Assembly: GCF_052324685.1 (NCBI RefSeq) | Contig: NC_135211.1 | Span: 52,072,626 to 52,136,625 of the forward strand | Length of the DNA: 64,000 nucleotides | Direction of reading: 5' to 3' | Source of the DNA: Brachyhypopomus gauderio | Taxonomy: Eukaryota > Chordata > Actinopteri > Gymnotiformes > Hypopomidae | Shown here: piece after piece, positions 1 to 64,000 of the stretch | How positions within the stretch are numbered: the first letter of the stretch is position 1 | Layout of the letters: every line of letters begins with the position of its first letter | Translations under genes and position numbers: made by a program | Notes under the pieces: model-generated | What the model was told of the DNA's origin: nothing | The model's input: only the letters and a program-made list of their open reading frames with translations | Database searches by the model: none

Positions 1-97
1 CCTTTTTGTGTCAAGACTGTCAAATGCTTCCCATGTCAGAGGTCAAGAATATCTGGACATGTTCTGAATCACAGAGCAAGGCTAAACGTAGCCTGGA

Positions 98-109
98 TAG
101 CTCAGTCGG
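98..109 (+). promoter_or_regulatory. Pol III A box of tRNA-Lys (representative)
   Basis: TAGCTCAGTCGG fits the A-box pattern TRGYNNARNNG and covers tRNA positions 8-19. TFIIIC binds here together with the B box. Equivalent boxes lie at the same offset in every Lys gene; Tyr has TAGCTCAGATGG at its positions 8-19. Confidence 0.9.
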
Positions 110-141
110 TAGAGCATCAGACTTTTAATCTGAGGGTCCAG

Positions 142-152
142 GGTTCAAGTCC
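142..152 (+). promoter_or_regulatory. Pol III B box of tRNA-Lys (representative)
   Basis: GGTTCAAGTCC fits the B-box pattern GGTTCRANYCC, in the T arm, and is the main TFIIIC contact. The same position is hit by mutations in a few Tyr and Glu copies elsewhere in the array. Confidence 0.9.
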
Positions 153-219
153 CTGTTCAGGCGTTGAACTTTACATGACCGTCAGCTCTTGAGCACCGTT
201 CACTCATCGTCAGGCAGGC

Positions 220-223
220 TTTT
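220..223 (+). terminator. Candidate Pol III terminator for tRNA-Lys (representative)
   Basis: TTTT is the first run of four T after the Lys gene, 57 nt past its 3' end, predicting an unusually long 3' trailer. Four T is the minimum for vertebrate Pol III and can leak. The run is present in nearly all units and is deleted after unit 6. Confidence 0.55.
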
Positions 224-228
224 GGATT

Positions 229-246
229 AAGCTGAACTTCCAGCTT
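229..246 (+). other. Short hairpin downstream of tRNA-Lys (representative)
   Basis: AAGCTG (229-234) and CAGCTT (241-246) form a perfect 6-bp stem around a 6-nt loop, just beyond the Lys TTTT. It recurs in each unit. No function is known to me; it may be chance. Confidence 0.35.
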
Positions 247-348
247 TACGTCTGCCTACCTGTGACTTCCTTGTCATTAATTATTTTGTCTATGTCCTTG
301 TTAATGATGACAAAAAAAACAACAATTAAAGCCACTCAGCCTTTCCTT

Positions 349-361
349 TCTCTCTCTCTCT
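349..361. repeat. (TC)n microsatellite (representative)
   Basis: A short TC tract present in each unit. It is one dinucleotide longer in units 35, 43, 44, 49, 54 and 60; in units 44, 49, 54 and 60 the longer tract marks the first unit of a higher-order repeat. Confidence 0.85.
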
Positions 362-635
362 ATGTGACATCACAATAGATTTTCTCAAAAAGCAATTCAA
401 ATTGTTCTAACCATTGGTGGGACCAACCCGTGGCCTTTTACCATCCACGTGTCCAAAATGCAGTACGCATGCCAATGTTGTTAACAGACATACGTGTTGG
501 TAGCTCTACATGTCCAACTGGTACAGTGTGAGGTTTCCTCTTTGGTGGACCTTAAAGAGTTGAAAAAGCCACAACCGAACTGGTATCTTTGTCAACGTCC
601 TTGTTTCTGGATCTATGCTGCATGTGCGTCAGAAT

Positions 636-722
636 CCTTCGGTAGCTCAGATGGTAGAGCGGAGGACTGTAGAGGTTAAAGCAGCAATCCTTAGGCCACC
701 GGTTCAAATCCGGTTCGAAGGA
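636..722 (+). tRNA. tRNA-Tyr (GTA) with 14-nt intron, reference copy
   Basis: Unit 1. 87 nt; 73 nt after splicing. Acceptor CCTTCGG pairs with TCGAAGG (one G-T at 7-66), discriminator A. Exon 1 is 636-672 with anticodon GTA at 669-671; the intron is 673-686, one base 3' of the anticodon as in all eukaryotic tRNA-Tyr; exon 2 is 687-722. The exact intron edge is placed by fit to the anticodon stem GAGGA/TCCTT. A box covers positions 8-19; B box GGTTCAAATCC spans 701-711. An 8-T terminator follows at 729-736. It decodes UAU/UAC. Confidence 0.97.
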
Positions 723-728
723 AGCTTC

Positions 729-736
729 TTTTTTTT
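729..736 (+). terminator. Pol III terminator of tRNA-Tyr (representative)
   Basis: T8 starting 7 nt after the Tyr 3' end. Units 1, 2, 8, 10, 12, 19, 22, 29 and 33 have 8 T; all other units have 7. It lies in the 63-bp gap where Tyr and Glu converge. Confidence 0.92.
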
Positions 737-770
737 CCAGGATATTACTGCCCTTAATGTCATGATGAGC

Positions 771-775
771 AAAAA
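771..775 (-). terminator. Pol III terminator of tRNA-Glu (representative)
   Basis: A5 on +, read as T5 on -, 10 nt past the Glu 3' end. Present in all units except unit 11, where it is interrupted. Confidence 0.88.
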
Positions 776-785
776 GTTTTCTGTT

Positions 786-857
786 TTCCCTGACCGGGAA
801 TCGAACCCGGGCCGCGGCGGTGAGAGCGCCGAATCCTAGCCACTAGACCATCAGGGA
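786..857 (-). tRNA. tRNA-Glu (CTC), reference copy
   Basis: Unit 1. 72 nt on the - strand. Acceptor TCCCTGA pairs fully with TCAGGGA; anticodon stem CGGCG/CGCCG; loop CTCTCAC with anticodon CTC (822-824 on +); T arm CCGGG-TTCGATT-CCCGG; discriminator A. It decodes GAG. The 5' end faces Lys across 204 bp and the 3' end faces Tyr across 63 bp. No intron and no encoded CCA. An octamer-like ATGCTAAT lies at 868-875, 11 bp upstream of its 5' end; function unknown. Confidence 0.97.
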
Positions 858-1061
858 CAGCGATGTTATGCTAATGGATGAAGGCTTTTACATGAGTTCT
901 GGCTGGCCGTTATTCATGAGTGAAGAAAGACCAGAATGTGGGTTATTCGTGACCACACCAGAACATGTGGACCTTTTTGTGTCAAGACTGTCAAATGCTT
1001 CCCATGTCAGAGGTCAAGAATATCTGGACATGTTCTGAATCACAGAGCAAGGCTAAATGTA
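858..1061. other. Glu-Lys divergent intergenic region (representative, 204 bp)
   Basis: Separates the 5' ends of Glu (-) and Lys (+) in every unit. No gene is seen. It is highly conserved between units. Variable bases include G/A in ATGGATG/ATGAATG near 877, TTATGC or TTACGC near 868 and C/T at Lys -4. Confidence 0.75.
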
Positions 1062-1134
1062 GCCTGGATAGCTCAGTCGGTAGAGCATCAGACTTTTAAT
1101 CTGAGGGTCCAGGGTTCAAGTCCCTGTTCAGGCG
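1062..1134 (+). tRNA. tRNA-Lys (TTT)
   Basis: Unit 1; same gene sequence as 91-163, anticodon 1095-1097. T at -4; class G spacer. Confidence 0.97.
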
Positions 1135-1606
1135 TTGAACTTTACATGACCGTCAGCTCTTGAGCACCGTTCACTCATCGTCAGGCAGGCTTTTGGATTA
1201 AGCTGAACTTCCAGCTTTACGTCTGCCTACCTGTGACTTCCTTGTCATTAATTATTTTGTCTATGTCCTTGTTAATGATGACAAAAAAAACAACAATTAA
1301 AGCCACTCAGCCTTTCCTTTCTCTCTCTCTCTATGTGACATCACAATAGATTTTCTCAAAAAGCAATTCAAATTGTTCTAACCATTGGTGGGACCAACCC
1401 GTGGCCTTTTACCATCCACGTGTCCAAAATGCAGTACGCATGCCAATGTTGTTAACAGACATACGTGTTGGTAGCTCTACATGTCCAACTGGTACAGTGT
1501 GAGGTTTCCTCTTTGGTGGACCTTAAAGAGTTGAAAAAGCCACAACCGAACTGGTATCTTTGTCAACGTCCTTGTTTCTGGATCTATGCTGCATGTGCGT
1601 CAGAAT

Positions 1607-1693
1607 CCTTCGGTAGCTCAGATGGTAGAGCGGAGGACTGTAGAGGTTAAAGCAGCAATCCTTAGGCCACCGGTTCAAATCCGGTTCGAAGGA
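1607..1693 (+). tRNA. tRNA-Tyr (GTA), intron-containing
   Basis: Unit 2; as 636-722, intron 1644-1657, 8-T terminator. Confidence 0.97.
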
Positions 1694-1756
1694 AGCTTCT
1701 TTTTTTTCCAGGATATTACTGCCCTTAATGTCATGATGAGCAAAAAGTTTTCTGTT

Positions 1757-1828
1757 TTCCCTGACCGGGAATCGAACCCGGGCCGCGGCGGTGAGAGCGC
1801 CGAATCCTAGCCACTAGACCATCAGGGA
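1757..1828 (-). tRNA. tRNA-Glu (CTC)
   Basis: Unit 2; as 786-857, C30-G40 pair intact. Confidence 0.97.
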
Positions 1829-2032
1829 CAGCGATGTTATGCTAATGGATGAAGGCTTTTACATGAGTTCTGGCTGGCCGTTATTCATGAGTGAAGAAAG
1901 ACCAGAATGTGGGTTATTCGTGACCACACCAGAACATGTGGACCTTTTTGTGTCAAGACTGTCAAATGCTTCCCATGTCAGAGGTCAAGAATATCTGGAC
2001 ATGTTCTGAATCACAGAGCAAGGCTAAACGTA

Positions 2033-2105
2033 GCCTGGATAGCTCAGTCGGTAGAGCATCAGACTTTTAATCTGAGGGTCCAGGGTTCAAGTCCCTGTTC
2101 AGGCG
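2033..2105 (+). tRNA. tRNA-Lys (TTT)
   Basis: Unit 2; consensus, anticodon 2066-2068. C at -4; class G spacer, which is interrupted by LINE copy 1. Confidence 0.97.
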
Positions 2106-2235
2106 TTGAACTTTACATGACCGTCAGCTCTTGAGCACCGTTCACTCATCGTCAGGCAGGCTTTTGGATTAAGCTGAACTTCCAGCTTTACGTCTGCCTA
2201 CCTGTGACTTCCTTGTCATTAATTATTTTGTCTAT

Positions 2236-3368
2236 ATATGCTTCCATTACCACACATCATTAATAAACATGGTATTAGTTATCATCAATATGCAGATGAC
2301 ACTCAACTTTATATCTCGCTAGAACCTAAAGCCCTAAAATCAATTTGCTCACTGTTTGACTGCATAGATGATATACAGACATGGATGTCTGACAATTTTC
2401 TGCAGTTAAATAAACAGAAGACAGAGGTTCTTGTTCTTGGCAGTGATTCACAAAGGAATGATGTCCAGACTTATTTAAATCAAATGAATCTGAAAGCCAG
2501 ACAATGTGTTAAGAACCTGGGCGTCACCTTTGATAATGAGCTCAGCTTCAAATCACACATCATGACTACATGCAAGACAGCTTACTTTCATCTTCGAAAC
2601 ATCGCTAAGGTCCGAGATATGCTCTCTCCTGCTGACAGTGAAAAACTTGTCCATGCATTTATCACATCAAGGCTAGATTATTGTAACGCTGTTCTATCTG
2701 CTCTTCCAAAGAGCTCTATTTCGCACCTACAGCGAGTTCAGAACGCGGCTGCAAGGGTTCTGACCCGCAGGAGAAAGAGAGATCATATTACACCTGCACT
2801 CCACTCACTGCACTGGTTACCTGTCAGCTTTAGAATAGATTTTAAGGTTCTAGTCATGGTTTTTAAATGTCTTCATGGTCTTGCCCCTCTTTACCTAAGT
2901 GAAATGATGGTTAGATATGTTCCAGTCAGGTCTCTCAGGTCTTCAAACAGTAATCTACTGGTGATTCCTAAAAGCCGATTAAAGATTGGCGAGGGTGCTT
3001 TTAGCCACTATGGCCCAAAGCTCTGGAATTCTCTTCCTGAAGAGCTCAGAGGCATTTCATCCCTGCATAGTTTTAAGAGCAGTCTCAAAACATTCCTGTT
3101 TAGATCCGCTTTTAGTTAAAACTATTAAGATAGAGTTTCTTATCTTATTTACTTTACTTTTTATTATCTTACTTACTTCACTTTTTACTTTTTATGTTAT
3201 TTTAATATTTTTATCTTTAATTTCTTTTAAAATTTTCTTCTGTCTTTTTGTCTTTGTCTTATCTCCTTTTAATGTTTCTTTTATTTATACTGTAAAGCAC
3301 TTTGAGTTACATGTATGTATGAAAGGTGCTATACAAATAAAGATTATTATTATTATTATTATTATTAT
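2236..3368 (+). mobile_element. 5'-truncated non-LTR retrotransposon (L2/CR1-like LINE), copy 1
   Basis: A 1,133-bp insertion in the Lys-Tyr spacer: comparison with empty units shows it splits ...TTGTCTAT / GTCCTTG... . It carries the 3' part of a reverse transcriptase ORF, an AT-rich 3' UTR, and a tail ending in (ATT)8-AT at 3343-3368, preceded by a GTGCTATACAAATAAAG-like end typical of fish L2-type LINEs. The 5' end is truncated within the RT domain. A target-site duplication of at most AT/TAT is possible, in line with the short or absent duplications of CR1/L2 elements. The clade call rests on remembered family features, not a search. Confidence 0.85.
2238..3119 (+). pseudogene. LINE reverse transcriptase, C-terminal fragment, copy 1
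   Basis: An open frame of 293 codons. Residues 18-21 are YADD, RT motif C with its two catalytic aspartates; RT motifs upstream of it (including A with the other catalytic Asp, and B) and any endonuclease domain are missing because of 5' truncation. After the RT palm comes the thumb/C-terminal region common in vertebrate LINEs (SRLDYCNA near residue 144, LHWLPV near 191, CLHGLAPLYL near 211, GPKLWNSLP near 258). The ATG used is fortuitous, 2 bp inside the insertion. It cannot encode an active enzyme. An overlapping 155-codon frame at its 3' end is a shadow. Confidence 0.85.
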
Positions 3369-3710
3369 GTCCTTGTTAATGATGACAAAAAAAACAACAA
3401 TTAAAGCCACTCAGCCTTTCCTTTCTCTCTCTCTCTATGTGACATCACAATAGATTTTCTCAAAAAGCAATTCAAATTGTTCTAACCATTGGTGGGACCA
3501 ACCCGTGGCCTTTTACCATCCACGTGTCCAAAATGCAGTACGCATGCCAATGTTGTTAACAGACATACGTGTTGGTAGCTCTACATGTCCAACTGGTACA
3601 GTGTGAGGTTTCCTCTTTGGTGGACCTTAAAGAGTTGAAAAAGCCACAACCGAACTGGTATCTTTGTCAACGTCCTTGTTTCTGGATCTATGCTGCATGT
3701 GCGTCAGAAT

Positions 3711-3797
3711 CCTTCGGTAGCTCAGATGGTAGAGCGGAGGACTGTAGAGGTTAAAGCAGCAATCCTTAGGCCACCGGTTCAAATCCGGTTCGAAGGA
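3711..3797 (+). tRNA. tRNA-Tyr (GTA), intron-containing
   Basis: Unit 3; consensus, intron 3748-3761, 7-T terminator. Confidence 0.97.
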
Positions 3798-3859
3798 AGC
3801 TTCTTTTTTTCCAGGATATTACTGCCTTTAATGTCATGATGGGCAAAAAGTTTTCTGTT

Positions 3860-3931
3860 TTCCCTGACCGGGAATCGAACCCGGGCCGCGGCGGTGAGAG
3901 CGCCGAATCCTAGCCACTAGACCATCAGGGA
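3860..3931 (-). tRNA. tRNA-Glu (CTC)
   Basis: Unit 3; consensus. The 5' flank has TCATGC in place of TTATGC. Confidence 0.97.
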
Positions 3932-4135
3932 CAGCGATGTCATGCTAATGAATGAAGGCTTTTACATGAGTTCTGGCTGGCCGTTATTCATGAGTGAAGA
4001 AAGACCAGAATGTGGGTTATTCGTGACCACACCAGAACATGTGGACCTTTTTGTGTCAAGACTGTCAAATGCTTCCCATGTCAGAGGTCAAGAATATCTG
4101 GACATGTTCTGAATCACAGAGCAAGGCTAAACGTA

Positions 4136-4208
4136 GCCTGGATAGCTCAGTCGGTAGAGCATCAGACTTTTAATCTGAGGGTCCAGGGTTCAAGTCCCTG
4201 TTCAGGCG
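4136..4208 (+). tRNA. tRNA-Lys (TTT)
   Basis: Unit 3; consensus, anticodon 4169-4171. C at -4; class A spacer. Confidence 0.97.
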
Positions 4209-4680
4209 TTGAACTTTACATGACCGTCAGCTCTTGAGCACCGTTCACTCATCGTCAGGCAGACTTTTGGATTAAGCTGAACTTCCAGCTTTACATCTGC
4301 CTACCTGTGACTTCCTTGTCATTAATTATTTTGTCTATGTCCTTGTTAATGATGAAAAAAAAAACACCAATTAAAGCCACTCAGCCTTTCCTTTCTCTCT
4401 CTCTCTATGTGACATCACAATAGATTTTCTCAAAAAGCAATTCAAATTGTTCTAACCATTGGTGGGACCAACCCGTGGCCTTTTACCATCCACGTGTCCA
4501 AAATGCAGTACGCATGCCAATGTTGTTAACAGACATACGTGTTGGTAGCTCTACATGTCCAACTGGTACAGTGTGAGGTTTCCTCTTTGGTGGACCTTAA
4601 AGAGTTGAAAAAGCCACAACCGAACTGGTATCTTTGTCAACGTCCTTGTTTCTGGATCTATGCTGCATGTGTGTCAGAAT

Positions 4681-4767
4681 CCTTCGGTAGCTCAGATGGT
4701 AGAGCGGAGGACTGTAGAGGTTAAAGCAGCAATCCTTAGGCCACCGGTTCAAATCCGGTTCGAAGGA
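4681..4767 (+). tRNA. tRNA-Tyr (GTA), intron-containing
   Basis: Unit 4; consensus, intron 4718-4731. Confidence 0.97.
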
Positions 4768-4829
4768 AGCTTCTTTTTTTCCAGGATATTACTGCCTTTA
4801 ATGTCATGATGAGCAAAAACTTTTCTGTT

Positions 4830-4901
4830 TTCCCTGACCGGGAATCGAACCCGGGCCGCGGCGGTGAGAGCGCCGAATCCTAGCCACTAGACCATCAGGG
4901 A
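4830..4901 (-). tRNA. tRNA-Glu (CTC)
   Basis: Unit 4; consensus. Confidence 0.97.
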
Positions 4902-5105
4902 CAGCGATGTTATGCTAATGAATGAAGGCTTTTACATGAGTTCTGGCTGGCCGTTATTCATGAGTGAAGAAAGACCAGAATGTGGGTTATTCGTGACCAC
5001 ACCAGAACATGTGGACCTTTTTGTGTCAAGACTGTCAAATGCTTCCCATGTCAGAGGTCAAGAATATCTGGACATGTTCTGAATCACAGAGCAAGGCTAA
5101 ACGTA

Positions 5106-5178
5106 GCCTGGATAGCTCAGTCGGTAGAGCATCAGACTTTTAATCTGAGGGTCCAGGGTTCAAGTCCCTGTTCAGGCG
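5106..5178 (+). tRNA. tRNA-Lys (TTT)
   Basis: Unit 4; consensus, anticodon 5139-5141. C at -4; class A spacer. Confidence 0.97.
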
Positions 5179-5650
5179 TTGAACTTTACATGACCGTCAG
5201 CTCTTGAGCACCGTTCACTCATCGTCAGGCAGACTTTTGGATTAAGCTGAACTTCCAGCTTTACATCTGCCTACCTGTGACTTCCTTGTCATTAATTATT
5301 TTGTCTATGTCCTTGTTAATGATGAAAAAAAAAACACCAATTAAAGCCACTCAGCCTTTCCTTTCTCTCTCTCTCTATGTGACATCACAATAGATTTTCT
5401 CAAAAAGCAATTCAAATTGTTCTAACCATTGGTGGGACCAACCCGTGGCCTTTTACCATCCACGTGTCCAAAATGCAGTACGCATGCCAATGTTGTTAAC
5501 AGACATACGTGTTGGTAGCTCTACATGTCCAACTGGTACAGTGTGAGGTTTCCTCTTTGGTGGACCTTAAAGAGTTGAAAAAGCCACAACCGAACTGGTA
5601 TCTTTGTCAACGTCCTTGTTTCTGGATCTATGCTGCATGTGCGTCAGAAT

Positions 5651-5737
5651 CCTTCGGTAGCTCAGATGGTAGAGCGGAGGACTGTAGAGGTTAAAGCAGC
5701 AATCCTTAGGCCACCGGTTCAAATCCGGTTCGAAGGA
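5651..5737 (+). tRNA. tRNA-Tyr (GTA), intron-containing
   Basis: Unit 5; consensus, intron 5688-5701. Confidence 0.97.
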
Positions 5738-5799
5738 AGCTTCTTTTTTTCCAGGATATTACTGCCTTTAATGTCATGATGAGCAAAAAGTTTTCTGTT

Positions 5800-5871
5800 T
5801 TCCCTGACCGGGAATCGAACCCGGGCCGCGGCGGTGAGAGCGCCGAATCCTAGCCACTAGACCATCAGGGA
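5800..5871 (-). tRNA. tRNA-Glu (CTC)
   Basis: Unit 5; consensus. Confidence 0.97.
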
Positions 5872-6075
5872 CAGCGATGTTATGCTAATGGATGAAGGCT
5901 TTTACATGAGTTCTGGCTGGCCGTTATTCATGAGTGAAGAAAGACCAGAATGTGGGTTATTCGTGACCACACCAGAACATGTGGACCTTTTTGTGTCAAG
6001 ACTGTCAAATGCTTCCCATGTCAGAGGTCAAGAATATCTGGACATGTTCTGAATCACAGAGCAAGGCTAAACGTA

Positions 6076-6148
6076 GCCTGGATAGCTCAGTCGGTAGAGC
6101 ATCAGACTTTTAATCTGAGGGTCCAGGGTTCAAGTCCCTGTTCAGGTG
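6076..6148 (+). tRNA. tRNA-Lys (TTT), C72T variant
   Basis: Unit 5; anticodon 6109-6111. C72 is T (6147), turning the terminal G1-C72 pair into a G-U wobble. Otherwise consensus. C at -4; class A spacer. Confidence 0.93.
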
Positions 6149-6620
6149 TTGAACTTTACATGACCGTCAGCTCTTGAGCACCGTTCACTCATCGTCAGGC
6201 AGACTTTTGGATTAAGCTGAACTTCCAGCTTTACATCTGCCTACCTGTGACTTCCTTGTCATTAATTATTTTGTCTATGTCCTTGTTAATGATGAAAAAA
6301 AAAACACCAATTAAAGCCACTCAGCCTTTCCTTTCTCTCTCTCTCTATGTGACATCACAATAGATTTTCTCAAAAAGCAATTCAAATTGTTCTAACCATT
6401 GGTGGGACCAACCCGTGGCCTTTTACCATCCACGTGTCCAAAATGCAGTACGCATGCCAATGTTGTTAACAGACATACGTGTTGGTAGCTCTACATGTCC
6501 AACTGGTACAGTGTGAGGTTTCCTCTTTGGTGGACCTTAAAGAGTTGAAAAAGCCACAACCGAACTGGTATCTTTGTCAACGTCCTTGTTTCTGGATCTA
6601 TGCTGCATGTGCGTCAGAAT

Positions 6621-6707
6621 CCTTCGGTAGCTCAGATGGTAGAGCGGAGGACTGTAGAGGTTAAAGCAGCAATCCTTAGGCCACCGGTTCAAATCCGGTT
6701 CGAAGGA
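6621..6707 (+). tRNA. tRNA-Tyr (GTA), intron-containing
   Basis: Unit 6; consensus, intron 6658-6671. Confidence 0.97.
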
Positions 6708-6769
6708 AGCTTCTTTTTTTCCAGGATATTACTGCCTTTAATGTCATGATGAGCAAAAAGTTTTCTGTT

Positions 6770-6841
6770 TTCCCTGACCGGGAATCGAACCCGGGCCGCG
6801 GCGGTGAGAGCGCCGAATCCTAGCCACTAGACCATCAGGGA
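6770..6841 (-). tRNA. tRNA-Glu (CTC)
   Basis: Unit 6; consensus. Confidence 0.97.
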
Positions 6842-7045
6842 CAGCGATGTTATGCTAATGGATGAAGGCTTTTACATGAGTTCTGGCTGGCCGTTATTCA
6901 TGAGTGAAGAAAGACCAGAATGTGGGTTATTCGTGACCACACCAGAACATGTGGACCTTTTTGTGTCAAGACTGTCAAATGCTTCCCATGTCAGAGGTCA
7001 AGAATATCTGGACATGTTCTGAATCACAGAGCAAGGCTAAACGTA

Positions 7046-7118
7046 GCCTGGATAGCTCAGTCGGTAGAGCATCAGACTTTTAATCTGAGGGTCCAGGGTT
7101 CAAGTCCCTGTTCAGGCG
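7046..7118 (+). tRNA. tRNA-Lys (TTT), downstream spacer deleted
   Basis: Unit 6; gene consensus, anticodon 7079-7081. The spacer loses about 130 bp from 22 nt past the gene, removing its usual TTTT; the next TTTT is 7205-7208, 87 nt downstream. Confidence 0.96.
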
Positions 7119-7460
7119 TTGAACTTTACATGACCGTCAGAAAACACCAATTAAAGCCACTCAGCCTTTCCTTTCTCTCTCTCTCTATGTGACATCACAA
7201 TAGATTTTCTCAAAAAGCAATTCAAATTGTTCTAACCATTGGTGGGACCAACCCGTGGCCTTTTACCATCCACGTGTCCAAAATGCAGTACGCATGCCAA
7301 TGTTGTTAACAGACATACGTGTTGGTAGCTCTACATGTCCAACTGGTACAGTGTGAGGTTTCCTCTTTGGTGGACCTTAAAGAGTTGAAAAAGCCACAAC
7401 CGAACTGGTATCTTTGTCAACGTCCTTGTTTCTGGATCTATGCTGCATGTGCGTCAGAAT
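7119..7460. other. Shortened Lys-Tyr spacer with ~130-bp deletion
   Basis: At 7140/7141 the sequence jumps from GACCGTCAG directly to AAAACACCAATTAAAG, skipping the TTTT, hairpin and first part of the A run. This makes the unit 840 bp. The spacer is otherwise standard and holds no gene. Confidence 0.9.
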
Positions 7461-7547
7461 CCTTCGGTAGCTCAGATGGTAGAGCGGAGGACTGTAGAGG
7501 TTAAAGCAGCAATCCTTAGGCCACCGGTTCAAATCCGGTTCGAAGGA
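7461..7547 (+). tRNA. tRNA-Tyr (GTA), intron-containing
   Basis: Unit 7; consensus, intron 7498-7511. Confidence 0.97.
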
Positions 7548-7609
7548 AGCTTCTTTTTTTCCAGGATATTACTGCCTTTAATGTCATGATGGGCAAAAAG
7601 TTTTCTGTT

Positions 7610-7681
7610 TTCCCTGACCGGGAATCGAACCCGGGCCGCGGCGGTGAGAGCGCCGAATCCTAGCCACTAGACCATCAGGGA
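7610..7681 (-). tRNA. tRNA-Glu (CTC)
   Basis: Unit 7; consensus. Confidence 0.97.
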
Positions 7682-7885
7682 CAGCGATGTTATGCTAATG
7701 AATGAAGGCTTTTACATGAGTTCTGGCTGGCCGTTATTCATGAGTGAAGAAAGACCAGAATGTGGGTTATTCGTGACCACACCAGAACATGTGGACCTTT
7801 TTGTGTCAAGACTGTCAAATGCTTCCCATGTCAGAGGTCAAGAATATCTGGACATGTTCTGAATCACAGAGCAAGGCTAAACGTA

Positions 7886-7958
7886 GCCTGGATAGCTCAG
7901 TCGGTAGAGCATCAGACTTTTAATCTGAGGGTCCAGGGTTCAAGTCCCTGTTCAGGCG
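7886..7958 (+). tRNA. tRNA-Lys (TTT)
   Basis: Unit 7; consensus, anticodon 7919-7921. C at -4; class A spacer. Confidence 0.97.
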
Positions 7959-8430
7959 TTGAACTTTACATGACCGTCAGCTCTTGAGCACCGTTCACTC
8001 ATCGTCAGGCAGACTTTTGGATTAAGCTGAACTTCCAGCTTTACATCTGCCTACCTGTGACTTCCTTGTCATTAATTATTTTGTCTATGTCCTTGTTAAT
8101 GATGACAAAAAAAACAACAATTAAAGCCACTCAGCCTTTCCTTTCTCTCTCTCTCTATGTGACATCACAATAGATTTTCTCAAAAAGCAATTCAAATTGT
8201 TCTAACCATTGGTGGGACCAACCCGTGGCCTTTTACCATCCACGTGTCCAAAATGCAGTACGCATGCCAATGTTGTTAACAGACATACGTGTTGGTAGCT
8301 CTACATGTCCAACTGGTACAGTGTGAGGTTTCCTCTTTGGTGGACCTTAAAGAGTTGAAAAAGCCACAACCGAACTGGTATCTTTGTCAACGTCCTTGTT
8401 TCTGGATCTATGCTGCATGTGTGTCAGAAT

Positions 8431-8517
8431 CCTTCGGTAGCTCAGATGGTAGAGCGGAGGACTGTAGAGGTTAAAGCAGCAATCCTTAGGCCACCGGTTC
8501 AAATCCGGTTCGAAGGA
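8431..8517 (+). tRNA. tRNA-Tyr (GTA), intron-containing
   Basis: Unit 8; consensus, intron 8468-8481, 8-T terminator. Confidence 0.97.
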
Positions 8518-8580
8518 AGCTTCTTTTTTTTCCAGGATATTACTGCCCTTAATGTCATGATGAGCAAAAAGTTTTCTGTT

Positions 8581-8652
8581 TTCCCTGACCGGGAATCGAA
8601 CCCGGGCCGCGGCGGTGAGAGCGCCGAATCCTAGCCACTAGACCATCAGGGA
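8581..8652 (-). tRNA. tRNA-Glu (CTC)
   Basis: Unit 8; consensus. Confidence 0.97.
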
Positions 8653-8856
8653 CAGCGATGTTATGCTAATGGATGAAGGCTTTTACATGAGTTCTGGCTG
8701 GCCGTTATTCATGAGTGAAGAAAGACCAGAATGTGGGTTATTCGTGACCACACCAGAACATGTGGACCTTTTTGTGTCAAGACTGTCAAATGCTTCCCAT
8801 GTCAGAGGTCAAGAATATCTGGACATGTTCTGAATCACAGAGCAAGGCTAAACGTA

Positions 8857-8929
8857 GCCTGGATAGCTCAGTCGGTAGAGCATCAGACTTTTAATCTGAG
8901 GGTCCAGGGTTCAAGTCCCTGTTCAGGCG
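8857..8929 (+). tRNA. tRNA-Lys (TTT)
   Basis: Unit 8; consensus, anticodon 8890-8892. C at -4; class G spacer, interrupted by LINE copy 2. Confidence 0.97.
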
Positions 8930-9059
8930 TTGAACTTTACATGACCGTCAGCTCTTGAGCACCGTTCACTCATCGTCAGGCAGGCTTTTGGATTAAGCTG
9001 AACTTCCAGCTTTACGTCTGCCTACCTGTGACTTCCTTGTCATTAATTATTTTGTCTAT

Positions 9060-10192
9060 ATATGCTTCCATTACCACACATCATTAATAAACATGGTATT
9101 AGTTATCATCAATATGCAGATGACACTCAACTTTATATCTCGCTAGAACCTAAAGCCCTAAAATCAATTTGCTCACTGTTTGACTGCATAGATGATATAC
9201 AGACATGGATGTCTGACAATTTTCTGCAGTTAAATAAACAGAAGACAGAGGTTCTTGTTCTTGGCAGTGATTCACAAAGGAATGATGTCCAGACTTATTT
9301 AAATCAAATGAATCTGAAAGCCAGACAATGTGTTAAGAACCTGGGCGTCACCTTTGATAATGAGCTCAGCTTCAAATCACACATCATGACTACATGCAAG
9401 ACAGCTTACTTTCATCTTCGAAACATCGCTAAGGTCCGAGATATGCTCTCTCCTGCTGACAGTGAAAAACTTGTCCATGCATTTATCACATCAAGGCTAG
9501 ATTATTGTAACGCTGTTCTATCTGCTCTTCCAAAGAGCTCTATTTCGCACCTACAGCGAGTTCAGAACGCGGCTGCAAGGGTTCTGACCCGCAGGAGAAA
9601 GAGAGATCATATTACACCTGCACTCCACTCACTGCACTGGTTACCTGTCAGCTTTAGAATAGATTTTAAGGTTCTAGTCATGGTTTTTAAATGTCTTCAT
9701 GGTCTTGCCCCTCTTTACCTAAGTGAAATGATGGTTAGATATGTTCCAGTCAGGTCTCTCAGGTCTTCAAACAGTAATCTACTGGTGATTCCTAAAAGCC
9801 GATTAAAGATTGGCGAGGGTGCTTTTAGCCACTATGGCCCAAAGCTCTGGAATTCTCTTCCTGAAGAGCTCAGAGGCATTTCATCCCTGCATAGTTTTAA
9901 GAGCAGTCTCAAAACATTCCTGTTTAGATCCGCTTTTAGTTAAAACTATTAAGATAGAGTTTCTTATCTTATTTACTTTACTTTTTATTATCTTACTTAC
10001 TTCACTTTTTACTTTTTATGTTATTTTAATATTTTTATCTTTAATTTCTTTTAAAATTTTCTTCTGTCTTTTTGTCTTTGTCTTATCTCCTTTTAATGTT
10101 TCTTTTATTTATACTGTAAAGCACTTTGAGTTACATGTATGTATGAAAGGTGCTATACAAATAAAGATTATTATTATTATTATTATTATTAT
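9060..10192 (+). mobile_element. 5'-truncated L2/CR1-like LINE, copy 2
   Basis: Same length (1,133 bp), same two junctions and same (ATT)8-AT tail (10167-10192) as copy 1. It sits between the same two unit subtypes (8-T unit before, GGGCAAA unit after), so it is a duplicate of the host segment and not a second insertion. Confidence 0.85.
9062..9943 (+). pseudogene. LINE reverse transcriptase, C-terminal fragment, copy 2
   Basis: 293 codons; the predicted product is identical to copy 1 (YADD at residues 18-21, upstream RT motifs absent). Lack of any amino-acid change since duplication fits a young duplication or gene conversion. Confidence 0.85.
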
Positions 10193-10534
10193 GTCCTTGT
10201 TAATGATGACAAAAAAAACAACAATTAAAGCCACTCAGCCTTTCCTTTCTCTCTCTCTCTATGTGACATCACAATAGATTTTCTCAAAAAGCAATTCAAA
10301 TTGTTCTAACCATTGGTGGGACCAACCCGTGGCCTTTTACCATCCACGTGTCCAAAATGCAGTACGCATGCCAATGTTGTTAACAGACATACGTGTTGGT
10401 AGCTCTACATGTCCAACTGGTACAGTGTGAGGTTTCCTCTTTGGTGGACCTTAAAGAGTTGAAAAAGCCACAACCGAACTGGTATCTTTGTCAACGTCCT
10501 TGTTTCTGGATCTATGCTGCATGTGCGTCAGAAT

Positions 10535-10621
10535 CCTTCGGTAGCTCAGATGGTAGAGCGGAGGACTGTAGAGGTTAAAGCAGCAATCCTTAGGCCACCG
10601 GTTCAAATCCGGTTCGAAGGA
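10535..10621 (+). tRNA. tRNA-Tyr (GTA), intron-containing
   Basis: Unit 9; consensus, intron 10572-10585. Confidence 0.97.
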
Positions 10622-10683
10622 AGCTTCTTTTTTTCCAGGATATTACTGCCTTTAATGTCATGATGGGCAAAAAGTTTTCTGTT

Positions 10684-10755
10684 TTCCCTGACCGGGAATC
10701 GAACCCGGGCCGCGGCGGTGAGAGCGCCGAATCCTAGCCACTAGACCATCAGGGA
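10684..10755 (-). tRNA. tRNA-Glu (CTC)
   Basis: Unit 9; consensus. Confidence 0.97.
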
Positions 10756-10959
10756 CAGCGATGTTATGCTAATGAATGAAGGCTTTTACATGAGTTCTGG
10801 CTGGCCGTTATTCATGAGTGAAGAAAGACCAGAATGTGGGTTATTCGTGACCACACCAGAACATGTGGACCTTTTTGTGTCAAGACTGTCAAATGCTTCC
10901 CATGTCAGAGGTCAAGAATATCTGGACATGTTCTGAATCACAGAGCAAGGCTAAACGTA

Positions 10960-11032
10960 GCCTGGATAGCTCAGTCGGTAGAGCATCAGACTTTTAATCT
11001 GAGGGTCCAGGGTTCAAGTCCCTGTTCAGGCG
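10960..11032 (+). tRNA. tRNA-Lys (TTT)
   Basis: Unit 9; consensus, anticodon 10993-10995. C at -4; class A spacer. Confidence 0.97.
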
Positions 11033-11503
11033 TTGAACTTTACATGACCGTCAGCTCTTGAGCACCGTTCACTCATCGTCAGGCAGACTTTTGGATTAAG
11101 CTGAACTTCCAGCTTTACATCTGCCTACCTGTGACTTCCTTGTCATTAATTATTTTGTCTATGTCCTTGTTAATGATGAAAAAAAAAACACCAATTAAAG
11201 CCACTCAGCCTTTCCTTTCTCTCTCTCTCTATGTGACATCACAATAGATTTTCTCAAAAAGCAATTCAAATTGTTCTAACCATTGGTGGGACCAACCCGT
11301 GGCCTTTTCCATCCACGTGTCCAAAATGCAGTACGCATGCCAATGTTGTTAACAGACATACGTGTTGGTAGCTCTACATGTCCAACTGGTACAGTGTGAG
11401 GTTTCCTCTTTGGTGGACCTTAAAGAGTTGAAAAAGCCACAACCGAACTGGTATCTTTGTCAACGTCCTTGTTTCTGGATCTATGCTGCATGTGCGTCAG
11501 AAT

Positions 11504-11590
11504 CCTTCGGTAGCTCAGATGGTAGAGCGGAGGACTGTAGAGGTTAAAGCAGCAATCCTTAGGCCACCGGTTCAAATTCGGTTCGAAGGA
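11504..11590 (+). tRNA. tRNA-Tyr (GTA), C61T B-box variant
   Basis: Unit 10; intron 11541-11554, 8-T terminator. C61 is T (11578): the near-invariant G53-C61 pair becomes G-U and the B box changes from AATCC to AATTC. Shared with units 12, 29 and 33. Confidence 0.9.
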
Positions 11591-11653
11591 AGCTTCTTTT
11601 TTTTCCAGGATATTACTGCCTTTAATGTCATGATGAGCAAAAAGTTTTCTGTT

Positions 11654-11725
11654 TTCCCTGACCGGGAATCGAACCCGGGCCGCGGCGGTGAGAGCGCCGA
11701 ATCCTAGCCACTAGACCATCAGGGA
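11654..11725 (-). tRNA. tRNA-Glu (CTC)
   Basis: Unit 10; consensus. Confidence 0.97.
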
Positions 11726-11929
11726 CAGCGATGTTATGCTAATGGATGAAGGCCTTTACATGAGTTCTGGCTGGCCGTTATTCATGAGTGAAGAAAGACC
11801 AGAATGTGGGTTATTCGTGACCACACCAGAACATGTGGACCTTTTTGTGTCAAGACTGTCAAATGCTTCCCATGTCAGAGGTCAAGAATATCTGGACATG
11901 TTCTGAATCACAGAGCAAGGCTAAACGTA

Positions 11930-12002
11930 GCCTGGATAGCTCAGTCGGTAGAGCATCAGACTTTTAATCTGAGGGTCCAGGGTTCAAGTCCCTGTTCAGG
12001 CG
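11930..12002 (+). tRNA. tRNA-Lys (TTT)
   Basis: Unit 10; consensus, anticodon 11963-11965. C at -4; class G spacer with a CAGTCATCG marker shared only with unit 12. Confidence 0.97.
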
Positions 12003-12471
12003 TTGAACTTTACATGACCGTCAGCTCTTGAGCACCGTTCAGTCATCGTCAGGCAGGCTTTTGGATTAAGCTGAACTTCCAGCTTTACGTCTGCCTACCT
12101 GTGACTTCCTTGTCATTAATTATTTTGTCTATGTCCTTGTTAATGATGACAAAAAAAACAATTAAAGCCACTCAGCCTTTCCTTTCTCTCTCTCTCTATG
12201 TGACATCACAATAGATTTTCTCAAAAAGCAATTCAAATTGTTCTAACCATTGGTGGGACCAACCCGTGGCCTTTTACCATCCACGTGTCCAAAATGCAGT
12301 ACGCATGCCAATGTTGTTAACAGACATACGTGTTGGTAGCTCTACATGTCCAACTGGTACAGTGTGAGGTTTCCTCTTTGGTGGACCTTAAAGAGTTGAA
12401 AAAGCCACAACCGAACTGGTATCTTTGTCAACGTCCTTGTTTCTGGATCTATGCTGCATGTGCGTCAGAAT

Positions 12472-12558
12472 CCTTCGGTAGCTCAGATGGTAGAGCAGAG
12501 GACTGTAGAGGTTAAAGCAGCAATCCTTAGGCCACCTGATCAAATCCGGTTCGAAGGA
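12472..12558 (+). tRNA. tRNA-Tyr (GTA), degenerate copy, probable pseudogene
   Basis: Unit 11; intron 12509-12522. Three substitutions: G26A (12497), G52T (12537, breaks G52-C62) and T54A (12539, conserved T-loop base). The B box reads TGATCAAATCC instead of GGTTCAAATCC, so TFIIIC binding and T-arm folding should both suffer. Confidence 0.75.
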
Positions 12559-12605
12559 AGCTTCTTTTTTTCCAGGATATTACTGCCTTTAATGTCATGA
12601 TGGGC

Positions 12606-12610
12606 AAATA
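12606..12610 (-). terminator. Interrupted tRNA-Glu terminator in unit 11
   Basis: The usual A5 on + reads AAATA here, leaving only TTT on the - strand. The next run of at least four T on - lies beyond the convergent Tyr gene, at 12399-12403, so Glu transcripts of this unit may run through Tyr antisense. Confidence 0.7.
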
Positions 12611-12620
12611 GTTTTCTGTT

Positions 12621-12692
12621 TTCCCTGACCGGGAATCGAACCCGGGCCGCGGCGGTGAGAGCGCCGAATCCTAGCCACTAGACCATCAGGGA
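12621..12692 (-). tRNA. tRNA-Glu (CTC), terminator lost
   Basis: Unit 11; gene body consensus, but the downstream T5 terminator is interrupted. Confidence 0.93.
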
Positions 12693-12896
12693 CAGCGATG
12701 TTATGCTAATGAATGAAGGCTTTTACATGAGTTCTGGCTGGCCGTTATTCATGAGTGAAGAAAGACCAGAATGTGGGTTATTCGTGACCACACCAGAACA
12801 TGTGGACCTTTTTGTGTCAAGACTGTCAAATGCTTCCCATGTCAGAGGTCAAGAATATCTGGACATGTTCTGAATCACAGAGCAAGGCTAAACGTA

Positions 12897-12969
12897 ACCT
12901 GGATAGCTCAGTCGGTAGAGCATCAGACTTTTAATCTGAGGGTCCAGGGTTCAAGTCCCTGTTCAGGCG
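12897..12969 (+). tRNA. tRNA-Lys (TTT), G1A variant
   Basis: Unit 11; anticodon 12930-12932. G1 is A (12897), giving an A1/C72 mismatch at the end of the acceptor stem, likely to disturb end maturation. C at -4; class A spacer with ACATCATCC in place of ACATCTGCC. Confidence 0.88.
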
Positions 12970-13441
12970 TTGAACTTTACATGACCGTCAGCTCTTGAGC
13001 ACCGTTCACTCATCGTCAGGCAGACTTTTGGATTAAGCTGAACTTCCAGCTTTACATCATCCTACCTGTGACTTCCTTGTCATTAATTATTTTGTCTATG
13101 TCCTTGTTAATGATGAAAAAAAAAACACCAATTAAAGCCACTCAGCCTTTCCTTTCTCTCTCTCTCTATGTGACATCACAATAGATTTTCTCAAAAAGCA
13201 ATTCAAATTGTTCTAACCATTGGTGGGACCAACCCGTGGCCTTTTACCATCCACGTGTCCAAAATGCAGTACGCATGCCAATGTTGTTAACAGACATACG
13301 TGTTGGTAGCTCTACATGTCCAACTGGTACAGTGTGAGGTTTCCTCTTTGGTGGACCTTAAAGAGTTGAAAAAGCCACAACCGAACTGGTATCTTTGTCA
13401 ACGTCCTTGTTTCTGGATCTATGCTGCATGTGCGTCAGAAT

Positions 13442-13528
13442 CCTTCGGTAGCTCAGATGGTAGAGCGGAGGACTGTAGAGGTTAAAGCAGCAATCCTTAG
13501 GCCACCGGTTCAAATTCGGTTCGAAGGA
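13442..13528 (+). tRNA. tRNA-Tyr (GTA), C61T B-box variant
   Basis: Unit 12; intron 13479-13492, 8-T terminator, C61T at 13516 as in unit 10. Confidence 0.9.
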
Positions 13529-13591
13529 AGCTTCTTTTTTTTCCAGGATATTACTGCCTTTAATGTCATGATGAGCAAAAAGTTTTCTGTT

Positions 13592-13663
13592 TTCCCTGAC
13601 CGGGAATCGAACCCGGGCCGCGGCGGTGAGAGCGCCGAATCCTAGCCACTAGACCATCAGGGA
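13592..13663 (-). tRNA. tRNA-Glu (CTC)
   Basis: Unit 12; consensus. Confidence 0.97.
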
Positions 13664-13867
13664 CAGCGATGTTATGCTAATGGATGAAGGCCTTTACATG
13701 AGTTCTGGCTGGCCGTTATTCATGAGTGAAGAAAGACCAGAATGTGGGTTATTCGTGACCACACCAGAACATGTGGACCTTTTTGTGTCAAGACTGTCAA
13801 ATGCTTCCCATGTCAGAGGTCAAGAATATCTGGACATGTTCTGAATCACAGAGCAAGGCTAAACGTA

Positions 13868-13940
13868 GCCTGGATAGCTCAGTCGGTAGAGCATCAGACT
13901 TTTAATCTGAGGGTCCAGGGTTCAAGTCCCTGTTCAGGCG
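13868..13940 (+). tRNA. tRNA-Lys (TTT)
   Basis: Unit 12; consensus, anticodon 13901-13903. C at -4; class G spacer with the CAGTCATCG marker. Confidence 0.97.
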
Positions 13941-14412
13941 TTGAACTTTACATGACCGTCAGCTCTTGAGCACCGTTCAGTCATCGTCAGGCAGGCTTTT
14001 GGATTAAGCTGAACTTCCAGCTTTACGTCTGCCTACCTGTGACTTCCTTGTCATTAATTATTTTGTCTATGTCCTTGTTAATGATGACAAAAAAAACACC
14101 AATTAAAGCCACTCAGCCTTTCCTTTCTCTCTCTCTCTATGTGACATCACAATAGATTTTCTCAAAAAGCAATTCAAATTGTTCTAACCATTGGTGGGAC
14201 CAACCCGTGGCCTTTTACCATCCACGTGTCCAAAATGCAGTACGCATGCCAATGTTGTTAACAGACATACGTGTTGGTAGCTCTACATGTCCAACTGGTA
14301 CAGTGTGAGGTTTCCTCTTTGGTGGACCTTAAAGAGTTGAAAAAGCCACAACCGAACTGGTATCTTTGTCAACGTCCTTGTTTCTGGATCTATGCTGCAT
14401 GTGCGTCAGAAT

Positions 14413-14499
14413 CCTTCGGTAGCTCAGATGGTAGAGCGGAGGACTGTAGAGGTTAAAGCAGCAATCCTTAGGCCACCGGTTCAAATCCGGTTCGAAGGA
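14413..14499 (+). tRNA. tRNA-Tyr (GTA), intron-containing
   Basis: Unit 13; consensus, intron 14450-14463. Confidence 0.97.
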
Positions 14500-14561
14500 A
14501 GCTTCTTTTTTTCCAGGATATTACTGCCCTTAATGTCATGATGAGCAAAAAGTTTTCTGTT

Positions 14562-14633
14562 TTCCCTGACCGGGAATCGAACCCGGGCCGCGGCAGTGAG
14601 AGCGCCGAATCCTAGCCACTAGACCATCAGGGA
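14562..14633 (-). tRNA. tRNA-Glu (CTC), C39T variant
   Basis: Unit 13; C39 is T (A on + at 14595), making G31-C39 a G-U wobble next to the anticodon loop. The 5' flank reads CAGCTATG. Shared with units 34 and 40. Confidence 0.94.
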
Positions 14634-14837
14634 CAGCTATGTTATGCTAATGAATGAAGGCTTTTTCATGAGTTCTGGCTGGCCGTTATTCATGAGTGAA
14701 GAAAGACCAGAATGTGGGTTATTCGTGACCACACCAGAACATGTGGACCTTTTTGTGTCAAGACTGTCAAATGCTTCCCATGTCAGAGGTCAAGAATATC
14801 TGGACATGTTCTGAATCACAGAGCAAGGCTAAACGTA

Positions 14838-14910
14838 GCCTGGATAGCTCAGTCGGTAGAGCATCAGACTTTTAATCTGAGGGTCCAGGGTTCAAGTCCC
14901 TGTTCAGGCG
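14838..14910 (+). tRNA. tRNA-Lys (TTT)
   Basis: Unit 13; consensus, anticodon 14871-14873. C at -4; class A spacer. Confidence 0.97.
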
Positions 14911-15381
14911 TTGAACTTTACATGACCGTCAGCTCTTGAGCACCGTTCACTCATCGTCAGGCAGACTTTTGGATTAAGCTGAACTTCCAGCTTTACATCT
15001 GCCTACCTGTGACTTCCTTGTCATTAATTATTTTGTCTATGTCCTTGTTAATGATGAAAAAAAAAACACCAATTAAAGCCACTCAGCCTTTCCTTTCTCT
15101 CTCTCTCTATGTGACATCACAATAGATTTTCTCAAAAAGCAATTCAAATTGTTCTAACCATTGGTGGGACCAACCCGTGGCCTTTTACCATCCACGTGTC
15201 CAAAATGCAGTACGCATGCCAATGTTGTTAACAGACATACGTGTGGTAGCTCTACATGTCCAACTGGTACAGTGTGAGGTTTCCTCTTTGGTGGACCTTA
15301 AAGAGTTGAAAAAGCCACAACCGAACTGGTATCTTTGTCAACGTCCTTGTTTCTGGATCTATGCTGCATGTGCGTCAGAAT

Positions 15382-15468
15382 CCTTCGGTAGCTCAGATGG
15401 TAGAGCGGAGGACTGTAGAGGTTAAAGCAGCAATCCTTAGGCCACCGGTTCAAATCCGGTTCGAAGGA
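15382..15468 (+). tRNA. tRNA-Tyr (GTA), intron-containing
   Basis: Unit 14; gene consensus, intron 15419-15432. Upstream spacer lacks one T (GTGTGGTAG), a marker shared with unit 30. Confidence 0.97.
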
Positions 15469-15530
15469 AGCTTCTTTTTTTCCAGGATATTACTGCCTTT
15501 AATGTCATGATGAGCAAAAAGTTTTCTGTT

Positions 15531-15602
15531 TTCCCTGACCGGGAATCGAACCCGGGCCGCGGCGGTGAGAGCGCCGAATCCTAGCCACTAGACCATCAGG
15601 GA
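15531..15602 (-). tRNA. tRNA-Glu (CTC)
   Basis: Unit 14; consensus. Confidence 0.97.
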
Positions 15603-15806
15603 CAGCGATGTTATGCTAATGGATGAAGGCTTTTACATGAGTTCTGGCTGGCCGTTATTCATGAGTGAAGAAAGACCAGAATGTGGGTTATTCGTGACCA
15701 CACCAGAACATGTGGACCTTTTTGTGTCAAGACTGTCAAATGCTTCCCATGTCAGAGGTCAAGAATATCTGGACATGTTCTGAATCACAGAGCAAGGCTA
15801 AACGTA

Positions 15807-15879
15807 GCCTGGATAGCTCAGTCGGTAGAGCATCAGACTTTTAATCTGAGGGTCCAGGGTTCAAGTCCCTGTTCAGGCG
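15807..15879 (+). tRNA. tRNA-Lys (TTT)
   Basis: Unit 14; consensus, anticodon 15840-15842. C at -4; class G spacer. Confidence 0.97.
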
Positions 15880-16348
15880 TTGAACTTTACATGACCGTCA
15901 GCTCTTGAGCACCGTTCACTCATCGTCAGGCAGGCTTTTGGATTAAGCTGAACTTCCAGCTTTACGTCTGCCTACCTGTGACTTCCTTGTCATTAATTAT
16001 TTTGTCTATGTCCTTGTTAATGATGACAAAAAAAACAATTAAAGCCACTCAGCCTTTCCTTTCTCTCTCTCTCTATGTGACATCACAATAGATTTTCTCA
16101 AAAAGCAATTCAAATTGTTCTAACCATTGGTGGGACCAACCCGTGGCCTTTTACCATCCACGTGTCCAAAATGCAGTACGCATGCCAATGTTGTTAACAG
16201 ACATACGTGTTGGTAGCTCTACATGTCCAACTGGTACAGTGTGAGGTTTCCTCTTTGGTGGACCTTAAAGAGTTGAAAAAGCCACAACCGAACTGGTATC
16301 TTTGTCAACGTCCTTGTTTCTGGATCTATGCTGCATGTGCGTCAGAAT

Positions 16349-16435
16349 CCTTCGGTAGCTCAGATGGTAGAGCGGAGGACTGTAGAGGTTAAAGCAGCAA
16401 TCCTTAGGCCACCGGTTCAAATCCGGTTCGAAGGA
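16349..16435 (+). tRNA. tRNA-Tyr (GTA), intron-containing
   Basis: Unit 15; consensus, intron 16386-16399. Confidence 0.97.
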
Positions 16436-16497
16436 AGCTTCTTTTTTTCCAGGATATTACTGCCTTTAATGTCATGATGAGCAAAAAGTTTTCTGTT

Positions 16498-16569
16498 TTC
16501 CCTGACCGGGAATCGAACCCGGGCCGCGGCGGTGAGAGCGCCGAATCCTAGCCACTAGACCATCAGGGA
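16498..16569 (-). tRNA. tRNA-Glu (CTC)
   Basis: Unit 15; consensus. Confidence 0.97.
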
Positions 16570-16773
16570 CAGCGATGTTATGCTAATGGATGAAGGCTTT
16601 TACATGAGTTCTGGCTGGCCGTTATTCATGAGTGAAGAAAGACCAGAATGTGGGTTATTCGTGACCACACCAGAACATGTGGACCTTTTTGTGTCAAGAC
16701 TGTCAAATGCTTCCCATGTCAGAGGTCAAGAATATCTGGACATGTTCTGAATCACAGAGCAAGGCTAAACGTA

Positions 16774-16846
16774 GCCTGGATAGCTCAGTCGGTAGAGCAT
16801 CAGACTTTTAATCTGAGGGTCCAGGGTTCAAGTCCCTGTTCAGGCG
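16774..16846 (+). tRNA. tRNA-Lys (TTT)
   Basis: Unit 15; consensus, anticodon 16807-16809. C at -4; class A spacer. Confidence 0.97.
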
Positions 16847-17318
16847 TTGAACTTTACATGACCGTCAGCTCTTGAGCACCGTTCACTCATCGTCAGGCAG
16901 ACTTTTGGATTAAGCTGAACTTCCAGCTTTACATCTGCCTACCTGTGACTTCCTTGTCATTAATTATTTTGTCTATGTCCTTGTTAATGATGAAAAAAAA
17001 AACACCAATTAAAGCCACTCAGCCTTTCCTTTCTCTCTCTCTCTATGTGACATCACAATAGATTTTCTCAAAAAGCAATTCAAATTGTTCTAACCATTGG
17101 TGGGACCAACCCGTGGCCTTTTACCATCCACGTGTCCAAAATGCAGTACGCATGCCAATGTTGTTAACAGACATACGTGTTGGTAGCTCTACATGTCCAA
17201 CTGGTACAGTGTGAGGTTTCCTCTTTGGTGGACCTTAAAGAGTTGAAAAAGCCACAACCGAACTGGTATCTTTGTCAACGTCCTTGTTTCTGGATCTATG
17301 CTGCATGTGCGTCAGAAT

Positions 17319-17405
17319 CCTTCGGTAGCTCAGATGGTAGAGCGGAGGACTGTAGAGGTTAAAGCAGCAATCCTTAGGCCACCGGTTCAAATCCGGTTCG
17401 AAGGA
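17319..17405 (+). tRNA. tRNA-Tyr (GTA), intron-containing
   Basis: Unit 16; consensus, intron 17356-17369. Confidence 0.97.
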
Positions 17406-17467
17406 AGCTTCTTTTTTTCCAGGATATTACTGCCTTTAATGTCATGATGAGCAAAAAGTTTTCTGTT

Positions 17468-17539
17468 TTCCCTGACCGGGAATCGAACCCGGGCCGCGGC
17501 GGTGAGAGCGCCGAATCCTAGCCACTAGACCATCAGGGA
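17468..17539 (-). tRNA. tRNA-Glu (CTC)
   Basis: Unit 16; consensus. Confidence 0.97.
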
Positions 17540-17743
17540 CAGCGATGTTATGCTAATGGATGAAGGCTTTTACATGAGTTCTGGCTGGCCGTTATTCATG
17601 AGTGAAGAAAGACCAGAATGTGGGTTATTCGTGACCACACCAGAACATGTGGACCTTTTTGTGTCAAGACTGTCAAATGCTTCCCATGTCAGAGGTCAAG
17701 AATATCTGGACATGTTCTGAATCACAGAGCAAGACTAAATGTA

Positions 17744-17816
17744 GCCTGGATAGCTCAGTCGGTAGAGCATCAGACTTTTAATCTGAGGGTCCAGGGTTCA
17801 AGTCCCTGTTCAGGCG
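17744..17816 (+). tRNA. tRNA-Lys (TTT)
   Basis: Unit 16; consensus, anticodon 17777-17779. Flank AAGACTAAATG: T at -4 but class A spacer, an unusual combination. Confidence 0.97.
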
Positions 17817-18288
17817 TTGAACTTTACATGACCGTCAGCTCTTGAGCACCGTTCACTCATCGTCAGGCAGACTTTTGGATTAAGCTGAACTTCCAGCTTT
17901 ACATCTGCCTACCTGTGACTTCCTTGTCATTAATTATTTTGTCTATGTCCTTGTTAATGATGACAAAAAAAACAACAATTAAAGCCACTCAGCCTTTCCT
18001 TTCTCTCTCTCTCTATGTGACATCACAATAGATTTTCTCAAAAAGCAATTCAAATTGTTCTAACCATTGGTGGGACCAACCCGTGGCCTTTTACCATCCA
18101 CGTGTCCAAAATGCAGTACGCATGCCAATGTTGTTAACAGACATACGTGTTGGTAGCTCTACATGTCCAACTGGTACAGTGTGAGGTTTCCTCTTTGGTG
18201 GACCTTAAAGAGTTGAAAAAGCCACAACCGAACTGGTATCTTTGTCAACGTCCTTGTTTCTGGATCTATGCTGCATGTGCGTCAGAAT

Positions 18289-18375
18289 CCTTCGGTAGCT
18301 CAGATGGTAGAGCGGAGGACTGTAGAGGTTAAAGCAGCAATCCTTAGGCCACCGGTTCAAATCCGGTTCGAAGGA
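18289..18375 (+). tRNA. tRNA-Tyr (GTA), intron-containing
   Basis: Unit 17; consensus, intron 18326-18339. Confidence 0.97.
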
Positions 18376-18437
18376 AGCTTCTTTTTTTCCAGGATATTAC
18401 TGCCTTTAATGTCATGATGGGCAAAAAGTTTTCTGTT

Positions 18438-18509
18438 TTCCCTGACCGGGAATCGAACCCGGGCCGCGGCGGTGAGAGCGCCGAATCCTAGCCACTAGAC
18501 CATCAGGGA
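18438..18509 (-). tRNA. tRNA-Glu (CTC)
   Basis: Unit 17; consensus. Confidence 0.97.
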
Positions 18510-18713
18510 CAGCGATGTTATGCTAATGAATGAAGGCTTTTACATGAGTTCTGGCTGGCCGTTATTCATGAGTGAAGAAAGACCAGAATGTGGGTTATTC
18601 GTGACCACACCAGAACATGTGGACCTTTTTGTGTCAAGACTGTCAAATGCTTCCCATGTCAGAGGTCAAGAATATCTGGACATGTTCTGAATCACAGAGC
18701 AAGGCTAAACGTA

Positions 18714-18786
18714 GCCTGGATAGCTCAGTCGGTAGAGCATCAGACTTTTAATCTGAGGGTCCAGGGTTCAAGTCCCTGTTCAGGCG
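18714..18786 (+). tRNA. tRNA-Lys (TTT)
   Basis: Unit 17; consensus, anticodon 18747-18749. C at -4; class A spacer. Confidence 0.97.
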
Positions 18787-19258
18787 TTGAACTTTACATG
18801 ACCGTCAGCTCTTGAGCACCGTTCACTCATCGTCAGGCAGACTTTTGGATTAAGCTGAACTTCCAGCTTTACATCTGCCTACCTGTGACTTCCTTGTCAT
18901 TAATTATTTTGTCTATGTCCTTGTTAATGATGAAAAAAAAAACACCAATTAAAGCCACTCAGCCTTTCCTTTCTCTCTCTCTCTATGTGACATCACAATA
19001 GATTTTCTCAAAAAGCAATTCAAATTGTTCTAACCATTGGTGGGACCAACCCGTGGCCTTTTACCATCCACGTGTCCAAAATGCAGTACGCATGCCAATG
19101 TTGTTAACAGACATACGTGTTGGTAGCTCTACATGTCCAACTGGTACAGTGTGAGGTTTCCTCTTTGGTGGACCTTAAAGAGTTGAAAAAGCCACAACCG
19201 AACTGGTATCTTTGTCAACGTCCTTGTTTCTGGATCTATGCTGCATGTGCGTCAGAAT

Positions 19259-19345
19259 CCTTCGGTAGCTCAGATGGTAGAGCGGAGGACTGTAGAGGTT
19301 AAAGCAGCAATCCTTAGGCCACCGGTTCAAATCCGGTTCGAAGGA
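19259..19345 (+). tRNA. tRNA-Tyr (GTA), intron-containing
   Basis: Unit 18; consensus, intron 19296-19309. Confidence 0.97.
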
Positions 19346-19407
19346 AGCTTCTTTTTTTCCAGGATATTACTGCCTTTAATGTCATGATGAGCAAAAAGTT
19401 TTCTGTT

Positions 19408-19479
19408 TTCCCTGACCGGGAATCGAACCCGGGCCGCGGCGGTGAGAGCGCCGAATCCTAGCCACTAGACCATCAGGGA
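19408..19479 (-). tRNA. tRNA-Glu (CTC)
   Basis: Unit 18; consensus. Confidence 0.97.
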
Positions 19480-19683
19480 CAGCGATGTTATGCTAATGGA
19501 TGAAGGCTTTTACATGAGTTCTGGCTGGCCGTTATTCATGAGTGAAGAAAGACCAGAATGTGGGTTATTCGTGACCACACCAGAACATGTGGACCTTTTT
19601 GTGTCAAGACTGTCAAATGCTTCCCATGTCAGAGGTCAAGAATATTCGGACATGTTCTGAATCACAGAGCAAGGCTAAACGTA

Positions 19684-19756
19684 GCCTGGATAGCTCAGTC
19701 GGTAGAGCATCAGACTTTTAATCTGAGGGTCCAGGGTTCAAGTCCCTGTTCAGGCG
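19684..19756 (+). tRNA. tRNA-Lys (TTT)
   Basis: Unit 18; consensus, anticodon 19717-19719. C at -4; class G spacer. Confidence 0.97.
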
Positions 19757-20228
19757 TTGAACTTTACATGACCGTCAGCTCTTGAGCACCGTTCACTCAT
19801 CGTCAGGCAGGCTTTTGGATTAAGCTGAACTTCCAGCTTTACGTCTGCCTACCTGTGACTTCCTTGTCATTAATTATTTTGTCTATGTCCTTGTTAATGA
19901 TGACAAAAAAAACAACAATTAAAGCCACTCAGCCTTTCCTTTCTCTCTCTCTCTATGTGACATCACAATAGATTTTCTCAAAAAGCAATTCAAATTGTTC
20001 TAACCATTGGTGGGACCAACCCGTGGCCTTTTACCATCCACGTGTCCAAAATGCAGTACGCATGCCAATGTTGTTAACAGACATACGTGTTGGTAGCTCT
20101 ACATGTCCAACTGGTACAGTGTGAGGTTTCCTCTTTGGTGGACCTTAAAGAGTTGAAAAAGCCACAACCGAACTGGTATCTTTGTCAACGTCCTTGTTTC
20201 TGGATCTATGCTGCATGTGCGTCAGAAT

Positions 20229-20315
20229 CCTTCGGTAGCTCAGATGGTAGAGCGGAGGACTGTAGAGGTTAAAGCAGCAATCCTTAGGCCACCGGTTCAA
20301 ATCCGGTTCGAAGGA
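20229..20315 (+). tRNA. tRNA-Tyr (GTA), intron-containing
   Basis: Unit 19; consensus, intron 20266-20279, 8-T terminator. Confidence 0.97.
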
Positions 20316-20378
20316 AGCTTCTTTTTTTTCCAGGATATTACTGCCCTTAATGTCATGATGAGCAAAAAGTTTTCTGTT

Positions 20379-20450
20379 TTCCCTGACCGGGAACCGAACC
20401 CGGGCCGCGGCGGTGAGAGCGCCGAATCCTAGCCACTAGACCATCAGGGA
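20379..20450 (-). tRNA. tRNA-Glu (CTC), A58G B-box variant
   Basis: Unit 19; position 58 is G (C on + at 20394) where A58 is almost universal in tRNA T loops and B boxes and forms the 54-58 reverse-Hoogsteen pair. Only copy in the window with this change; function doubtful. Confidence 0.85.
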
Positions 20451-20654
20451 CAGCGATGTTATGCTAATGGATGAAGGCTTTTACATGAGTTCTGGCTGGC
20501 CGTTATTCATGAGTGAAGAAAGACCAGAATGTGGGTTATTCGTGACCACACCAGAACATGTGGACCTTTTTGTGTCAAGACTGTCAAATGCTTCCCATGT
20601 CAGAGGTCAAGAATATCTGGACATGTTCTGAATCACAGAGCAAGGCTAAACGTA

Positions 20655-20727
20655 GCCTGGATAGCTCAGTCGGTAGAGCATCAGACTTTTAATCTGAGGG
20701 TCCAGGGTTCAAGTCCCTGTTCAGGCG
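20655..20727 (+). tRNA. tRNA-Lys (TTT)
   Basis: Unit 19; consensus, anticodon 20688-20690. C at -4; class G spacer, interrupted by LINE copy 3. Confidence 0.97.
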
Positions 20728-20857
20728 TTGAACTTTACATGACCGTCAGCTCTTGAGCACCGTTCACTCATCGTCAGGCAGGCTTTTGGATTAAGCTGAA
20801 CTTCCAGCTTTACGTCTGCCTACCTGTGACTTCCTTGTCATTAATTATTTTGTCTAT

Positions 20858-21993
20858 ATATGCTTCCATTACCACACATCATTAATAAACATGGTATTAG
20901 TTATCATCAATATGCAGATGACACTCAACTTTATATCTCGCTAGAACCTAAAGCCCTAAAATCAATTTGCTCACTGTTTGACTGCATAGATGATATACAG
21001 ACATGGATGTCTGACAATTTTCTGCAGTTAAATAAACAGAAGACAGAGGTTCTTGTTCTTGGCAGTGATTCACAAAGGAATGATGTCCAGACTTATTTAA
21101 ATCAAATGAATCTGAAAGCCAGACAATGTGTTAAGAACCTGGGCGTCACCTTTGATAATGAGCTCAGCTTCAAATCACACATCATGACTACATGCAAGAC
21201 AGCTTACTTTCATCTTCGAAACATCGCTAAGGTCCGAGATATGCTCTCTCCTGCTGACAGTGAAAAACTTGTCCATGCATTTATCACATCAAGGCTAGAT
21301 TATTGTAACGCTGTTCTATCTGCTCTTCCAAAGAGCTCTATTTCGCACCTACAGCGAGTTCAGAACGCGGCTGCAAGGGTTCTGACCCGCAGGAGAAAGA
21401 GAGATCATATTACACCTGCACTCCACTCACTGCACTGGTTACCTGTCAGCTTTAGAATAGATTTTAAGGTTCTAGTCATGGTTTTTAAATGTCTTCATGG
21501 TCTTGCCCCTCTTTACCTAAGTGAAATGATGGTTAGATATGTTCCAGTCAGGTCTCTCAGGTCTTCAAACAGTAATCTACTGGTGATTCCTAAAAGCCGA
21601 TTAAAGATTGGCGAGGGTGCTTTTAGCCACTATGGCCCAAAGCTCTGGAATTCTCTTCCTGAAGAGCTCAGAGGCATTTCATCCCTGCATAGTTTTAAGA
21701 GCAGTCTCAAAACATTCCTGTTTAGATCCGCTTTTAGTTAAAACTATTAAGATAGAGTTTCTTATCTTATTTACTTTACTTTTTATTATCTTACTTACTT
21801 CACTTTTTACTTTTTATGTTATTTTAATATTTTTATCTTTAATTTCTTTTAAAATTTTCTTCTGTCTTTTTGTCTTTGTCTTATCTCCTTTTAATGTTTC
21901 TTTTATTTATACTGTAAAGCACTTTGAGTTACATGTATGTATGAAAGGTGCTATACAAATAAAGATTATTATTATTATTATTATTATTATTAT
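20858..21993 (+). mobile_element. 5'-truncated L2/CR1-like LINE, copy 3
   Basis: 1,136 bp, same junctions as copies 1 and 2, but the 3' tail (21965-21993) has one extra ATT triplet. The flanking units are again an 8-T unit before and a GGGCAAA unit after. Confidence 0.85.
20860..21741 (+). pseudogene. LINE reverse transcriptase, C-terminal fragment, copy 3
   Basis: 293 codons with a predicted product identical to the other two copies; YADD at residues 18-21, N-terminal RT motifs missing. Confidence 0.85.
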
Positions 21994-22335
21994 GTCCTTG
22001 TTAATGATGACAAAAAAAACAACAATTAAAGCCACTCAGCCTTTCCTTTCTCTCTCTCTCTATGTGACATCACAATAGATTTTCTCAAAAAGCAATTCAA
22101 ATTGTTCTAACCATTGGTGGGACCAACCCGTGGCCTTTTACCATCCACGTGTCCAAAATGCAGTACGCATGCCAATGTTGTTAACAGACATACGTGTTGG
22201 TAGCTCTACATGTCCAACTGGTACAGTGTGAGGTTTCCTCTTTGGTGGACCTTAAAGAGTTGAAAAAGCCACAACCGAACTGGTATCTTTGTCAACGTCC
22301 TTGTTTCTGGATCTATGCTGCATGTGCGTCAGAAT

Positions 22336-22422
22336 CCTTCGGTAGCTCAGATGGTAGAGCGGAGGACTGTAGAGGTTAAAGCAGCAATCCTTAGGCCACC
22401 GGTTCAAATCCGGTTCGAAGGA
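22336..22422 (+). tRNA. tRNA-Tyr (GTA), intron-containing
   Basis: Unit 20; consensus, intron 22373-22386. Confidence 0.97.
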
Positions 22423-22484
22423 AGCTTCTTTTTTTCCAGGATATTACTGCCTTTAATGTCATGATGGGCAAAAAGTTTTCTGTT

Positions 22485-22556
22485 TTCCCTGACCGGGAAT
22501 CGAACCCGGGCCGCGGCGGTGAGAGCGCCGAATCCTAGCCACTAGACCATCAGGGA
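22485..22556 (-). tRNA. tRNA-Glu (CTC)
   Basis: Unit 20; consensus. Confidence 0.97.
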
Positions 22557-22760
22557 CAGCGATGTTATGCTAATGAATGAAGGCTTTTACATGAGTTCTG
22601 GCTGGCCGTTATTCATGAGTGAAGAAAGACCAGAATGTGGGTTATTCGTGACCACACCAGAACATGTGGACCTTTTTGTGTCAAGACTGTCAAATGCTTC
22701 CCATGTCAGAGGTCAAGAATATCTGGACATGTTCTGAATCACAGAGCAAGGCTAAACGTA

Positions 22761-22833
22761 GCCTGGATAGCTCAGTCGGTAGAGCATCAGACTTTTAATC
22801 TGAGGGTCCAGGGTTCAAGTCCCTGTTCAGGCG
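22761..22833 (+). tRNA. tRNA-Lys (TTT)
   Basis: Unit 20; consensus, anticodon 22794-22796. C at -4; class A spacer. Confidence 0.97.
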
Positions 22834-23305
22834 TTGAACTTTACATGACCGTCAGCTCTTGAGCACCGTTCACTCATCGTCAGGCAGACTTTTGGATTAA
22901 GCTGAACTTCCAGCTTTACATCTGCCTACCTGTGACTTCCTTGTCATTAATTATTTTGTCTATGTCCTTGTTAATGATGAAAAAAAAAACACCAATTAAA
23001 GCCACTCAGCCTTTCCTTTCTCTCTCTCTCTATGTGACATCACAATAGATTTTCTCAAAAAGCAATTCAAATTGTTCTAACCATTGGTGGGACCAACCCG
23101 TGGCCTTTTACCATCCACGTGTCCAAAATGCAGTACGCATGCCAATGTTGTTAACAGACATACGTGTTGGTAGCTCTACATGTCCAACTGGTACAGTGTG
23201 AGGTTTCCTCTTTGGTGGACCTTAAAGAGTTGAAAAAGCCACAACCGAACTGGTATCTTTGTCAACGTCCTTGTTTCTGGATCTATGCTGCATGTGCGTC
23301 AGAAT

Positions 23306-23392
23306 CCTTCGGTAGCTCAGATGGTAGAGCGGAGGACTGTAGAGGTTAAAGCAGCAATCCTTAGGCCACCGGTTCAAATCCGGTTCGAAGGA
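23306..23392 (+). tRNA. tRNA-Tyr (GTA), intron-containing
   Basis: Unit 21; consensus, intron 23343-23356. Confidence 0.97.
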
Positions 23393-23454
23393 AGCTTCTT
23401 TTTTTCCAGGATATTACTGCCTTTAATGTCATGATGAGCAAAAAGTTTTCTGTT

Positions 23455-23526
23455 TTCCCTGACCGGGAATCGAACCCGGGCCGCGGCGGTGAGAGCGCCG
23501 AATCCTAGCCACTAGACCATCAGGGA
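23455..23526 (-). tRNA. tRNA-Glu (CTC)
   Basis: Unit 21; consensus. Confidence 0.97.
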
Positions 23527-23730
23527 CAGCGATGTTATGCTAATGGATGAAGGCTTTTACATGAGTTCTGGCTGGCCGTTATTCATGAGTGAAGAAAGAC
23601 CAGAATGTGGGTTATTCGTGACCACACCAGAACATGTGGACCTTTTTGTGTCAAGACTGTCAAATGCTTCCCATGTCAGAGGTCAAGAATATCTGGACAT
23701 GTTCTGAATCACAGAGCAAGGCTAAACGTA

Positions 23731-23803
23731 GCCTGGATAGCTCAGTCGGTAGAGCATCAGACTTTTAATCTGAGGGTCCAGGGTTCAAGTCCCTGTTCAG
23801 GCG
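23731..23803 (+). tRNA. tRNA-Lys (TTT)
   Basis: Unit 21; consensus, anticodon 23764-23766. C at -4; class G spacer. Confidence 0.97.
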
Positions 23804-24275
23804 TTGAACTTTACATGACCGTCAGCTCTTGAGCACCGTTCACTCATCGTCAGGCAGGCTTTTGGATTAAGCTGAACTTCCAGCTTTACGTCTGCCTACC
23901 TGTGACTTCCTTGTCATTAATTATTTTGTCTATGTCCTTGTTAATGATGACAAAAAAAACAACAATTAAAGCCACTCAGCCTTTCCTTTCTCTCTCTCTC
24001 TATGTGACATCACAATAGATTTTCTCAAAAAGCAATTCAAATTGTTCTAACCATTGGTGGGACCAACCCGTGGCCTTTTACCATCCACGTGTCCAAAATG
24101 CAGTACGCATGCCAATGTTGTTAACAGACATACGTGTTGGTAGCTCTACATGTCCAACTGGTACAGTGTGAGGTTTCCTCTTTGGTGGACCTTAAAGAGT
24201 TGAAAAAGCCACAACCGAACTGGTATCTTTGTCAACGTCCTTGTTTCTGGATCTATGCTGCATGTGCGTCAGAAT

Positions 24276-24362
24276 CCTTCGGTAGCTCAGATGGTAGAGC
24301 GGAGGACTGTAGAGGTTAAAGCAGCAATCCTTAGGCCACCGGTTCAAATCCGGTTCGAAGGA
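24276..24362 (+). tRNA. tRNA-Tyr (GTA), intron-containing
   Basis: Unit 22; consensus, intron 24313-24326, 8-T terminator. Confidence 0.97.
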
Positions 24363-24425
24363 AGCTTCTTTTTTTTCCAGGATATTACTGCCCTTAATGT
24401 CATGATGAGCAAAAAGTTTTCTGTT

Positions 24426-24497
24426 TTCCCTGACCGGGAATCGAACCCGGGCCGCGGCGGTGAGAGCGCCGAATCCTAGCCACTAGACCATCAGGGA
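24426..24497 (-). tRNA. tRNA-Glu (CTC)
   Basis: Unit 22; consensus. Confidence 0.97.
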
Positions 24498-24701
24498 CAG
24501 CGATGTTATGCTAATGGATGAAGGCTTTTACATGAGTTCTGGCTGGCCGTTATTCATGAGTGAAGAAAGACCAGAATGTGGGTTATTCGTGACCACACCA
24601 GAACATGTGGACCTTTTTGTGTCAAGACTGTCAAATGCTTCCCATGTCAGAGGTCAAGAATATCTGGACATGTTCTGAATCACAGAGCAAGGCTAAATGT
24701 A

Positions 24702-24774
24702 GCCTGGATAGCTCAGTCGGTAGAGCATCAGACTTTTAATCTGAGGGTCCAGGGTTCAAGTCCCTGTTCAGGCG
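24702..24774 (+). tRNA. tRNA-Lys (TTT)
   Basis: Unit 22; consensus, anticodon 24735-24737. T at -4; class G spacer, the same marker set as unit 1. Confidence 0.97.
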
Positions 24775-25246
24775 TTGAACTTTACATGACCGTCAGCTCT
24801 TGAGCACCGTTCACTCATCGTCAGGCAGGCTTTTGGATTAAGCTGAACTTCCAGCTTTACGTCTGCCTACCTGTGACTTCCTTGTCATTAATTATTTTGT
24901 CTATGTCCTTGTTAATGATGACAAAAAAAACAACAATTAAAGCCACTCAGCCTTTCCTTTCTCTCTCTCTCTATGTGACATCACAATAGATTTTCTCGAA
25001 AAGCAATTCAAATTGTTCTAACCATTGGTGGGACCAACCCGTGGCCTTTTACCATCCACGTGTCCAAAATGCAGTACGCATGCCAATGTTGTTAACAGAC
25101 ATACGTGTTGGTAGCTCTACATGTCCAACTGGTACAGTGTGAGGTTTCCTCTTTGGTGGACCTTAAAGAGTTGAAAAAGCCACAACCGAACTGGTATCTT
25201 TGTCAACGTCCTTGTTTCTGGATCTATGCTGCATGTGCGTCAGAAT

Positions 25247-25333
25247 CCTTCGGTAGCTCAGATGGTAGAGCGGAGGACTGTAGAGGTTAAAGCAGCAATC
25301 CTTAGGCCACCGGTTCAAATCCGGTTCGAAGGA
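25247..25333 (+). tRNA. tRNA-Tyr (GTA), intron-containing
   Basis: Unit 23; consensus, intron 25284-25297. Confidence 0.97.
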
Positions 25334-25395
25334 AGCTTCTTTTTTTCCAGGATATTACTGCCTTTAATGTCATGATGAGCAAAAAGTTTTCTGTT

Positions 25396-25467
25396 TTCCC
25401 TGACCGGGAATCGAACCCGGGCCGCGGCGGTGAGAGCGCCGAATCCTAGCCACTAGACCATCAGGGA
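25396..25467 (-). tRNA. tRNA-Glu (CTC)
   Basis: Unit 23; consensus. Confidence 0.97.
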
Positions 25468-25671
25468 CAGCGATGTTATGCTAATGGATGAAGGCTTTTA
25501 CATGAGTTCTGGCTGGCCGTTATTCATGAGTGAAGAAAGACCAGAATGTGGGTTATTCGTGACCACACCAGAACATGTGGACCTTTTTGTGTCAAGACTG
25601 TCAAATGCTTCCCATGTCAGAGGTCAAGAATATCTGGACATGTTCTGAATCACAGAGCAAGGCTAAACGTA

Positions 25672-25744
25672 GCCTGGATAGCTCAGTCGGTAGAGCATCA
25701 GACTTTTAATCTGAGGGTCCAGGGTTCAAGTCCCTGTTCAGGCG
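25672..25744 (+). tRNA. tRNA-Lys (TTT)
   Basis: Unit 23; consensus, anticodon 25705-25707. C at -4; class G spacer. Confidence 0.97.
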
Positions 25745-26213
25745 TTGAACTTTACATGACCGTCAGCTCTTGAGCACCGTTCACTCATCGTCAGGCAGGC
25801 TTTTGGATTAAGCTGAACTTCCAGCTTTACGTCTGCCTACCTGTGACTTCCTTGTCATTAATTATTTTGTCTATGTCCTTGTTAATGATGACAAAAAAAA
25901 CAATTAAAGCCACTCAGCCTTTCCTTTCTCTCTCTCTCTATGTGACATCACAATAGATTTTCTCAAAAAGCAATTCAAATTGTTCTAACCATTGGTGGGA
26001 CCAACCCGTGGCCTTTTACCATCCACGTGTCCAAAATGCAGTACGCATGCCAATGTTGTTAACAGACATACGTGTTGGTAGCTCTACATGTCCAACTGGT
26101 ACAGTGTGAGGTTTCCTCTTTGGTGGACCTTAAAGAGTTGAAAAAGCCACAACCGAACTGGTATCTTTGTCAACGTCCTTGTTTCTGGATCTATGCTGCA
26201 TGTGCGTCAGAAT

Positions 26214-26300
26214 CCTTCGGTAGCTCAGATGGTAGAGCGGAGGACTGTAGAGGTTAAAGCAGCAATCCTTAGGCCACCGGTTCAAATCCGGTTCGAAGGA
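26214..26300 (+). tRNA. tRNA-Tyr (GTA), intron-containing
   Basis: Unit 24; consensus, intron 26251-26264. Confidence 0.97.
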
Positions 26301-26362
26301 AGCTTCTTTTTTTCCAGGATATTACTGCCTTTAATGTCATGATGAGCAAAAAGTTTTCTGTT

Positions 26363-26434
26363 TTCCCTGACCGGGAATCGAACCCGGGCCGCGGCGGTGA
26401 GAGCGCCGAATCCTAGCCACTAGACCATCAGGGA
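26363..26434 (-). tRNA. tRNA-Glu (CTC)
   Basis: Unit 24; consensus. Confidence 0.97.
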
Positions 26435-26638
26435 CAGCGATGTTATGCTAATGGATGAAGGCTTTTACATGAGTTCTGGCTGGCCGTTATTCATGAGTGA
26501 AGAAAGACCAGAATGTGGGTTATTCGTGACCACACCAGAACATGTGGACCTTTTTGTGTCAAGACTGTCAAATGCTTCCCATGTCAGAGGTCAAGAATAT
26601 CTGGACATGTTCTGAATCACAGAGCAAGGCTAAACGTA

Positions 26639-26711
26639 GCCTGGATAGCTCAGTCGGTAGAGCATCAGACTTTTAATCTGAGGGTCCAGGGTTCAAGTCC
26701 CTGTTCAGGCG
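26639..26711 (+). tRNA. tRNA-Lys (TTT)
   Basis: Unit 24; consensus, anticodon 26672-26674. C at -4; class A spacer. Confidence 0.97.
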
Positions 26712-27183
26712 TTGAACTTTACATGACCGTCAGCTCTTGAGCACCGTTCACTCATCGTCAGGCAGACTTTTGGATTAAGCTGAACTTCCAGCTTTACATC
26801 TGCCTACCTGTGACTTCCTTGTCATTAATTATTTTGTCTATGTCCTTGTTAATGATGAAAAAAAAAACACCAATTAAAGCCACTCAGCCTTTCCTTTCTC
26901 TCTCTCTCTATGTGACATCACAATAGATTTTCTCAAAAAGCAATTCAAATTGTTCTAACCATTGGTGGGACCAACCCGTGGCCTTTTACCATCCACGTGT
27001 CCAAAATGCAGTACGCATGCCAATGTTGTTAACAGACATACGTGTTGGTAGCTCTACATGTCCAACTGGTACAGTGTGAGGTTTCCTCTTTGGTGGACCT
27101 TAAAGAGTTGAAAAAGCCACAACCGAACTGGTATCTTTGTCAACGTCCTTGTTTCTGGATCTATGCTGCATGTGCGTCAGAAT

Positions 27184-27270
27184 CCTTCGGTAGCTCAGAT
27201 GGTAGAGCGGAGGACTGTAGAGGTTAAAGCAGCAATCCTTAGGCCACCGGTTCAAATCCGGTTCGAAGGA
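27184..27270 (+). tRNA. tRNA-Tyr (GTA), intron-containing
   Basis: Unit 25; consensus, intron 27221-27234. Confidence 0.97.
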
Positions 27271-27332
27271 AGCTTCTTTTTTTCCAGGATATTACTGCCT
27301 TTAATGTCATGATGAGCAAAAAGTTTTCTGTT

Positions 27333-27404
27333 TTCCCTGACCGGGAATCGAACCCGGGCCGCGGCGGTGAGAGCGCCGAATCCTAGCCACTAGACCATCA
27401 GGGA
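27333..27404 (-). tRNA. tRNA-Glu (CTC)
   Basis: Unit 25; consensus. Confidence 0.97.
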
Positions 27405-27608
27405 CAGCGATGTTATGCTAATGGATGAAGGCTTTTACATGAGTTCTGGCTGGCCGTTATTCATGAGTGAAGAAAGACCAGAATGTGGGTTATTCGTGAC
27501 CACACCAGAACATGTGGACCTTTTTGTGTCAAGACTGTCAAATGCTTCCCATGTCAGAGGTCAAGAATATCTGGACATGTTCTGAATCACAGAGCAAGGC
27601 TAAACGTA

Positions 27609-27681
27609 GCCTGGATAGCTCAGTCGGTAGAGCATCAGACTTTTAATCTGAGGGTCCAGGGTTCAAGTCCCTGTTCAGGCG
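27609..27681 (+). tRNA. tRNA-Lys (TTT)
   Basis: Unit 25; consensus, anticodon 27642-27644. C at -4; class A spacer. Confidence 0.97.
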
Positions 27682-28152
27682 TTGAACTTTACATGACCGT
27701 CAGCTCTTGAGCACCGTTCACTCATCGTCAGGCAGACTTTTGGATTAAGCTGAACTTCCAGCTTTACATCTGCCTACCTGTGACTTCCTTGTCATTAATT
27801 ATTTTGTCTATGTCCTTGTTAATGATGAAAAAAAAACACCAATTAAAGCCACTCAGCCTTTCCTTTCTCTCTCTCTCTATGTGACATCACAATAGATTTT
27901 CTCAAAAAGCAATTCAAATTGTTCTAACCATTGGTGGGACCAACCCGTGGCCTTTTACCATCCACGTGTCCAAAATGCAGTACGCATGCCAATGTTGTTA
28001 ACAGACATACGTGTTGGTAGCTCTACATGTCCAACTGGTACAGTGTGAGGTTTCCTCTTTGGTGGACCTTAAAGAGTTGAAAAAGCCACAACCGAACTGG
28101 TATCTTTGTCAACGTCCTTGTTTCTGGATCTATGCTGCATGTGCGTCAGAAT

Positions 28153-28239
28153 CCTTCGGTAGCTCAGATGGTAGAGCGGAGGACTGTAGAGGTTAAAGCA
28201 GCAATCCTTAGGCCACCGGTTCAAATCCGGTTCGAAGGA
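28153..28239 (+). tRNA. tRNA-Tyr (GTA), intron-containing
   Basis: Unit 26; consensus, intron 28190-28203. Confidence 0.97.
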
Positions 28240-28301
28240 AGCTTCTTTTTTTCCAGGATATTACTGCCTTTAATGTCATGATGAGCAAAAAGTTTTCTGT
28301 T

Positions 28302-28373
28302 TTCCCTGACCGGGAATCGAACCCGGGCCGCGGCGGTGAGAGCGCCGAATCCTAGCCACTAGACCATCAGGGA
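28302..28373 (-). tRNA. tRNA-Glu (CTC)
   Basis: Unit 26; consensus; 5' flank CAGTGATG differs by one base. Confidence 0.97.
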
Positions 28374-28577
28374 CAGTGATGTTATGCTAATGGATGAAGG
28401 CTTTTACATGAGTTCTGGCTGGCCGTTATTCATGAGTGAAGAAAGACCAGAATGTGGGTTATTCGTGACCACACCAGAACATGTGGACCTTTTTGTGTCA
28501 AGACTGTCAAATGCTTCCCATGTCAGAGGTCAAGAATATCTGGACATGTTCTGAATCACAGAGCAAGGCTAAACGTA

Positions 28578-28650
28578 GCCTGGATAGCTCAGTCGGTAGA
28601 GCATCAGACTTTTAATCTGAGGGTCCAGGGTTCAAGTCCCTGTTCAGGCG
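28578..28650 (+). tRNA. tRNA-Lys (TTT)
   Basis: Unit 26; consensus, anticodon 28611-28613. C at -4; class A spacer. Confidence 0.97.
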
Positions 28651-29122
28651 TTGAACTTTACATGACCGTCAGCTCTTGAGCACCGTTCACTCATCGTCAG
28701 GCAGACTTTTGGATTAAGCTGAACTTCCAGCTTTACATCTGCCTACCTGTGACTTCCTTGTCATTAATTATTTTGTCTATGTCCTTGTTAATGATGAAAA
28801 AAAAAACACCAATTAAAGCCACTCAGCCTTTCCTTTCTCTCTCTCTCTATGTGACATCACAATAGATTTTCTCAAAAAGCAATTCAAATTGTTCTAACCA
28901 TTGGTGGGACCAACCCGTGGCCTTTTACCATCCACGTGTCCAAAATGCAGTACGCATGCCAATGTTGTTAACAGACATACGTGTTGGTAGCTCTACATGT
29001 CCAACTGGTACAGTGTGAGGTTTCCTCTTTGGTGGACCTTAAAGAGTTGAAAAAGCCACAACCGAACTGGTATCTTTGTCAACGTCCTTGTTTCTGGATC
29101 TATGCTGCATGTGCGTCAGAAT

Positions 29123-29209
29123 CCTTCGGTAGCTCAGATGGTAGAGCGGAGGACTGTAGAGGTTAAAGCAGCAATCCTTAGGCCACCGGTTCAAATCCGG
29201 TTCGAAGGA
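29123..29209 (+). tRNA. tRNA-Tyr (GTA), intron-containing
   Basis: Unit 27; consensus, intron 29160-29173. Confidence 0.97.
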
Positions 29210-29271
29210 AGCTTCTTTTTTTCCAGGATATTACTGCCTTTAATGTCATGATGAGCAAAAAGTTTTCTGTT

Positions 29272-29343
29272 TTCCCTGACCGGGAATCGAACCCGGGCCG
29301 CGGCGGTGAGAGCGCCGAATCCTAGCCACTAGACCATCAGGGA
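29272..29343 (-). tRNA. tRNA-Glu (CTC)
   Basis: Unit 27; consensus. Confidence 0.97.
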
Positions 29344-29547
29344 CAGCGATGTTATGCTAATGGATGAAGGCTTTTACATGAGTTCTGGCTGGCCGTTATT
29401 CATGAGTGAAGAAAGACCAGAATGTGGGTTATTCGTGACCACACCAGAACATGTGGACCTTTTTGTGTCAAGACTGTCAAATGCTTCCCATGTCAGAGGT
29501 CAAGAATATCTGGACATGTTCTGAATCACAGAGCAAGGCTAAACGTA

Positions 29548-29620
29548 GCCTGGATAGCTCAGTCGGTAGAGCATCAGACTTTTAATCTGAGGGTCCAGGG
29601 TTCAAGTCCCTGTTCAGGCG
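29548..29620 (+). tRNA. tRNA-Lys (TTT)
   Basis: Unit 27; consensus, anticodon 29581-29583. C at -4; class A spacer. Confidence 0.97.
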
Positions 29621-30092
29621 TTGAACTTTACATGACCGTCAGCTCTTGAGCACCGTTCACTCATCGTCAGGCAGACTTTTGGATTAAGCTGAACTTCCAG
29701 CTTTACATCTGCCTACCTGTGACTTCCTTGTCATTAATTATTTTGTCTATGTCCTTGTTAATGATGAAAAAAAAAACACCAATTAAAGCCACTCAGCCTT
29801 TCCTTTCTCTCTCTCTCTATGTGACATCACAATAGATTTTCTCAAAAAGCAATTCAAATTGTTCTAACCATTGGTGGGACCAACCCGTGGCCTTTTACCA
29901 TCCACGTGTCCAAAATGCAGTACGCATGCCAATGTTGTTAACAGACATACGTGTTGGTAGCTCTACATGTCCAACTGGTACAGTGTGAGGTTTCCTCTTT
30001 GGTGGACCTTAAAGAGTTGAAAAAGCCACAACCGAACTGGTATCTTTGTCAACGTCCTTGTTTCTGGATCTATGCTGCATGTGCGTCAGAAT

Positions 30093-30179
30093 CCTTCGGT
30101 AGCTCAGATGGTAGAGCGGAGGACTGTAGAGGTTAAAGCAGCAATCCTTAGGCCACCGGTTCAAATCCGGTTCGAAGGA
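30093..30179 (+). tRNA. tRNA-Tyr (GTA), intron-containing
   Basis: Unit 28; consensus, intron 30130-30143. Confidence 0.97.
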
Positions 30180-30241
30180 AGCTTCTTTTTTTCCAGGATA
30201 TTACTGCCTTTAATGTCATGATGAGCAAAAAGTTTTCTGTT

Positions 30242-30313
30242 TTCCCTGACCGGGAATCGAACCCGGGCCGCGGCGGTGAGAGCGCCGAATCCTAGCCACT
30301 AGACCATCAGGGA
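30242..30313 (-). tRNA. tRNA-Glu (CTC)
   Basis: Unit 28; consensus. Confidence 0.97.
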
Positions 30314-30517
30314 CAGCGATGTTATGCTAATGGATGAAGGCTTTTACATGAGTTCTGGCTGGCCGTTATTCATGAGTGAAGAAAGACCAGAATGTGGGTT
30401 ATTCGTGACCACACCAGAACATGTGGACCTTTTTGTGTCAAGACTGTCAAATGCTTCCCATGTCAGAGGTCAAGAATATCTGGACATGTTCTGAATCACA
30501 GAGCAAGACTAAACGTA

Positions 30518-30590
30518 GCCTGGATAGCTCAGTCGGTAGAGCATCAGACTTTTAATCTGAGGGTCCAGGGTTCAAGTCCCTGTTCAGGCG
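30518..30590 (+). tRNA. tRNA-Lys (TTT)
   Basis: Unit 28; consensus, anticodon 30551-30553. Flank AAGACTAAACG (shared with unit 32); class A spacer. Confidence 0.97.
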
Positions 30591-31062
30591 TTGAACTTTA
30601 CATGACCGTCAGCTCTTGAGCACCGTTCACTCATCGTCAGGCAGACTTTTGGATTAAGCTGAACTTCCAGCTTTACATCTGCCTACCTGTGACTTCCTTG
30701 TCATTAATTATTTTGTCTATGTCCTTGTTAATGATGAAAAAAAAAACACCAATTAAAGCCACTCAGCCTTTCCTTTCTCTCTCTCTCTATGTGACATCAC
30801 AATAGATTTTCTCAAAAAGCAATTCAAATTGTTCTAACCATTGGTGGGACCAACCCGTGGCCTTTTACCATCCACGTGTCCAAAATGCAGTACGCATGCC
30901 AATGTTGTTAACAGACATACGTGTTGGTAGCTCTACATGTCCAACTGGTACAGTGTGAGGTTTCCTCTTTGGTGGACCTTAAAGAGTTGAAAAAGCCACA
31001 ACCGAACTGGTATCTTTGTCAACGTCCTTGTTTCTGGATCTATGCTGCATGTGCGTCAGAAT

Positions 31063-31149
31063 CCTTCGGTAGCTCAGATGGTAGAGCGGAGGACTGTAGA
31101 GGTTAAAGCAGCAATCCTTAGGCCACCGGTTCAAATTCGGTTCGAAGGA
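31063..31149 (+). tRNA. tRNA-Tyr (GTA), C61T B-box variant
   Basis: Unit 29; intron 31100-31113, 8-T terminator, C61T at 31137. Confidence 0.9.
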
Positions 31150-31212
31150 AGCTTCTTTTTTTTCCAGGATATTACTGCCTTTAATGTCATGATGAGCAAA
31201 AAGTTTTCTGTT

Positions 31213-31284
31213 TTCCCTGACCGGGAATCGAACCCGGGCCGCGGCGGTGAGAGCGCCGAATCCTAGCCACTAGACCATCAGGGA
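31213..31284 (-). tRNA. tRNA-Glu (CTC)
   Basis: Unit 29; consensus. Confidence 0.97.
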
Positions 31285-31488
31285 CAGCGATGTTATGCTA
31301 ATGGATGAAGGCCTTTACATGAGTTCTGGCTGGCCGTTATTCATGAGTGAAGAAAGACCAGAATGTGGGTTATTCGTGACCACACCAGAACATGTGGACC
31401 TTTTTGTGTCAAGACTGTCAAATGCTTCCCATGTCAGAGGTCAAGAATATCTGGACATGTTCTGAATCACAGAGCAAGGCTAAACGTA

Positions 31489-31561
31489 GCCTGGATAGCT
31501 CAGTCGGTAGAGCATCAGACTTTTAATCTGAGGGTCCAGGGTTCAAGTCCCTGTTCAGGCG
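31489..31561 (+). tRNA. tRNA-Lys (TTT)
   Basis: Unit 29; consensus, anticodon 31522-31524. C at -4; class A spacer. Confidence 0.97.
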
Positions 31562-32032
31562 TTGAACTTTACATGACCGTCAGCTCTTGAGCACCGTTCA
31601 CTCATCGTCAGGCAGACTTTTGGATTAAGCTGAACTTCCAGCTTTACATCTGCCTACCTGTGACTTCCTTGTCATTAATTATTTTGTCTATGTCCTTGTT
31701 AATGATGAAAAAAAAAACACCAATTAAAGCCACTCAGCCTTTCCTTTCTCTCTCTCTCTATGTGACATCACAATAGATTTTCTCAAAAAGCAATTCAAAT
31801 TGTTCTAACCATTGGTGGGACCAACCCGTGGCCTTTTACCATCCACGTGTCCAAAATGCAGTACGCATGCCAATGTTGTTAACAGACATACGTGTGGTAG
31901 CTCTACATGTCCAACTGGTACAGTGTGAGGTTTCCTCTTTGGTGGACCTTAAAGAGTTGAAAAAGCCACAACCGAACTGGTATCTTTGTCAACGTCCTTG
32001 TTTCTGGATCTATGCTGCATGTGCGTCAGAAT

Positions 32033-32119
32033 CCTTCGGTAGCTCAGATGGTAGAGCGGAGGACTGTAGAGGTTAAAGCAGCAATCCTTAGGCCACCGGT
32101 TCAAATCCGGTTCGAAGGA
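32033..32119 (+). tRNA. tRNA-Tyr (GTA), intron-containing
   Basis: Unit 30; consensus, intron 32070-32083. Carries the upstream one-T deletion seen in unit 14. Confidence 0.97.
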
Positions 32120-32181
32120 AGCTTCTTTTTTTCCAGGATATTACTGCCTTTAATGTCATGATGAGCAAAAAGTTTTCTGTT

Positions 32182-32253
32182 TTCCCTGACCGGGAATCGA
32201 ACCCGGGCCGCGGCGGTGAGAGCGCCGAATCCTAGCCACTAGACCATCAGGGA
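32182..32253 (-). tRNA. tRNA-Glu (CTC)
   Basis: Unit 30; consensus. Confidence 0.97.
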
Positions 32254-32457
32254 CAGCGATGTTATGCTAATGGATGAAGGCTTTTACATGAGTTCTGGCT
32301 GGCCGTTATTCATGAGTGAAGAAAGACCAGAATGTGGGTTATTCGTGACCACACCAGAACATGTGGACCTTTTTGTGTCAAGACTGTCAAATGCTTCCCA
32401 TGTCAGAGGTCAAGAATATCTGGACATGTTCTGAATCACAGAGCAAGGCTAAACGTA

Positions 32458-32530
32458 GCCTGGATAGCTCAGTCGGTAGAGCATCAGACTTTTAATCTGA
32501 GGGTCCAGGGTTCAAGTCCCTGTTCAGGCG
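32458..32530 (+). tRNA. tRNA-Lys (TTT)
   Basis: Unit 30; consensus, anticodon 32491-32493. C at -4; class G spacer. Confidence 0.97.
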
Positions 32531-32999
32531 TTGAACTTTACATGACCGTCAGCTCTTGAGCACCGTTCACTCATCGTCAGGCAGGCTTTTGGATTAAGCT
32601 GAACTTCCAGCTTTACGTCTGCCTACCTGTGACTTCCTTGTCATTAATTATTTTGTCTATGTCCTTGTTAATGATGACAAAAAAAACAATTAAAGCCACT
32701 CAGCCTTTCCTTTCTCTCTCTCTCTATGTGACATCACAATAGATTTTCTCAAAAAGCAATTCAAATTGTTCTAACCATTGGTGGGACCAACCCGTGGCCT
32801 TTTACCATCCACGTGTCCAAAATGCAGTACGCATGCCAATGTTGTTAACAGACATACGTGTTGGTAGCTCTACATGTCCAACTGGTACAGTGTGAGGTTT
32901 CCTCTTTGGTGGACCTTAAAGAGTTGAAAAAGCCACAACCGAACTGGTATCTTTGTCAACGTCCTTGTTTCTGGATCTATGCTGCATGTGCGTCAGAAT

Positions 33000-33086
33000 C
33001 CTTCGGTAGCTCAGATGGTAGAGCGGAGGACTGTAGAGGTTAAAGCAGCAATCCTTAGGCCACCGGTTCAAATCCGGTTCGAAGGA
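33000..33086 (+). tRNA. tRNA-Tyr (GTA), intron-containing
   Basis: Unit 31; consensus, intron 33037-33050. Confidence 0.97.
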
Positions 33087-33148
33087 AGCTTCTTTTTTTC
33101 CAGGATATTACTGCCTTTAATGTCATGATGAGCAAAAAGTTTTCTGTT

Positions 33149-33220
33149 TTCCCTGACCGGGAATCGAACCCGGGCCGCGGCGGTGAGAGCGCCGAATCCT
33201 AGCCACTAGACCATCAGGGA
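33149..33220 (-). tRNA. tRNA-Glu (CTC)
   Basis: Unit 31; consensus. Confidence 0.97.
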
Positions 33221-33424
33221 CAGCGATGTTATGCTAATGGATGAAGGCTTTTACATGAGTTCTGGCTGGCCGTTATTCATGAGTGAAGAAAGACCAGAAT
33301 GTGGGTTATTCGTGACCACACCAGAACATGTGGACCTTTTTGTGTCAAGACTGTCAAATGCTTCCCATGTCAGAGGTCAAGAATATCTGGACATGTTCTG
33401 AATCACAGAGCAAGGCTAAACGTA

Positions 33425-33497
33425 GCCTGGATAGCTCAGTCGGTAGAGCATCAGACTTTTAATCTGAGGGTCCAGGGTTCAAGTCCCTGTTCAGGCG
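33425..33497 (+). tRNA. tRNA-Lys (TTT)
   Basis: Unit 31; consensus, anticodon 33458-33460. C at -4; class A spacer. Confidence 0.97.
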
Positions 33498-33967
33498 TTG
33501 AACTTTACATGACCGTCAGCTCTTGAGCACCGTTCACTCATCGTCAGGCAGACTTTTGGATTAAGCTGAACTTCCAGCTTTACATCTGCCTACCTGTGAC
33601 TTCCTTGTCATTAATTATTTTGTCTATGTCCTTGTTAATGATGAAAAAAAAAACCAATTAAAGCCACTCAGCCTTTCCTTTCTCTCTCTCTCTATGTGAC
33701 ATCACAATAGATTTTCTCAAAAAGCAATTCAAATTGTTCTAACCATTGGTGGGACCAACCCGTGGCCTTTTACCATCCACGTGTCCAAAATGCAGTACGC
33801 ATGCCAATGTTGTTAACAGACATACGTGTTGGTAGCTCTACATGTCCAACTGGTACAGTGTGAGGTTTCCTCTTTGGTGGACCTTAAAGAGTTGAAAAAG
33901 CCACAACCGAACTGGTATCTTTGTCAACGTCCTTGTTTCTGGATCTATGCTGCATGTGCCTCAGAAT

Positions 33968-34054
33968 CCTTCGGTAGCTCAGATGGTAGAGCGGAGGACT
34001 GTAGAGGTTAAAGCAGCAATCCTTAGGCCACCGGTTCAAATCCGGTTCGAAGGA
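33968..34054 (+). tRNA. tRNA-Tyr (GTA), intron-containing
   Basis: Unit 32; consensus, intron 34005-34018; 5' flank has TGCCTCAG in place of TGCGTCAG. Confidence 0.97.
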
Positions 34055-34116
34055 AGCTTCTTTTTTTCCAGGATATTACTGCCTTTAATGTCATGATGAG
34101 CAAAAAGTTTTCTGTT

Positions 34117-34188
34117 TTCCCTGACCGGGAATCGAACCCGGGCCGCGGCGGTGAGAGCGCCGAATCCTAGCCACTAGACCATCAGGGA
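34117..34188 (-). tRNA. tRNA-Glu (CTC)
   Basis: Unit 32; consensus. Confidence 0.97.
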
Positions 34189-34392
34189 CAGCGATGTTAT
34201 GCTAATGGATGAAGGCTTTTACATGAGTTCTGGCTGGCCGTTATTCATGAGTGAAGAAAGACCAGAATGTGGGTTATTCGTGACCACACCAGAACATGTG
34301 GACCTTTTTGTGTCAAGACTGTCAAATGCTTCCCATGTCAGAGGTCAAGAATATCTGGACATGTTCTGAATCACAGAGCAAGACTAAACGTA

Positions 34393-34465
34393 GCCTGGAT
34401 AGCTCAGTCGGTAGAGCATCAGACTTTTAATCTGAGGGTCCAGGGTTCAAGTCCCTGTTCAGGCG
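34393..34465 (+). tRNA. tRNA-Lys (TTT)
   Basis: Unit 32; consensus, anticodon 34426-34428. Flank AAGACTAAACG; class A spacer. Confidence 0.97.
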
Positions 34466-34937
34466 TTGAACTTTACATGACCGTCAGCTCTTGAGCACCG
34501 TTCACTCATCGTCAGGCAGACTTTTGGATTAAGCTGAACTTCCAGCTTTACATCTGCCTACCTGTGATTTCCTTGTCATTAATTATTTTGTCTATGTCCT
34601 TGTTAATGATGAAAAAAAAAACACCAATTAAAGCCACTCAGCCTTTCCTTTCTCTCTCTCTCTATGTGACATCACAATAGATTTTCTCAAAAAGCAATTC
34701 AAATTGTTCTAACCATTGGTGGGACCAACCCGTGGCCTTTTACCATCCACGTGTCCAAAATGCAGTACGCATGCCAATGTTGTTAACAGACATACGTGTT
34801 GGTAGCTCTACATGTCCAACTGGTACAGTGTGAGGTTTCCTCTTTGGTGGACCTTAAAGAGTTGAAAAAGCCACAACCGAACTGGTATCTTTGTCAACGT
34901 CCTTGTTTCTGGATCTATGCTGCATGTGCGTCAGAAT

Positions 34938-35024
34938 CCTTCGGTAGCTCAGATGGTAGAGCGGAGGACTGTAGAGGTTAAAGCAGCAATCCTTAGGCCA
35001 CCGGTTCAAATTCGGTTCGAAGGA
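34938..35024 (+). tRNA. tRNA-Tyr (GTA), C61T B-box variant
   Basis: Unit 33; intron 34975-34988, 8-T terminator, C61T at 35012. Confidence 0.9.
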
Positions 35025-35087
35025 AGCTTCTTTTTTTTCCAGGATATTACTGCCTTTAATGTCATGATGAGCAAAAAGTTTTCTGTT

Positions 35088-35159
35088 TTCCCTGACCGGG
35101 AATCGAACCCGGGCCGCGGCGGTGAGAGCGCCGAATCCTAGCCACTAGACCATCAGGGA
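35088..35159 (-). tRNA. tRNA-Glu (CTC)
   Basis: Unit 33; consensus. Confidence 0.97.
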
Positions 35160-35363
35160 CAGCGATGTTATGCTAATGGATGAAGGCCTTTACATGAGTT
35201 CTGGCTGGCCGTTATTCATGAGTGAAGAAAGACCAGAATGTGGGTTATTCGTGACCACACCAGAACATGTGGACCTTTTTGTGTCAAGACTGTCAAATGC
35301 TTCCCATGTCAGAGGTCAAGAATATCTGGACATGTTCTGAATCACAGAGCAAGGCTAAACGTA

Positions 35364-35436
35364 GCCTGGATAGCTCAGTCGGTAGAGCATCAGACTTTTA
35401 ATCTGAGGGTCCAGGGTTCAAGTCCCTGTTCAGGCG
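35364..35436 (+). tRNA. tRNA-Lys (TTT)
   Basis: Unit 33; consensus, anticodon 35397-35399. C at -4; class A spacer. Confidence 0.97.
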
Positions 35437-35905
35437 TTGAACTTTACATGACCGTCAGCTCTTGAGCACCGTTCACTCATCGTCAGGCAGACTTTTGGAT
35501 TAAGCTGAACTTCCAGCTTTACATCTGCCTACCTGTGACTTCCTTGTCATTAATTATTTTGTCTATGTCCTTGTTAATGATGACAAAAAAAACAATTAAA
35601 GCCACTCAGCCTTTCCTTTCTCTCTCTCTCTATGTGACATCACAATAGATTTTCTCAAAAAGCAATTCAAATTGTTCTAACCATTGGTGGGACCAACCCG
35701 TGGCCTTTTACCATCCACGTGTCCAAAATGCAGTACGCATGCCAATGTTGTTAACAGACATACGTGTTGGTAGCTCTACATGTCCAACTGGTACAGTGTG
35801 AGGTTTCCTCTTTGGTGGACCTTAAAGAGTTGAAAAAGCCACAACCGAACTGGTATCTTTGTCAACGTCCTTGTTTCTGGATCTATGCTGCATGTGCGTC
35901 AGAAT

Positions 35906-35992
35906 CCTTCGGTAGCTCAGATGGTAGAGCGGAGGACTGTAGAGGTTAAAGCAGCAATCCTTAGGCCACCGGTTCAAATCCGGTTCGAAGGA
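35906..35992 (+). tRNA. tRNA-Tyr (GTA), intron-containing
   Basis: Unit 34; consensus, intron 35943-35956. Confidence 0.97.
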
Positions 35993-36054
35993 AGCTTCTT
36001 TTTTTCCAGGATATTACTGCCCTTAATGTCATGATGAGCAAAAAGTTTTCTGTT

Positions 36055-36126
36055 TTCCCTGACCGGGAATCGAACCCGGGCCGCGGCAGTGAGAGCGCCG
36101 AATCCTAGCCACTAGACCATCAGGGA
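36055..36126 (-). tRNA. tRNA-Glu (CTC), C39T variant
   Basis: Unit 34; C39T (A on + at 36088), G31-U39 wobble, CAGCTATG flank. Confidence 0.94.
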
Positions 36127-36330
36127 CAGCTATGTTATGCTAATGAATGAAGGCTTTTTCATGAGTTCTGGCTGGCCGTTATTCATGAGTGAAGAAAGAC
36201 CAGAATGTGGGTTATTCGTGACCACACCAGAACATGTGGACCTTTTTGTGTCAAGACTGTCAAATGCTTCCCATGTCAGAGGTCAAGAATATCTGGACAT
36301 GTTCTGAATCACAGAGCAAGGCTAAACGTA

Positions 36331-36403
36331 GCCTGGATAGCTCAGTCGGTAGAGCATCAGACTTTTAATCTGAGGGTCCAGGGTTCAAGTCCCTGTTCAG
36401 GCG
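36331..36403 (+). tRNA. tRNA-Lys (TTT)
   Basis: Unit 34; consensus, anticodon 36364-36366. C at -4; class A spacer. Confidence 0.97.
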
Positions 36404-36877
36404 TTGAACTTTACATGACCGTCAGCTCTTGAGCACCGTTCACTCATCGTCAGGCAGACTTTTGGATTAAGCTGAACTTCCAGCTTTACATCTGCCTACC
36501 TGTGACTTCCTTGTCATTAATTATTTTGTCTATGTCCTTGTTAATGATGAAAAAAAAAACACCAATTAAAGCCACTCAGCCTTTCCTTTCTCTCTCTCTC
36601 TCTATGTGACATCACAATAGATTTTCTCAAAAAGCAATTCAAATTGTTCTAACCATTGGTGGGACCAACCTGTGGCCTTTTACCATCCACGTGTCCAAAA
36701 TGCAGTACGCATGCCAATGTTGTTAACAGACATACGTGTTGGTAGCTCTACATGTCCAACTGGTACAGTGTGAGGTTTCCTTTTTGGTGGACCTTAAAGA
36801 GTTGAAAAAGCCACAACCGAACTGGTATCTTTGTCAACGTCCTTGTTTCTGGATCTATGCTGCATGTGCGTCAGAAT

Positions 36878-36964
36878 CCTTCGGTAGCTCAGATGGTAGA
36901 GCGGAGGACTGTAGAGGTTAAAGCAGCAATCCTTAGGCCACCGGTTCAAATCCGGTTCGAAGGA
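36878..36964 (+). tRNA. tRNA-Tyr (GTA), intron-containing
   Basis: Unit 35; consensus, intron 36915-36928. First unit with the longer (TC)n and ACCAACCTGTGG spacer markers. Confidence 0.97.
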
Positions 36965-37026
36965 AGCTTCTTTTTTTCCAGGATATTACTGCCTTTAATG
37001 TCATGATGAGCAAAAAGTTTTCTGTT

Positions 37027-37098
37027 TTCCCTGACCGGGAATCGAACCCGGGCCGCGGTGGTGAGAGCGCCGAATCCTAGCCACTAGACCATCAGGGA
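37027..37098 (-). tRNA. tRNA-Glu (CTC), G40A anticodon-stem variant
   Basis: Unit 35; G40 is A (T on + at 37059), so C30-G40 becomes a C/A mismatch, the second pair above the anticodon loop. Anticodon CTC, A and B boxes and terminator are intact. First of 13 such copies; always linked with T at Lys -4 and a class G spacer. Confidence 0.9.
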
Positions 37099-37302
37099 CA
37101 GCGATGTTATGCTAATGGATGAAGGCTTTTACATGAGTTCTGGCTGGCCGTTATTCATGAGTGAAGAAAGACCAGAATGTGGGTTATTCGTGACCACACC
37201 AGAACATGTGGACCTTTTTGTGTCAAGACTGTCAAATGCTTCCCATGTCAGAGGTCAAGAATATCTGGACATGTTCTGAATCACAGAGCAAGGCTAAATG
37301 TA

Positions 37303-37375
37303 GCCTGGATAGCTCAGTCGGTAGAGCATCAGACTTTTAATCTGAGGGTCCAGGGTTCAAGTCCCTGTTCAGGCG
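37303..37375 (+). tRNA. tRNA-Lys (TTT)
   Basis: Unit 35; consensus, anticodon 37336-37338. T at -4; class G spacer. Confidence 0.97.
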
Positions 37376-37847
37376 TTGAACTTTACATGACCGTCAGCTC
37401 TTGAGCACCGTTCACTCATCGTCAGGCAGGCTTTTGGATTAAGCTGAACTTCCAGCTTTACGTCTGCCTACCTGTGACTTCCTTGTCATTAATTATTTTG
37501 TCTATGTCCTTGTTAATGATGACAAAAAAAACAACAATTAAAGCCACTCAGCCTTTCCTTTCTCTCTCTCTCTATGTGACATCACAATAGATTTTCTCAA
37601 AAAGCAATTCAAATTGTTCTAACCATTGGTGGGACCAACCCGTGGCCTTTTACCATCCACGTGTCCAAAATGCAGTACGCATGCCAATGTTGTTAACAGA
37701 CATACGTGTTGGTAGCTCTACATGTCCAACTGGTACAGTGTGAGGTTTCCTCTTTGGTGGACCTTAAAGAGTTGAAAAAGCCACAACCGAACTGGTATCT
37801 TTGTCAACGTCCTTGTTTCTGGATCTATGCTGCATGTGTGTCAGAAT

Positions 37848-37934
37848 CCTTCGGTAGCTCAGATGGTAGAGCGGAGGACTGTAGAGGTTAAAGCAGCAAT
37901 CCTTAGGCCACCGGTTCAAATCCGGTTCGAAGGA
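37848..37934 (+). tRNA. tRNA-Tyr (GTA), intron-containing
   Basis: Unit 36; consensus, intron 37885-37898. Confidence 0.97.
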
Positions 37935-37996
37935 AGCTTCTTTTTTTCCAGGATATTACTGCCTTTAATGTCATGATGAGCAAAAAGTTTTCTGTT

Positions 37997-38068
37997 TTCC
38001 CTGACCGGGAATCGAACCCGGGCCGCGGCGGTGAGAGCGCCGAATCCTAGCCACTAGACCATCAGGGA
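37997..38068 (-). tRNA. tRNA-Glu (CTC)
   Basis: Unit 36; consensus. Confidence 0.97.
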
Positions 38069-38272
38069 CAGCGATGTTATGCTAATGGATGAAGGCTTTT
38101 ACATGAGTTCTGGCTGGCCGTTATTCATGAGTGAAGAAAGACCAGAATGTGGGTTATTCGTGACCACACCAGAACATGTGGACCTTTTTGTGTCAAGACT
38201 GTCAAATGCTTCCCATGTCAGAGGTCAAGAATATCTGGACATGTTCTGAATCACAGAGCAAGGCTAAACGTA

Positions 38273-38345
38273 GCCTGGATAGCTCAGTCGGTAGAGCATC
38301 AGACTTTTAATCTGAGGGTCCAGGGTTCAAGTCCCTGTTCAGGCG
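38273..38345 (+). tRNA. tRNA-Lys (TTT)
   Basis: Unit 36; consensus, anticodon 38306-38308. C at -4; class A spacer. Confidence 0.97.
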
Positions 38346-38817
38346 TTGAACTTTACATGACCGTCAGCTCTTGAGCACCGTTCACTCATCGTCAGGCAGA
38401 CTTTTGGATTAAGCTGAACTTCCAGCTTTACATCTGCCTACCTGTGACTTCCTTGTCATTAATTATTTTGTCTATGTCCTTGTTAATGATGAAAAAAAAA
38501 ACACCAATTAAAGCCACTCAGCCTTTCCTTTCTCTCTCTCTCTATGTGACATCACAATAGATTTTCTCAAAAAGCAATTCAAATTGTTCTAACCATTGGT
38601 GGGACCAACCCGTGGCCTTTTACCATCCACGTGTCCAAAATGCAGTACGCATGCCAATGTTGTTAACAGACATACGTGTTGGTAGCTCTACATGTCCAAC
38701 TGGTACAGTGTGAGGTTTCCTCTTTGGTGGACCTTAAAGAGTTGAAAAAGCCACAACCGAACTGGTATCTTTGTCAACGTCCTTGTTTCTGGATCTATGC
38801 TGCATGTGCGTCAGAAT

Positions 38818-38904
38818 CCTTCGGTAGCTCAGATGGTAGAGCGGAGGACTGTAGAGGTTAAAGCAGCAATCCTTAGGCCACCGGTTCAAATCCGGTTCGA
38901 AGGA
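38818..38904 (+). tRNA. tRNA-Tyr (GTA), intron-containing
   Basis: Unit 37; consensus, intron 38855-38868. Confidence 0.97.
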
Positions 38905-38966
38905 AGCTTCTTTTTTTCCAGGATATTACTGCCTTTAATGTCATGATGAGCAAAAAGTTTTCTGTT

Positions 38967-39038
38967 TTCCCTGACCGGGAATCGAACCCGGGCCGCGGCG
39001 GTGAGAGCGCCGAATCCTAGCCACTAGACCATCAGGGA
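38967..39038 (-). tRNA. tRNA-Glu (CTC)
   Basis: Unit 37; consensus. Confidence 0.97.
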
Positions 39039-39242
39039 CAGCGATGTTATGCTAATGGATGAAGGCTTTTACATGAGTTCTGGCTGGCCGTTATTCATGA
39101 GTGAAGAAAGACCAGAATGTGGGTTATTCGTGACCACACCAGAACATGTGGACCTTTTTGTGTCAAGACTGTCAAATGCTTCCCATGTCAGAGGTCAAGA
39201 ATATCTGGACATGTTCTGAATCACAGAGCAAGGCTAAACGTA

Positions 39243-39315
39243 GCCTGGATAGCTCAGTCGGTAGAGCATCAGACTTTTAATCTGAGGGTCCAGGGTTCAA
39301 GTCCCTGTTCAGGCG
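39243..39315 (+). tRNA. tRNA-Lys (TTT)
   Basis: Unit 37; consensus, anticodon 39276-39278. C at -4 with class G spacer; the last unit in the window with this pairing. Confidence 0.97.
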
Positions 39316-39787
39316 TTGAACTTTACATGACCGTCAGCTCTTGAGCACCGTTCACTCATCGTCAGGCAGGCTTTTGGATTAAGCTGAACTTCCAGCTTTA
39401 CGTCTGCCTACCTGTGACTTCCTTGTCATTAATTATTTTGTCTATGTCCTTGTTAATGATGACAAAAAAAACAACAATTAAAGCCACTCAGCCTTTCCTT
39501 TCTCTCTCTCTCTATGTGACATCACAATAGATTTTCTCAAAAAGCAATTCAAATTGTTCTAACCATTGGTGGGACCAACCCGTGGCCTTTTACCATCCAC
39601 GTGTCCAAAATGCAGTACGCATGCCAATGTTGTTAACAGACATACGTGTTGGTAGCTCTACATGTCCAACTGGTACAGTGTGAGGTTTCCTCTTTGGTGG
39701 ACCTTAAAGAGTTGAAAAAGCCACAACCGAACTGGTATCTTTGTCAACGTCCTTGTTTCTGGATCTATGCTGCATGTGCGTCAGAAT

Positions 39788-39874
39788 CCTTCGGTAGCTC
39801 AGATGGTAGAGCGGAGGACTGTAGAGGTTAAAGCAGCAATCCTTAGGCCACCGGTTCAAATCCGGTTCGAAGGA
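39788..39874 (+). tRNA. tRNA-Tyr (GTA), intron-containing
   Basis: Unit 38; consensus, intron 39825-39838. Confidence 0.97.
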
Positions 39875-39936
39875 AGCTTCTTTTTTTCCAGGATATTACT
39901 GCCTTTAATGTCATGATGAGCAAAAAGTTTTCTGTT

Positions 39937-40008
39937 TTCCCTGACCGGGAATCGAACCCGGGCCGCGGCGGTGAGAGCGCCGAATCCTAGCCACTAGACC
40001 ATCAGGGA
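39937..40008 (-). tRNA. tRNA-Glu (CTC)
   Basis: Unit 38; consensus. Confidence 0.97.
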
Positions 40009-40212
40009 CAGCGATGTTATGCTAATGGATGAAGGCTTTTACATGAGTTCTGGCTGGCCGTTATTCATGAGTGAAGAAAGACCAGAATGTGGGTTATTCG
40101 TGACCACACCAGAACATGTGGACCTTTTTGTGTCAAGACTGTCAAATGCTTCCCATGTCAGAGGTCAAGAATATCTGGACATGTTCTGAATCACAGAGCA
40201 AGGCTAAACGTA

Positions 40213-40285
40213 GCCTGGATAGCTCAGTCGGTAGAGCATCAGACTTTTAATCTGAGGGTCCAGGGTTCAAGTCCCTGTTCAGGCG
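40213..40285 (+). tRNA. tRNA-Lys (TTT)
   Basis: Unit 38; consensus, anticodon 40246-40248. C at -4; class A spacer. Confidence 0.97.
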
Positions 40286-40757
40286 TTGAACTTTACATGA
40301 CCGTCAGCTCTTGAGCACCGTTCACTCATCGTCAGGCAGACTTTTGGATTAAGCTGAACTTCCAGCTTTACATCTGCCTACCTGTGACTTCCTTGTCATT
40401 AATTATTTTGTCTATGTCCTTGTTAATGATGACAAAAAAAACAACAATTAAAGCCACTCAGCCTTTCCTTTCTCTCTCTCTCTATGTGACATCACAATAG
40501 ATTTTCTCAAAAAGCAATTCAAATTGTTCTAACCATTGGTGGGACCAACCCGTGGCCTTTTACCATCCACGTGTCCAAAATGCAGTACGCATGCCAATGT
40601 TGTTAACAGACATACGTGTTGGTAGCTCTACATGTCCAACTGGTACAGTGTGAGGTTTCCTCTTTGGTGGACCTTAAAGAGTTGAAAAAGCCACAACCGA
40701 ACTGGTATCTTTGTCAACGTCCTTGTTTCTGGATCTATGCTGCATGTGCATCAGAAT

Positions 40758-40844
40758 CCTTCGGTAGCTCAGATGGTAGAGCGGAGGACTGTAGAGGTTA
40801 AAGCAGCAATCCTTAGGCCACCGGTTCAAATCCGGTTCGAAGGA
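40758..40844 (+). tRNA. tRNA-Tyr (GTA), intron-containing
   Basis: Unit 39; consensus, intron 40795-40808; 5' flank TGCATCAG. Confidence 0.97.
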
Positions 40845-40906
40845 AGCTTCTTTTTTTCCAGGATATTACTGCCTTTAATGTCATGATGAGCAAAAAGTTT
40901 TCTGTT

Positions 40907-40978
40907 TTCCCTGACCGGGAATCGAACCCGGGCCGCGGCGGTGAGAGCGCCGAATCCTAGCCACTAGACCATCAGGGA
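40907..40978 (-). tRNA. tRNA-Glu (CTC)
   Basis: Unit 39; consensus. Confidence 0.97.
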
Positions 40979-41182
40979 CAGCGATGTTATGCTAATGGAT
41001 GAAGGCTTTTACATGAGTTCTGGCTGGCCGTTATTCATGAGTGAAGAAAGACCAGAATGTGGGTTATTCGTGACCACACCAGAACATGTGGACCTTTTTG
41101 TGTCAAGACTGTCAAATGCTTCCCATGTCAGAGGTCAAGAATATCTGGACATGTTCTGAATCACAGAGCAAGGCTAAACATA

Positions 41183-41255
41183 GCCTGGATAGCTCAGTCG
41201 GTAGAGCATCAGACTTTTAATCTGAGGGTCCATGGTTCAAGTCCCTGTTCAGGCG
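41183..41255 (+). tRNA. tRNA-Lys (TTT), G51T T-stem variant
   Basis: Unit 39; anticodon 41216-41218. G51 is T (41233), a U/C mismatch with C63 in the middle of the T stem. Flank AAACATA; class A spacer. Confidence 0.88.
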
Positions 41256-41724
41256 TTGAACTTTACATGACCGTCAGCTCTTGAGCACCGTTCACTCATC
41301 GTCAGGCAGACTTTTGGATTAAGCTGAACTTCCAGCTTTACATCTGCCTACCTGTGACTTCCTTGTCATTAATTATTTTGTCTATGTCCTTGTTAATGAT
41401 GACAAAAAAAACAATTAAAGCCACTCAGCCTTTCCTTTCTCTCTCTCTCTATGTGACATCACAATAGATTTTCTCAAAAAGCAATTCAAATTGTTCTAAC
41501 CATTGGTGGGACCAACCCGTGGCCTTTTACCATCCACGTGTCCAAAATGCAGTACGCATGCCAATGTTGTTAACAGACATACGTGTTGGTAGCTCTACAT
41601 GTCCAACTGGTACAGTGTGAGGTTTCCTCTTTGGTGGACCTTAAAGAGTTGAAAAAGCCACAACCGAACTGGTATCTTTGTCAACGTCCTTGTTTCTGGA
41701 TCTATGCTGCATGTGCGTCAGAAT

Positions 41725-41811
41725 CCTTCGGTAGCTCAGATGGTAGAGCGGAGGACTGTAGAGGTTAAAGCAGCAATCCTTAGGCGACCGGTTCAAATCC
41801 GGTTCGAAGGA
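41725..41811 (+). tRNA. tRNA-Tyr (GTA), C48G variant
   Basis: Unit 40; intron 41762-41775. C48 is G (41786), which would disturb the 15-48 Levitt pair that shapes the tRNA elbow. Confidence 0.92.
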
Positions 41812-41873
41812 AGCTTCTTTTTTTCCAGGATATTACTGCCCTTAATGTCATGATGAGCAAAAAGTTTTCTGTT

Positions 41874-41945
41874 TTCCCTGACCGGGAATCGAACCCGGGC
41901 CGCGGCAGTGAGAGCGCCGAATCCTAGCCACTAGACCATCAGGGA
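41874..41945 (-). tRNA. tRNA-Glu (CTC), C39T variant
   Basis: Unit 40; C39T (A on + at 41907), CAGCTATG flank, as in units 13 and 34. Confidence 0.94.
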
Positions 41946-42149
41946 CAGCTATGTTATGCTAATGAATGAAGGCTTTTTCATGAGTTCTGGCTGGCCGTTA
42001 TTCATGAGTGAAGAAAGACCAGAATGTGGGTTATTCGTGACCACACCAGAACATGTGGACCTTTTTGTGTCAAGACTGTCAAATGCTTCCCATGTCAGAG
42101 GTCAAGAATATCTGGACATGTTCTGAATCACAGAGCAAGGCTAAACGTA

Positions 42150-42222
42150 GCCTGGATAGCTCAGTCGGTAGAGCATCAGACTTTTAATCTGAGGGTCCAG
42201 GGTTCAAGTCCCTGTTCAGGCG
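42150..42222 (+). tRNA. tRNA-Lys (TTT)
   Basis: Unit 40; consensus, anticodon 42183-42185. C at -4; class A spacer. Confidence 0.97.
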
Positions 42223-42694
42223 TTGAACTTTACATGACCGTCAGCTCTTGAGCACCGTTCACTCATCGTCAGGCAGACTTTTGGATTAAGCTGAACTTCC
42301 AGCTTTACATCTGCCTACCTGTGACTTCCTTGTCATTAATTATTTTGTCTATGTCCTTGTTAATGATGAAAAAAAAAACACCAATTAAAGCCACTCAGCC
42401 TTTCCTTTCTCTCTCTCTCTATGTGACATCACAATAGATTTTCTCAAAAAGCAATTCAAATTGTTCTAACCATTGGTGGGACCAACCCGTGGCCTTTTAC
42501 CATCCACGTGTCCAAAATGCAGTACGCATGCCAATGTTGTTAACAGACATACGTGTTGGTAGCTCTACATGTCCAACTGGTACAGTGTGAGGTTTCCTCT
42601 TTGGTGGACCTTAAAGAGTTGAAAAAGCCACAACCGAACTGGTATCTTTGTCAACGTCCTTGTTTCTGGATCTATGCTGCATGTGCGTCAGAAT

Positions 42695-42781
42695 CCTTCG
42701 GTAGCTCAGATGGTAGAGCGGAGGACTGTAGAGGTTAAAGCAGCAATCCTTAGGCCACCGGTTCAAATCCGGTTCGAAGGA
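42695..42781 (+). tRNA. tRNA-Tyr (GTA), intron-containing
   Basis: Unit 41; consensus, intron 42732-42745. Confidence 0.97.
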
Positions 42782-42843
42782 AGCTTCTTTTTTTCCAGGA
42801 TATTACTGCCTTTAATGTCATGATGAGCAAAAAGTTTTCTGTT

Positions 42844-42915
42844 TTCCCTGACCGGGAATCGAACCCGGGCCGCGGCGGTGAGAGCGCCGAATCCTAGCCA
42901 CTAGACCATCAGGGA
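42844..42915 (-). tRNA. tRNA-Glu (CTC)
   Basis: Unit 41; consensus. Confidence 0.97.
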
Positions 42916-43119
42916 CAGCGATGTTATGCTAATGGATGAAGGCTTTTACATGAGTTCTGGCTGGCCGTTATTCATGAGTGAAGAAAGACCAGAATGTGGG
43001 TTATTCGTGACCACACCAGAACATGTGGACCTTTTTGTGTCAAGACTGTCAAATGCTTCCCATGTCAGAGGTCAAGAATATCTGGACATGTTCTGAATCA
43101 CAGAGCAAGGCTAAACGTA

Positions 43120-43192
43120 GCCTGGATAGCTCAGTCGGTAGAGCATCAGACTTTTAATCTGAGGGTCCAGGGTTCAAGTCCCTGTTCAGGCG
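43120..43192 (+). tRNA. tRNA-Lys (TTT)
   Basis: Unit 41; consensus, anticodon 43153-43155. C at -4; class A spacer. Confidence 0.97.
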
Positions 43193-43664
43193 TTGAACTT
43201 TACATGACCGTCAGCTCTTGAGCACCGTTCACTCATCGTCAGGCAGACTTTTGGATTAAGCTGAACTTCCAGCTTTACATCTGCCTACCTGTGACTTCCT
43301 TGTCATTAATTATTTTGTCTATGTCCTTGTTAATGATGAAAAAAAAAACACCAATTAAAGCCACTCAGCCTTTCCTTTCTCTCTCTCTCTATGTGACATC
43401 ACAATAGATTTTCTCAAAAAGCAATTCAAATTGTTCTAACCATTGGTGGGACCAACCCGTGGCCTTTTACCATCCACGTGTCCAAAATGCAGTACGCATG
43501 CCAATGTTGTTAACAGACATACGTGTTGGTAGCTCTACATGTCCAACTGGTACAGTGTGAGGTTTCCTCTTTGGTGGACCTTAAAGAGTTGAAAAAGCCA
43601 CAACCGAACTGGTATCTTTGTCAACGTCCTTGTTTCTGGATCTATGCTGCATGTGCGTCAGAAT

Positions 43665-43751
43665 CCTTCGGTAGCTCAGATGGTAGAGCGGAGGACTGTA
43701 GAGGTTAAAGCAGCAATCCTTAGGCCACCGGTTCAAATCCGGTTCGAAGGA
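43665..43751 (+). tRNA. tRNA-Tyr (GTA), intron-containing
   Basis: Unit 42; consensus, intron 43702-43715. Confidence 0.97.
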
Positions 43752-43813
43752 AGCTTCTTTTTTTCCAGGATATTACTGCCTTTAATGTCATGATGAGCAA
43801 AAAGTTTTCTGTT

Positions 43814-43885
43814 TTCCCTGACCGGGAATCGAACCCTGGCCGCGGCGGTGAGAGCGCCGAATCCTAGCCACTAGACCATCAGGGA
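43814..43885 (-). tRNA. tRNA-Glu (CTC), C50A T-stem variant
   Basis: Unit 42; C50 is A (T on + at 43837), an A/G mismatch with G64 in the T stem. Private to this copy. Confidence 0.88.
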
Positions 43886-44089
43886 CAGCGATGTTATGCT
43901 AATGGATGAAGGCTTTTACATGAGTTCTGGCTGGCCGTTATTCATGAGTGAAGAAAGACCAGAATGTGGGTTATTCGTGACCACACCAGAACATGTGGAC
44001 CTTTTTGTGTCAAGACTGTCAAATGCTTCCCATGTCAGAGGTCAAGAATATCTGGACATGTTCTGAATCACAGAGCAAGGCTAAACGTA

Positions 44090-44162
44090 GCCTGGATAGC
44101 TCAGTCGGTAGAGCATCAGACTTTTAATCTGAGGGTCCAGGGTTCAAGTCCCTGTTCAGGCG
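44090..44162 (+). tRNA. tRNA-Lys (TTT)
   Basis: Unit 42; consensus, anticodon 44123-44125. C at -4; class A spacer. Confidence 0.97.
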
Positions 44163-44636
44163 TTGAACTTTACATGACCGTCAGCTCTTGAGCACCGTTC
44201 ACTCATCGTCAGGCAGACTTTTGGATTAAGCTGAACTTCCAGCTTTACATCTGCCTACCTGTGACTTCCTTGTCATTAATTATTTTGTCTATGTCCTTGT
44301 TAATGATGAAAAAAAAAACACCAATTAAAGCCACTCAGCCTTTCCTTTCTCTCTCTCTCTCTATGTGACATCACAATAGATTTTCTCAAAAAGCAATTCA
44401 AATTGTTCTAACCATTGGTGGGACCAACCCGTGGCCTTTTACCATCCACGTGTCCAAAATGCAGTACGCATGCCAATGTTGTTAACAGACATACGTGTTG
44501 GTAGCTCTACATGTCCAACTGGTACAGTGTGAGGTTTCCTCTTTGGTGGACCTTAAAGAGTTGAAAAAGCCACAACCGAACTGGTATCTTTGTCAACGTC
44601 CTTGTTTCTGGATCTATGCTGCATGTGCGTCAGAAT

Positions 44637-44723
44637 CCTTCGGTAGCTCAGATGGTAGAGCGGAGGACTGTAGAGGTTAAAGCAGCAATCCTTAGGCCAC
44701 CGGTTCAAATCCGGTTCGAAGGA
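44637..44723 (+). tRNA. tRNA-Tyr (GTA), intron-containing
   Basis: Unit 43; consensus, intron 44674-44687. Confidence 0.97.
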
Positions 44724-44785
44724 AGCTTCTTTTTTTCCAGGATATTACTGCCTTTAATGTCATGATGAGCAAAAAGTTTTCTGTT

Positions 44786-44857
44786 TTCCCTGACCGGGAA
44801 TCGAACCCGGGCCGCGGCGGTGAGAGCGCCGAATCCTAGCCACTAGACCATCAGGGA
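44786..44857 (-). tRNA. tRNA-Glu (CTC)
   Basis: Unit 43; consensus. Confidence 0.97.
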
Positions 44858-45061
44858 CAGCGATGTTATGCTAATGGATGAAGGCTTTTACATGAGTTCT
44901 GGCTGGCCGTTATTCATGAGTGAAGAAAGACCAGAATGTGGGTTATTCGTGACCACACCAGAACATGTGGACCTTTTTGTGTCAAGACTGTCAAATGCTT
45001 CCCATGTCAGAGGTCAAGAATATCTGGACATGTTCTGAATCACAGAGCAAGGCTAAACGTA

Positions 45062-45134
45062 GCCTGGATAGCTCAGTCGGTAGAGCATCAGACTTTTAAT
45101 CTGAGGGTCCAGGGTTCAAGTCCCTGTTCAGGCG
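45062..45134 (+). tRNA. tRNA-Lys (TTT)
   Basis: Unit 43; consensus, anticodon 45095-45097. C at -4; class A spacer. Confidence 0.97.
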
Positions 45135-45607
45135 TTGAACTTTACATGACCGTCAGCTCTTGAGCACCGTTCACTCATCGTCAGGCAGACTTTTGGATTA
45201 AGCTGAACTTCCAGCTTTACATCTGCCTACCTGTGACTTCCTTGTCATTAATTATTTTGTCTATGTCCTTGTTAATGATGAAAAAAAAACACCAATTAAA
45301 GCCACTCAGCCTTTCCTTTCTCTCTCTCTCTCTATGTGACATCACAATAGATTTTCTCAAAAAGCAATTCAAATTGTTCTAACCATTGGTGGGACCAACC
45401 TGTGGCCTTTTACCATCCACGTGTCCAAAATGCAGTACGCATGCCAATGTTGTTAACAGACATACGTGTTGGTAGCTCTACATGTCCAACTGGTACAGTG
45501 TGAGGTTTCCTCTTTGGTGGACCTTAAAGAGTTGAAAAAGCCACAACCGAACTGGTATCTTTGTCAACGTCCTTGTTTCTGGATCTATGCTGCATGTGCG
45601 TCAGAAT

Positions 45608-45694
45608 CCTTCGGTAGCTCAGATGGTAGAGCGGAGGACTGTAGAGGTTAAAGCAGCAATCCTTAGGCCACCGGTTCAAATCCGGTTCGAAGGA
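45608..45694 (+). tRNA. tRNA-Tyr (GTA), intron-containing
   Basis: Unit 44; consensus, intron 45645-45658. Confidence 0.97.
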
Positions 45695-45756
45695 AGCTTC
45701 TTTTTTTCCAGGATATTACTGCCTTTAATGTCATGATGAGCAAAAAGTTTTCTGTT

Positions 45757-45828
45757 TTCCCTGACCGGGAATCGAACCCGGGCCGCGGTGGTGAGAGCGC
45801 CGAATCCTAGCCACTAGACCATCAGGGA
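45757..45828 (-). tRNA. tRNA-Glu (CTC), G40A variant
   Basis: Unit 44; C30/A40 mismatch (T on + at 45789). 5' flank TTACGC. Confidence 0.9.
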
Positions 45829-46032
45829 CAGCGATGTTACGCTAATGGATGAAGGCTTTTACATGAGTTCTGGCTGGCCGTTATTCATGAGTGAAGAAAG
45901 ACCAGAATGTGGGTTATTCGTGACCACACCAGAACATGTGGACCTTTTTGTGTCAAGACTGTCAAATGCTTCCCATGTCAGAGGTCAAGAATATCTGGAC
46001 ATGTTCTGAATCACAGAGCAAGGCTAAATGTA

Positions 46033-46105
46033 GCCTGGATAGCTCAGTCGGTAGAGCATCAGACTTTTAATCTGAGGGTCCAGGGTTCAAGTCCCTGTTC
46101 AGGCG
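46033..46105 (+). tRNA. tRNA-Lys (TTT)
   Basis: Unit 44; consensus, anticodon 46066-46068. T at -4; class G spacer. Confidence 0.97.
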
Positions 46106-46577
46106 TTGAACTTTACATGACCGTCAGCTCTTGAGCACCGTTCACTCATCGTCAGGCAGGCTTTTGGATTAAGCTGAACTTCCAGCTTTACGTCTGCCTA
46201 CCTGTGACTTCCTTGTCATTAATTATTTTGTCTATGTCCTTGTTAATGATGACAAAAAAAACAACAATTAAAGCCACTCAGCCTTTCCTTTCTCTCTCTC
46301 TCTATGTGACATCACAATAGATTTTCTCAAAAAGCAATTCAAATTGTTCTAACCATTGGTGGGACCAACCCGTGGCCTTTTACCATCCACGTGTCCAAAA
46401 TGCAGTACGCATGCCAATGTTGTTAACAGACATACGTGTTGGTAGCTCTACATGTCCAACTGGTACAGTGTGAGGTTTCCTCTTTGGTGGACCTTAAAGA
46501 GTTGAAAAAGCCACAACCGAACTGGTATCTTTGTCAACGTCCTTGTTTCTGGATCTATGCTGCATGTGCGTCAGAAT

Positions 46578-46664
46578 CCTTCGGTAGCTCAGATGGTAGA
46601 GCGGAGGACTGTAGAGGTTAAAGCAGCAATCCTTAGGCCACCGGTTCAAATCCGGTTCGAAGGA
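46578..46664 (+). tRNA. tRNA-Tyr (GTA), intron-containing
   Basis: Unit 45; consensus, intron 46615-46628. Confidence 0.97.
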
Positions 46665-46726
46665 AGCTTCTTTTTTTCCAGGATATTACTGCCTTTAATG
46701 TCATGATGAGCAAAAAGTTTTCTGTT

Positions 46727-46798
46727 TTCCCTGACCGGGAATCGAACCCGGGCCGCGGTGGTGAGAGCGCCGAATGCTAGCCACTAGACCATCAGGGA
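46727..46798 (-). tRNA. tRNA-Glu (CTC), G40A plus G23C
   Basis: Unit 45; C30/A40 mismatch (46759) and also G23 to C (G on + at 46776), breaking C12-G23 in the D stem. Two stem mismatches make this the weakest Glu copy structurally. Confidence 0.8.
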
Positions 46799-47002
46799 CA
46801 GCGATGTTATGCTAATGGATGAAGGCTTTTACATGAGTTCTGGCTGGCCGTTATTCATGAGTGAAGAAAGACCAGAATGTGGGTTATTCGTGACCACACC
46901 AGAACATGTGGACCTTTTTGTGTCAAGACTGTCAAATGCTTCCCATGTCAGAGGTCAAGAATATCTGGACATGTTCTGAATCACAGAGCAAGGCTAAATG
47001 TA

Positions 47003-47075
47003 GCCTGGATAGCTCAGTCGGTAGAGCATCAGACTTTTAATCTGAGGGTCCAGGGTTCAAGTCCCTGTTCAGGCG
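47003..47075 (+). tRNA. tRNA-Lys (TTT)
   Basis: Unit 45; consensus, anticodon 47036-47038. T at -4; class G spacer. Confidence 0.97.
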
Positions 47076-47547
47076 TTGAACTTTACATGACCGTCAGCTC
47101 TTGAGCACCGTTCACTCATCGTCAGGCAGGCTTTTGGATTAAGCTGAACTTCCAGCTTTACGTCTGCCTACCTGTGACTTCCTTGTCATTAATTATTTTG
47201 TCTATGTCCTTGTTAATGATGACAAAAAAAACAACAATTAAAGCCACTCAGCCTTTCCTTTCTCTCTCTCTCTATGTGACATCACAATAGATTTTCTCAA
47301 AAAGCAATTCAAATTGTTCTAACCATTGGTGGGACCAACCCGTGGCCTTTTACCATCCACGTGTCCAAAATGCAGTACGCATGCCAATGTTGTTAACAGA
47401 CATACGTGTTGGTAGCTCTACATGTCCAACTGGTACAGTGTGAGGTTTCCTCTTTGGTGGACCTTAAAGAGTTGAAAAAGCCACAACCGAACTGGTATCT
47501 TTGTCAACGTCCTTGTTTCTGGATCTATGCTGCATGTGCGTCAGAAT

Positions 47548-47634
47548 CCTTCGGTAGCTCAGATGGTAGAGCGGAGGACTGTAGAGGTTAAAGCAGCAAT
47601 CCTTAGGCCACCGGTTCAAATCCGGTTCGAAGGA
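47548..47634 (+). tRNA. tRNA-Tyr (GTA), intron-containing
   Basis: Unit 46; consensus, intron 47585-47598. Confidence 0.97.
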
Positions 47635-47696
47635 AGCTTCTTTTTTTCCAGGATATTACTGCCTTTAATGTCATGATGAGCAAAAAGTTTTCTGTT

Positions 47697-47768
47697 TTCC
47701 CTGACCGGGAATCGAACCCGGGCCGCGGCGGTGAGAGCGCCGAATCCTAGCCACTAGACCATCAGGGA
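47697..47768 (-). tRNA. tRNA-Glu (CTC)
   Basis: Unit 46; consensus, G40. Confidence 0.97.
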
Positions 47769-47972
47769 CAGCGATGTTATGCTAATGGATGAAGGCTTTT
47801 ACATGAGTTCTGGCTGGCCGTTATTCATGAGTGAAGAAAGACCAGAATGTGGGTTATTCGTGACCACACCAGAACATGTGGACCTTTTTGTGTCAAGACT
47901 GTCAAATGCTTCCCATGTCAGAGGTCAAGAATATCTGGACATGTTCTGAATCACAGAGCAAGGCTAAACGTA

Positions 47973-48045
47973 GCCTGGATAGCTCAGTCGGTAGAGCATC
48001 AGACTTTTAATCTGAGGGTCCAGGGTTCAAGTCCCTGTTCAGGCG
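47973..48045 (+). tRNA. tRNA-Lys (TTT)
   Basis: Unit 46; consensus, anticodon 48006-48008. C at -4; class A spacer. Confidence 0.97.
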
Positions 48046-48516
48046 TTGAACTTTACATGACCGTCAGCTCTTGAGCACCGTTCACTCATCGTCAGGCAGA
48101 CTTTTGGATTAAGCTGAACTTCCAGCTTTACATCTGCCTACCTGTGACTTCCTTGTCATTAATTATTTTGTCTATGTCCTTGTTAATGATGAAAAAAAAA
48201 CAACAATTAAAGCCACTCAGCCTTTCCTTTCTCTCTCTCTCTATGTGACATCACAATAGATTTTCTCAAAAAGCAATTCAAATTGTTCTAACCATTGGTG
48301 GGACCAACCCGTGGCCTTTTACCATCCACGTGTCCAAAATGCAGTACGCATGCCAATGTTGTTAACAGACATACGTGTTGGTAGCTCTACATGTCCAACT
48401 GGTACAGTGTGAGGTTTCCTCTTTGGTGGACCTTAAAGAGTTGAAAAAGCCACAACCGAACTGGTATCTTTGTCAACGTCCTTGTTTCTGGATCTATGCT
48501 GCATGCGCGTCAGAAT

Positions 48517-48603
48517 CCTTCGGTAGCTCAGATGGTAGAGCGGAGGACTGTAGAGGTTAAAGCAGCAATCCTTAGGCCACCGGTTCAAATCCGGTTCGAA
48601 GGA
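48517..48603 (+). tRNA. tRNA-Tyr (GTA), intron-containing
   Basis: Unit 47; consensus, intron 48554-48567; 5' flank CATGCGCG. Confidence 0.97.
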
Positions 48604-48665
48604 AGCTTCTTTTTTTCCAGGATATTACTGCCTTTAATGTCATGATGAGCAAAAAGTTTTCTGTT

Positions 48666-48737
48666 TTCCCTGACCGGGAATCGAACCCGGGCCGCGGTGG
48701 TGAGAGCGCCGAATCCTAGCCACTAGACCATCAGGGA
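48666..48737 (-). tRNA. tRNA-Glu (CTC), G40A variant
   Basis: Unit 47; C30/A40 mismatch (48698). Confidence 0.9.
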
Positions 48738-48941
48738 CAGCGATGTTATGCTAATGGATGAAGGCTTTTACATGAGTTCTGGCTGGCCGTTATTCATGAG
48801 TGAAGAAAGACCAGAATGTGGGTTATTCGTGACCACACCAGAACATGTGGACCTTTTTGTGTCAAGACTGTCAAATGCTTCCCATGTCAGAGGTCAAGAA
48901 TATCTGGACATGTTCTGAATCACAGAGCAAGGCTAAATGTA

Positions 48942-49014
48942 GCCTGGATAGCTCAGTCGGTAGAGCATCAGACTTTTAATCTGAGGGTCCAGGGTTCAAG
49001 TCCCTGTTCAGGCG
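48942..49014 (+). tRNA. tRNA-Lys (TTT)
   Basis: Unit 47; consensus, anticodon 48975-48977. T at -4; class G spacer. Confidence 0.97.
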
Positions 49015-49486
49015 TTGAACTTTACATGACCGTCAGCTCTTGAGCACCGTTCACTCATCGTCAGGCAGGCTTTTGGATTAAGCTGAACTTCCAGCTTTAC
49101 GTCTGCCTACCTGTGACTTCCTTGTCATTAATTATTTTGTCTATGTCCTTGTTAATGATGACAAAAAAAACAACAATTAAAGCCACTCAGCCTTTCCTTT
49201 CTCTCTCTCTCTATGTGACATCACAATAGATTTTCTCAAAAAGCAATTCAAATTGTTCTAACCATTGGTGGGACCAACCCGTGGCCTTTTACCATCCACG
49301 TGTCCAAAATGCAGTACGCATGCCAATGTTGTTAACAGACATACGTGTTGGTAGCTCTACATGTCCAACTGGTACAGTGTGAGGTTTCCTCTTTGGTGGA
49401 CCTTAAAGAGTTGAAAAAGCCACAACCGAACTGGTATCTTTGTCAACGTCCTTGTTTCTGGATCTATGCTGCATGTGCGTCAGAAT

Positions 49487-49573
49487 CCTTCGGTAGCTCA
49501 GATGGTAGAGCGGAGGACTGTAGAGGTTAAAGCAGCAATCCTTAGGCCACCGGTTCAAATCCGGTTCGAAGGA
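49487..49573 (+). tRNA. tRNA-Tyr (GTA), intron-containing
   Basis: Unit 48; consensus, intron 49524-49537. Confidence 0.97.
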
Positions 49574-49635
49574 AGCTTCTTTTTTTCCAGGATATTACTG
49601 CCTTTAATGTCATGATGAGCAAAAAGTTTTCTGTT

Positions 49636-49707
49636 TTCCCTGACCGGGAATCGAACCCGGGCCGCGGCGGTGAGAGCGCCGAATCCTAGCCACTAGACCA
49701 TCAGGGA
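49636..49707 (-). tRNA. tRNA-Glu (CTC)
   Basis: Unit 48; consensus, G40. Confidence 0.97.
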
Positions 49708-49911
49708 CAGCGATGTTATGCTAATGGATGAAGGCTTTTACATGAGTTCTGGCTGGCCGTTATTCATGAGTGAAGAAAGACCAGAATGTGGGTTATTCGT
49801 GACCACACCAGAACATGTGGACCTTTTTGTGTCAAGACTGTCAAATGCTTCCCATGTCAGAGGTCAAGAATATCTGGACATGTTCTGAATCACAGAGCAA
49901 GGCTAAACGTA

Positions 49912-49984
49912 GCCTGGATAGCTCAGTCGGTAGAGCATCAGACTTTTAATCTGAGGGTCCAGGGTTCAAGTCCCTGTTCAGGCG
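49912..49984 (+). tRNA. tRNA-Lys (TTT)
   Basis: Unit 48; consensus, anticodon 49945-49947. C at -4; class A spacer. Confidence 0.97.
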
Positions 49985-50457
49985 TTGAACTTTACATGAC
50001 CGTCAGCTCTTGAGCACCGTTCACTCATCGTCAGGCAGACTTTTGGATTAAGCTGAACTTCCAGCTTTACATCTGCCTACCTGTGACTTCCTTGTCATTA
50101 ATTATTTTGTCTATGTCCTTGTTAATGATGAAAAAAAAACACCAATTAAAGCCACTCAGCCTTTCCTTTCTCTCTCTCTCTCTATGTGACATCACAATAG
50201 ATTTTCTCAAAAAGCAATTCAAATTGTTCTAACCATTGGTGGGACCAACCTGTGGCCTTTTACCATCCACGTGTCCAAAATGCAGTACGCATGCCAATGT
50301 TGTTAACAGACATACGTGTTGGTAGCTCTACATGTCCAACTGGTACAGTGTGAGGTTTCCTCTTTGGTGGACCTTAAAGAGTTGAAAAAGCCACAACCGA
50401 ACTGGTATCTTTGTCAACGTCCTTGTTTCTGGATCTATGCTGCATGTGCGTCAGAAT

Positions 50458-50544
50458 CCTTCGGTAGCTCAGATGGTAGAGCGGAGGACTGTAGAGGTTA
50501 AAGCAGCAATCCTTAGGCCACCGGTTCAAATCCGGTTCGAAGGA
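50458..50544 (+). tRNA. tRNA-Tyr (GTA), intron-containing
   Basis: Unit 49; consensus, intron 50495-50508. Confidence 0.97.
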
Positions 50545-50606
50545 AGCTTCTTTTTTTCCAGGATATTACTGCCTTTAATGTCATGATGAGCAAAAAGTTT
50601 TCTGTT

Positions 50607-50678
50607 TTCCCTGACCGGGAATCGAACCCGGGCCGCGGTGGTGAGAGCGCCGAATCCTAGCCACTAGACCATCAGGGA
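50607..50678 (-). tRNA. tRNA-Glu (CTC), G40A variant
   Basis: Unit 49; C30/A40 mismatch (50639); 5' flank TTACGC. Confidence 0.9.
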
Positions 50679-50882
50679 CAGCGATGTTACGCTAATGGAT
50701 GAAGGCTTTTACATGAGTTCTGGCTGGCCGTTATTCATGAGTGAAGAAAGACCAGAATGTGGGTTATTCGTGACCACACCAGAACATGTGGACCTTTTTG
50801 TGTCAAGACTGTCAAATGCTTCCCATGTCAGAGGTCAAGAATATCTGGACATGTTCTGAATCACAGAGCAAGGCTAAATGTA

Positions 50883-50955
50883 GCCTGGATAGCTCAGTCG
50901 GTAGAGCATCAGACTTTTAATCTGAGGGTCCAGGGTTCAAGTCCCTGTTCAGGCG
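50883..50955 (+). tRNA. tRNA-Lys (TTT)
   Basis: Unit 49; consensus, anticodon 50916-50918. T at -4; class G spacer. Confidence 0.97.
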
Positions 50956-51428
50956 TTGAACTTTACATGACCGTCAGCTCTTGAGCACCGTTCACTCATC
51001 GTCAGGCAGGCTTTTGGATTAAGCTGAACTTCCAGCTTTACGTCTGCCTACCTGTGACTTCCTTGTCATTAATTATTTTGTCTATGTCCTTGTTAATGAT
51101 GACAAAAAAAAACAACAATTAAAGCCACTCAGCCTTTCCTTTCTCTCTCTCTCTATGTGACATCACAATAGATTTTCTCAAAAAGCAATTCAAATTGTTC
51201 TAACCATTGGTGGGACCAACCCGTGGCCTTTTACCATCCACGTGTCCAAAATGCAGTACGCATGCCAATGTTGTTAACAGACATACGTGTTGGTAGCTCT
51301 ACATGTCCAACTGGTACAGTGTGAGGTTTCCTCTTTGGTGGACCTTAAAGAGTTGAAAAAGCCACAACCGAACTGGTATCTTTGTCAACGTCCTTGTTTC
51401 TGGATCTATGCTGCATGTGCGTCAGAAT

Positions 51429-51515
51429 CCTTCGGTAGCTCAGATGGTAGAGCGGAGGACTGTAGAGGTTAAAGCAGCAATCCTTAGGCCACCGGTTCAA
51501 ATCCGGTTCGAAGGA
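51429..51515 (+). tRNA. tRNA-Tyr (GTA), intron-containing
   Basis: Unit 50; consensus, intron 51466-51479. Confidence 0.97.
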
Positions 51516-51577
51516 AGCTTCTTTTTTTCCAGGATATTACTGCCTTTAATGTCATGATGAGCAAAAAGTTTTCTGTT

Positions 51578-51649
51578 TTCCCTGACCGGGAATCGAACCC
51601 GGGCCGCGGTGGTGAGAGCGCCGAATCCTAGCCACTAGACCATCAGGGA
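51578..51649 (-). tRNA. tRNA-Glu (CTC), G40A variant
   Basis: Unit 50; C30/A40 mismatch (51610). Confidence 0.9.
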
Positions 51650-51853
51650 CAGCGATGTTATGCTAATGGATGAAGGCTTTTACATGAGTTCTGGCTGGCC
51701 GTTATTCATGAGTGAAGAAAGACCAGAATGTGGGTTATTCGTGACCACACCAGAACATGTGGACCTTTTTGTGTCAAGACTGTCAAATGCTTCCCATGTC
51801 AGAGGTCAAGAATATCTGGACATGTTCTGAATCACAGAGCAAGGCTAAATGTA

Positions 51854-51926
51854 GCCTGGATAGCTCAGTCGGTAGAGCATCAGACTTTTAATCTGAGGGT
51901 CCAGGGTTCAAGTCCCTGTTCAGGCG
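51854..51926 (+). tRNA. tRNA-Lys (TTT)
   Basis: Unit 50; consensus, anticodon 51887-51889. T at -4; class G spacer. Confidence 0.97.
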
Positions 51927-52398
51927 TTGAACTTTACATGACCGTCAGCTCTTGAGCACCGTTCACTCATCGTCAGGCAGGCTTTTGGATTAAGCTGAAC
52001 TTCCAGCTTTACGTCTGCCTACCTGTGACTTCCTTGTCATTAATTATTTTGTCTATGTCCTTGTTAATGATGACAAAAAAAACAACAATTAAAGCCACTC
52101 AGCCTTTCCTTTCTCTCTCTCTCTATGTGACATCACAATAGATTTTCTCAAAAAGCAATTCAAATTGTTCTAACCATTGGTGGGACCAACCCGTGGCCTT
52201 TTACCATCCACGTGTCCAAAATGCAGTACGCATGCCAATGTTGTTAACAGACATACGTGTTGGTAGCTCTACATGTCCAACTGGTACAGTGTGAGGTTTC
52301 CTCTTTGGTGGACCTTAAAGAGTTGAAAAAGCCACAACCGAACTGGTATCTTTGTCAACGTCCTTGTTTCTGGATCTATGCTGCATGTGCGTCAGAAT

Positions 52399-52485
52399 CC
52401 TTCGGTAGCTCAGATGGTAGAGCGGAGGACTGTAGAGGTTAAAGCAGCAATCCTTAGGCCACCGGTTCAAATCCGGTTCGAAGGA
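52399..52485 (+). tRNA. tRNA-Tyr (GTA), intron-containing
   Basis: Unit 51; consensus, intron 52436-52449. Confidence 0.97.
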
Positions 52486-52547
52486 AGCTTCTTTTTTTCC
52501 AGGATATTACTGCCTTTAATGTCATGATGAGCAAAAAGTTTTCTGTT

Positions 52548-52619
52548 TTCCCTGACCGGGAATCGAACCCGGGCCGCGGCGGTGAGAGCGCCGAATCCTA
52601 GCCACTAGACCATCAGGGA
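52548..52619 (-). tRNA. tRNA-Glu (CTC)
   Basis: Unit 51; consensus, G40. Confidence 0.97.
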
Positions 52620-52823
52620 CAGCGATGTTATGCTAATGGATGAAGGCTTTTACATGAGTTCTGGCTGGCCGTTATTCATGAGTGAAGAAAGACCAGAATG
52701 TGGGTTATTCGTGACCACACCAGAACATGTGGACCTTTTTGTGTCAAGACTGTCAAATGCTTCCCATGTCAGAGGTCAAGAATATCTGGACATGTTCTGA
52801 ATCACAGAGCAAGGCTAAACGTA

Positions 52824-52896
52824 GCCTGGATAGCTCAGTCGGTAGAGCATCAGACTTTTAATCTGAGGGTCCAGGGTTCAAGTCCCTGATCAGGCG
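52824..52896 (+). tRNA. tRNA-Lys (TTT), T66A acceptor variant
   Basis: Unit 51; anticodon 52857-52859. T66 is A (52889), an A/A mismatch with A7 at the base of the acceptor stem. C at -4; class A spacer. Confidence 0.9.
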
Positions 52897-53368
52897 TTGA
52901 ACTTTACATGACCGTCAGCTCTTGAGCACCGTTCACTCATCGTCAGGCAGACTTTTGGATTAAGCTGAACTTCCAGCTTTACATCTGCCTACCTGTGACT
53001 TCCTTGTCATTAATTATTTTGTCTATGTCCTTGTTAATGATGAAAAAAAAAACAACAATTAAAGCCACTCAGCCTTTCCTTTCTCTCTCTCTCTATGTGA
53101 CATCACAATAGATTTTCTCAAAAAGCAATTCAAATTGTTCTAACCATTGGTGGGACCAACCCGTGGCCTTTTACCATCCACGTGTCCAAAATGCAGTACG
53201 CATGCCAATGTTGTTAACAGACATACGTGTTGGTAGCTCTACATGTCCAACTGGTACAGTGTGAGGTTTCCTCTTTGGTGGACCTTAAAGAGTTGAAAAA
53301 GCCACAACCGAACTGGTATCTTTGTCAACGTCCTTGTTTCTGGATCTATGCTGCATGTGCGTCAGAAT

Positions 53369-53455
53369 CCTTCGGTAGCTCAGATGGTAGAGCGGAGGAC
53401 TGTAGAGGTTAAAGCAGCAATCCTTAGGCCACCGGTTCAAATCCGGTTCGAAGGA
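53369..53455 (+). tRNA. tRNA-Tyr (GTA), intron-containing
   Basis: Unit 52; consensus, intron 53406-53419. Confidence 0.97.
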
Positions 53456-53517
53456 AGCTTCTTTTTTTCCAGGATATTACTGCCTTTAATGTCATGATGA
53501 GCAAAAAGTTTTCTGTT

Positions 53518-53589
53518 TTCCCTGACCGGGAATCGAACCCGGGCCGCGGTGGTGAGAGCGCCGAATCCTAGCCACTAGACCATCAGGGA
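53518..53589 (-). tRNA. tRNA-Glu (CTC), G40A variant
   Basis: Unit 52; C30/A40 mismatch (53550). Confidence 0.9.
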
Positions 53590-53793
53590 CAGCGATGTTA
53601 TGCTAATGGATGAAGGCTTTTACATGAGTTCTGGCTGGCCGTTATTCATGAGTGAAGAAAGACCAGAATGTGGGTTATTCGTGACCACACCAGAACATGT
53701 GGACCTTTTTGTGTCAAGACTGTCAAATGCTTCCCATGTCAGAGGTCAAGAATATCTGGACATGTTCTGAATCACAGAGCAAGGCTAAATGTA

Positions 53794-53866
53794 GCCTGGA
53801 TAGCTCAGTCGGTAGAGCATCAGACTTTTAATCTGAGGGTCCAGGGTTCAAGTCCCTGTTCAGGCG
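53794..53866 (+). tRNA. tRNA-Lys (TTT)
   Basis: Unit 52; consensus, anticodon 53827-53829. T at -4; class G spacer. Confidence 0.97.
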
Positions 53867-54338
53867 TTGAACTTTACATGACCGTCAGCTCTTGAGCACC
53901 GTTCACTCATCGTCAGGCAGGCTTTTGGATTAAGCTGAACTTCCAGCTTTACGTCTGCCTACCTGTGACTTCCTTGTCATTAATTATTTTGTCTATGTCC
54001 TTGTTAATGATGACAAAAAAAACAACAATTAAAGCCACTCAGCCTTTCCTTTCTCTCTCTCTCTATGTGACATCACAATAGATTTTCTCAAAAAGCAATT
54101 CAAATTGTTCTAACCATTGGTGGGACCAACCCGTGGCCTTTTACCATCCACGTGTCCAAAATGCAGTACGCATGCCAATGTTGTTAACAGACATACGTGT
54201 TGGTAGCTCTACATGTCCAACTGGTACAGTGTGAGGTTTCCTCTTTGGTGGACCTTAAAGAGTTGAAAAAGCCACAACCGAACTGGTATCTTTGTCAACG
54301 TCCTTGTTTCTGGATCTATGCTGCATGTGCGTCAGAAT

Positions 54339-54425
54339 CCTTCGGTAGCTCAGATGGTAGAGCGGAGGACTGTAGAGGTTAAAGCAGCAATCCTTAGGCC
54401 ACCGGTTCAAATCCGGTTCGAAGGA
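54339..54425 (+). tRNA. tRNA-Tyr (GTA), intron-containing
   Basis: Unit 53; consensus, intron 54376-54389. Confidence 0.97.
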
Positions 54426-54487
54426 AGCTTCTTTTTTTCCAGGATATTACTGCCTTTAATGTCATGATGAGCAAAAAGTTTTCTGTT

Positions 54488-54559
54488 TTCCCTGACCGGG
54501 AATCGAACCCGGGCCGCGGCGGTGAGAGCGCCGAATCCTAGCCACTAGACCATCAGGGA
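54488..54559 (-). tRNA. tRNA-Glu (CTC)
   Basis: Unit 53; consensus, G40. Confidence 0.97.
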
Positions 54560-54763
54560 CAGCGATGTTATGCTAATGGATGAAGGCTTTTACATGAGTT
54601 CTGGCTGGCCGTTATTCATGAGTGAAGAAAGACCAGAATGTGGGTTATTCGTGACCACACCAGAACATGTGGACCTTTTTGTGTCAAGACTGTCAAATGC
54701 TTCCCATGTCAGAGGTCAAGAATATCTGGACATGTTCTGAATCACAGAGCAAGGCTAAACGTA

Positions 54764-54836
54764 GCCTGGATAGCTCAGTCGGTAGAGCATCAGACTTTTA
54801 ATCTGAGGGTCCAGGGTTCAAGTCCCTGTTCAGGCG
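54764..54836 (+). tRNA. tRNA-Lys (TTT)
   Basis: Unit 53; consensus, anticodon 54797-54799. C at -4; class A spacer. Confidence 0.97.
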
Positions 54837-55309
54837 TTGAACTTTACATGACCGTCAGCTCTTGAGCACCGTTCACTCATCGTCAGGCAGACTTTTGGAT
54901 TAAGCTGAACTTCCAGCTTTACATCTGCCTACCTGTGACTTCCTTGTCATTAATTATTTTGTCTATGTCCTTGTTAATGATGAAAAAAAAACACCAATTA
55001 AAGCCACTCAGCCTTTCCTTTCTCTCTCTCTCTCTATGTGACATCACAATAGATTTTCTCAAAAAGCAATTCAAATTGTTCTAACCATTGGTGGGACCAA
55101 CCTGTGGCCTTTTACCATCCACGTGTCCAAAATGCAGTACGCATGCCAATGTTGTTAACAGACATACGTGTTGGTAGCTCTACATGTCCAACTGGTACAG
55201 TGTGAGGTTTCCTCTTTGGTGGACCTTAAAGAGTTGAAAAAGCCACAACCGAACTGGTATCTTTGTCAACGTCCTTGTTTCTGGATCTATGCTGCATGTG
55301 CGTCAGAAT

Positions 55310-55396
55310 CCTTCGGTAGCTCAGATGGTAGAGCGGAGGACTGTAGAGGTTAAAGCAGCAATCCTTAGGCCACCGGTTCAAATCCGGTTCGAAGGA
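55310..55396 (+). tRNA. tRNA-Tyr (GTA), intron-containing
   Basis: Unit 54; consensus, intron 55347-55360. Confidence 0.97.
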
Positions 55397-55458
55397 AGCT
55401 TCTTTTTTTCCAGGATATTACTGCCTTTAATGTCATGATGAGCAAAAAGTTTTCTGTT

Positions 55459-55530
55459 TTCCCTGACCGGGAATCGAACCCGGGCCGCGGTGGTGAGAGC
55501 GCCGAATCCTAGCCACTAGACCATCAGGGA
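55459..55530 (-). tRNA. tRNA-Glu (CTC), G40A variant
   Basis: Unit 54; C30/A40 mismatch (55491); 5' flank TTACGC. Confidence 0.9.
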
Positions 55531-55734
55531 CAGCGATGTTACGCTAATGGATGAAGGCTTTTACATGAGTTCTGGCTGGCCGTTATTCATGAGTGAAGAA
55601 AGACCAGAATGTGGGTTATTCGTGACCACACCAGAACATGTGGACCTTTTTGTGTCAAGACTGTCAAATGCTTCCCATGTCAGAGGTCAAGAATATCTGG
55701 ACATGTTCTGAATCACAGAGCAAGGCTAAATGTA

Positions 55735-55807
55735 GCCTGGATAGCTCAGTCGGTAGAGCATCAGACTTTTAATCTGAGGGTCCAGGGTTCAAGTCCCTGT
55801 TCAGGCG
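55735..55807 (+). tRNA. tRNA-Lys (TTT)
   Basis: Unit 54; consensus, anticodon 55768-55770. T at -4; class G spacer. Confidence 0.97.
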
Positions 55808-56280
55808 TTGAACTTTACATGACCGTCAGCTCTTGAGCACCGTTCACTCATCGTCAGGCAGGCTTTTGGATTAAGCTGAACTTCCAGCTTTACGTCTGCC
55901 TACCTGTGACTTCCTTGTCATTAATTATTTTGTCTATGTCCTTGTTAATGATGACAAAAAAAAACAACAATTAAAGCCACTCAGCCTTTCCTTTCTCTCT
56001 CTCTCTATGTGACATCACAATAGATTTTCTCAAAAAGCAATTCAAATTGTTCTAACCATTGGTGGGACCAACCCGTGGCCTTTTACCATCCACGTGTCCA
56101 AAATGCAGTACGCATGCCAATGTTGTTAACAGACATACGTGTTGGTAGCTCTACATGTCCAACTGGTACAGTGTGAGGTTTCCTCTTTGGTGGACCTTAA
56201 AGAGTTGAAAAAGCCACAACCGAACTGGTATCTTTGTCAACGTCCTTGTTTCTGGATCTATGCTGCATGTGCGTCAGAAT

Positions 56281-56367
56281 CCTTCGGTAGCTCAGATGGT
56301 AGAGCGGAGGACTGTAGAGGTTAAAGCAGCAATCCTTAGGCCACCGGTTCAAATCCGGTTCGAAGGA
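56281..56367 (+). tRNA. tRNA-Tyr (GTA), intron-containing
   Basis: Unit 55; consensus, intron 56318-56331. Confidence 0.97.
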
Positions 56368-56429
56368 AGCTTCTTTTTTTCCAGGATATTACTGCCTTTA
56401 ATGTCATGATGAGCAAAAAGTTTTCTGTT

Positions 56430-56501
56430 TTCCCTGACCGGGAATCGAACCCGGGCCGCGGTGGTGAGAGCGCCGAATCCTAGCCACTAGACCATCAGGG
56501 A
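56430..56501 (-). tRNA. tRNA-Glu (CTC), G40A variant
   Basis: Unit 55; C30/A40 mismatch (56462). Confidence 0.9.
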
Positions 56502-56705
56502 CAGCGATGTTATGCTAATGGATGAAGGCTTTTACATGAGTTCTGGCTGGCCGTTATTCATGAGTGAAGAAAGACCAGAATGTGGGTTATTCGTGACCAC
56601 ACCAGAACATGTGGACCTTTTTGTGTCAAGACTGTCAAATGCTTCCCATGTCAGAGGTCAAGAATATCTGGACATGTTCTGAATCACAGAGCAAGGCTAA
56701 ATGTA

Positions 56706-56778
56706 GCCTGGATAGCTCAGTCGGTAGAGCATCAGACTTTTAATCTGAGGGTCCAGGGTTCAAGTCCCTGTTCAGGCG
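56706..56778 (+). tRNA. tRNA-Lys (TTT)
   Basis: Unit 55; consensus, anticodon 56739-56741. T at -4; class G spacer. Confidence 0.97.
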
Positions 56779-57250
56779 TTGAACTTTACATGACCGTCAG
56801 CTCTTGAGCACCGTTCACTCATCGTCAGGCAGGCTTTTGGATTAAGCTGAACTTCCAGCTTTACGTCTGCCTACCTGTGACTTCCTTGTCATTAATTATT
56901 TTGTCTATGTCCTTGTTAATGATGACAAAAAAAACAACAATTAAAGCCACTCAGCCTTTCCTTTCTCTCTCTCTCTATGTGACATCACAATAGATTTTCT
57001 CAAAAAGCAATTCAAATTGTTCTAACCATTGGTGGGACCAACCCGTGGCCTTTTACCATCCACGTGTCCAAAATGCAGTACGCATGCCAATGTTGTTAAC
57101 AGACATACGTGTTGGTAGCTCTACATGTCCAACTGGTACAGTGTGAGGTTTCCTCTTTGGTGGACCTTAAAGAGTTGAAAAAGCCACAACCGAACTGGTA
57201 TCTTTGTCAACGTCCTTGTTTCTGGATCTATGCTGCATGTGCGTCAGAAT

Positions 57251-57337
57251 CCTTCGGTAGCTCAGATGGTAGAGCGGAGGACTGTAGAGGTTAAAGCAGC
57301 AATCCTTAGGCCACCGGTTCAAATCCGGTTCGAAGGA
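57251..57337 (+). tRNA. tRNA-Tyr (GTA), intron-containing
   Basis: Unit 56; consensus, intron 57288-57301. Confidence 0.97.
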
Positions 57338-57399
57338 AGCTTCTTTTTTTCCAGGATATTACTGCCTTTAATGTCATGATGAGCAAAAAGTTTTCTGTT

Positions 57400-57471
57400 T
57401 TCCCTGACCGGGAATCGAACCCGGGCCGCGGCGGTGAGAGCGCCGAATCCTAGCCACTAGACCATCAGGGA
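57400..57471 (-). tRNA. tRNA-Glu (CTC)
   Basis: Unit 56; consensus, G40. Confidence 0.97.
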
Positions 57472-57675
57472 CAGCGATGTTATGCTAATGGATGAAGGCT
57501 TTTACATGAGTTCTGGCTGGCCGTTATTCATGAGTGAAGAAAGACCAGAATGTGGGTTATTCGTGACCACACCAGAACATGTGGACCTTTTTGTGTCAAG
57601 ACTGTCAAATGCTTCCCATGTCAGAGGTCAAGAATATCTGGACATGTTCTGAATCACAGAGCAAGGCTAAACGTA

Positions 57676-57748
57676 GCCTGGATAGCTCAGTCGGTAGAGC
57701 ATCAGACTTTTAATCTGAGGGTCCAGGGTTCAAGTCCCTGTTCAGGCG
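57676..57748 (+). tRNA. tRNA-Lys (TTT)
   Basis: Unit 56; consensus, anticodon 57709-57711. C at -4; class A spacer. Confidence 0.97.
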
Positions 57749-58220
57749 TTGAACTTTACATGACCGTCAGCTCTTGAGCACCGTTCACTCATCGTCAGGC
57801 AGACTTTTGGATTAAGCTGAACTTCCAGCTTTACATCTGCCTACCTGTGACTTCCTTGTCATTAATTATTTTGTCTATGTCCTTGTTAATGATGAAAAAA
57901 AAAACAACAATTAAAGCCACTCAGCCTTTCCTTTCTCTCTCTCTCTATGTGACATCACAATAGATTTTCTCAAAAAGCAATTCAAATTGTTCTAACCATT
58001 GGTGGGACCAACCCGTGGCCTTTTACCATCCACGTGTCCAAAATGCAGTACGCATGCCAATGTTGTTAACAGACATACGTGTTGGTAGCTCTACATGTCC
58101 AACTGGTACAGTGTGAGGTTTCCTCTTTGGTGGACCTTAAAGAGTTGAAAAAGCCACAACCGAACTGGTATCTTTGTCAACGTCCTTGTTTCTGGATCTA
58201 TGCTGCATGTGCGTCAGAAT

Positions 58221-58307
58221 CCTTCGGTAGCTCAGATGGTAGAGCGGAGGACTGTAGAGGTTAAAGCAGCAATCCTTAGGCCACCGGTTCAAATCCGGTT
58301 CGAAGGA
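58221..58307 (+). tRNA. tRNA-Tyr (GTA), intron-containing
   Basis: Unit 57; consensus, intron 58258-58271. Confidence 0.97.
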
Positions 58308-58369
58308 AGCTTCTTTTTTTCCAGGATATTACTGCCTTTAATGTCATGATGAGCAAAAAGTTTTCTGTT

Positions 58370-58441
58370 TTCCCTGACCGGGAATCGAACCCGGGCCGCG
58401 GTGGTGAGAGCGCCGAATCCTAGCCACTAGACCATCAGGGA
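58370..58441 (-). tRNA. tRNA-Glu (CTC), G40A variant
   Basis: Unit 57; C30/A40 mismatch (58402). Confidence 0.9.
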
Positions 58442-58645
58442 CAGCGATGTTATGCTAATGGATGAAGGCTTTTACATGAGTTCTGGCTGGCCGTTATTCA
58501 TGAGTGAAGAAAGACCAGAATGTGGGTTATTCGTGACCACACCAGAACATGTGGACCTTTTTGTGTCAAGACTGTCAAATGCTTCCCATGTCAGAGGTCA
58601 AGAATATCTGGACATGTTCTGAATCACAGAGCAAGGCTAAATGTA

Positions 58646-58718
58646 GCCTGGATAGCTCAGTCGGTAGAGCATCAGACTTTTAATCTGAGGGTCCAGGGTT
58701 CAAGTCCCTGTTCAGGCG
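58646..58718 (+). tRNA. tRNA-Lys (TTT)
   Basis: Unit 57; consensus, anticodon 58679-58681. T at -4; class G spacer. Confidence 0.97.
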
Positions 58719-59190
58719 TTGAACTTTACATGACCGTCAGCTCTTGAGCACCGTTCACTCATCGTCAGGCAGGCTTTTGGATTAAGCTGAACTTCCAGCT
58801 TTACGTCTGCCTACCTGTGACTTCCTTGTCATTAATTATTTTGTCTATGTCCTTGTTAATGATGACAAAAAAAACAACAATTAAAGCCACTCAGCCTTTC
58901 CTTTCTCTCTCTCTCTATGTGACATCACAATAGATTTTCTCAAAAAGCAATTCAAATTGTTCTAACCATTGGTGGGACCAACCCGTGGCCTTTTACCATC
59001 CACGTGTCCAAAATGCAGTACGCATGCCAATGTTGTTAACAGACATACGTGTTGGTAGCTCTACATGTCCAACTGGTACAGTGTGAGGTTTCCTCTTTGG
59101 TGGACCTTAAAGAGTTGAAAAAGCCACAACCGAACTGGTATCTTTGTCAACGTCCTTGTTTCTGGATCTATGCTGCATGTGCGTCAGAAT

Positions 59191-59277
59191 CCTTCGGTAG
59201 CTCAGATGGTAGAGCGGAGGACTGTAGAGGTTAAAGCAGCAATCCTTAGGCCACCGGTTCAAATCCGGTTCGAAGGA
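59191..59277 (+). tRNA. tRNA-Tyr (GTA), intron-containing
   Basis: Unit 58 (the extra unit of higher-order copy 3); consensus, intron 59228-59241. Confidence 0.97.
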
Positions 59278-59339
59278 AGCTTCTTTTTTTCCAGGATATT
59301 ACTGCCTTTAATGTCATGATGAGCAAAAAGTTTTCTGTT

Positions 59340-59411
59340 TTCCCTGACCGGGAATCGAACCCGGGCCGCGGTGGTGAGAGCGCCGAATCCTAGCCACTAG
59401 ACCATCAGGGA
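59340..59411 (-). tRNA. tRNA-Glu (CTC), G40A variant
   Basis: Unit 58; C30/A40 mismatch (59372). Confidence 0.9.
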
Positions 59412-59615
59412 CAGCGATGTTATGCTAATGGATGAAGGCTTTTACATGAGTTCTGGCTGGCCGTTATTCATGAGTGAAGAAAGACCAGAATGTGGGTTAT
59501 TCGTGACCACACCAGAACATGTGGACCTTTTTGTGTCAAGACTGTCAAATGCTTCCCATGTCAGAGGTCAAGAATATCTGGACATGTTCTGAATCACAGA
59601 GCAAGGCTAAATGTA

Positions 59616-59688
59616 GCCTGGATAGCTCAGTCGGTAGAGCATCAGACTTTTAATCTGAGGGTCCAGGGTTCAAGTCCCTGTTCAGGCG
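59616..59688 (+). tRNA. tRNA-Lys (TTT)
   Basis: Unit 58; consensus, anticodon 59649-59651. T at -4; class G spacer. Confidence 0.97.
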
Positions 59689-60160
59689 TTGAACTTTACA
59701 TGACCGTCAGCTCTTGAGCACCGTTCACTCATCGTCAGGCAGGCTTTTGGATTAAGCTGAACTTCCAGCTTTACGTCTGCCTACCTGTGACTTCCTTGTC
59801 ATTAATTATTTTGTCTATGTCCTTGTTAATGATGACAAAAAAAACAACAATTAAAGCCACTCAGCCTTTCCTTTCTCTCTCTCTCTATGTGACATCACAA
59901 TAGATTTTCTCAAAAAGCAATTCAAATTGTTCTAACCATTGGTGGGACCAACCCGTGGCCTTTTACCATCCACGTGTCCAAAATGCAGTACGCATGCCAA
60001 TGTTGTTAACAGACATACGTGTTGGTAGCTCTACATGTCCAACTGGTACAGTGTGAGGTTTCCTCTTTGGTGGACCTTAAAGAGTTGAAAAAGCCACAAC
60101 CGAACTGGTATCTTTGTCAACGTCCTTGTTTCTGGATCTATGCTGCATGTGCGTCAGAAT

Positions 60161-60247
60161 CCTTCGGTAGCTCAGATGGTAGAGCGGAGGACTGTAGAGG
60201 TTAAAGCAGCAATCCTTAGGCCACCGGTTCAAATCCGGTTCGAAGGA
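60161..60247 (+). tRNA. tRNA-Tyr (GTA), intron-containing
   Basis: Unit 59; consensus, intron 60198-60211. Confidence 0.97.
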
Positions 60248-60309
60248 AGCTTCTTTTTTTCCAGGATATTACTGCCTTTAATGTCATGATGAGCAAAAAG
60301 TTTTCTGTT

Positions 60310-60381
60310 TTCCCTGACCGGGAATCGAACCCGGGCCGCGGCGGTGAGAGCGCCGAATCCTAGCCACTAGACCATCAGGGA
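60310..60381 (-). tRNA. tRNA-Glu (CTC)
   Basis: Unit 59; consensus, G40. Confidence 0.97.
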
Positions 60382-60585
60382 CAGCGATGTTATGCTAATG
60401 GATGAAGGCTTTTACATGAGTTCTGGCTGGCCGTTATTCATGAGTGAAGAAAGACCAGAATGTGGGTTATTCGTGACCACACCAGAACATGTGGACCTTT
60501 TTGTGTCAAGACTGTCAAATGCTTCCCATGTCAGAGGTCAAGAATATCTGGACATGTTCTGAATCACAGAGCAAGGCTAAACGTA

Positions 60586-60658
60586 GCCTGGATAGCTCAG
60601 TCGGTAGAGCATCAGACTTTTAATCTGAGGGTCCAGGGTTCAAGTCCCTGTTCAGGCG
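60586..60658 (+). tRNA. tRNA-Lys (TTT)
   Basis: Unit 59; consensus, anticodon 60619-60621. C at -4; class A spacer. Confidence 0.97.
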
Positions 60659-61131
60659 TTGAACTTTACATGACCGTCAGCTCTTGAGCACCGTTCACTC
60701 ATCGTCAGGCAGACTTTTGGATTAAGCTGAACTTCCAGCTTTACATCTGCCTACCTGTGACTTCCTTGTCATTAATTATTTTGTCTATGTCCTTGTTAAT
60801 GATGAAAAAAAAACACCAATTAAAGCCACTCAGCCTTTCCTTTCTCTCTCTCTCTCTATGTGACATCACAATAGATTTTCTCAAAAAGCAATTCAAATTG
60901 TTCTAACCATTGGTGGGACCAACCTGTGGCCTTTTACCATCCACGTGTCCAAAATGCAGTACGCATGCCAATGTTGTTAACAGACATACGTGTTGGTAGC
61001 TCTACATGTCCAACTGGTACAGTGTGAGGTTTCCTCTTTGGTGGACCTTAAAGAGTTGAAAAAGCCACAACCGAACTGGTATCTTTGTCAACGTCCTTGT
61101 TTCTGGATCTATGCTGCATGTGCGTCAGAAT

Positions 61132-61218
61132 CCTTCGGTAGCTCAGATGGTAGAGCGGAGGACTGTAGAGGTTAAAGCAGCAATCCTTAGGCCACCGGTT
61201 CAAATCCGGTTCGAAGGA
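61132..61218 (+). tRNA. tRNA-Tyr (GTA), intron-containing
   Basis: Unit 60; consensus, intron 61169-61182. Confidence 0.97.
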
Positions 61219-61280
61219 AGCTTCTTTTTTTCCAGGATATTACTGCCTTTAATGTCATGATGAGCAAAAAGTTTTCTGTT

Positions 61281-61352
61281 TTCCCTGACCGGGAATCGAA
61301 CCCGGGCCGCGGTGGTGAGAGCGCCGAATCCTAGCCACTAGACCATCAGGGA
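61281..61352 (-). tRNA. tRNA-Glu (CTC), G40A variant
   Basis: Unit 60; C30/A40 mismatch (61313); 5' flank TTACGC. Confidence 0.9.
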
Positions 61353-61556
61353 CAGCGATGTTACGCTAATGGATGAAGGCTTTTACATGAGTTCTGGCTG
61401 GCCGTTATTCATGAGTGAAGAAAGACCAGAATGTGGGTTATTCGTGACCACACCAGAACATGTGGACCTTTTTGTGTCAAGACTGTCAAATGCTTCCCAT
61501 GTCAGAGGTCAAGAATATCTGGACATGTTCTGAATCACAGAGCAAGGCTAAATGTA

Positions 61557-61629
61557 GCCTGGATAGCTCAGTCGGTAGAGCATCAGACTTTTAATCTGAG
61601 GGTCCAGGGTTCAAGTCCCTGTTCAGGCG
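61557..61629 (+). tRNA. tRNA-Lys (TTT)
   Basis: Unit 60; consensus, anticodon 61590-61592. T at -4; class G spacer. Confidence 0.97.
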
Positions 61630-62102
61630 TTGAACTTTACATGACCGTCAGCTCTTGAGCACCGTTCACTCATCGTCAGGCAGGCTTTTGGATTAAGCTG
61701 AACTTCCAGCTTTACGTCTGCCTACCTGTGACTTCCTTGTCATTAATTATTTTGTCTATGTCCTTGTTAATGATGACAAAAAAAAACAACAATTAAAGCC
61801 ACTCAGCCTTTCCTTTCTCTCTCTCTCTATGTGACATCACAATAGATTTTCTCAAAAAGCAATTCAAATTGTTCTAACCATTGGTGGGACCAACCCGTGG
61901 CCTTTTACCATCCACGTGTCCAAAATGCAGTACGCATGCCAATGTTGTTAACAGACATACGTGTTGGTAGCTCTACATGTCCAACTGGTACAGTGTGAGG
62001 TTTCCTCTTTGGTGGACCTTAAAGAGTTGAAAAAGCCACAACCGAACTGGTATCTTTGTCAACGTCCTTGTTTCTGGATCTATGCTGCATGTGCGTCAGA
62101 AT

Positions 62103-62189
62103 CCTTCGGTAGCTCAGATGGTAGAGCGGAGGACTGTAGAGGTTAAAGCAGCAATCCTTAGGCCACCGGTTCAAATCCGGTTCGAAGGA
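62103..62189 (+). tRNA. tRNA-Tyr (GTA), intron-containing
   Basis: Unit 61; consensus, intron 62140-62153. Confidence 0.97.
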
Positions 62190-62251
62190 AGCTTCTTTTT
62201 TTCCAGGATATTACTGCCTTTAATGTCATGATGAGCAAAAAGTTTTCTGTT

Positions 62252-62323
62252 TTCCCTGACCGGGAATCGAACCCGGGCCGCGGTGGTGAGAGCGCCGAAT
62301 CCTAGCCACTAGACCATCAGGGA
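62252..62323 (-). tRNA. tRNA-Glu (CTC), G40A variant
   Basis: Unit 61; C30/A40 mismatch (62284). Confidence 0.9.
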
Positions 62324-62528
62324 CAGCGATGTTATGCTAATGGATGAAGGCTTTTACATGAGTTCTGGCTGGCCGTTATTCATGAGTGAAGAAAGACCAG
62401 AATGTGGGTTATTCGTGACCCACACCAGAACATGTGGACCTTTTTGTGTCAAGACTGTCAAATGCTTCCCATGTCAGAGGTCAAGAATATCTGGACATGT
62501 TCTGAATCACAGAGCAAGGCTAAATGTA

Positions 62529-62601
62529 GCCTGGATAGCTCAGTCGGTAGAGCATCAGACTTTTAATCTGAGGGTCCAGGGTTCAAGTCCCTGTTCAGGC
62601 G
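62529..62601 (+). tRNA. tRNA-Lys (TTT)
   Basis: Unit 61; consensus, anticodon 62562-62564. T at -4; class G spacer. One extra C (CCC at 62419-62421) in the Glu-Lys gap makes this gap 205 bp. Confidence 0.96.
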
Positions 62602-63073
62602 TTGAACTTTACATGACCGTCAGCTCTTGAGCACCGTTCACTCATCGTCAGGCAGGCTTTTGGATTAAGCTGAACTTCCAGCTTTACGTCTGCCTACCTG
62701 TGACTTCCTTGTCATTAATTATTTTGTCTATGTCCTTGTTAATGATGACAAAAAAAACAACAATTAAAGCCACTCAGCCTTTCCTTTCTCTCTCTCTCTA
62801 TGTGACATCACAATAGATTTTCTCAAAAAGCAATTCAAATTGTTCTAACCATTGGTGGGACCAACCCGTGGCCTTTTACCATCCACGTGTCCAAAATGCA
62901 GTACGCATGCCAATGTTGTTAACAGACATACGTGTTGGTAGCTCTACATGTCCAACTGGTACAGTGTGAGGTTTCCTCTTTGGTGGACCTTAAAGAGTTG
63001 AAAAAGCCACAACCGAACTGGTATCTTTGTCAACGTCCTTGTTTCTGGATCTATGCTGCATGTGCGTCAGAAT

Positions 63074-63160
63074 CCTTCGGTAGCTCAGATGGTAGAGCGG
63101 AGGACTGTAGAGGTTAAAGCAGCAATCCTTAGGCCACCGGTTCAAATCCGGTTCGAAGGA
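63074..63160 (+). tRNA. tRNA-Tyr (GTA), intron-containing
   Basis: Unit 62; consensus, intron 63111-63124. Confidence 0.97.
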
Positions 63161-63222
63161 AGCTTCTTTTTTTCCAGGATATTACTGCCTTTAATGTCAT
63201 GATGAGCAAAAAGTTTTCTGTT

Positions 63223-63294
63223 TTCCCTGACCGGGAATCGAACCCGGGCCGCGGCGGTGAGAGCGCCGAATCCTAGCCACTAGACCATCAGGGA
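63223..63294 (-). tRNA. tRNA-Glu (CTC)
   Basis: Unit 62; consensus, G40. Confidence 0.97.
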
Positions 63295-63498
63295 CAGCGA
63301 TGTTATGCTAATGGATGAAGGCTTTTACATGAGTTCTGGCTGGCCGTTATTCATGAGTGAAGAAAGACCAGAATGTGGGTTATTCGTGACCACACCAGAA
63401 CATGTGGACCTTTTTGTGTCAAGACTGTCAAATGCTTCCCATGTCAGAGGTCAAGAATATCTGGACATGTTCTGAATCACAGAGCAAGGCTAAACGTA

Positions 63499-63571
63499 GC
63501 CTGATAGCTCAGTCGGTAGAGCATCAGACTTTTAATCTGAGGGTCCCAGGGTTCAAGTCCCTGTTCAGGCG
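63499..63571 (+). tRNA. tRNA-Lys (TTT) with two one-base indels
   Basis: Unit 62; anticodon 63531-63533. One G is missing from the acceptor (GCCTG-ATAG) and one C is added before the T stem (GGTCCCAGG, 63545-63547), so the length is still 73 nt but the acceptor stem is out of register. Both changes are homopolymer length changes in a stretch full of them, so sequencing or assembly error is the likelier explanation. Confidence 0.7.
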
Positions 63572-64000
63572 TTGAACTTTTACATGACCGTCAGCTCTTG
63601 AGCACCGTTCACTCATCGTCAGGCAGACTTTTGGATTAAGCTGAACTTCCAGCTTTACATCTGCCTACCTGTGACTTCCTTGTCATTAATTATTTTTGTC
63701 TATGTCCTTGTTAATGATGAAAAAAAAAACAACAATTAAAGCCACTCAGCCTTTCCTTTCTCTCTCTCTCTATGTGACATCACAATAGATTTTCTCAAAA
63801 GCAATTCAAATTGTTCTAACCATTGGTGGGACCAACCCGTGGCCTTTTACCATCCACGTGTCCAAAATGCAGTACGCATGCCAATGTTGTTAACAGACAT
63901 ACGTGTTGGTAGCTCTACATGTCCAACTGGTACAGTGTGAGGTTTCCTCTTTGGTGGACCTTAAAGAGTTGAAAAAAGCCACAACCGAACTGGTATCTTT
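63572..64000. other. Lys-Tyr spacer of partial unit 63, cut by the window edge
   Basis: Class A spacer, no gene. The next Tyr gene would start about 45 bp past the window. Contains one-base length changes at four homopolymers: TTTT near 63578, TTTTT at 63693-63697, AAAA at 63797-63800 and AAAAAA at 63972-63977. Confidence 0.85.

Follow-up and report, generated by a model that had tools for sequence, protein, structure and literature searches.

The window, meaning the whole 64,000-bp stretch of DNA analysed here, is occupied from end to end by a tandem array of tRNA genes (Table 1). Analysis by BLASTN with three consensus genes revealed 187 of them, consisting of 63 tRNA-Lys(TTT), 62 intron-bearing tRNA-Tyr(GTA) and 62 tRNA-Glu(CTC) in strict rotation. 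The same number was obtained with Rfam RF00005 (88 and 99 matches in the two halves of the window, every one at or above the gathering score), confirming the count given in a preliminary description of this DNA. At the gathering score, Rfam detected tRNAs and nothing else in the whole window. ARAGORN predicted a total of 185 genes, missing two Tyr genes with mutations (at 12472 and 41725), and named 60 Tyr genes Leu(TAG), since the bacterial code was used and the intron was read through; Leu(TAG) as the second gene of the unit was ruled out as an artefact of this intron-spanning reading. The limits of the Tyr intron were set by visual inspection, guided by the canonical position 37/38. A mitochondrial tRNA cluster was excluded by the presence of the intron in Tyr and by the 62 tandem units.

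Table 1. Features of the tRNA gene array, in coordinates of the window.
Feature	Position	Strand	Remarks
tRNA array	1..64000		62 complete units, counted from one Lys start to the next (91-63498), with partial units of 90 bases on the left and 502 bases on the right
tRNA-Lys(TTT), first of 63	91..163	+	T4-A69 acceptor pair; first downstream TTTT begins at base 57 past the gene
tRNA-Tyr(GTA), first of 62	636..722	+	intron of ~14 nt; T run downstream
tRNA-Glu(CTC), first of 62	786..857	-	T run downstream
Non-LTR retrotransposon, 5'-truncated, 1,133 bp	2235..3367	+	in the Lys-Tyr spacer; junction good to a few bases
Unit 7, 840 bp	7046..7885		lacks 130 bp of the spacer that follows the Lys gene
Second insert copy	9059..10191	+	identical to the first copy (2235..3367)
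Most altered Tyr gene	12472..12558	+	substituted at three positions, two of them at the T arm; scored 45.0 by Rfam, versus 57.5
Third insert copy	20857..21992	+	one extra ATT relative to the first copy
Units 35-61, range of all 13 copies of Glu G40A	36331..62528		C-A mismatch in the anticodon stem
Units 48-52, five-unit block	48942..53793		matches units 53-57
Units 53-57, copy of the block of units 48-52	53794..58645		at most one difference per unit

In every complete unit, Lys and Tyr are encoded on the forward strand and Glu on the reverse strand, which corrects the +,-,+ arrangement proposed earlier; Tyr and Glu converge tail to tail, and Glu diverges head to head from the Lys that follows. 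The T4-A69 pair already noticed in the Lys gene is indeed present. The tRNA genes account for 232 of the 970 bp of the unit, whose GC content is 45% (44.7% for the window). The consensus sequence is kept exactly in 158 of the 187 genes, and no gene of a complete unit contains an indel, while several occur in the spacers; the last Lys gene, in the incomplete end unit, carries two. A tRNA-derived SINE combines a tRNA-like head with an unrelated body and is dispersed, and this candidate was rejected on account of the three full-length tandem genes per unit and of the predominance of consensus copies.

The stretch had been described as composed entirely of ~970-bp units with no unique sequence. 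This length holds for 58 of the 62 complete units (967-972 bp), but one unit measures 840 bp and three reach 2,103, 2,103 and 2,106 bp through an insert of 1,133-1,136 bp, and this truncated retrotransposon of 1.13 kb refutes the absence of unique sequence. Its first copy harbors a 298-aa open frame corresponding to the end of a reverse transcriptase domain, followed by an (ATT)n tail, and the three copies differ by one ATT only. No relative of the reverse-transcriptase frame was found in viral contigs. With periods up to 500, TRF detected tandem repeats only within the three inserts. Exact matching, which diverged copies would escape, failed to find the Lys gene among prokaryote and viral contigs, or the Glu gene and the Tyr exons among viral ones, and makes a prokaryotic or viral source unlikely. 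A fish origin is suggested by the appearance of the insert and of the tRNAs.

To derive variant counts, the three inserts were removed before alignment of the units, and the counts refer to the complete units, leaving aside the incomplete ones (90 bases at the start and 502 at the end, including the last Lys gene). Across 1,891 pairs, the 62 units share 99.35% identity on average, with the inserts taken out and every gap run scored as one event, which leaves no concern about chance resemblance. The units fall into 41 distinct sequences, none of the 61 neighbouring pairs is identical, and the longest exact repeat in the window spans 4,382 bp. On the right-hand side, units recur as blocks of five or six. 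Random reordering of the units produced a run of at least five matching units in 6 trials out of 500 and, in 12 out of 5,000, a lag-5 similarity as low as that of units 43-62, this lag and range having been picked after the pattern was seen. Units 1-34 gave no block signal, with no advantage of lag 5 over other lags (mean 6.93) and with neighbours no closer than average (6.39 versus 6.31). The Glu G40A variant is present in 13 of the 62 units. Since the units are distinct, with no identical neighbours, a longest exact repeat of limited length and recurring blocks, these data argue for growth of the array by amplification of multi-unit blocks. We attribute the recurrence of blocks, the copying of the insert and the spread of the Glu variant to unequal exchange or conversion.

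Analysis of the variable sites revealed a marked excess at CpG: 13 of 58 CpG bases vary, versus 31 of 912 positions elsewhere (odds ratio 8.2, p = 4e-7), according to a strict count. A looser count (19/64) was set aside because it takes in CpGs made by the minor allele and is biased upward. A transition is included at 10 of the 13 variable CpG sites, the remaining three showing transversions only, and both bases vary at four CpGs (unit positions 537/538, 727/728, 770/771 and 967/968). None of the seven other dinucleotides tested for an excess of variable sites was significant (GpC, 7/88, p = 0.11). The CpG excess suggests a footprint of germline methylation, as judged from differences between copies. 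The CpG observed/expected ratio is 0.45 in the spacer, and the TpG/CpA ratio in the unit is 1.23. CpG decay is silent on the cell type and the timing of methylation.

Variable sites affect 14 of 232 gene positions and 30 of 738 spacer positions (p = 0.21), and of the 14 substitutions in genes, 7 disrupt stem pairing, against 40% expected by chance (p = 0.43). Purifying selection on the genes, sought through site variation and stem-pair breaks, was thus not clearly found, the 14 gene changes providing low power. Diversity weighted by frequency amounts to 0.0039 in genes and 0.0059 in spacers, and the lower value for genes, together with their freedom from indels in complete units, gives a hint of some constraint. 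The intact state of most genes can be explained by recent homogenisation, and also by selection on the whole array. No clear constraint acts copy by copy, suggesting that single copies are dispensable. The earlier statement that transcription or silencing cannot be told from sequence was therefore too pessimistic, as the CpG excess and the lack of clear constraint provide indirect evidence.

Clusters contain 65% of tRNA genes and pseudogenes in zebrafish and 87% in stickleback (PMC2888827). In the same study, large heterogeneous clusters of the teleost type comprise at least 50 tRNA genes of different isotypes, with successive genes less than 1,000 bp apart. In gene number, isotypes and spacing the array agrees with this type, with three isotypes in rotation; the Lys-Tyr gap reaches ~1.6 kb at the three inserts and divides it under that rule into four runs, the one past the last insert holding 129 genes (43 of each). 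Among the matches listed in the open-licence literature, no vertebrate Lys-Tyr-Glu unit was found, and queries for such an array yielded mostly mitochondrial genomes. The opinion that the array matches none that could be named is fair for the exact trio, but its kind is well known from zebrafish and stickleback. According to the available part of PMC11574265, zebrafish chromosome 4 carries 5,227 predicted tRNA genes, CpG methylation of tRNA genes in the large clusters of chromosomes 4, 8 and 3 is nearly complete in embryos, and most tRNA genes give no detectable open-chromatin signal. Both systems are very large mixed tRNA clusters in a vertebrate genome, with methylation reported in zebrafish and inferred here. 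The chromosome-4 array is located on a heterochromatic arm. The commonest adjacent pairs in Danio are K-N, K-S and R-T, versus K-Y, Y-E and E-K here. Adjacent pairs in Danio are also nearly all parallel, a typical rather than defining trait, whereas the +,+,- order of the present array makes two of three junctions antiparallel.

The 3.18-kb tDNA repeat of Xenopus laevis also combines various tRNA genes, Tyr and Lys included, in a tandemly repeated unit, but it is longer and contains more tRNA genes than the unit described here. In Entamoeba, tandem units hold one to several tRNA genes and include a [YE] unit; in the sections of PMC2652664 consulted, however, this unit is filed under Glu(TTC), almost all tRNA genes lie in arrays, and the spacers of E. 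histolytica and E. dispar are AT-rich with short tandem repeats, in contrast to the GC content of this window and its spacers, devoid of TRF repeats outside the inserts. The Arabidopsis SYY (Ser-Tyr-Tyr) cluster, as presented in the available text of PMC12308677, resembles the model proposed below, being a tandem group of mixed tRNA genes that adjoins heterochromatin, highly methylated, silent in most tissues and transcribed in particular cells; it differs in belonging to a plant and in its other genes, and cell-specific output is shown there and proposed here.

On this basis, we consider it probable that the array is a nuclear tRNA-gene macrosatellite of a vertebrate, most likely a teleost, methylated for the most part and neutral at the level of single copies, like the chromosome-4 clusters of zebrafish, with any output probably restricted to a stage; the vertebrate-type macrosatellite of the preliminary description is supported. 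Each of the three tRNA genes of the unit would be transcribed from its own internal Pol III promoter. In the germ line, the array may have been heavily CpG-methylated in recent history, and most copies would therefore be silent most of the time, as in the large zebrafish tRNA clusters. A supply of tRNA, if any, would be limited to one stage, most plausibly oogenesis, where output would depend on bulk copy number and not on any single gene.

A more doubtful explanation is that the array is devoted to supplying the growing oocyte and the egg with tRNA, its size being kept by dosage selection and its activity later shut. The genes, none of them below the gathering score, mostly identical to the consensus and free of indels in complete units, agree with such a role, and the T4-A69 pair of Lys would mark a separate isodecoder. 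In zebrafish, egg isodecoders are located in repetitive regions (PMC11417395), and the tRNA-rich region of chromosome 4 also holds maternal 5S and snRNA genes, leading the authors to propose maternal tRNAs (PMC11075544). Against this role stand gene sites without clear constraint, the spread of a mismatched Glu variant to 13 of 62 units, and the CpG footprint.

Slightly less likely still, the array could be satellite-like, with Pol III genes driving their own amplification, for example through stalled replication and recombination where genes are active, germline methylation restraining it, and the oocyte opening it as a maternal pool marked by the Lys tRNA with the U4-A69 pair. The repeat would then persist by its own dynamics and not for its tRNAs.

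We regard as improbable a chromatin boundary or architectural element that recruits TFIIIC or CTCF and serves to insulate a chromosome arm or to shape its organisation, its transcripts being incidental. Its precedent is the human 1q23.3 variable tandem repeat, also a vertebrate array with tRNA genes in each unit, which the available part of PMC4041453 describes as CTCF-bound, with 9-43 units per allele, and proposes as a boundary. However, the human unit is GC-rich and measures 7.3 kb, against 0.97 kb and 45% GC here, tRNA genes make up less than 6% of it in that text, against 232/970 bp, and the window contains no flanks to separate. Least likely of all is an assembly error, a loop or misjoin that made a short array look long, named at the outset as a possible refutation: the final 502 bases have an unpolished look (6 gaps and 0 mismatches) and the array fills the window with no anchoring flank, but the 41 distinct unit sequences, the differences between all neighbours and the 4.4-kb longest exact repeat make such an error very improbable on sequence grounds.

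The array adds to a known kind and resembles the blocks of tRNA genes of zebrafish, mostly silent there. Genes of such arrays are better not counted in codon-usage indices, as the available part of PMC11574265 also advises for zebrafish. On the question why some fishes keep tRNA genes by the thousand in satellite-like blocks, two zebrafish studies of 2024 lean in different directions: PMC11417395 connects the tRNAs of eggs and early embryos with repetitive genes, whereas PMC11574265, in its available part, reports methylated clusters and tRNA levels unrelated to copy number. With its distinguishable units, distinctive Lys 4-69 pair and clear mutational footprints, this array is well suited to a test of both views.

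The array is a genuine tRNA macrosatellite, probably from a fish and of a kind already known. A BLASTN search of the window with three consensus genes returned 63 Lys(TTT) and 62 Tyr(GTA) genes in plus orientation and 62 Glu(CTC) genes in minus orientation, following one another in an unbroken Lys, Tyr, Glu rotation. The Rfam tRNA model recovered 88 + 99 = 187 genes from the two halves, none scoring below the gathering threshold, and this total is exactly the number given in the preliminary description; the +,-,+ order proposed there is incorrect, every complete unit (Lys start to next Lys start) reading +,+,-. Convergent Tyr and Glu are separated by 62 bp, and divergent Glu and the next Lys by 204 bp. 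ARAGORN, in its bacterial setting, reads through the intron of the eukaryotic tRNA-Tyr and so mislabelled it as tRNA-Leu(TAG) 60 times; two further Tyr copies, at 12472 and 41725, escaped detection. Leu(TAG) as second gene of the unit is an effect of this read-through and was rejected.

Positions of the tRNA genes within the unit and of the insert copies in the window
Feature	Position	Strand	Source or location
Lys	unit positions 1-73	+	unit alignment
Tyr	unit positions 546-632	+	unit alignment
Glu	unit positions 695-766	-	unit alignment
Insert copies	2235-3367, 9059-10191, 20857-21992		three units

The uniform succession of ~970-bp units first described does not hold throughout: 58 of the 62 complete units measure 967-972 bp, and four deviate, one of 840 bp following a 130-bp spacer deletion and three of 2,103, 2,103 and 2,106 bp harboring the same insert. 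The latter contains an open frame of 298 aa that matches the last part of the reverse transcriptase profile in Pfam (RVT_1, positions 130-205 of 205, E=4.5e-08) and bears an (ATT)n tail, features that identify it as a 5′-truncated non-LTR element; such ends are known from fish L2-type elements. Its three copies differ by one ATT and are otherwise identical, so that a single insertion was recently copied along with its unit. Since units 2, 8 and 19, each to the left of an insert, agree in their spacer variants (positions 638 and 662 of the unit), the insert seems to have been duplicated within a longer block.

Among the 62 units, 41 distinct sequences were found, with an average of 6.3 changes per unit pair, no identical neighbours (0/61 adjacent pairs) and a longest exact repeat in the window of 4,382 bp, which makes a looped assembly unlikely. 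Blocks recur on the right, units 48-52 matching units 53-57 with at most one difference per unit, from which we read that several units are amplified at a time. Shuffling unit order gave runs of at least five in 6/500 shuffles, and the lag-5 likeness of units 43-62, a test picked after the pattern was seen, was reached by only 12/5,000. Such periodicity was not found in the left part, where neighbours are no closer than units generally (6.39 versus 6.31 differences). The last 502 bases (63499-64000) show 6 gaps, mostly at single-base runs by eye, and 0 mismatches to the unit consensus; they probably represent long-read sequence that was left unpolished, perhaps close to the end of a contig or to a drop in coverage.

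The consensus sequence is kept in 158/187 genes. In complete units, variable sites are similarly frequent in genes (14/232) and spacers (30/738; p=0.21), whereas genes show less frequency-weighted diversity than spacers (0.0039 versus 0.0059) and indels, several in spacers, are absent from genes; the last two observations point to some constraint. A stem pair is broken by 7 of the 14 gene substitutions, for 40% expected at random with transitions counted double (p=0.43). One of them, Glu G40A, is carried by 13/62 units, all within units 35-61 (36331-62528) and always paired with T at unit position 967, a distribution suggesting regional homogenisation. Given these broken pairs and the spread of G40A, individual copies look dispensable, with low power from only 14 gene changes.

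Variation is concentrated at CpG bases (13/58 variable versus 31/912 others; OR 8.2, p=4e-7), with no significant enrichment at GpC (7/88, p=0.11) and none standing out among six further dinucleotides tested. Ten of the 13 variable CpG sites include a transition, three only transversions, and both bases vary in four CpGs; spacers are poor in CpG (observed/expected 0.45), and TpG/CpA is over-represented across the unit (1.23). Such a pattern is the known signature of germ-line deamination of methylated cytosine, and we read the excess accordingly, although it does not tell timing or cell type. It would count against ready transcription of the array. Downstream of Tyr, a run of 7 T starts 7 bases beyond the gene, and downstream of Glu a run of 5 T starts 11 bases beyond it; a longer trailer is expected for Lys, because its first run of four T begins only at base 57.

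Clusters hold 65% of the tRNA genes and pseudogenes of zebrafish and 87% of those of stickleback (PMC2888827). Zebrafish chromosome 4 holds 5,227 predicted tRNA genes (60%), their CpG methylation in embryos being near-complete, and tRNA levels in this fish are not predicted by gene copy number (PMC11574265). The Arabidopsis SYY cluster is methylated, yet transcribed by root-tip cells (PMC12308677). The present array would work like these clusters; its K-Y-E trio and antiparallel junctions distinguish it from the gene pairs that PMC2888827 gives for Danio. Maternal tRNA supply is the alternative to a silent satellite: zebrafish egg and early-embryo isodecoders are reported to derive from repetitive regions (PMC11417395), and maternal tRNAs are proposed by the authors who located maternal 5S and snRNA genes in the zebrafish tRNA-rich region (PMC11075544). 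Sequence by itself does not choose between the two. Most likely, the array evolves as a satellite and is largely methylated, tRNA supply, if any, being confined to a restricted stage.

The Lys genes (91-163 and others) carry a T4-A69 acceptor pair in place of C4-G69, the usual Lys pair in vertebrates. This compensated pair would mark Lys transcripts, and U4-A69 in Lys tRNA makes it testable whether the array is a silent satellite or a maternal source.
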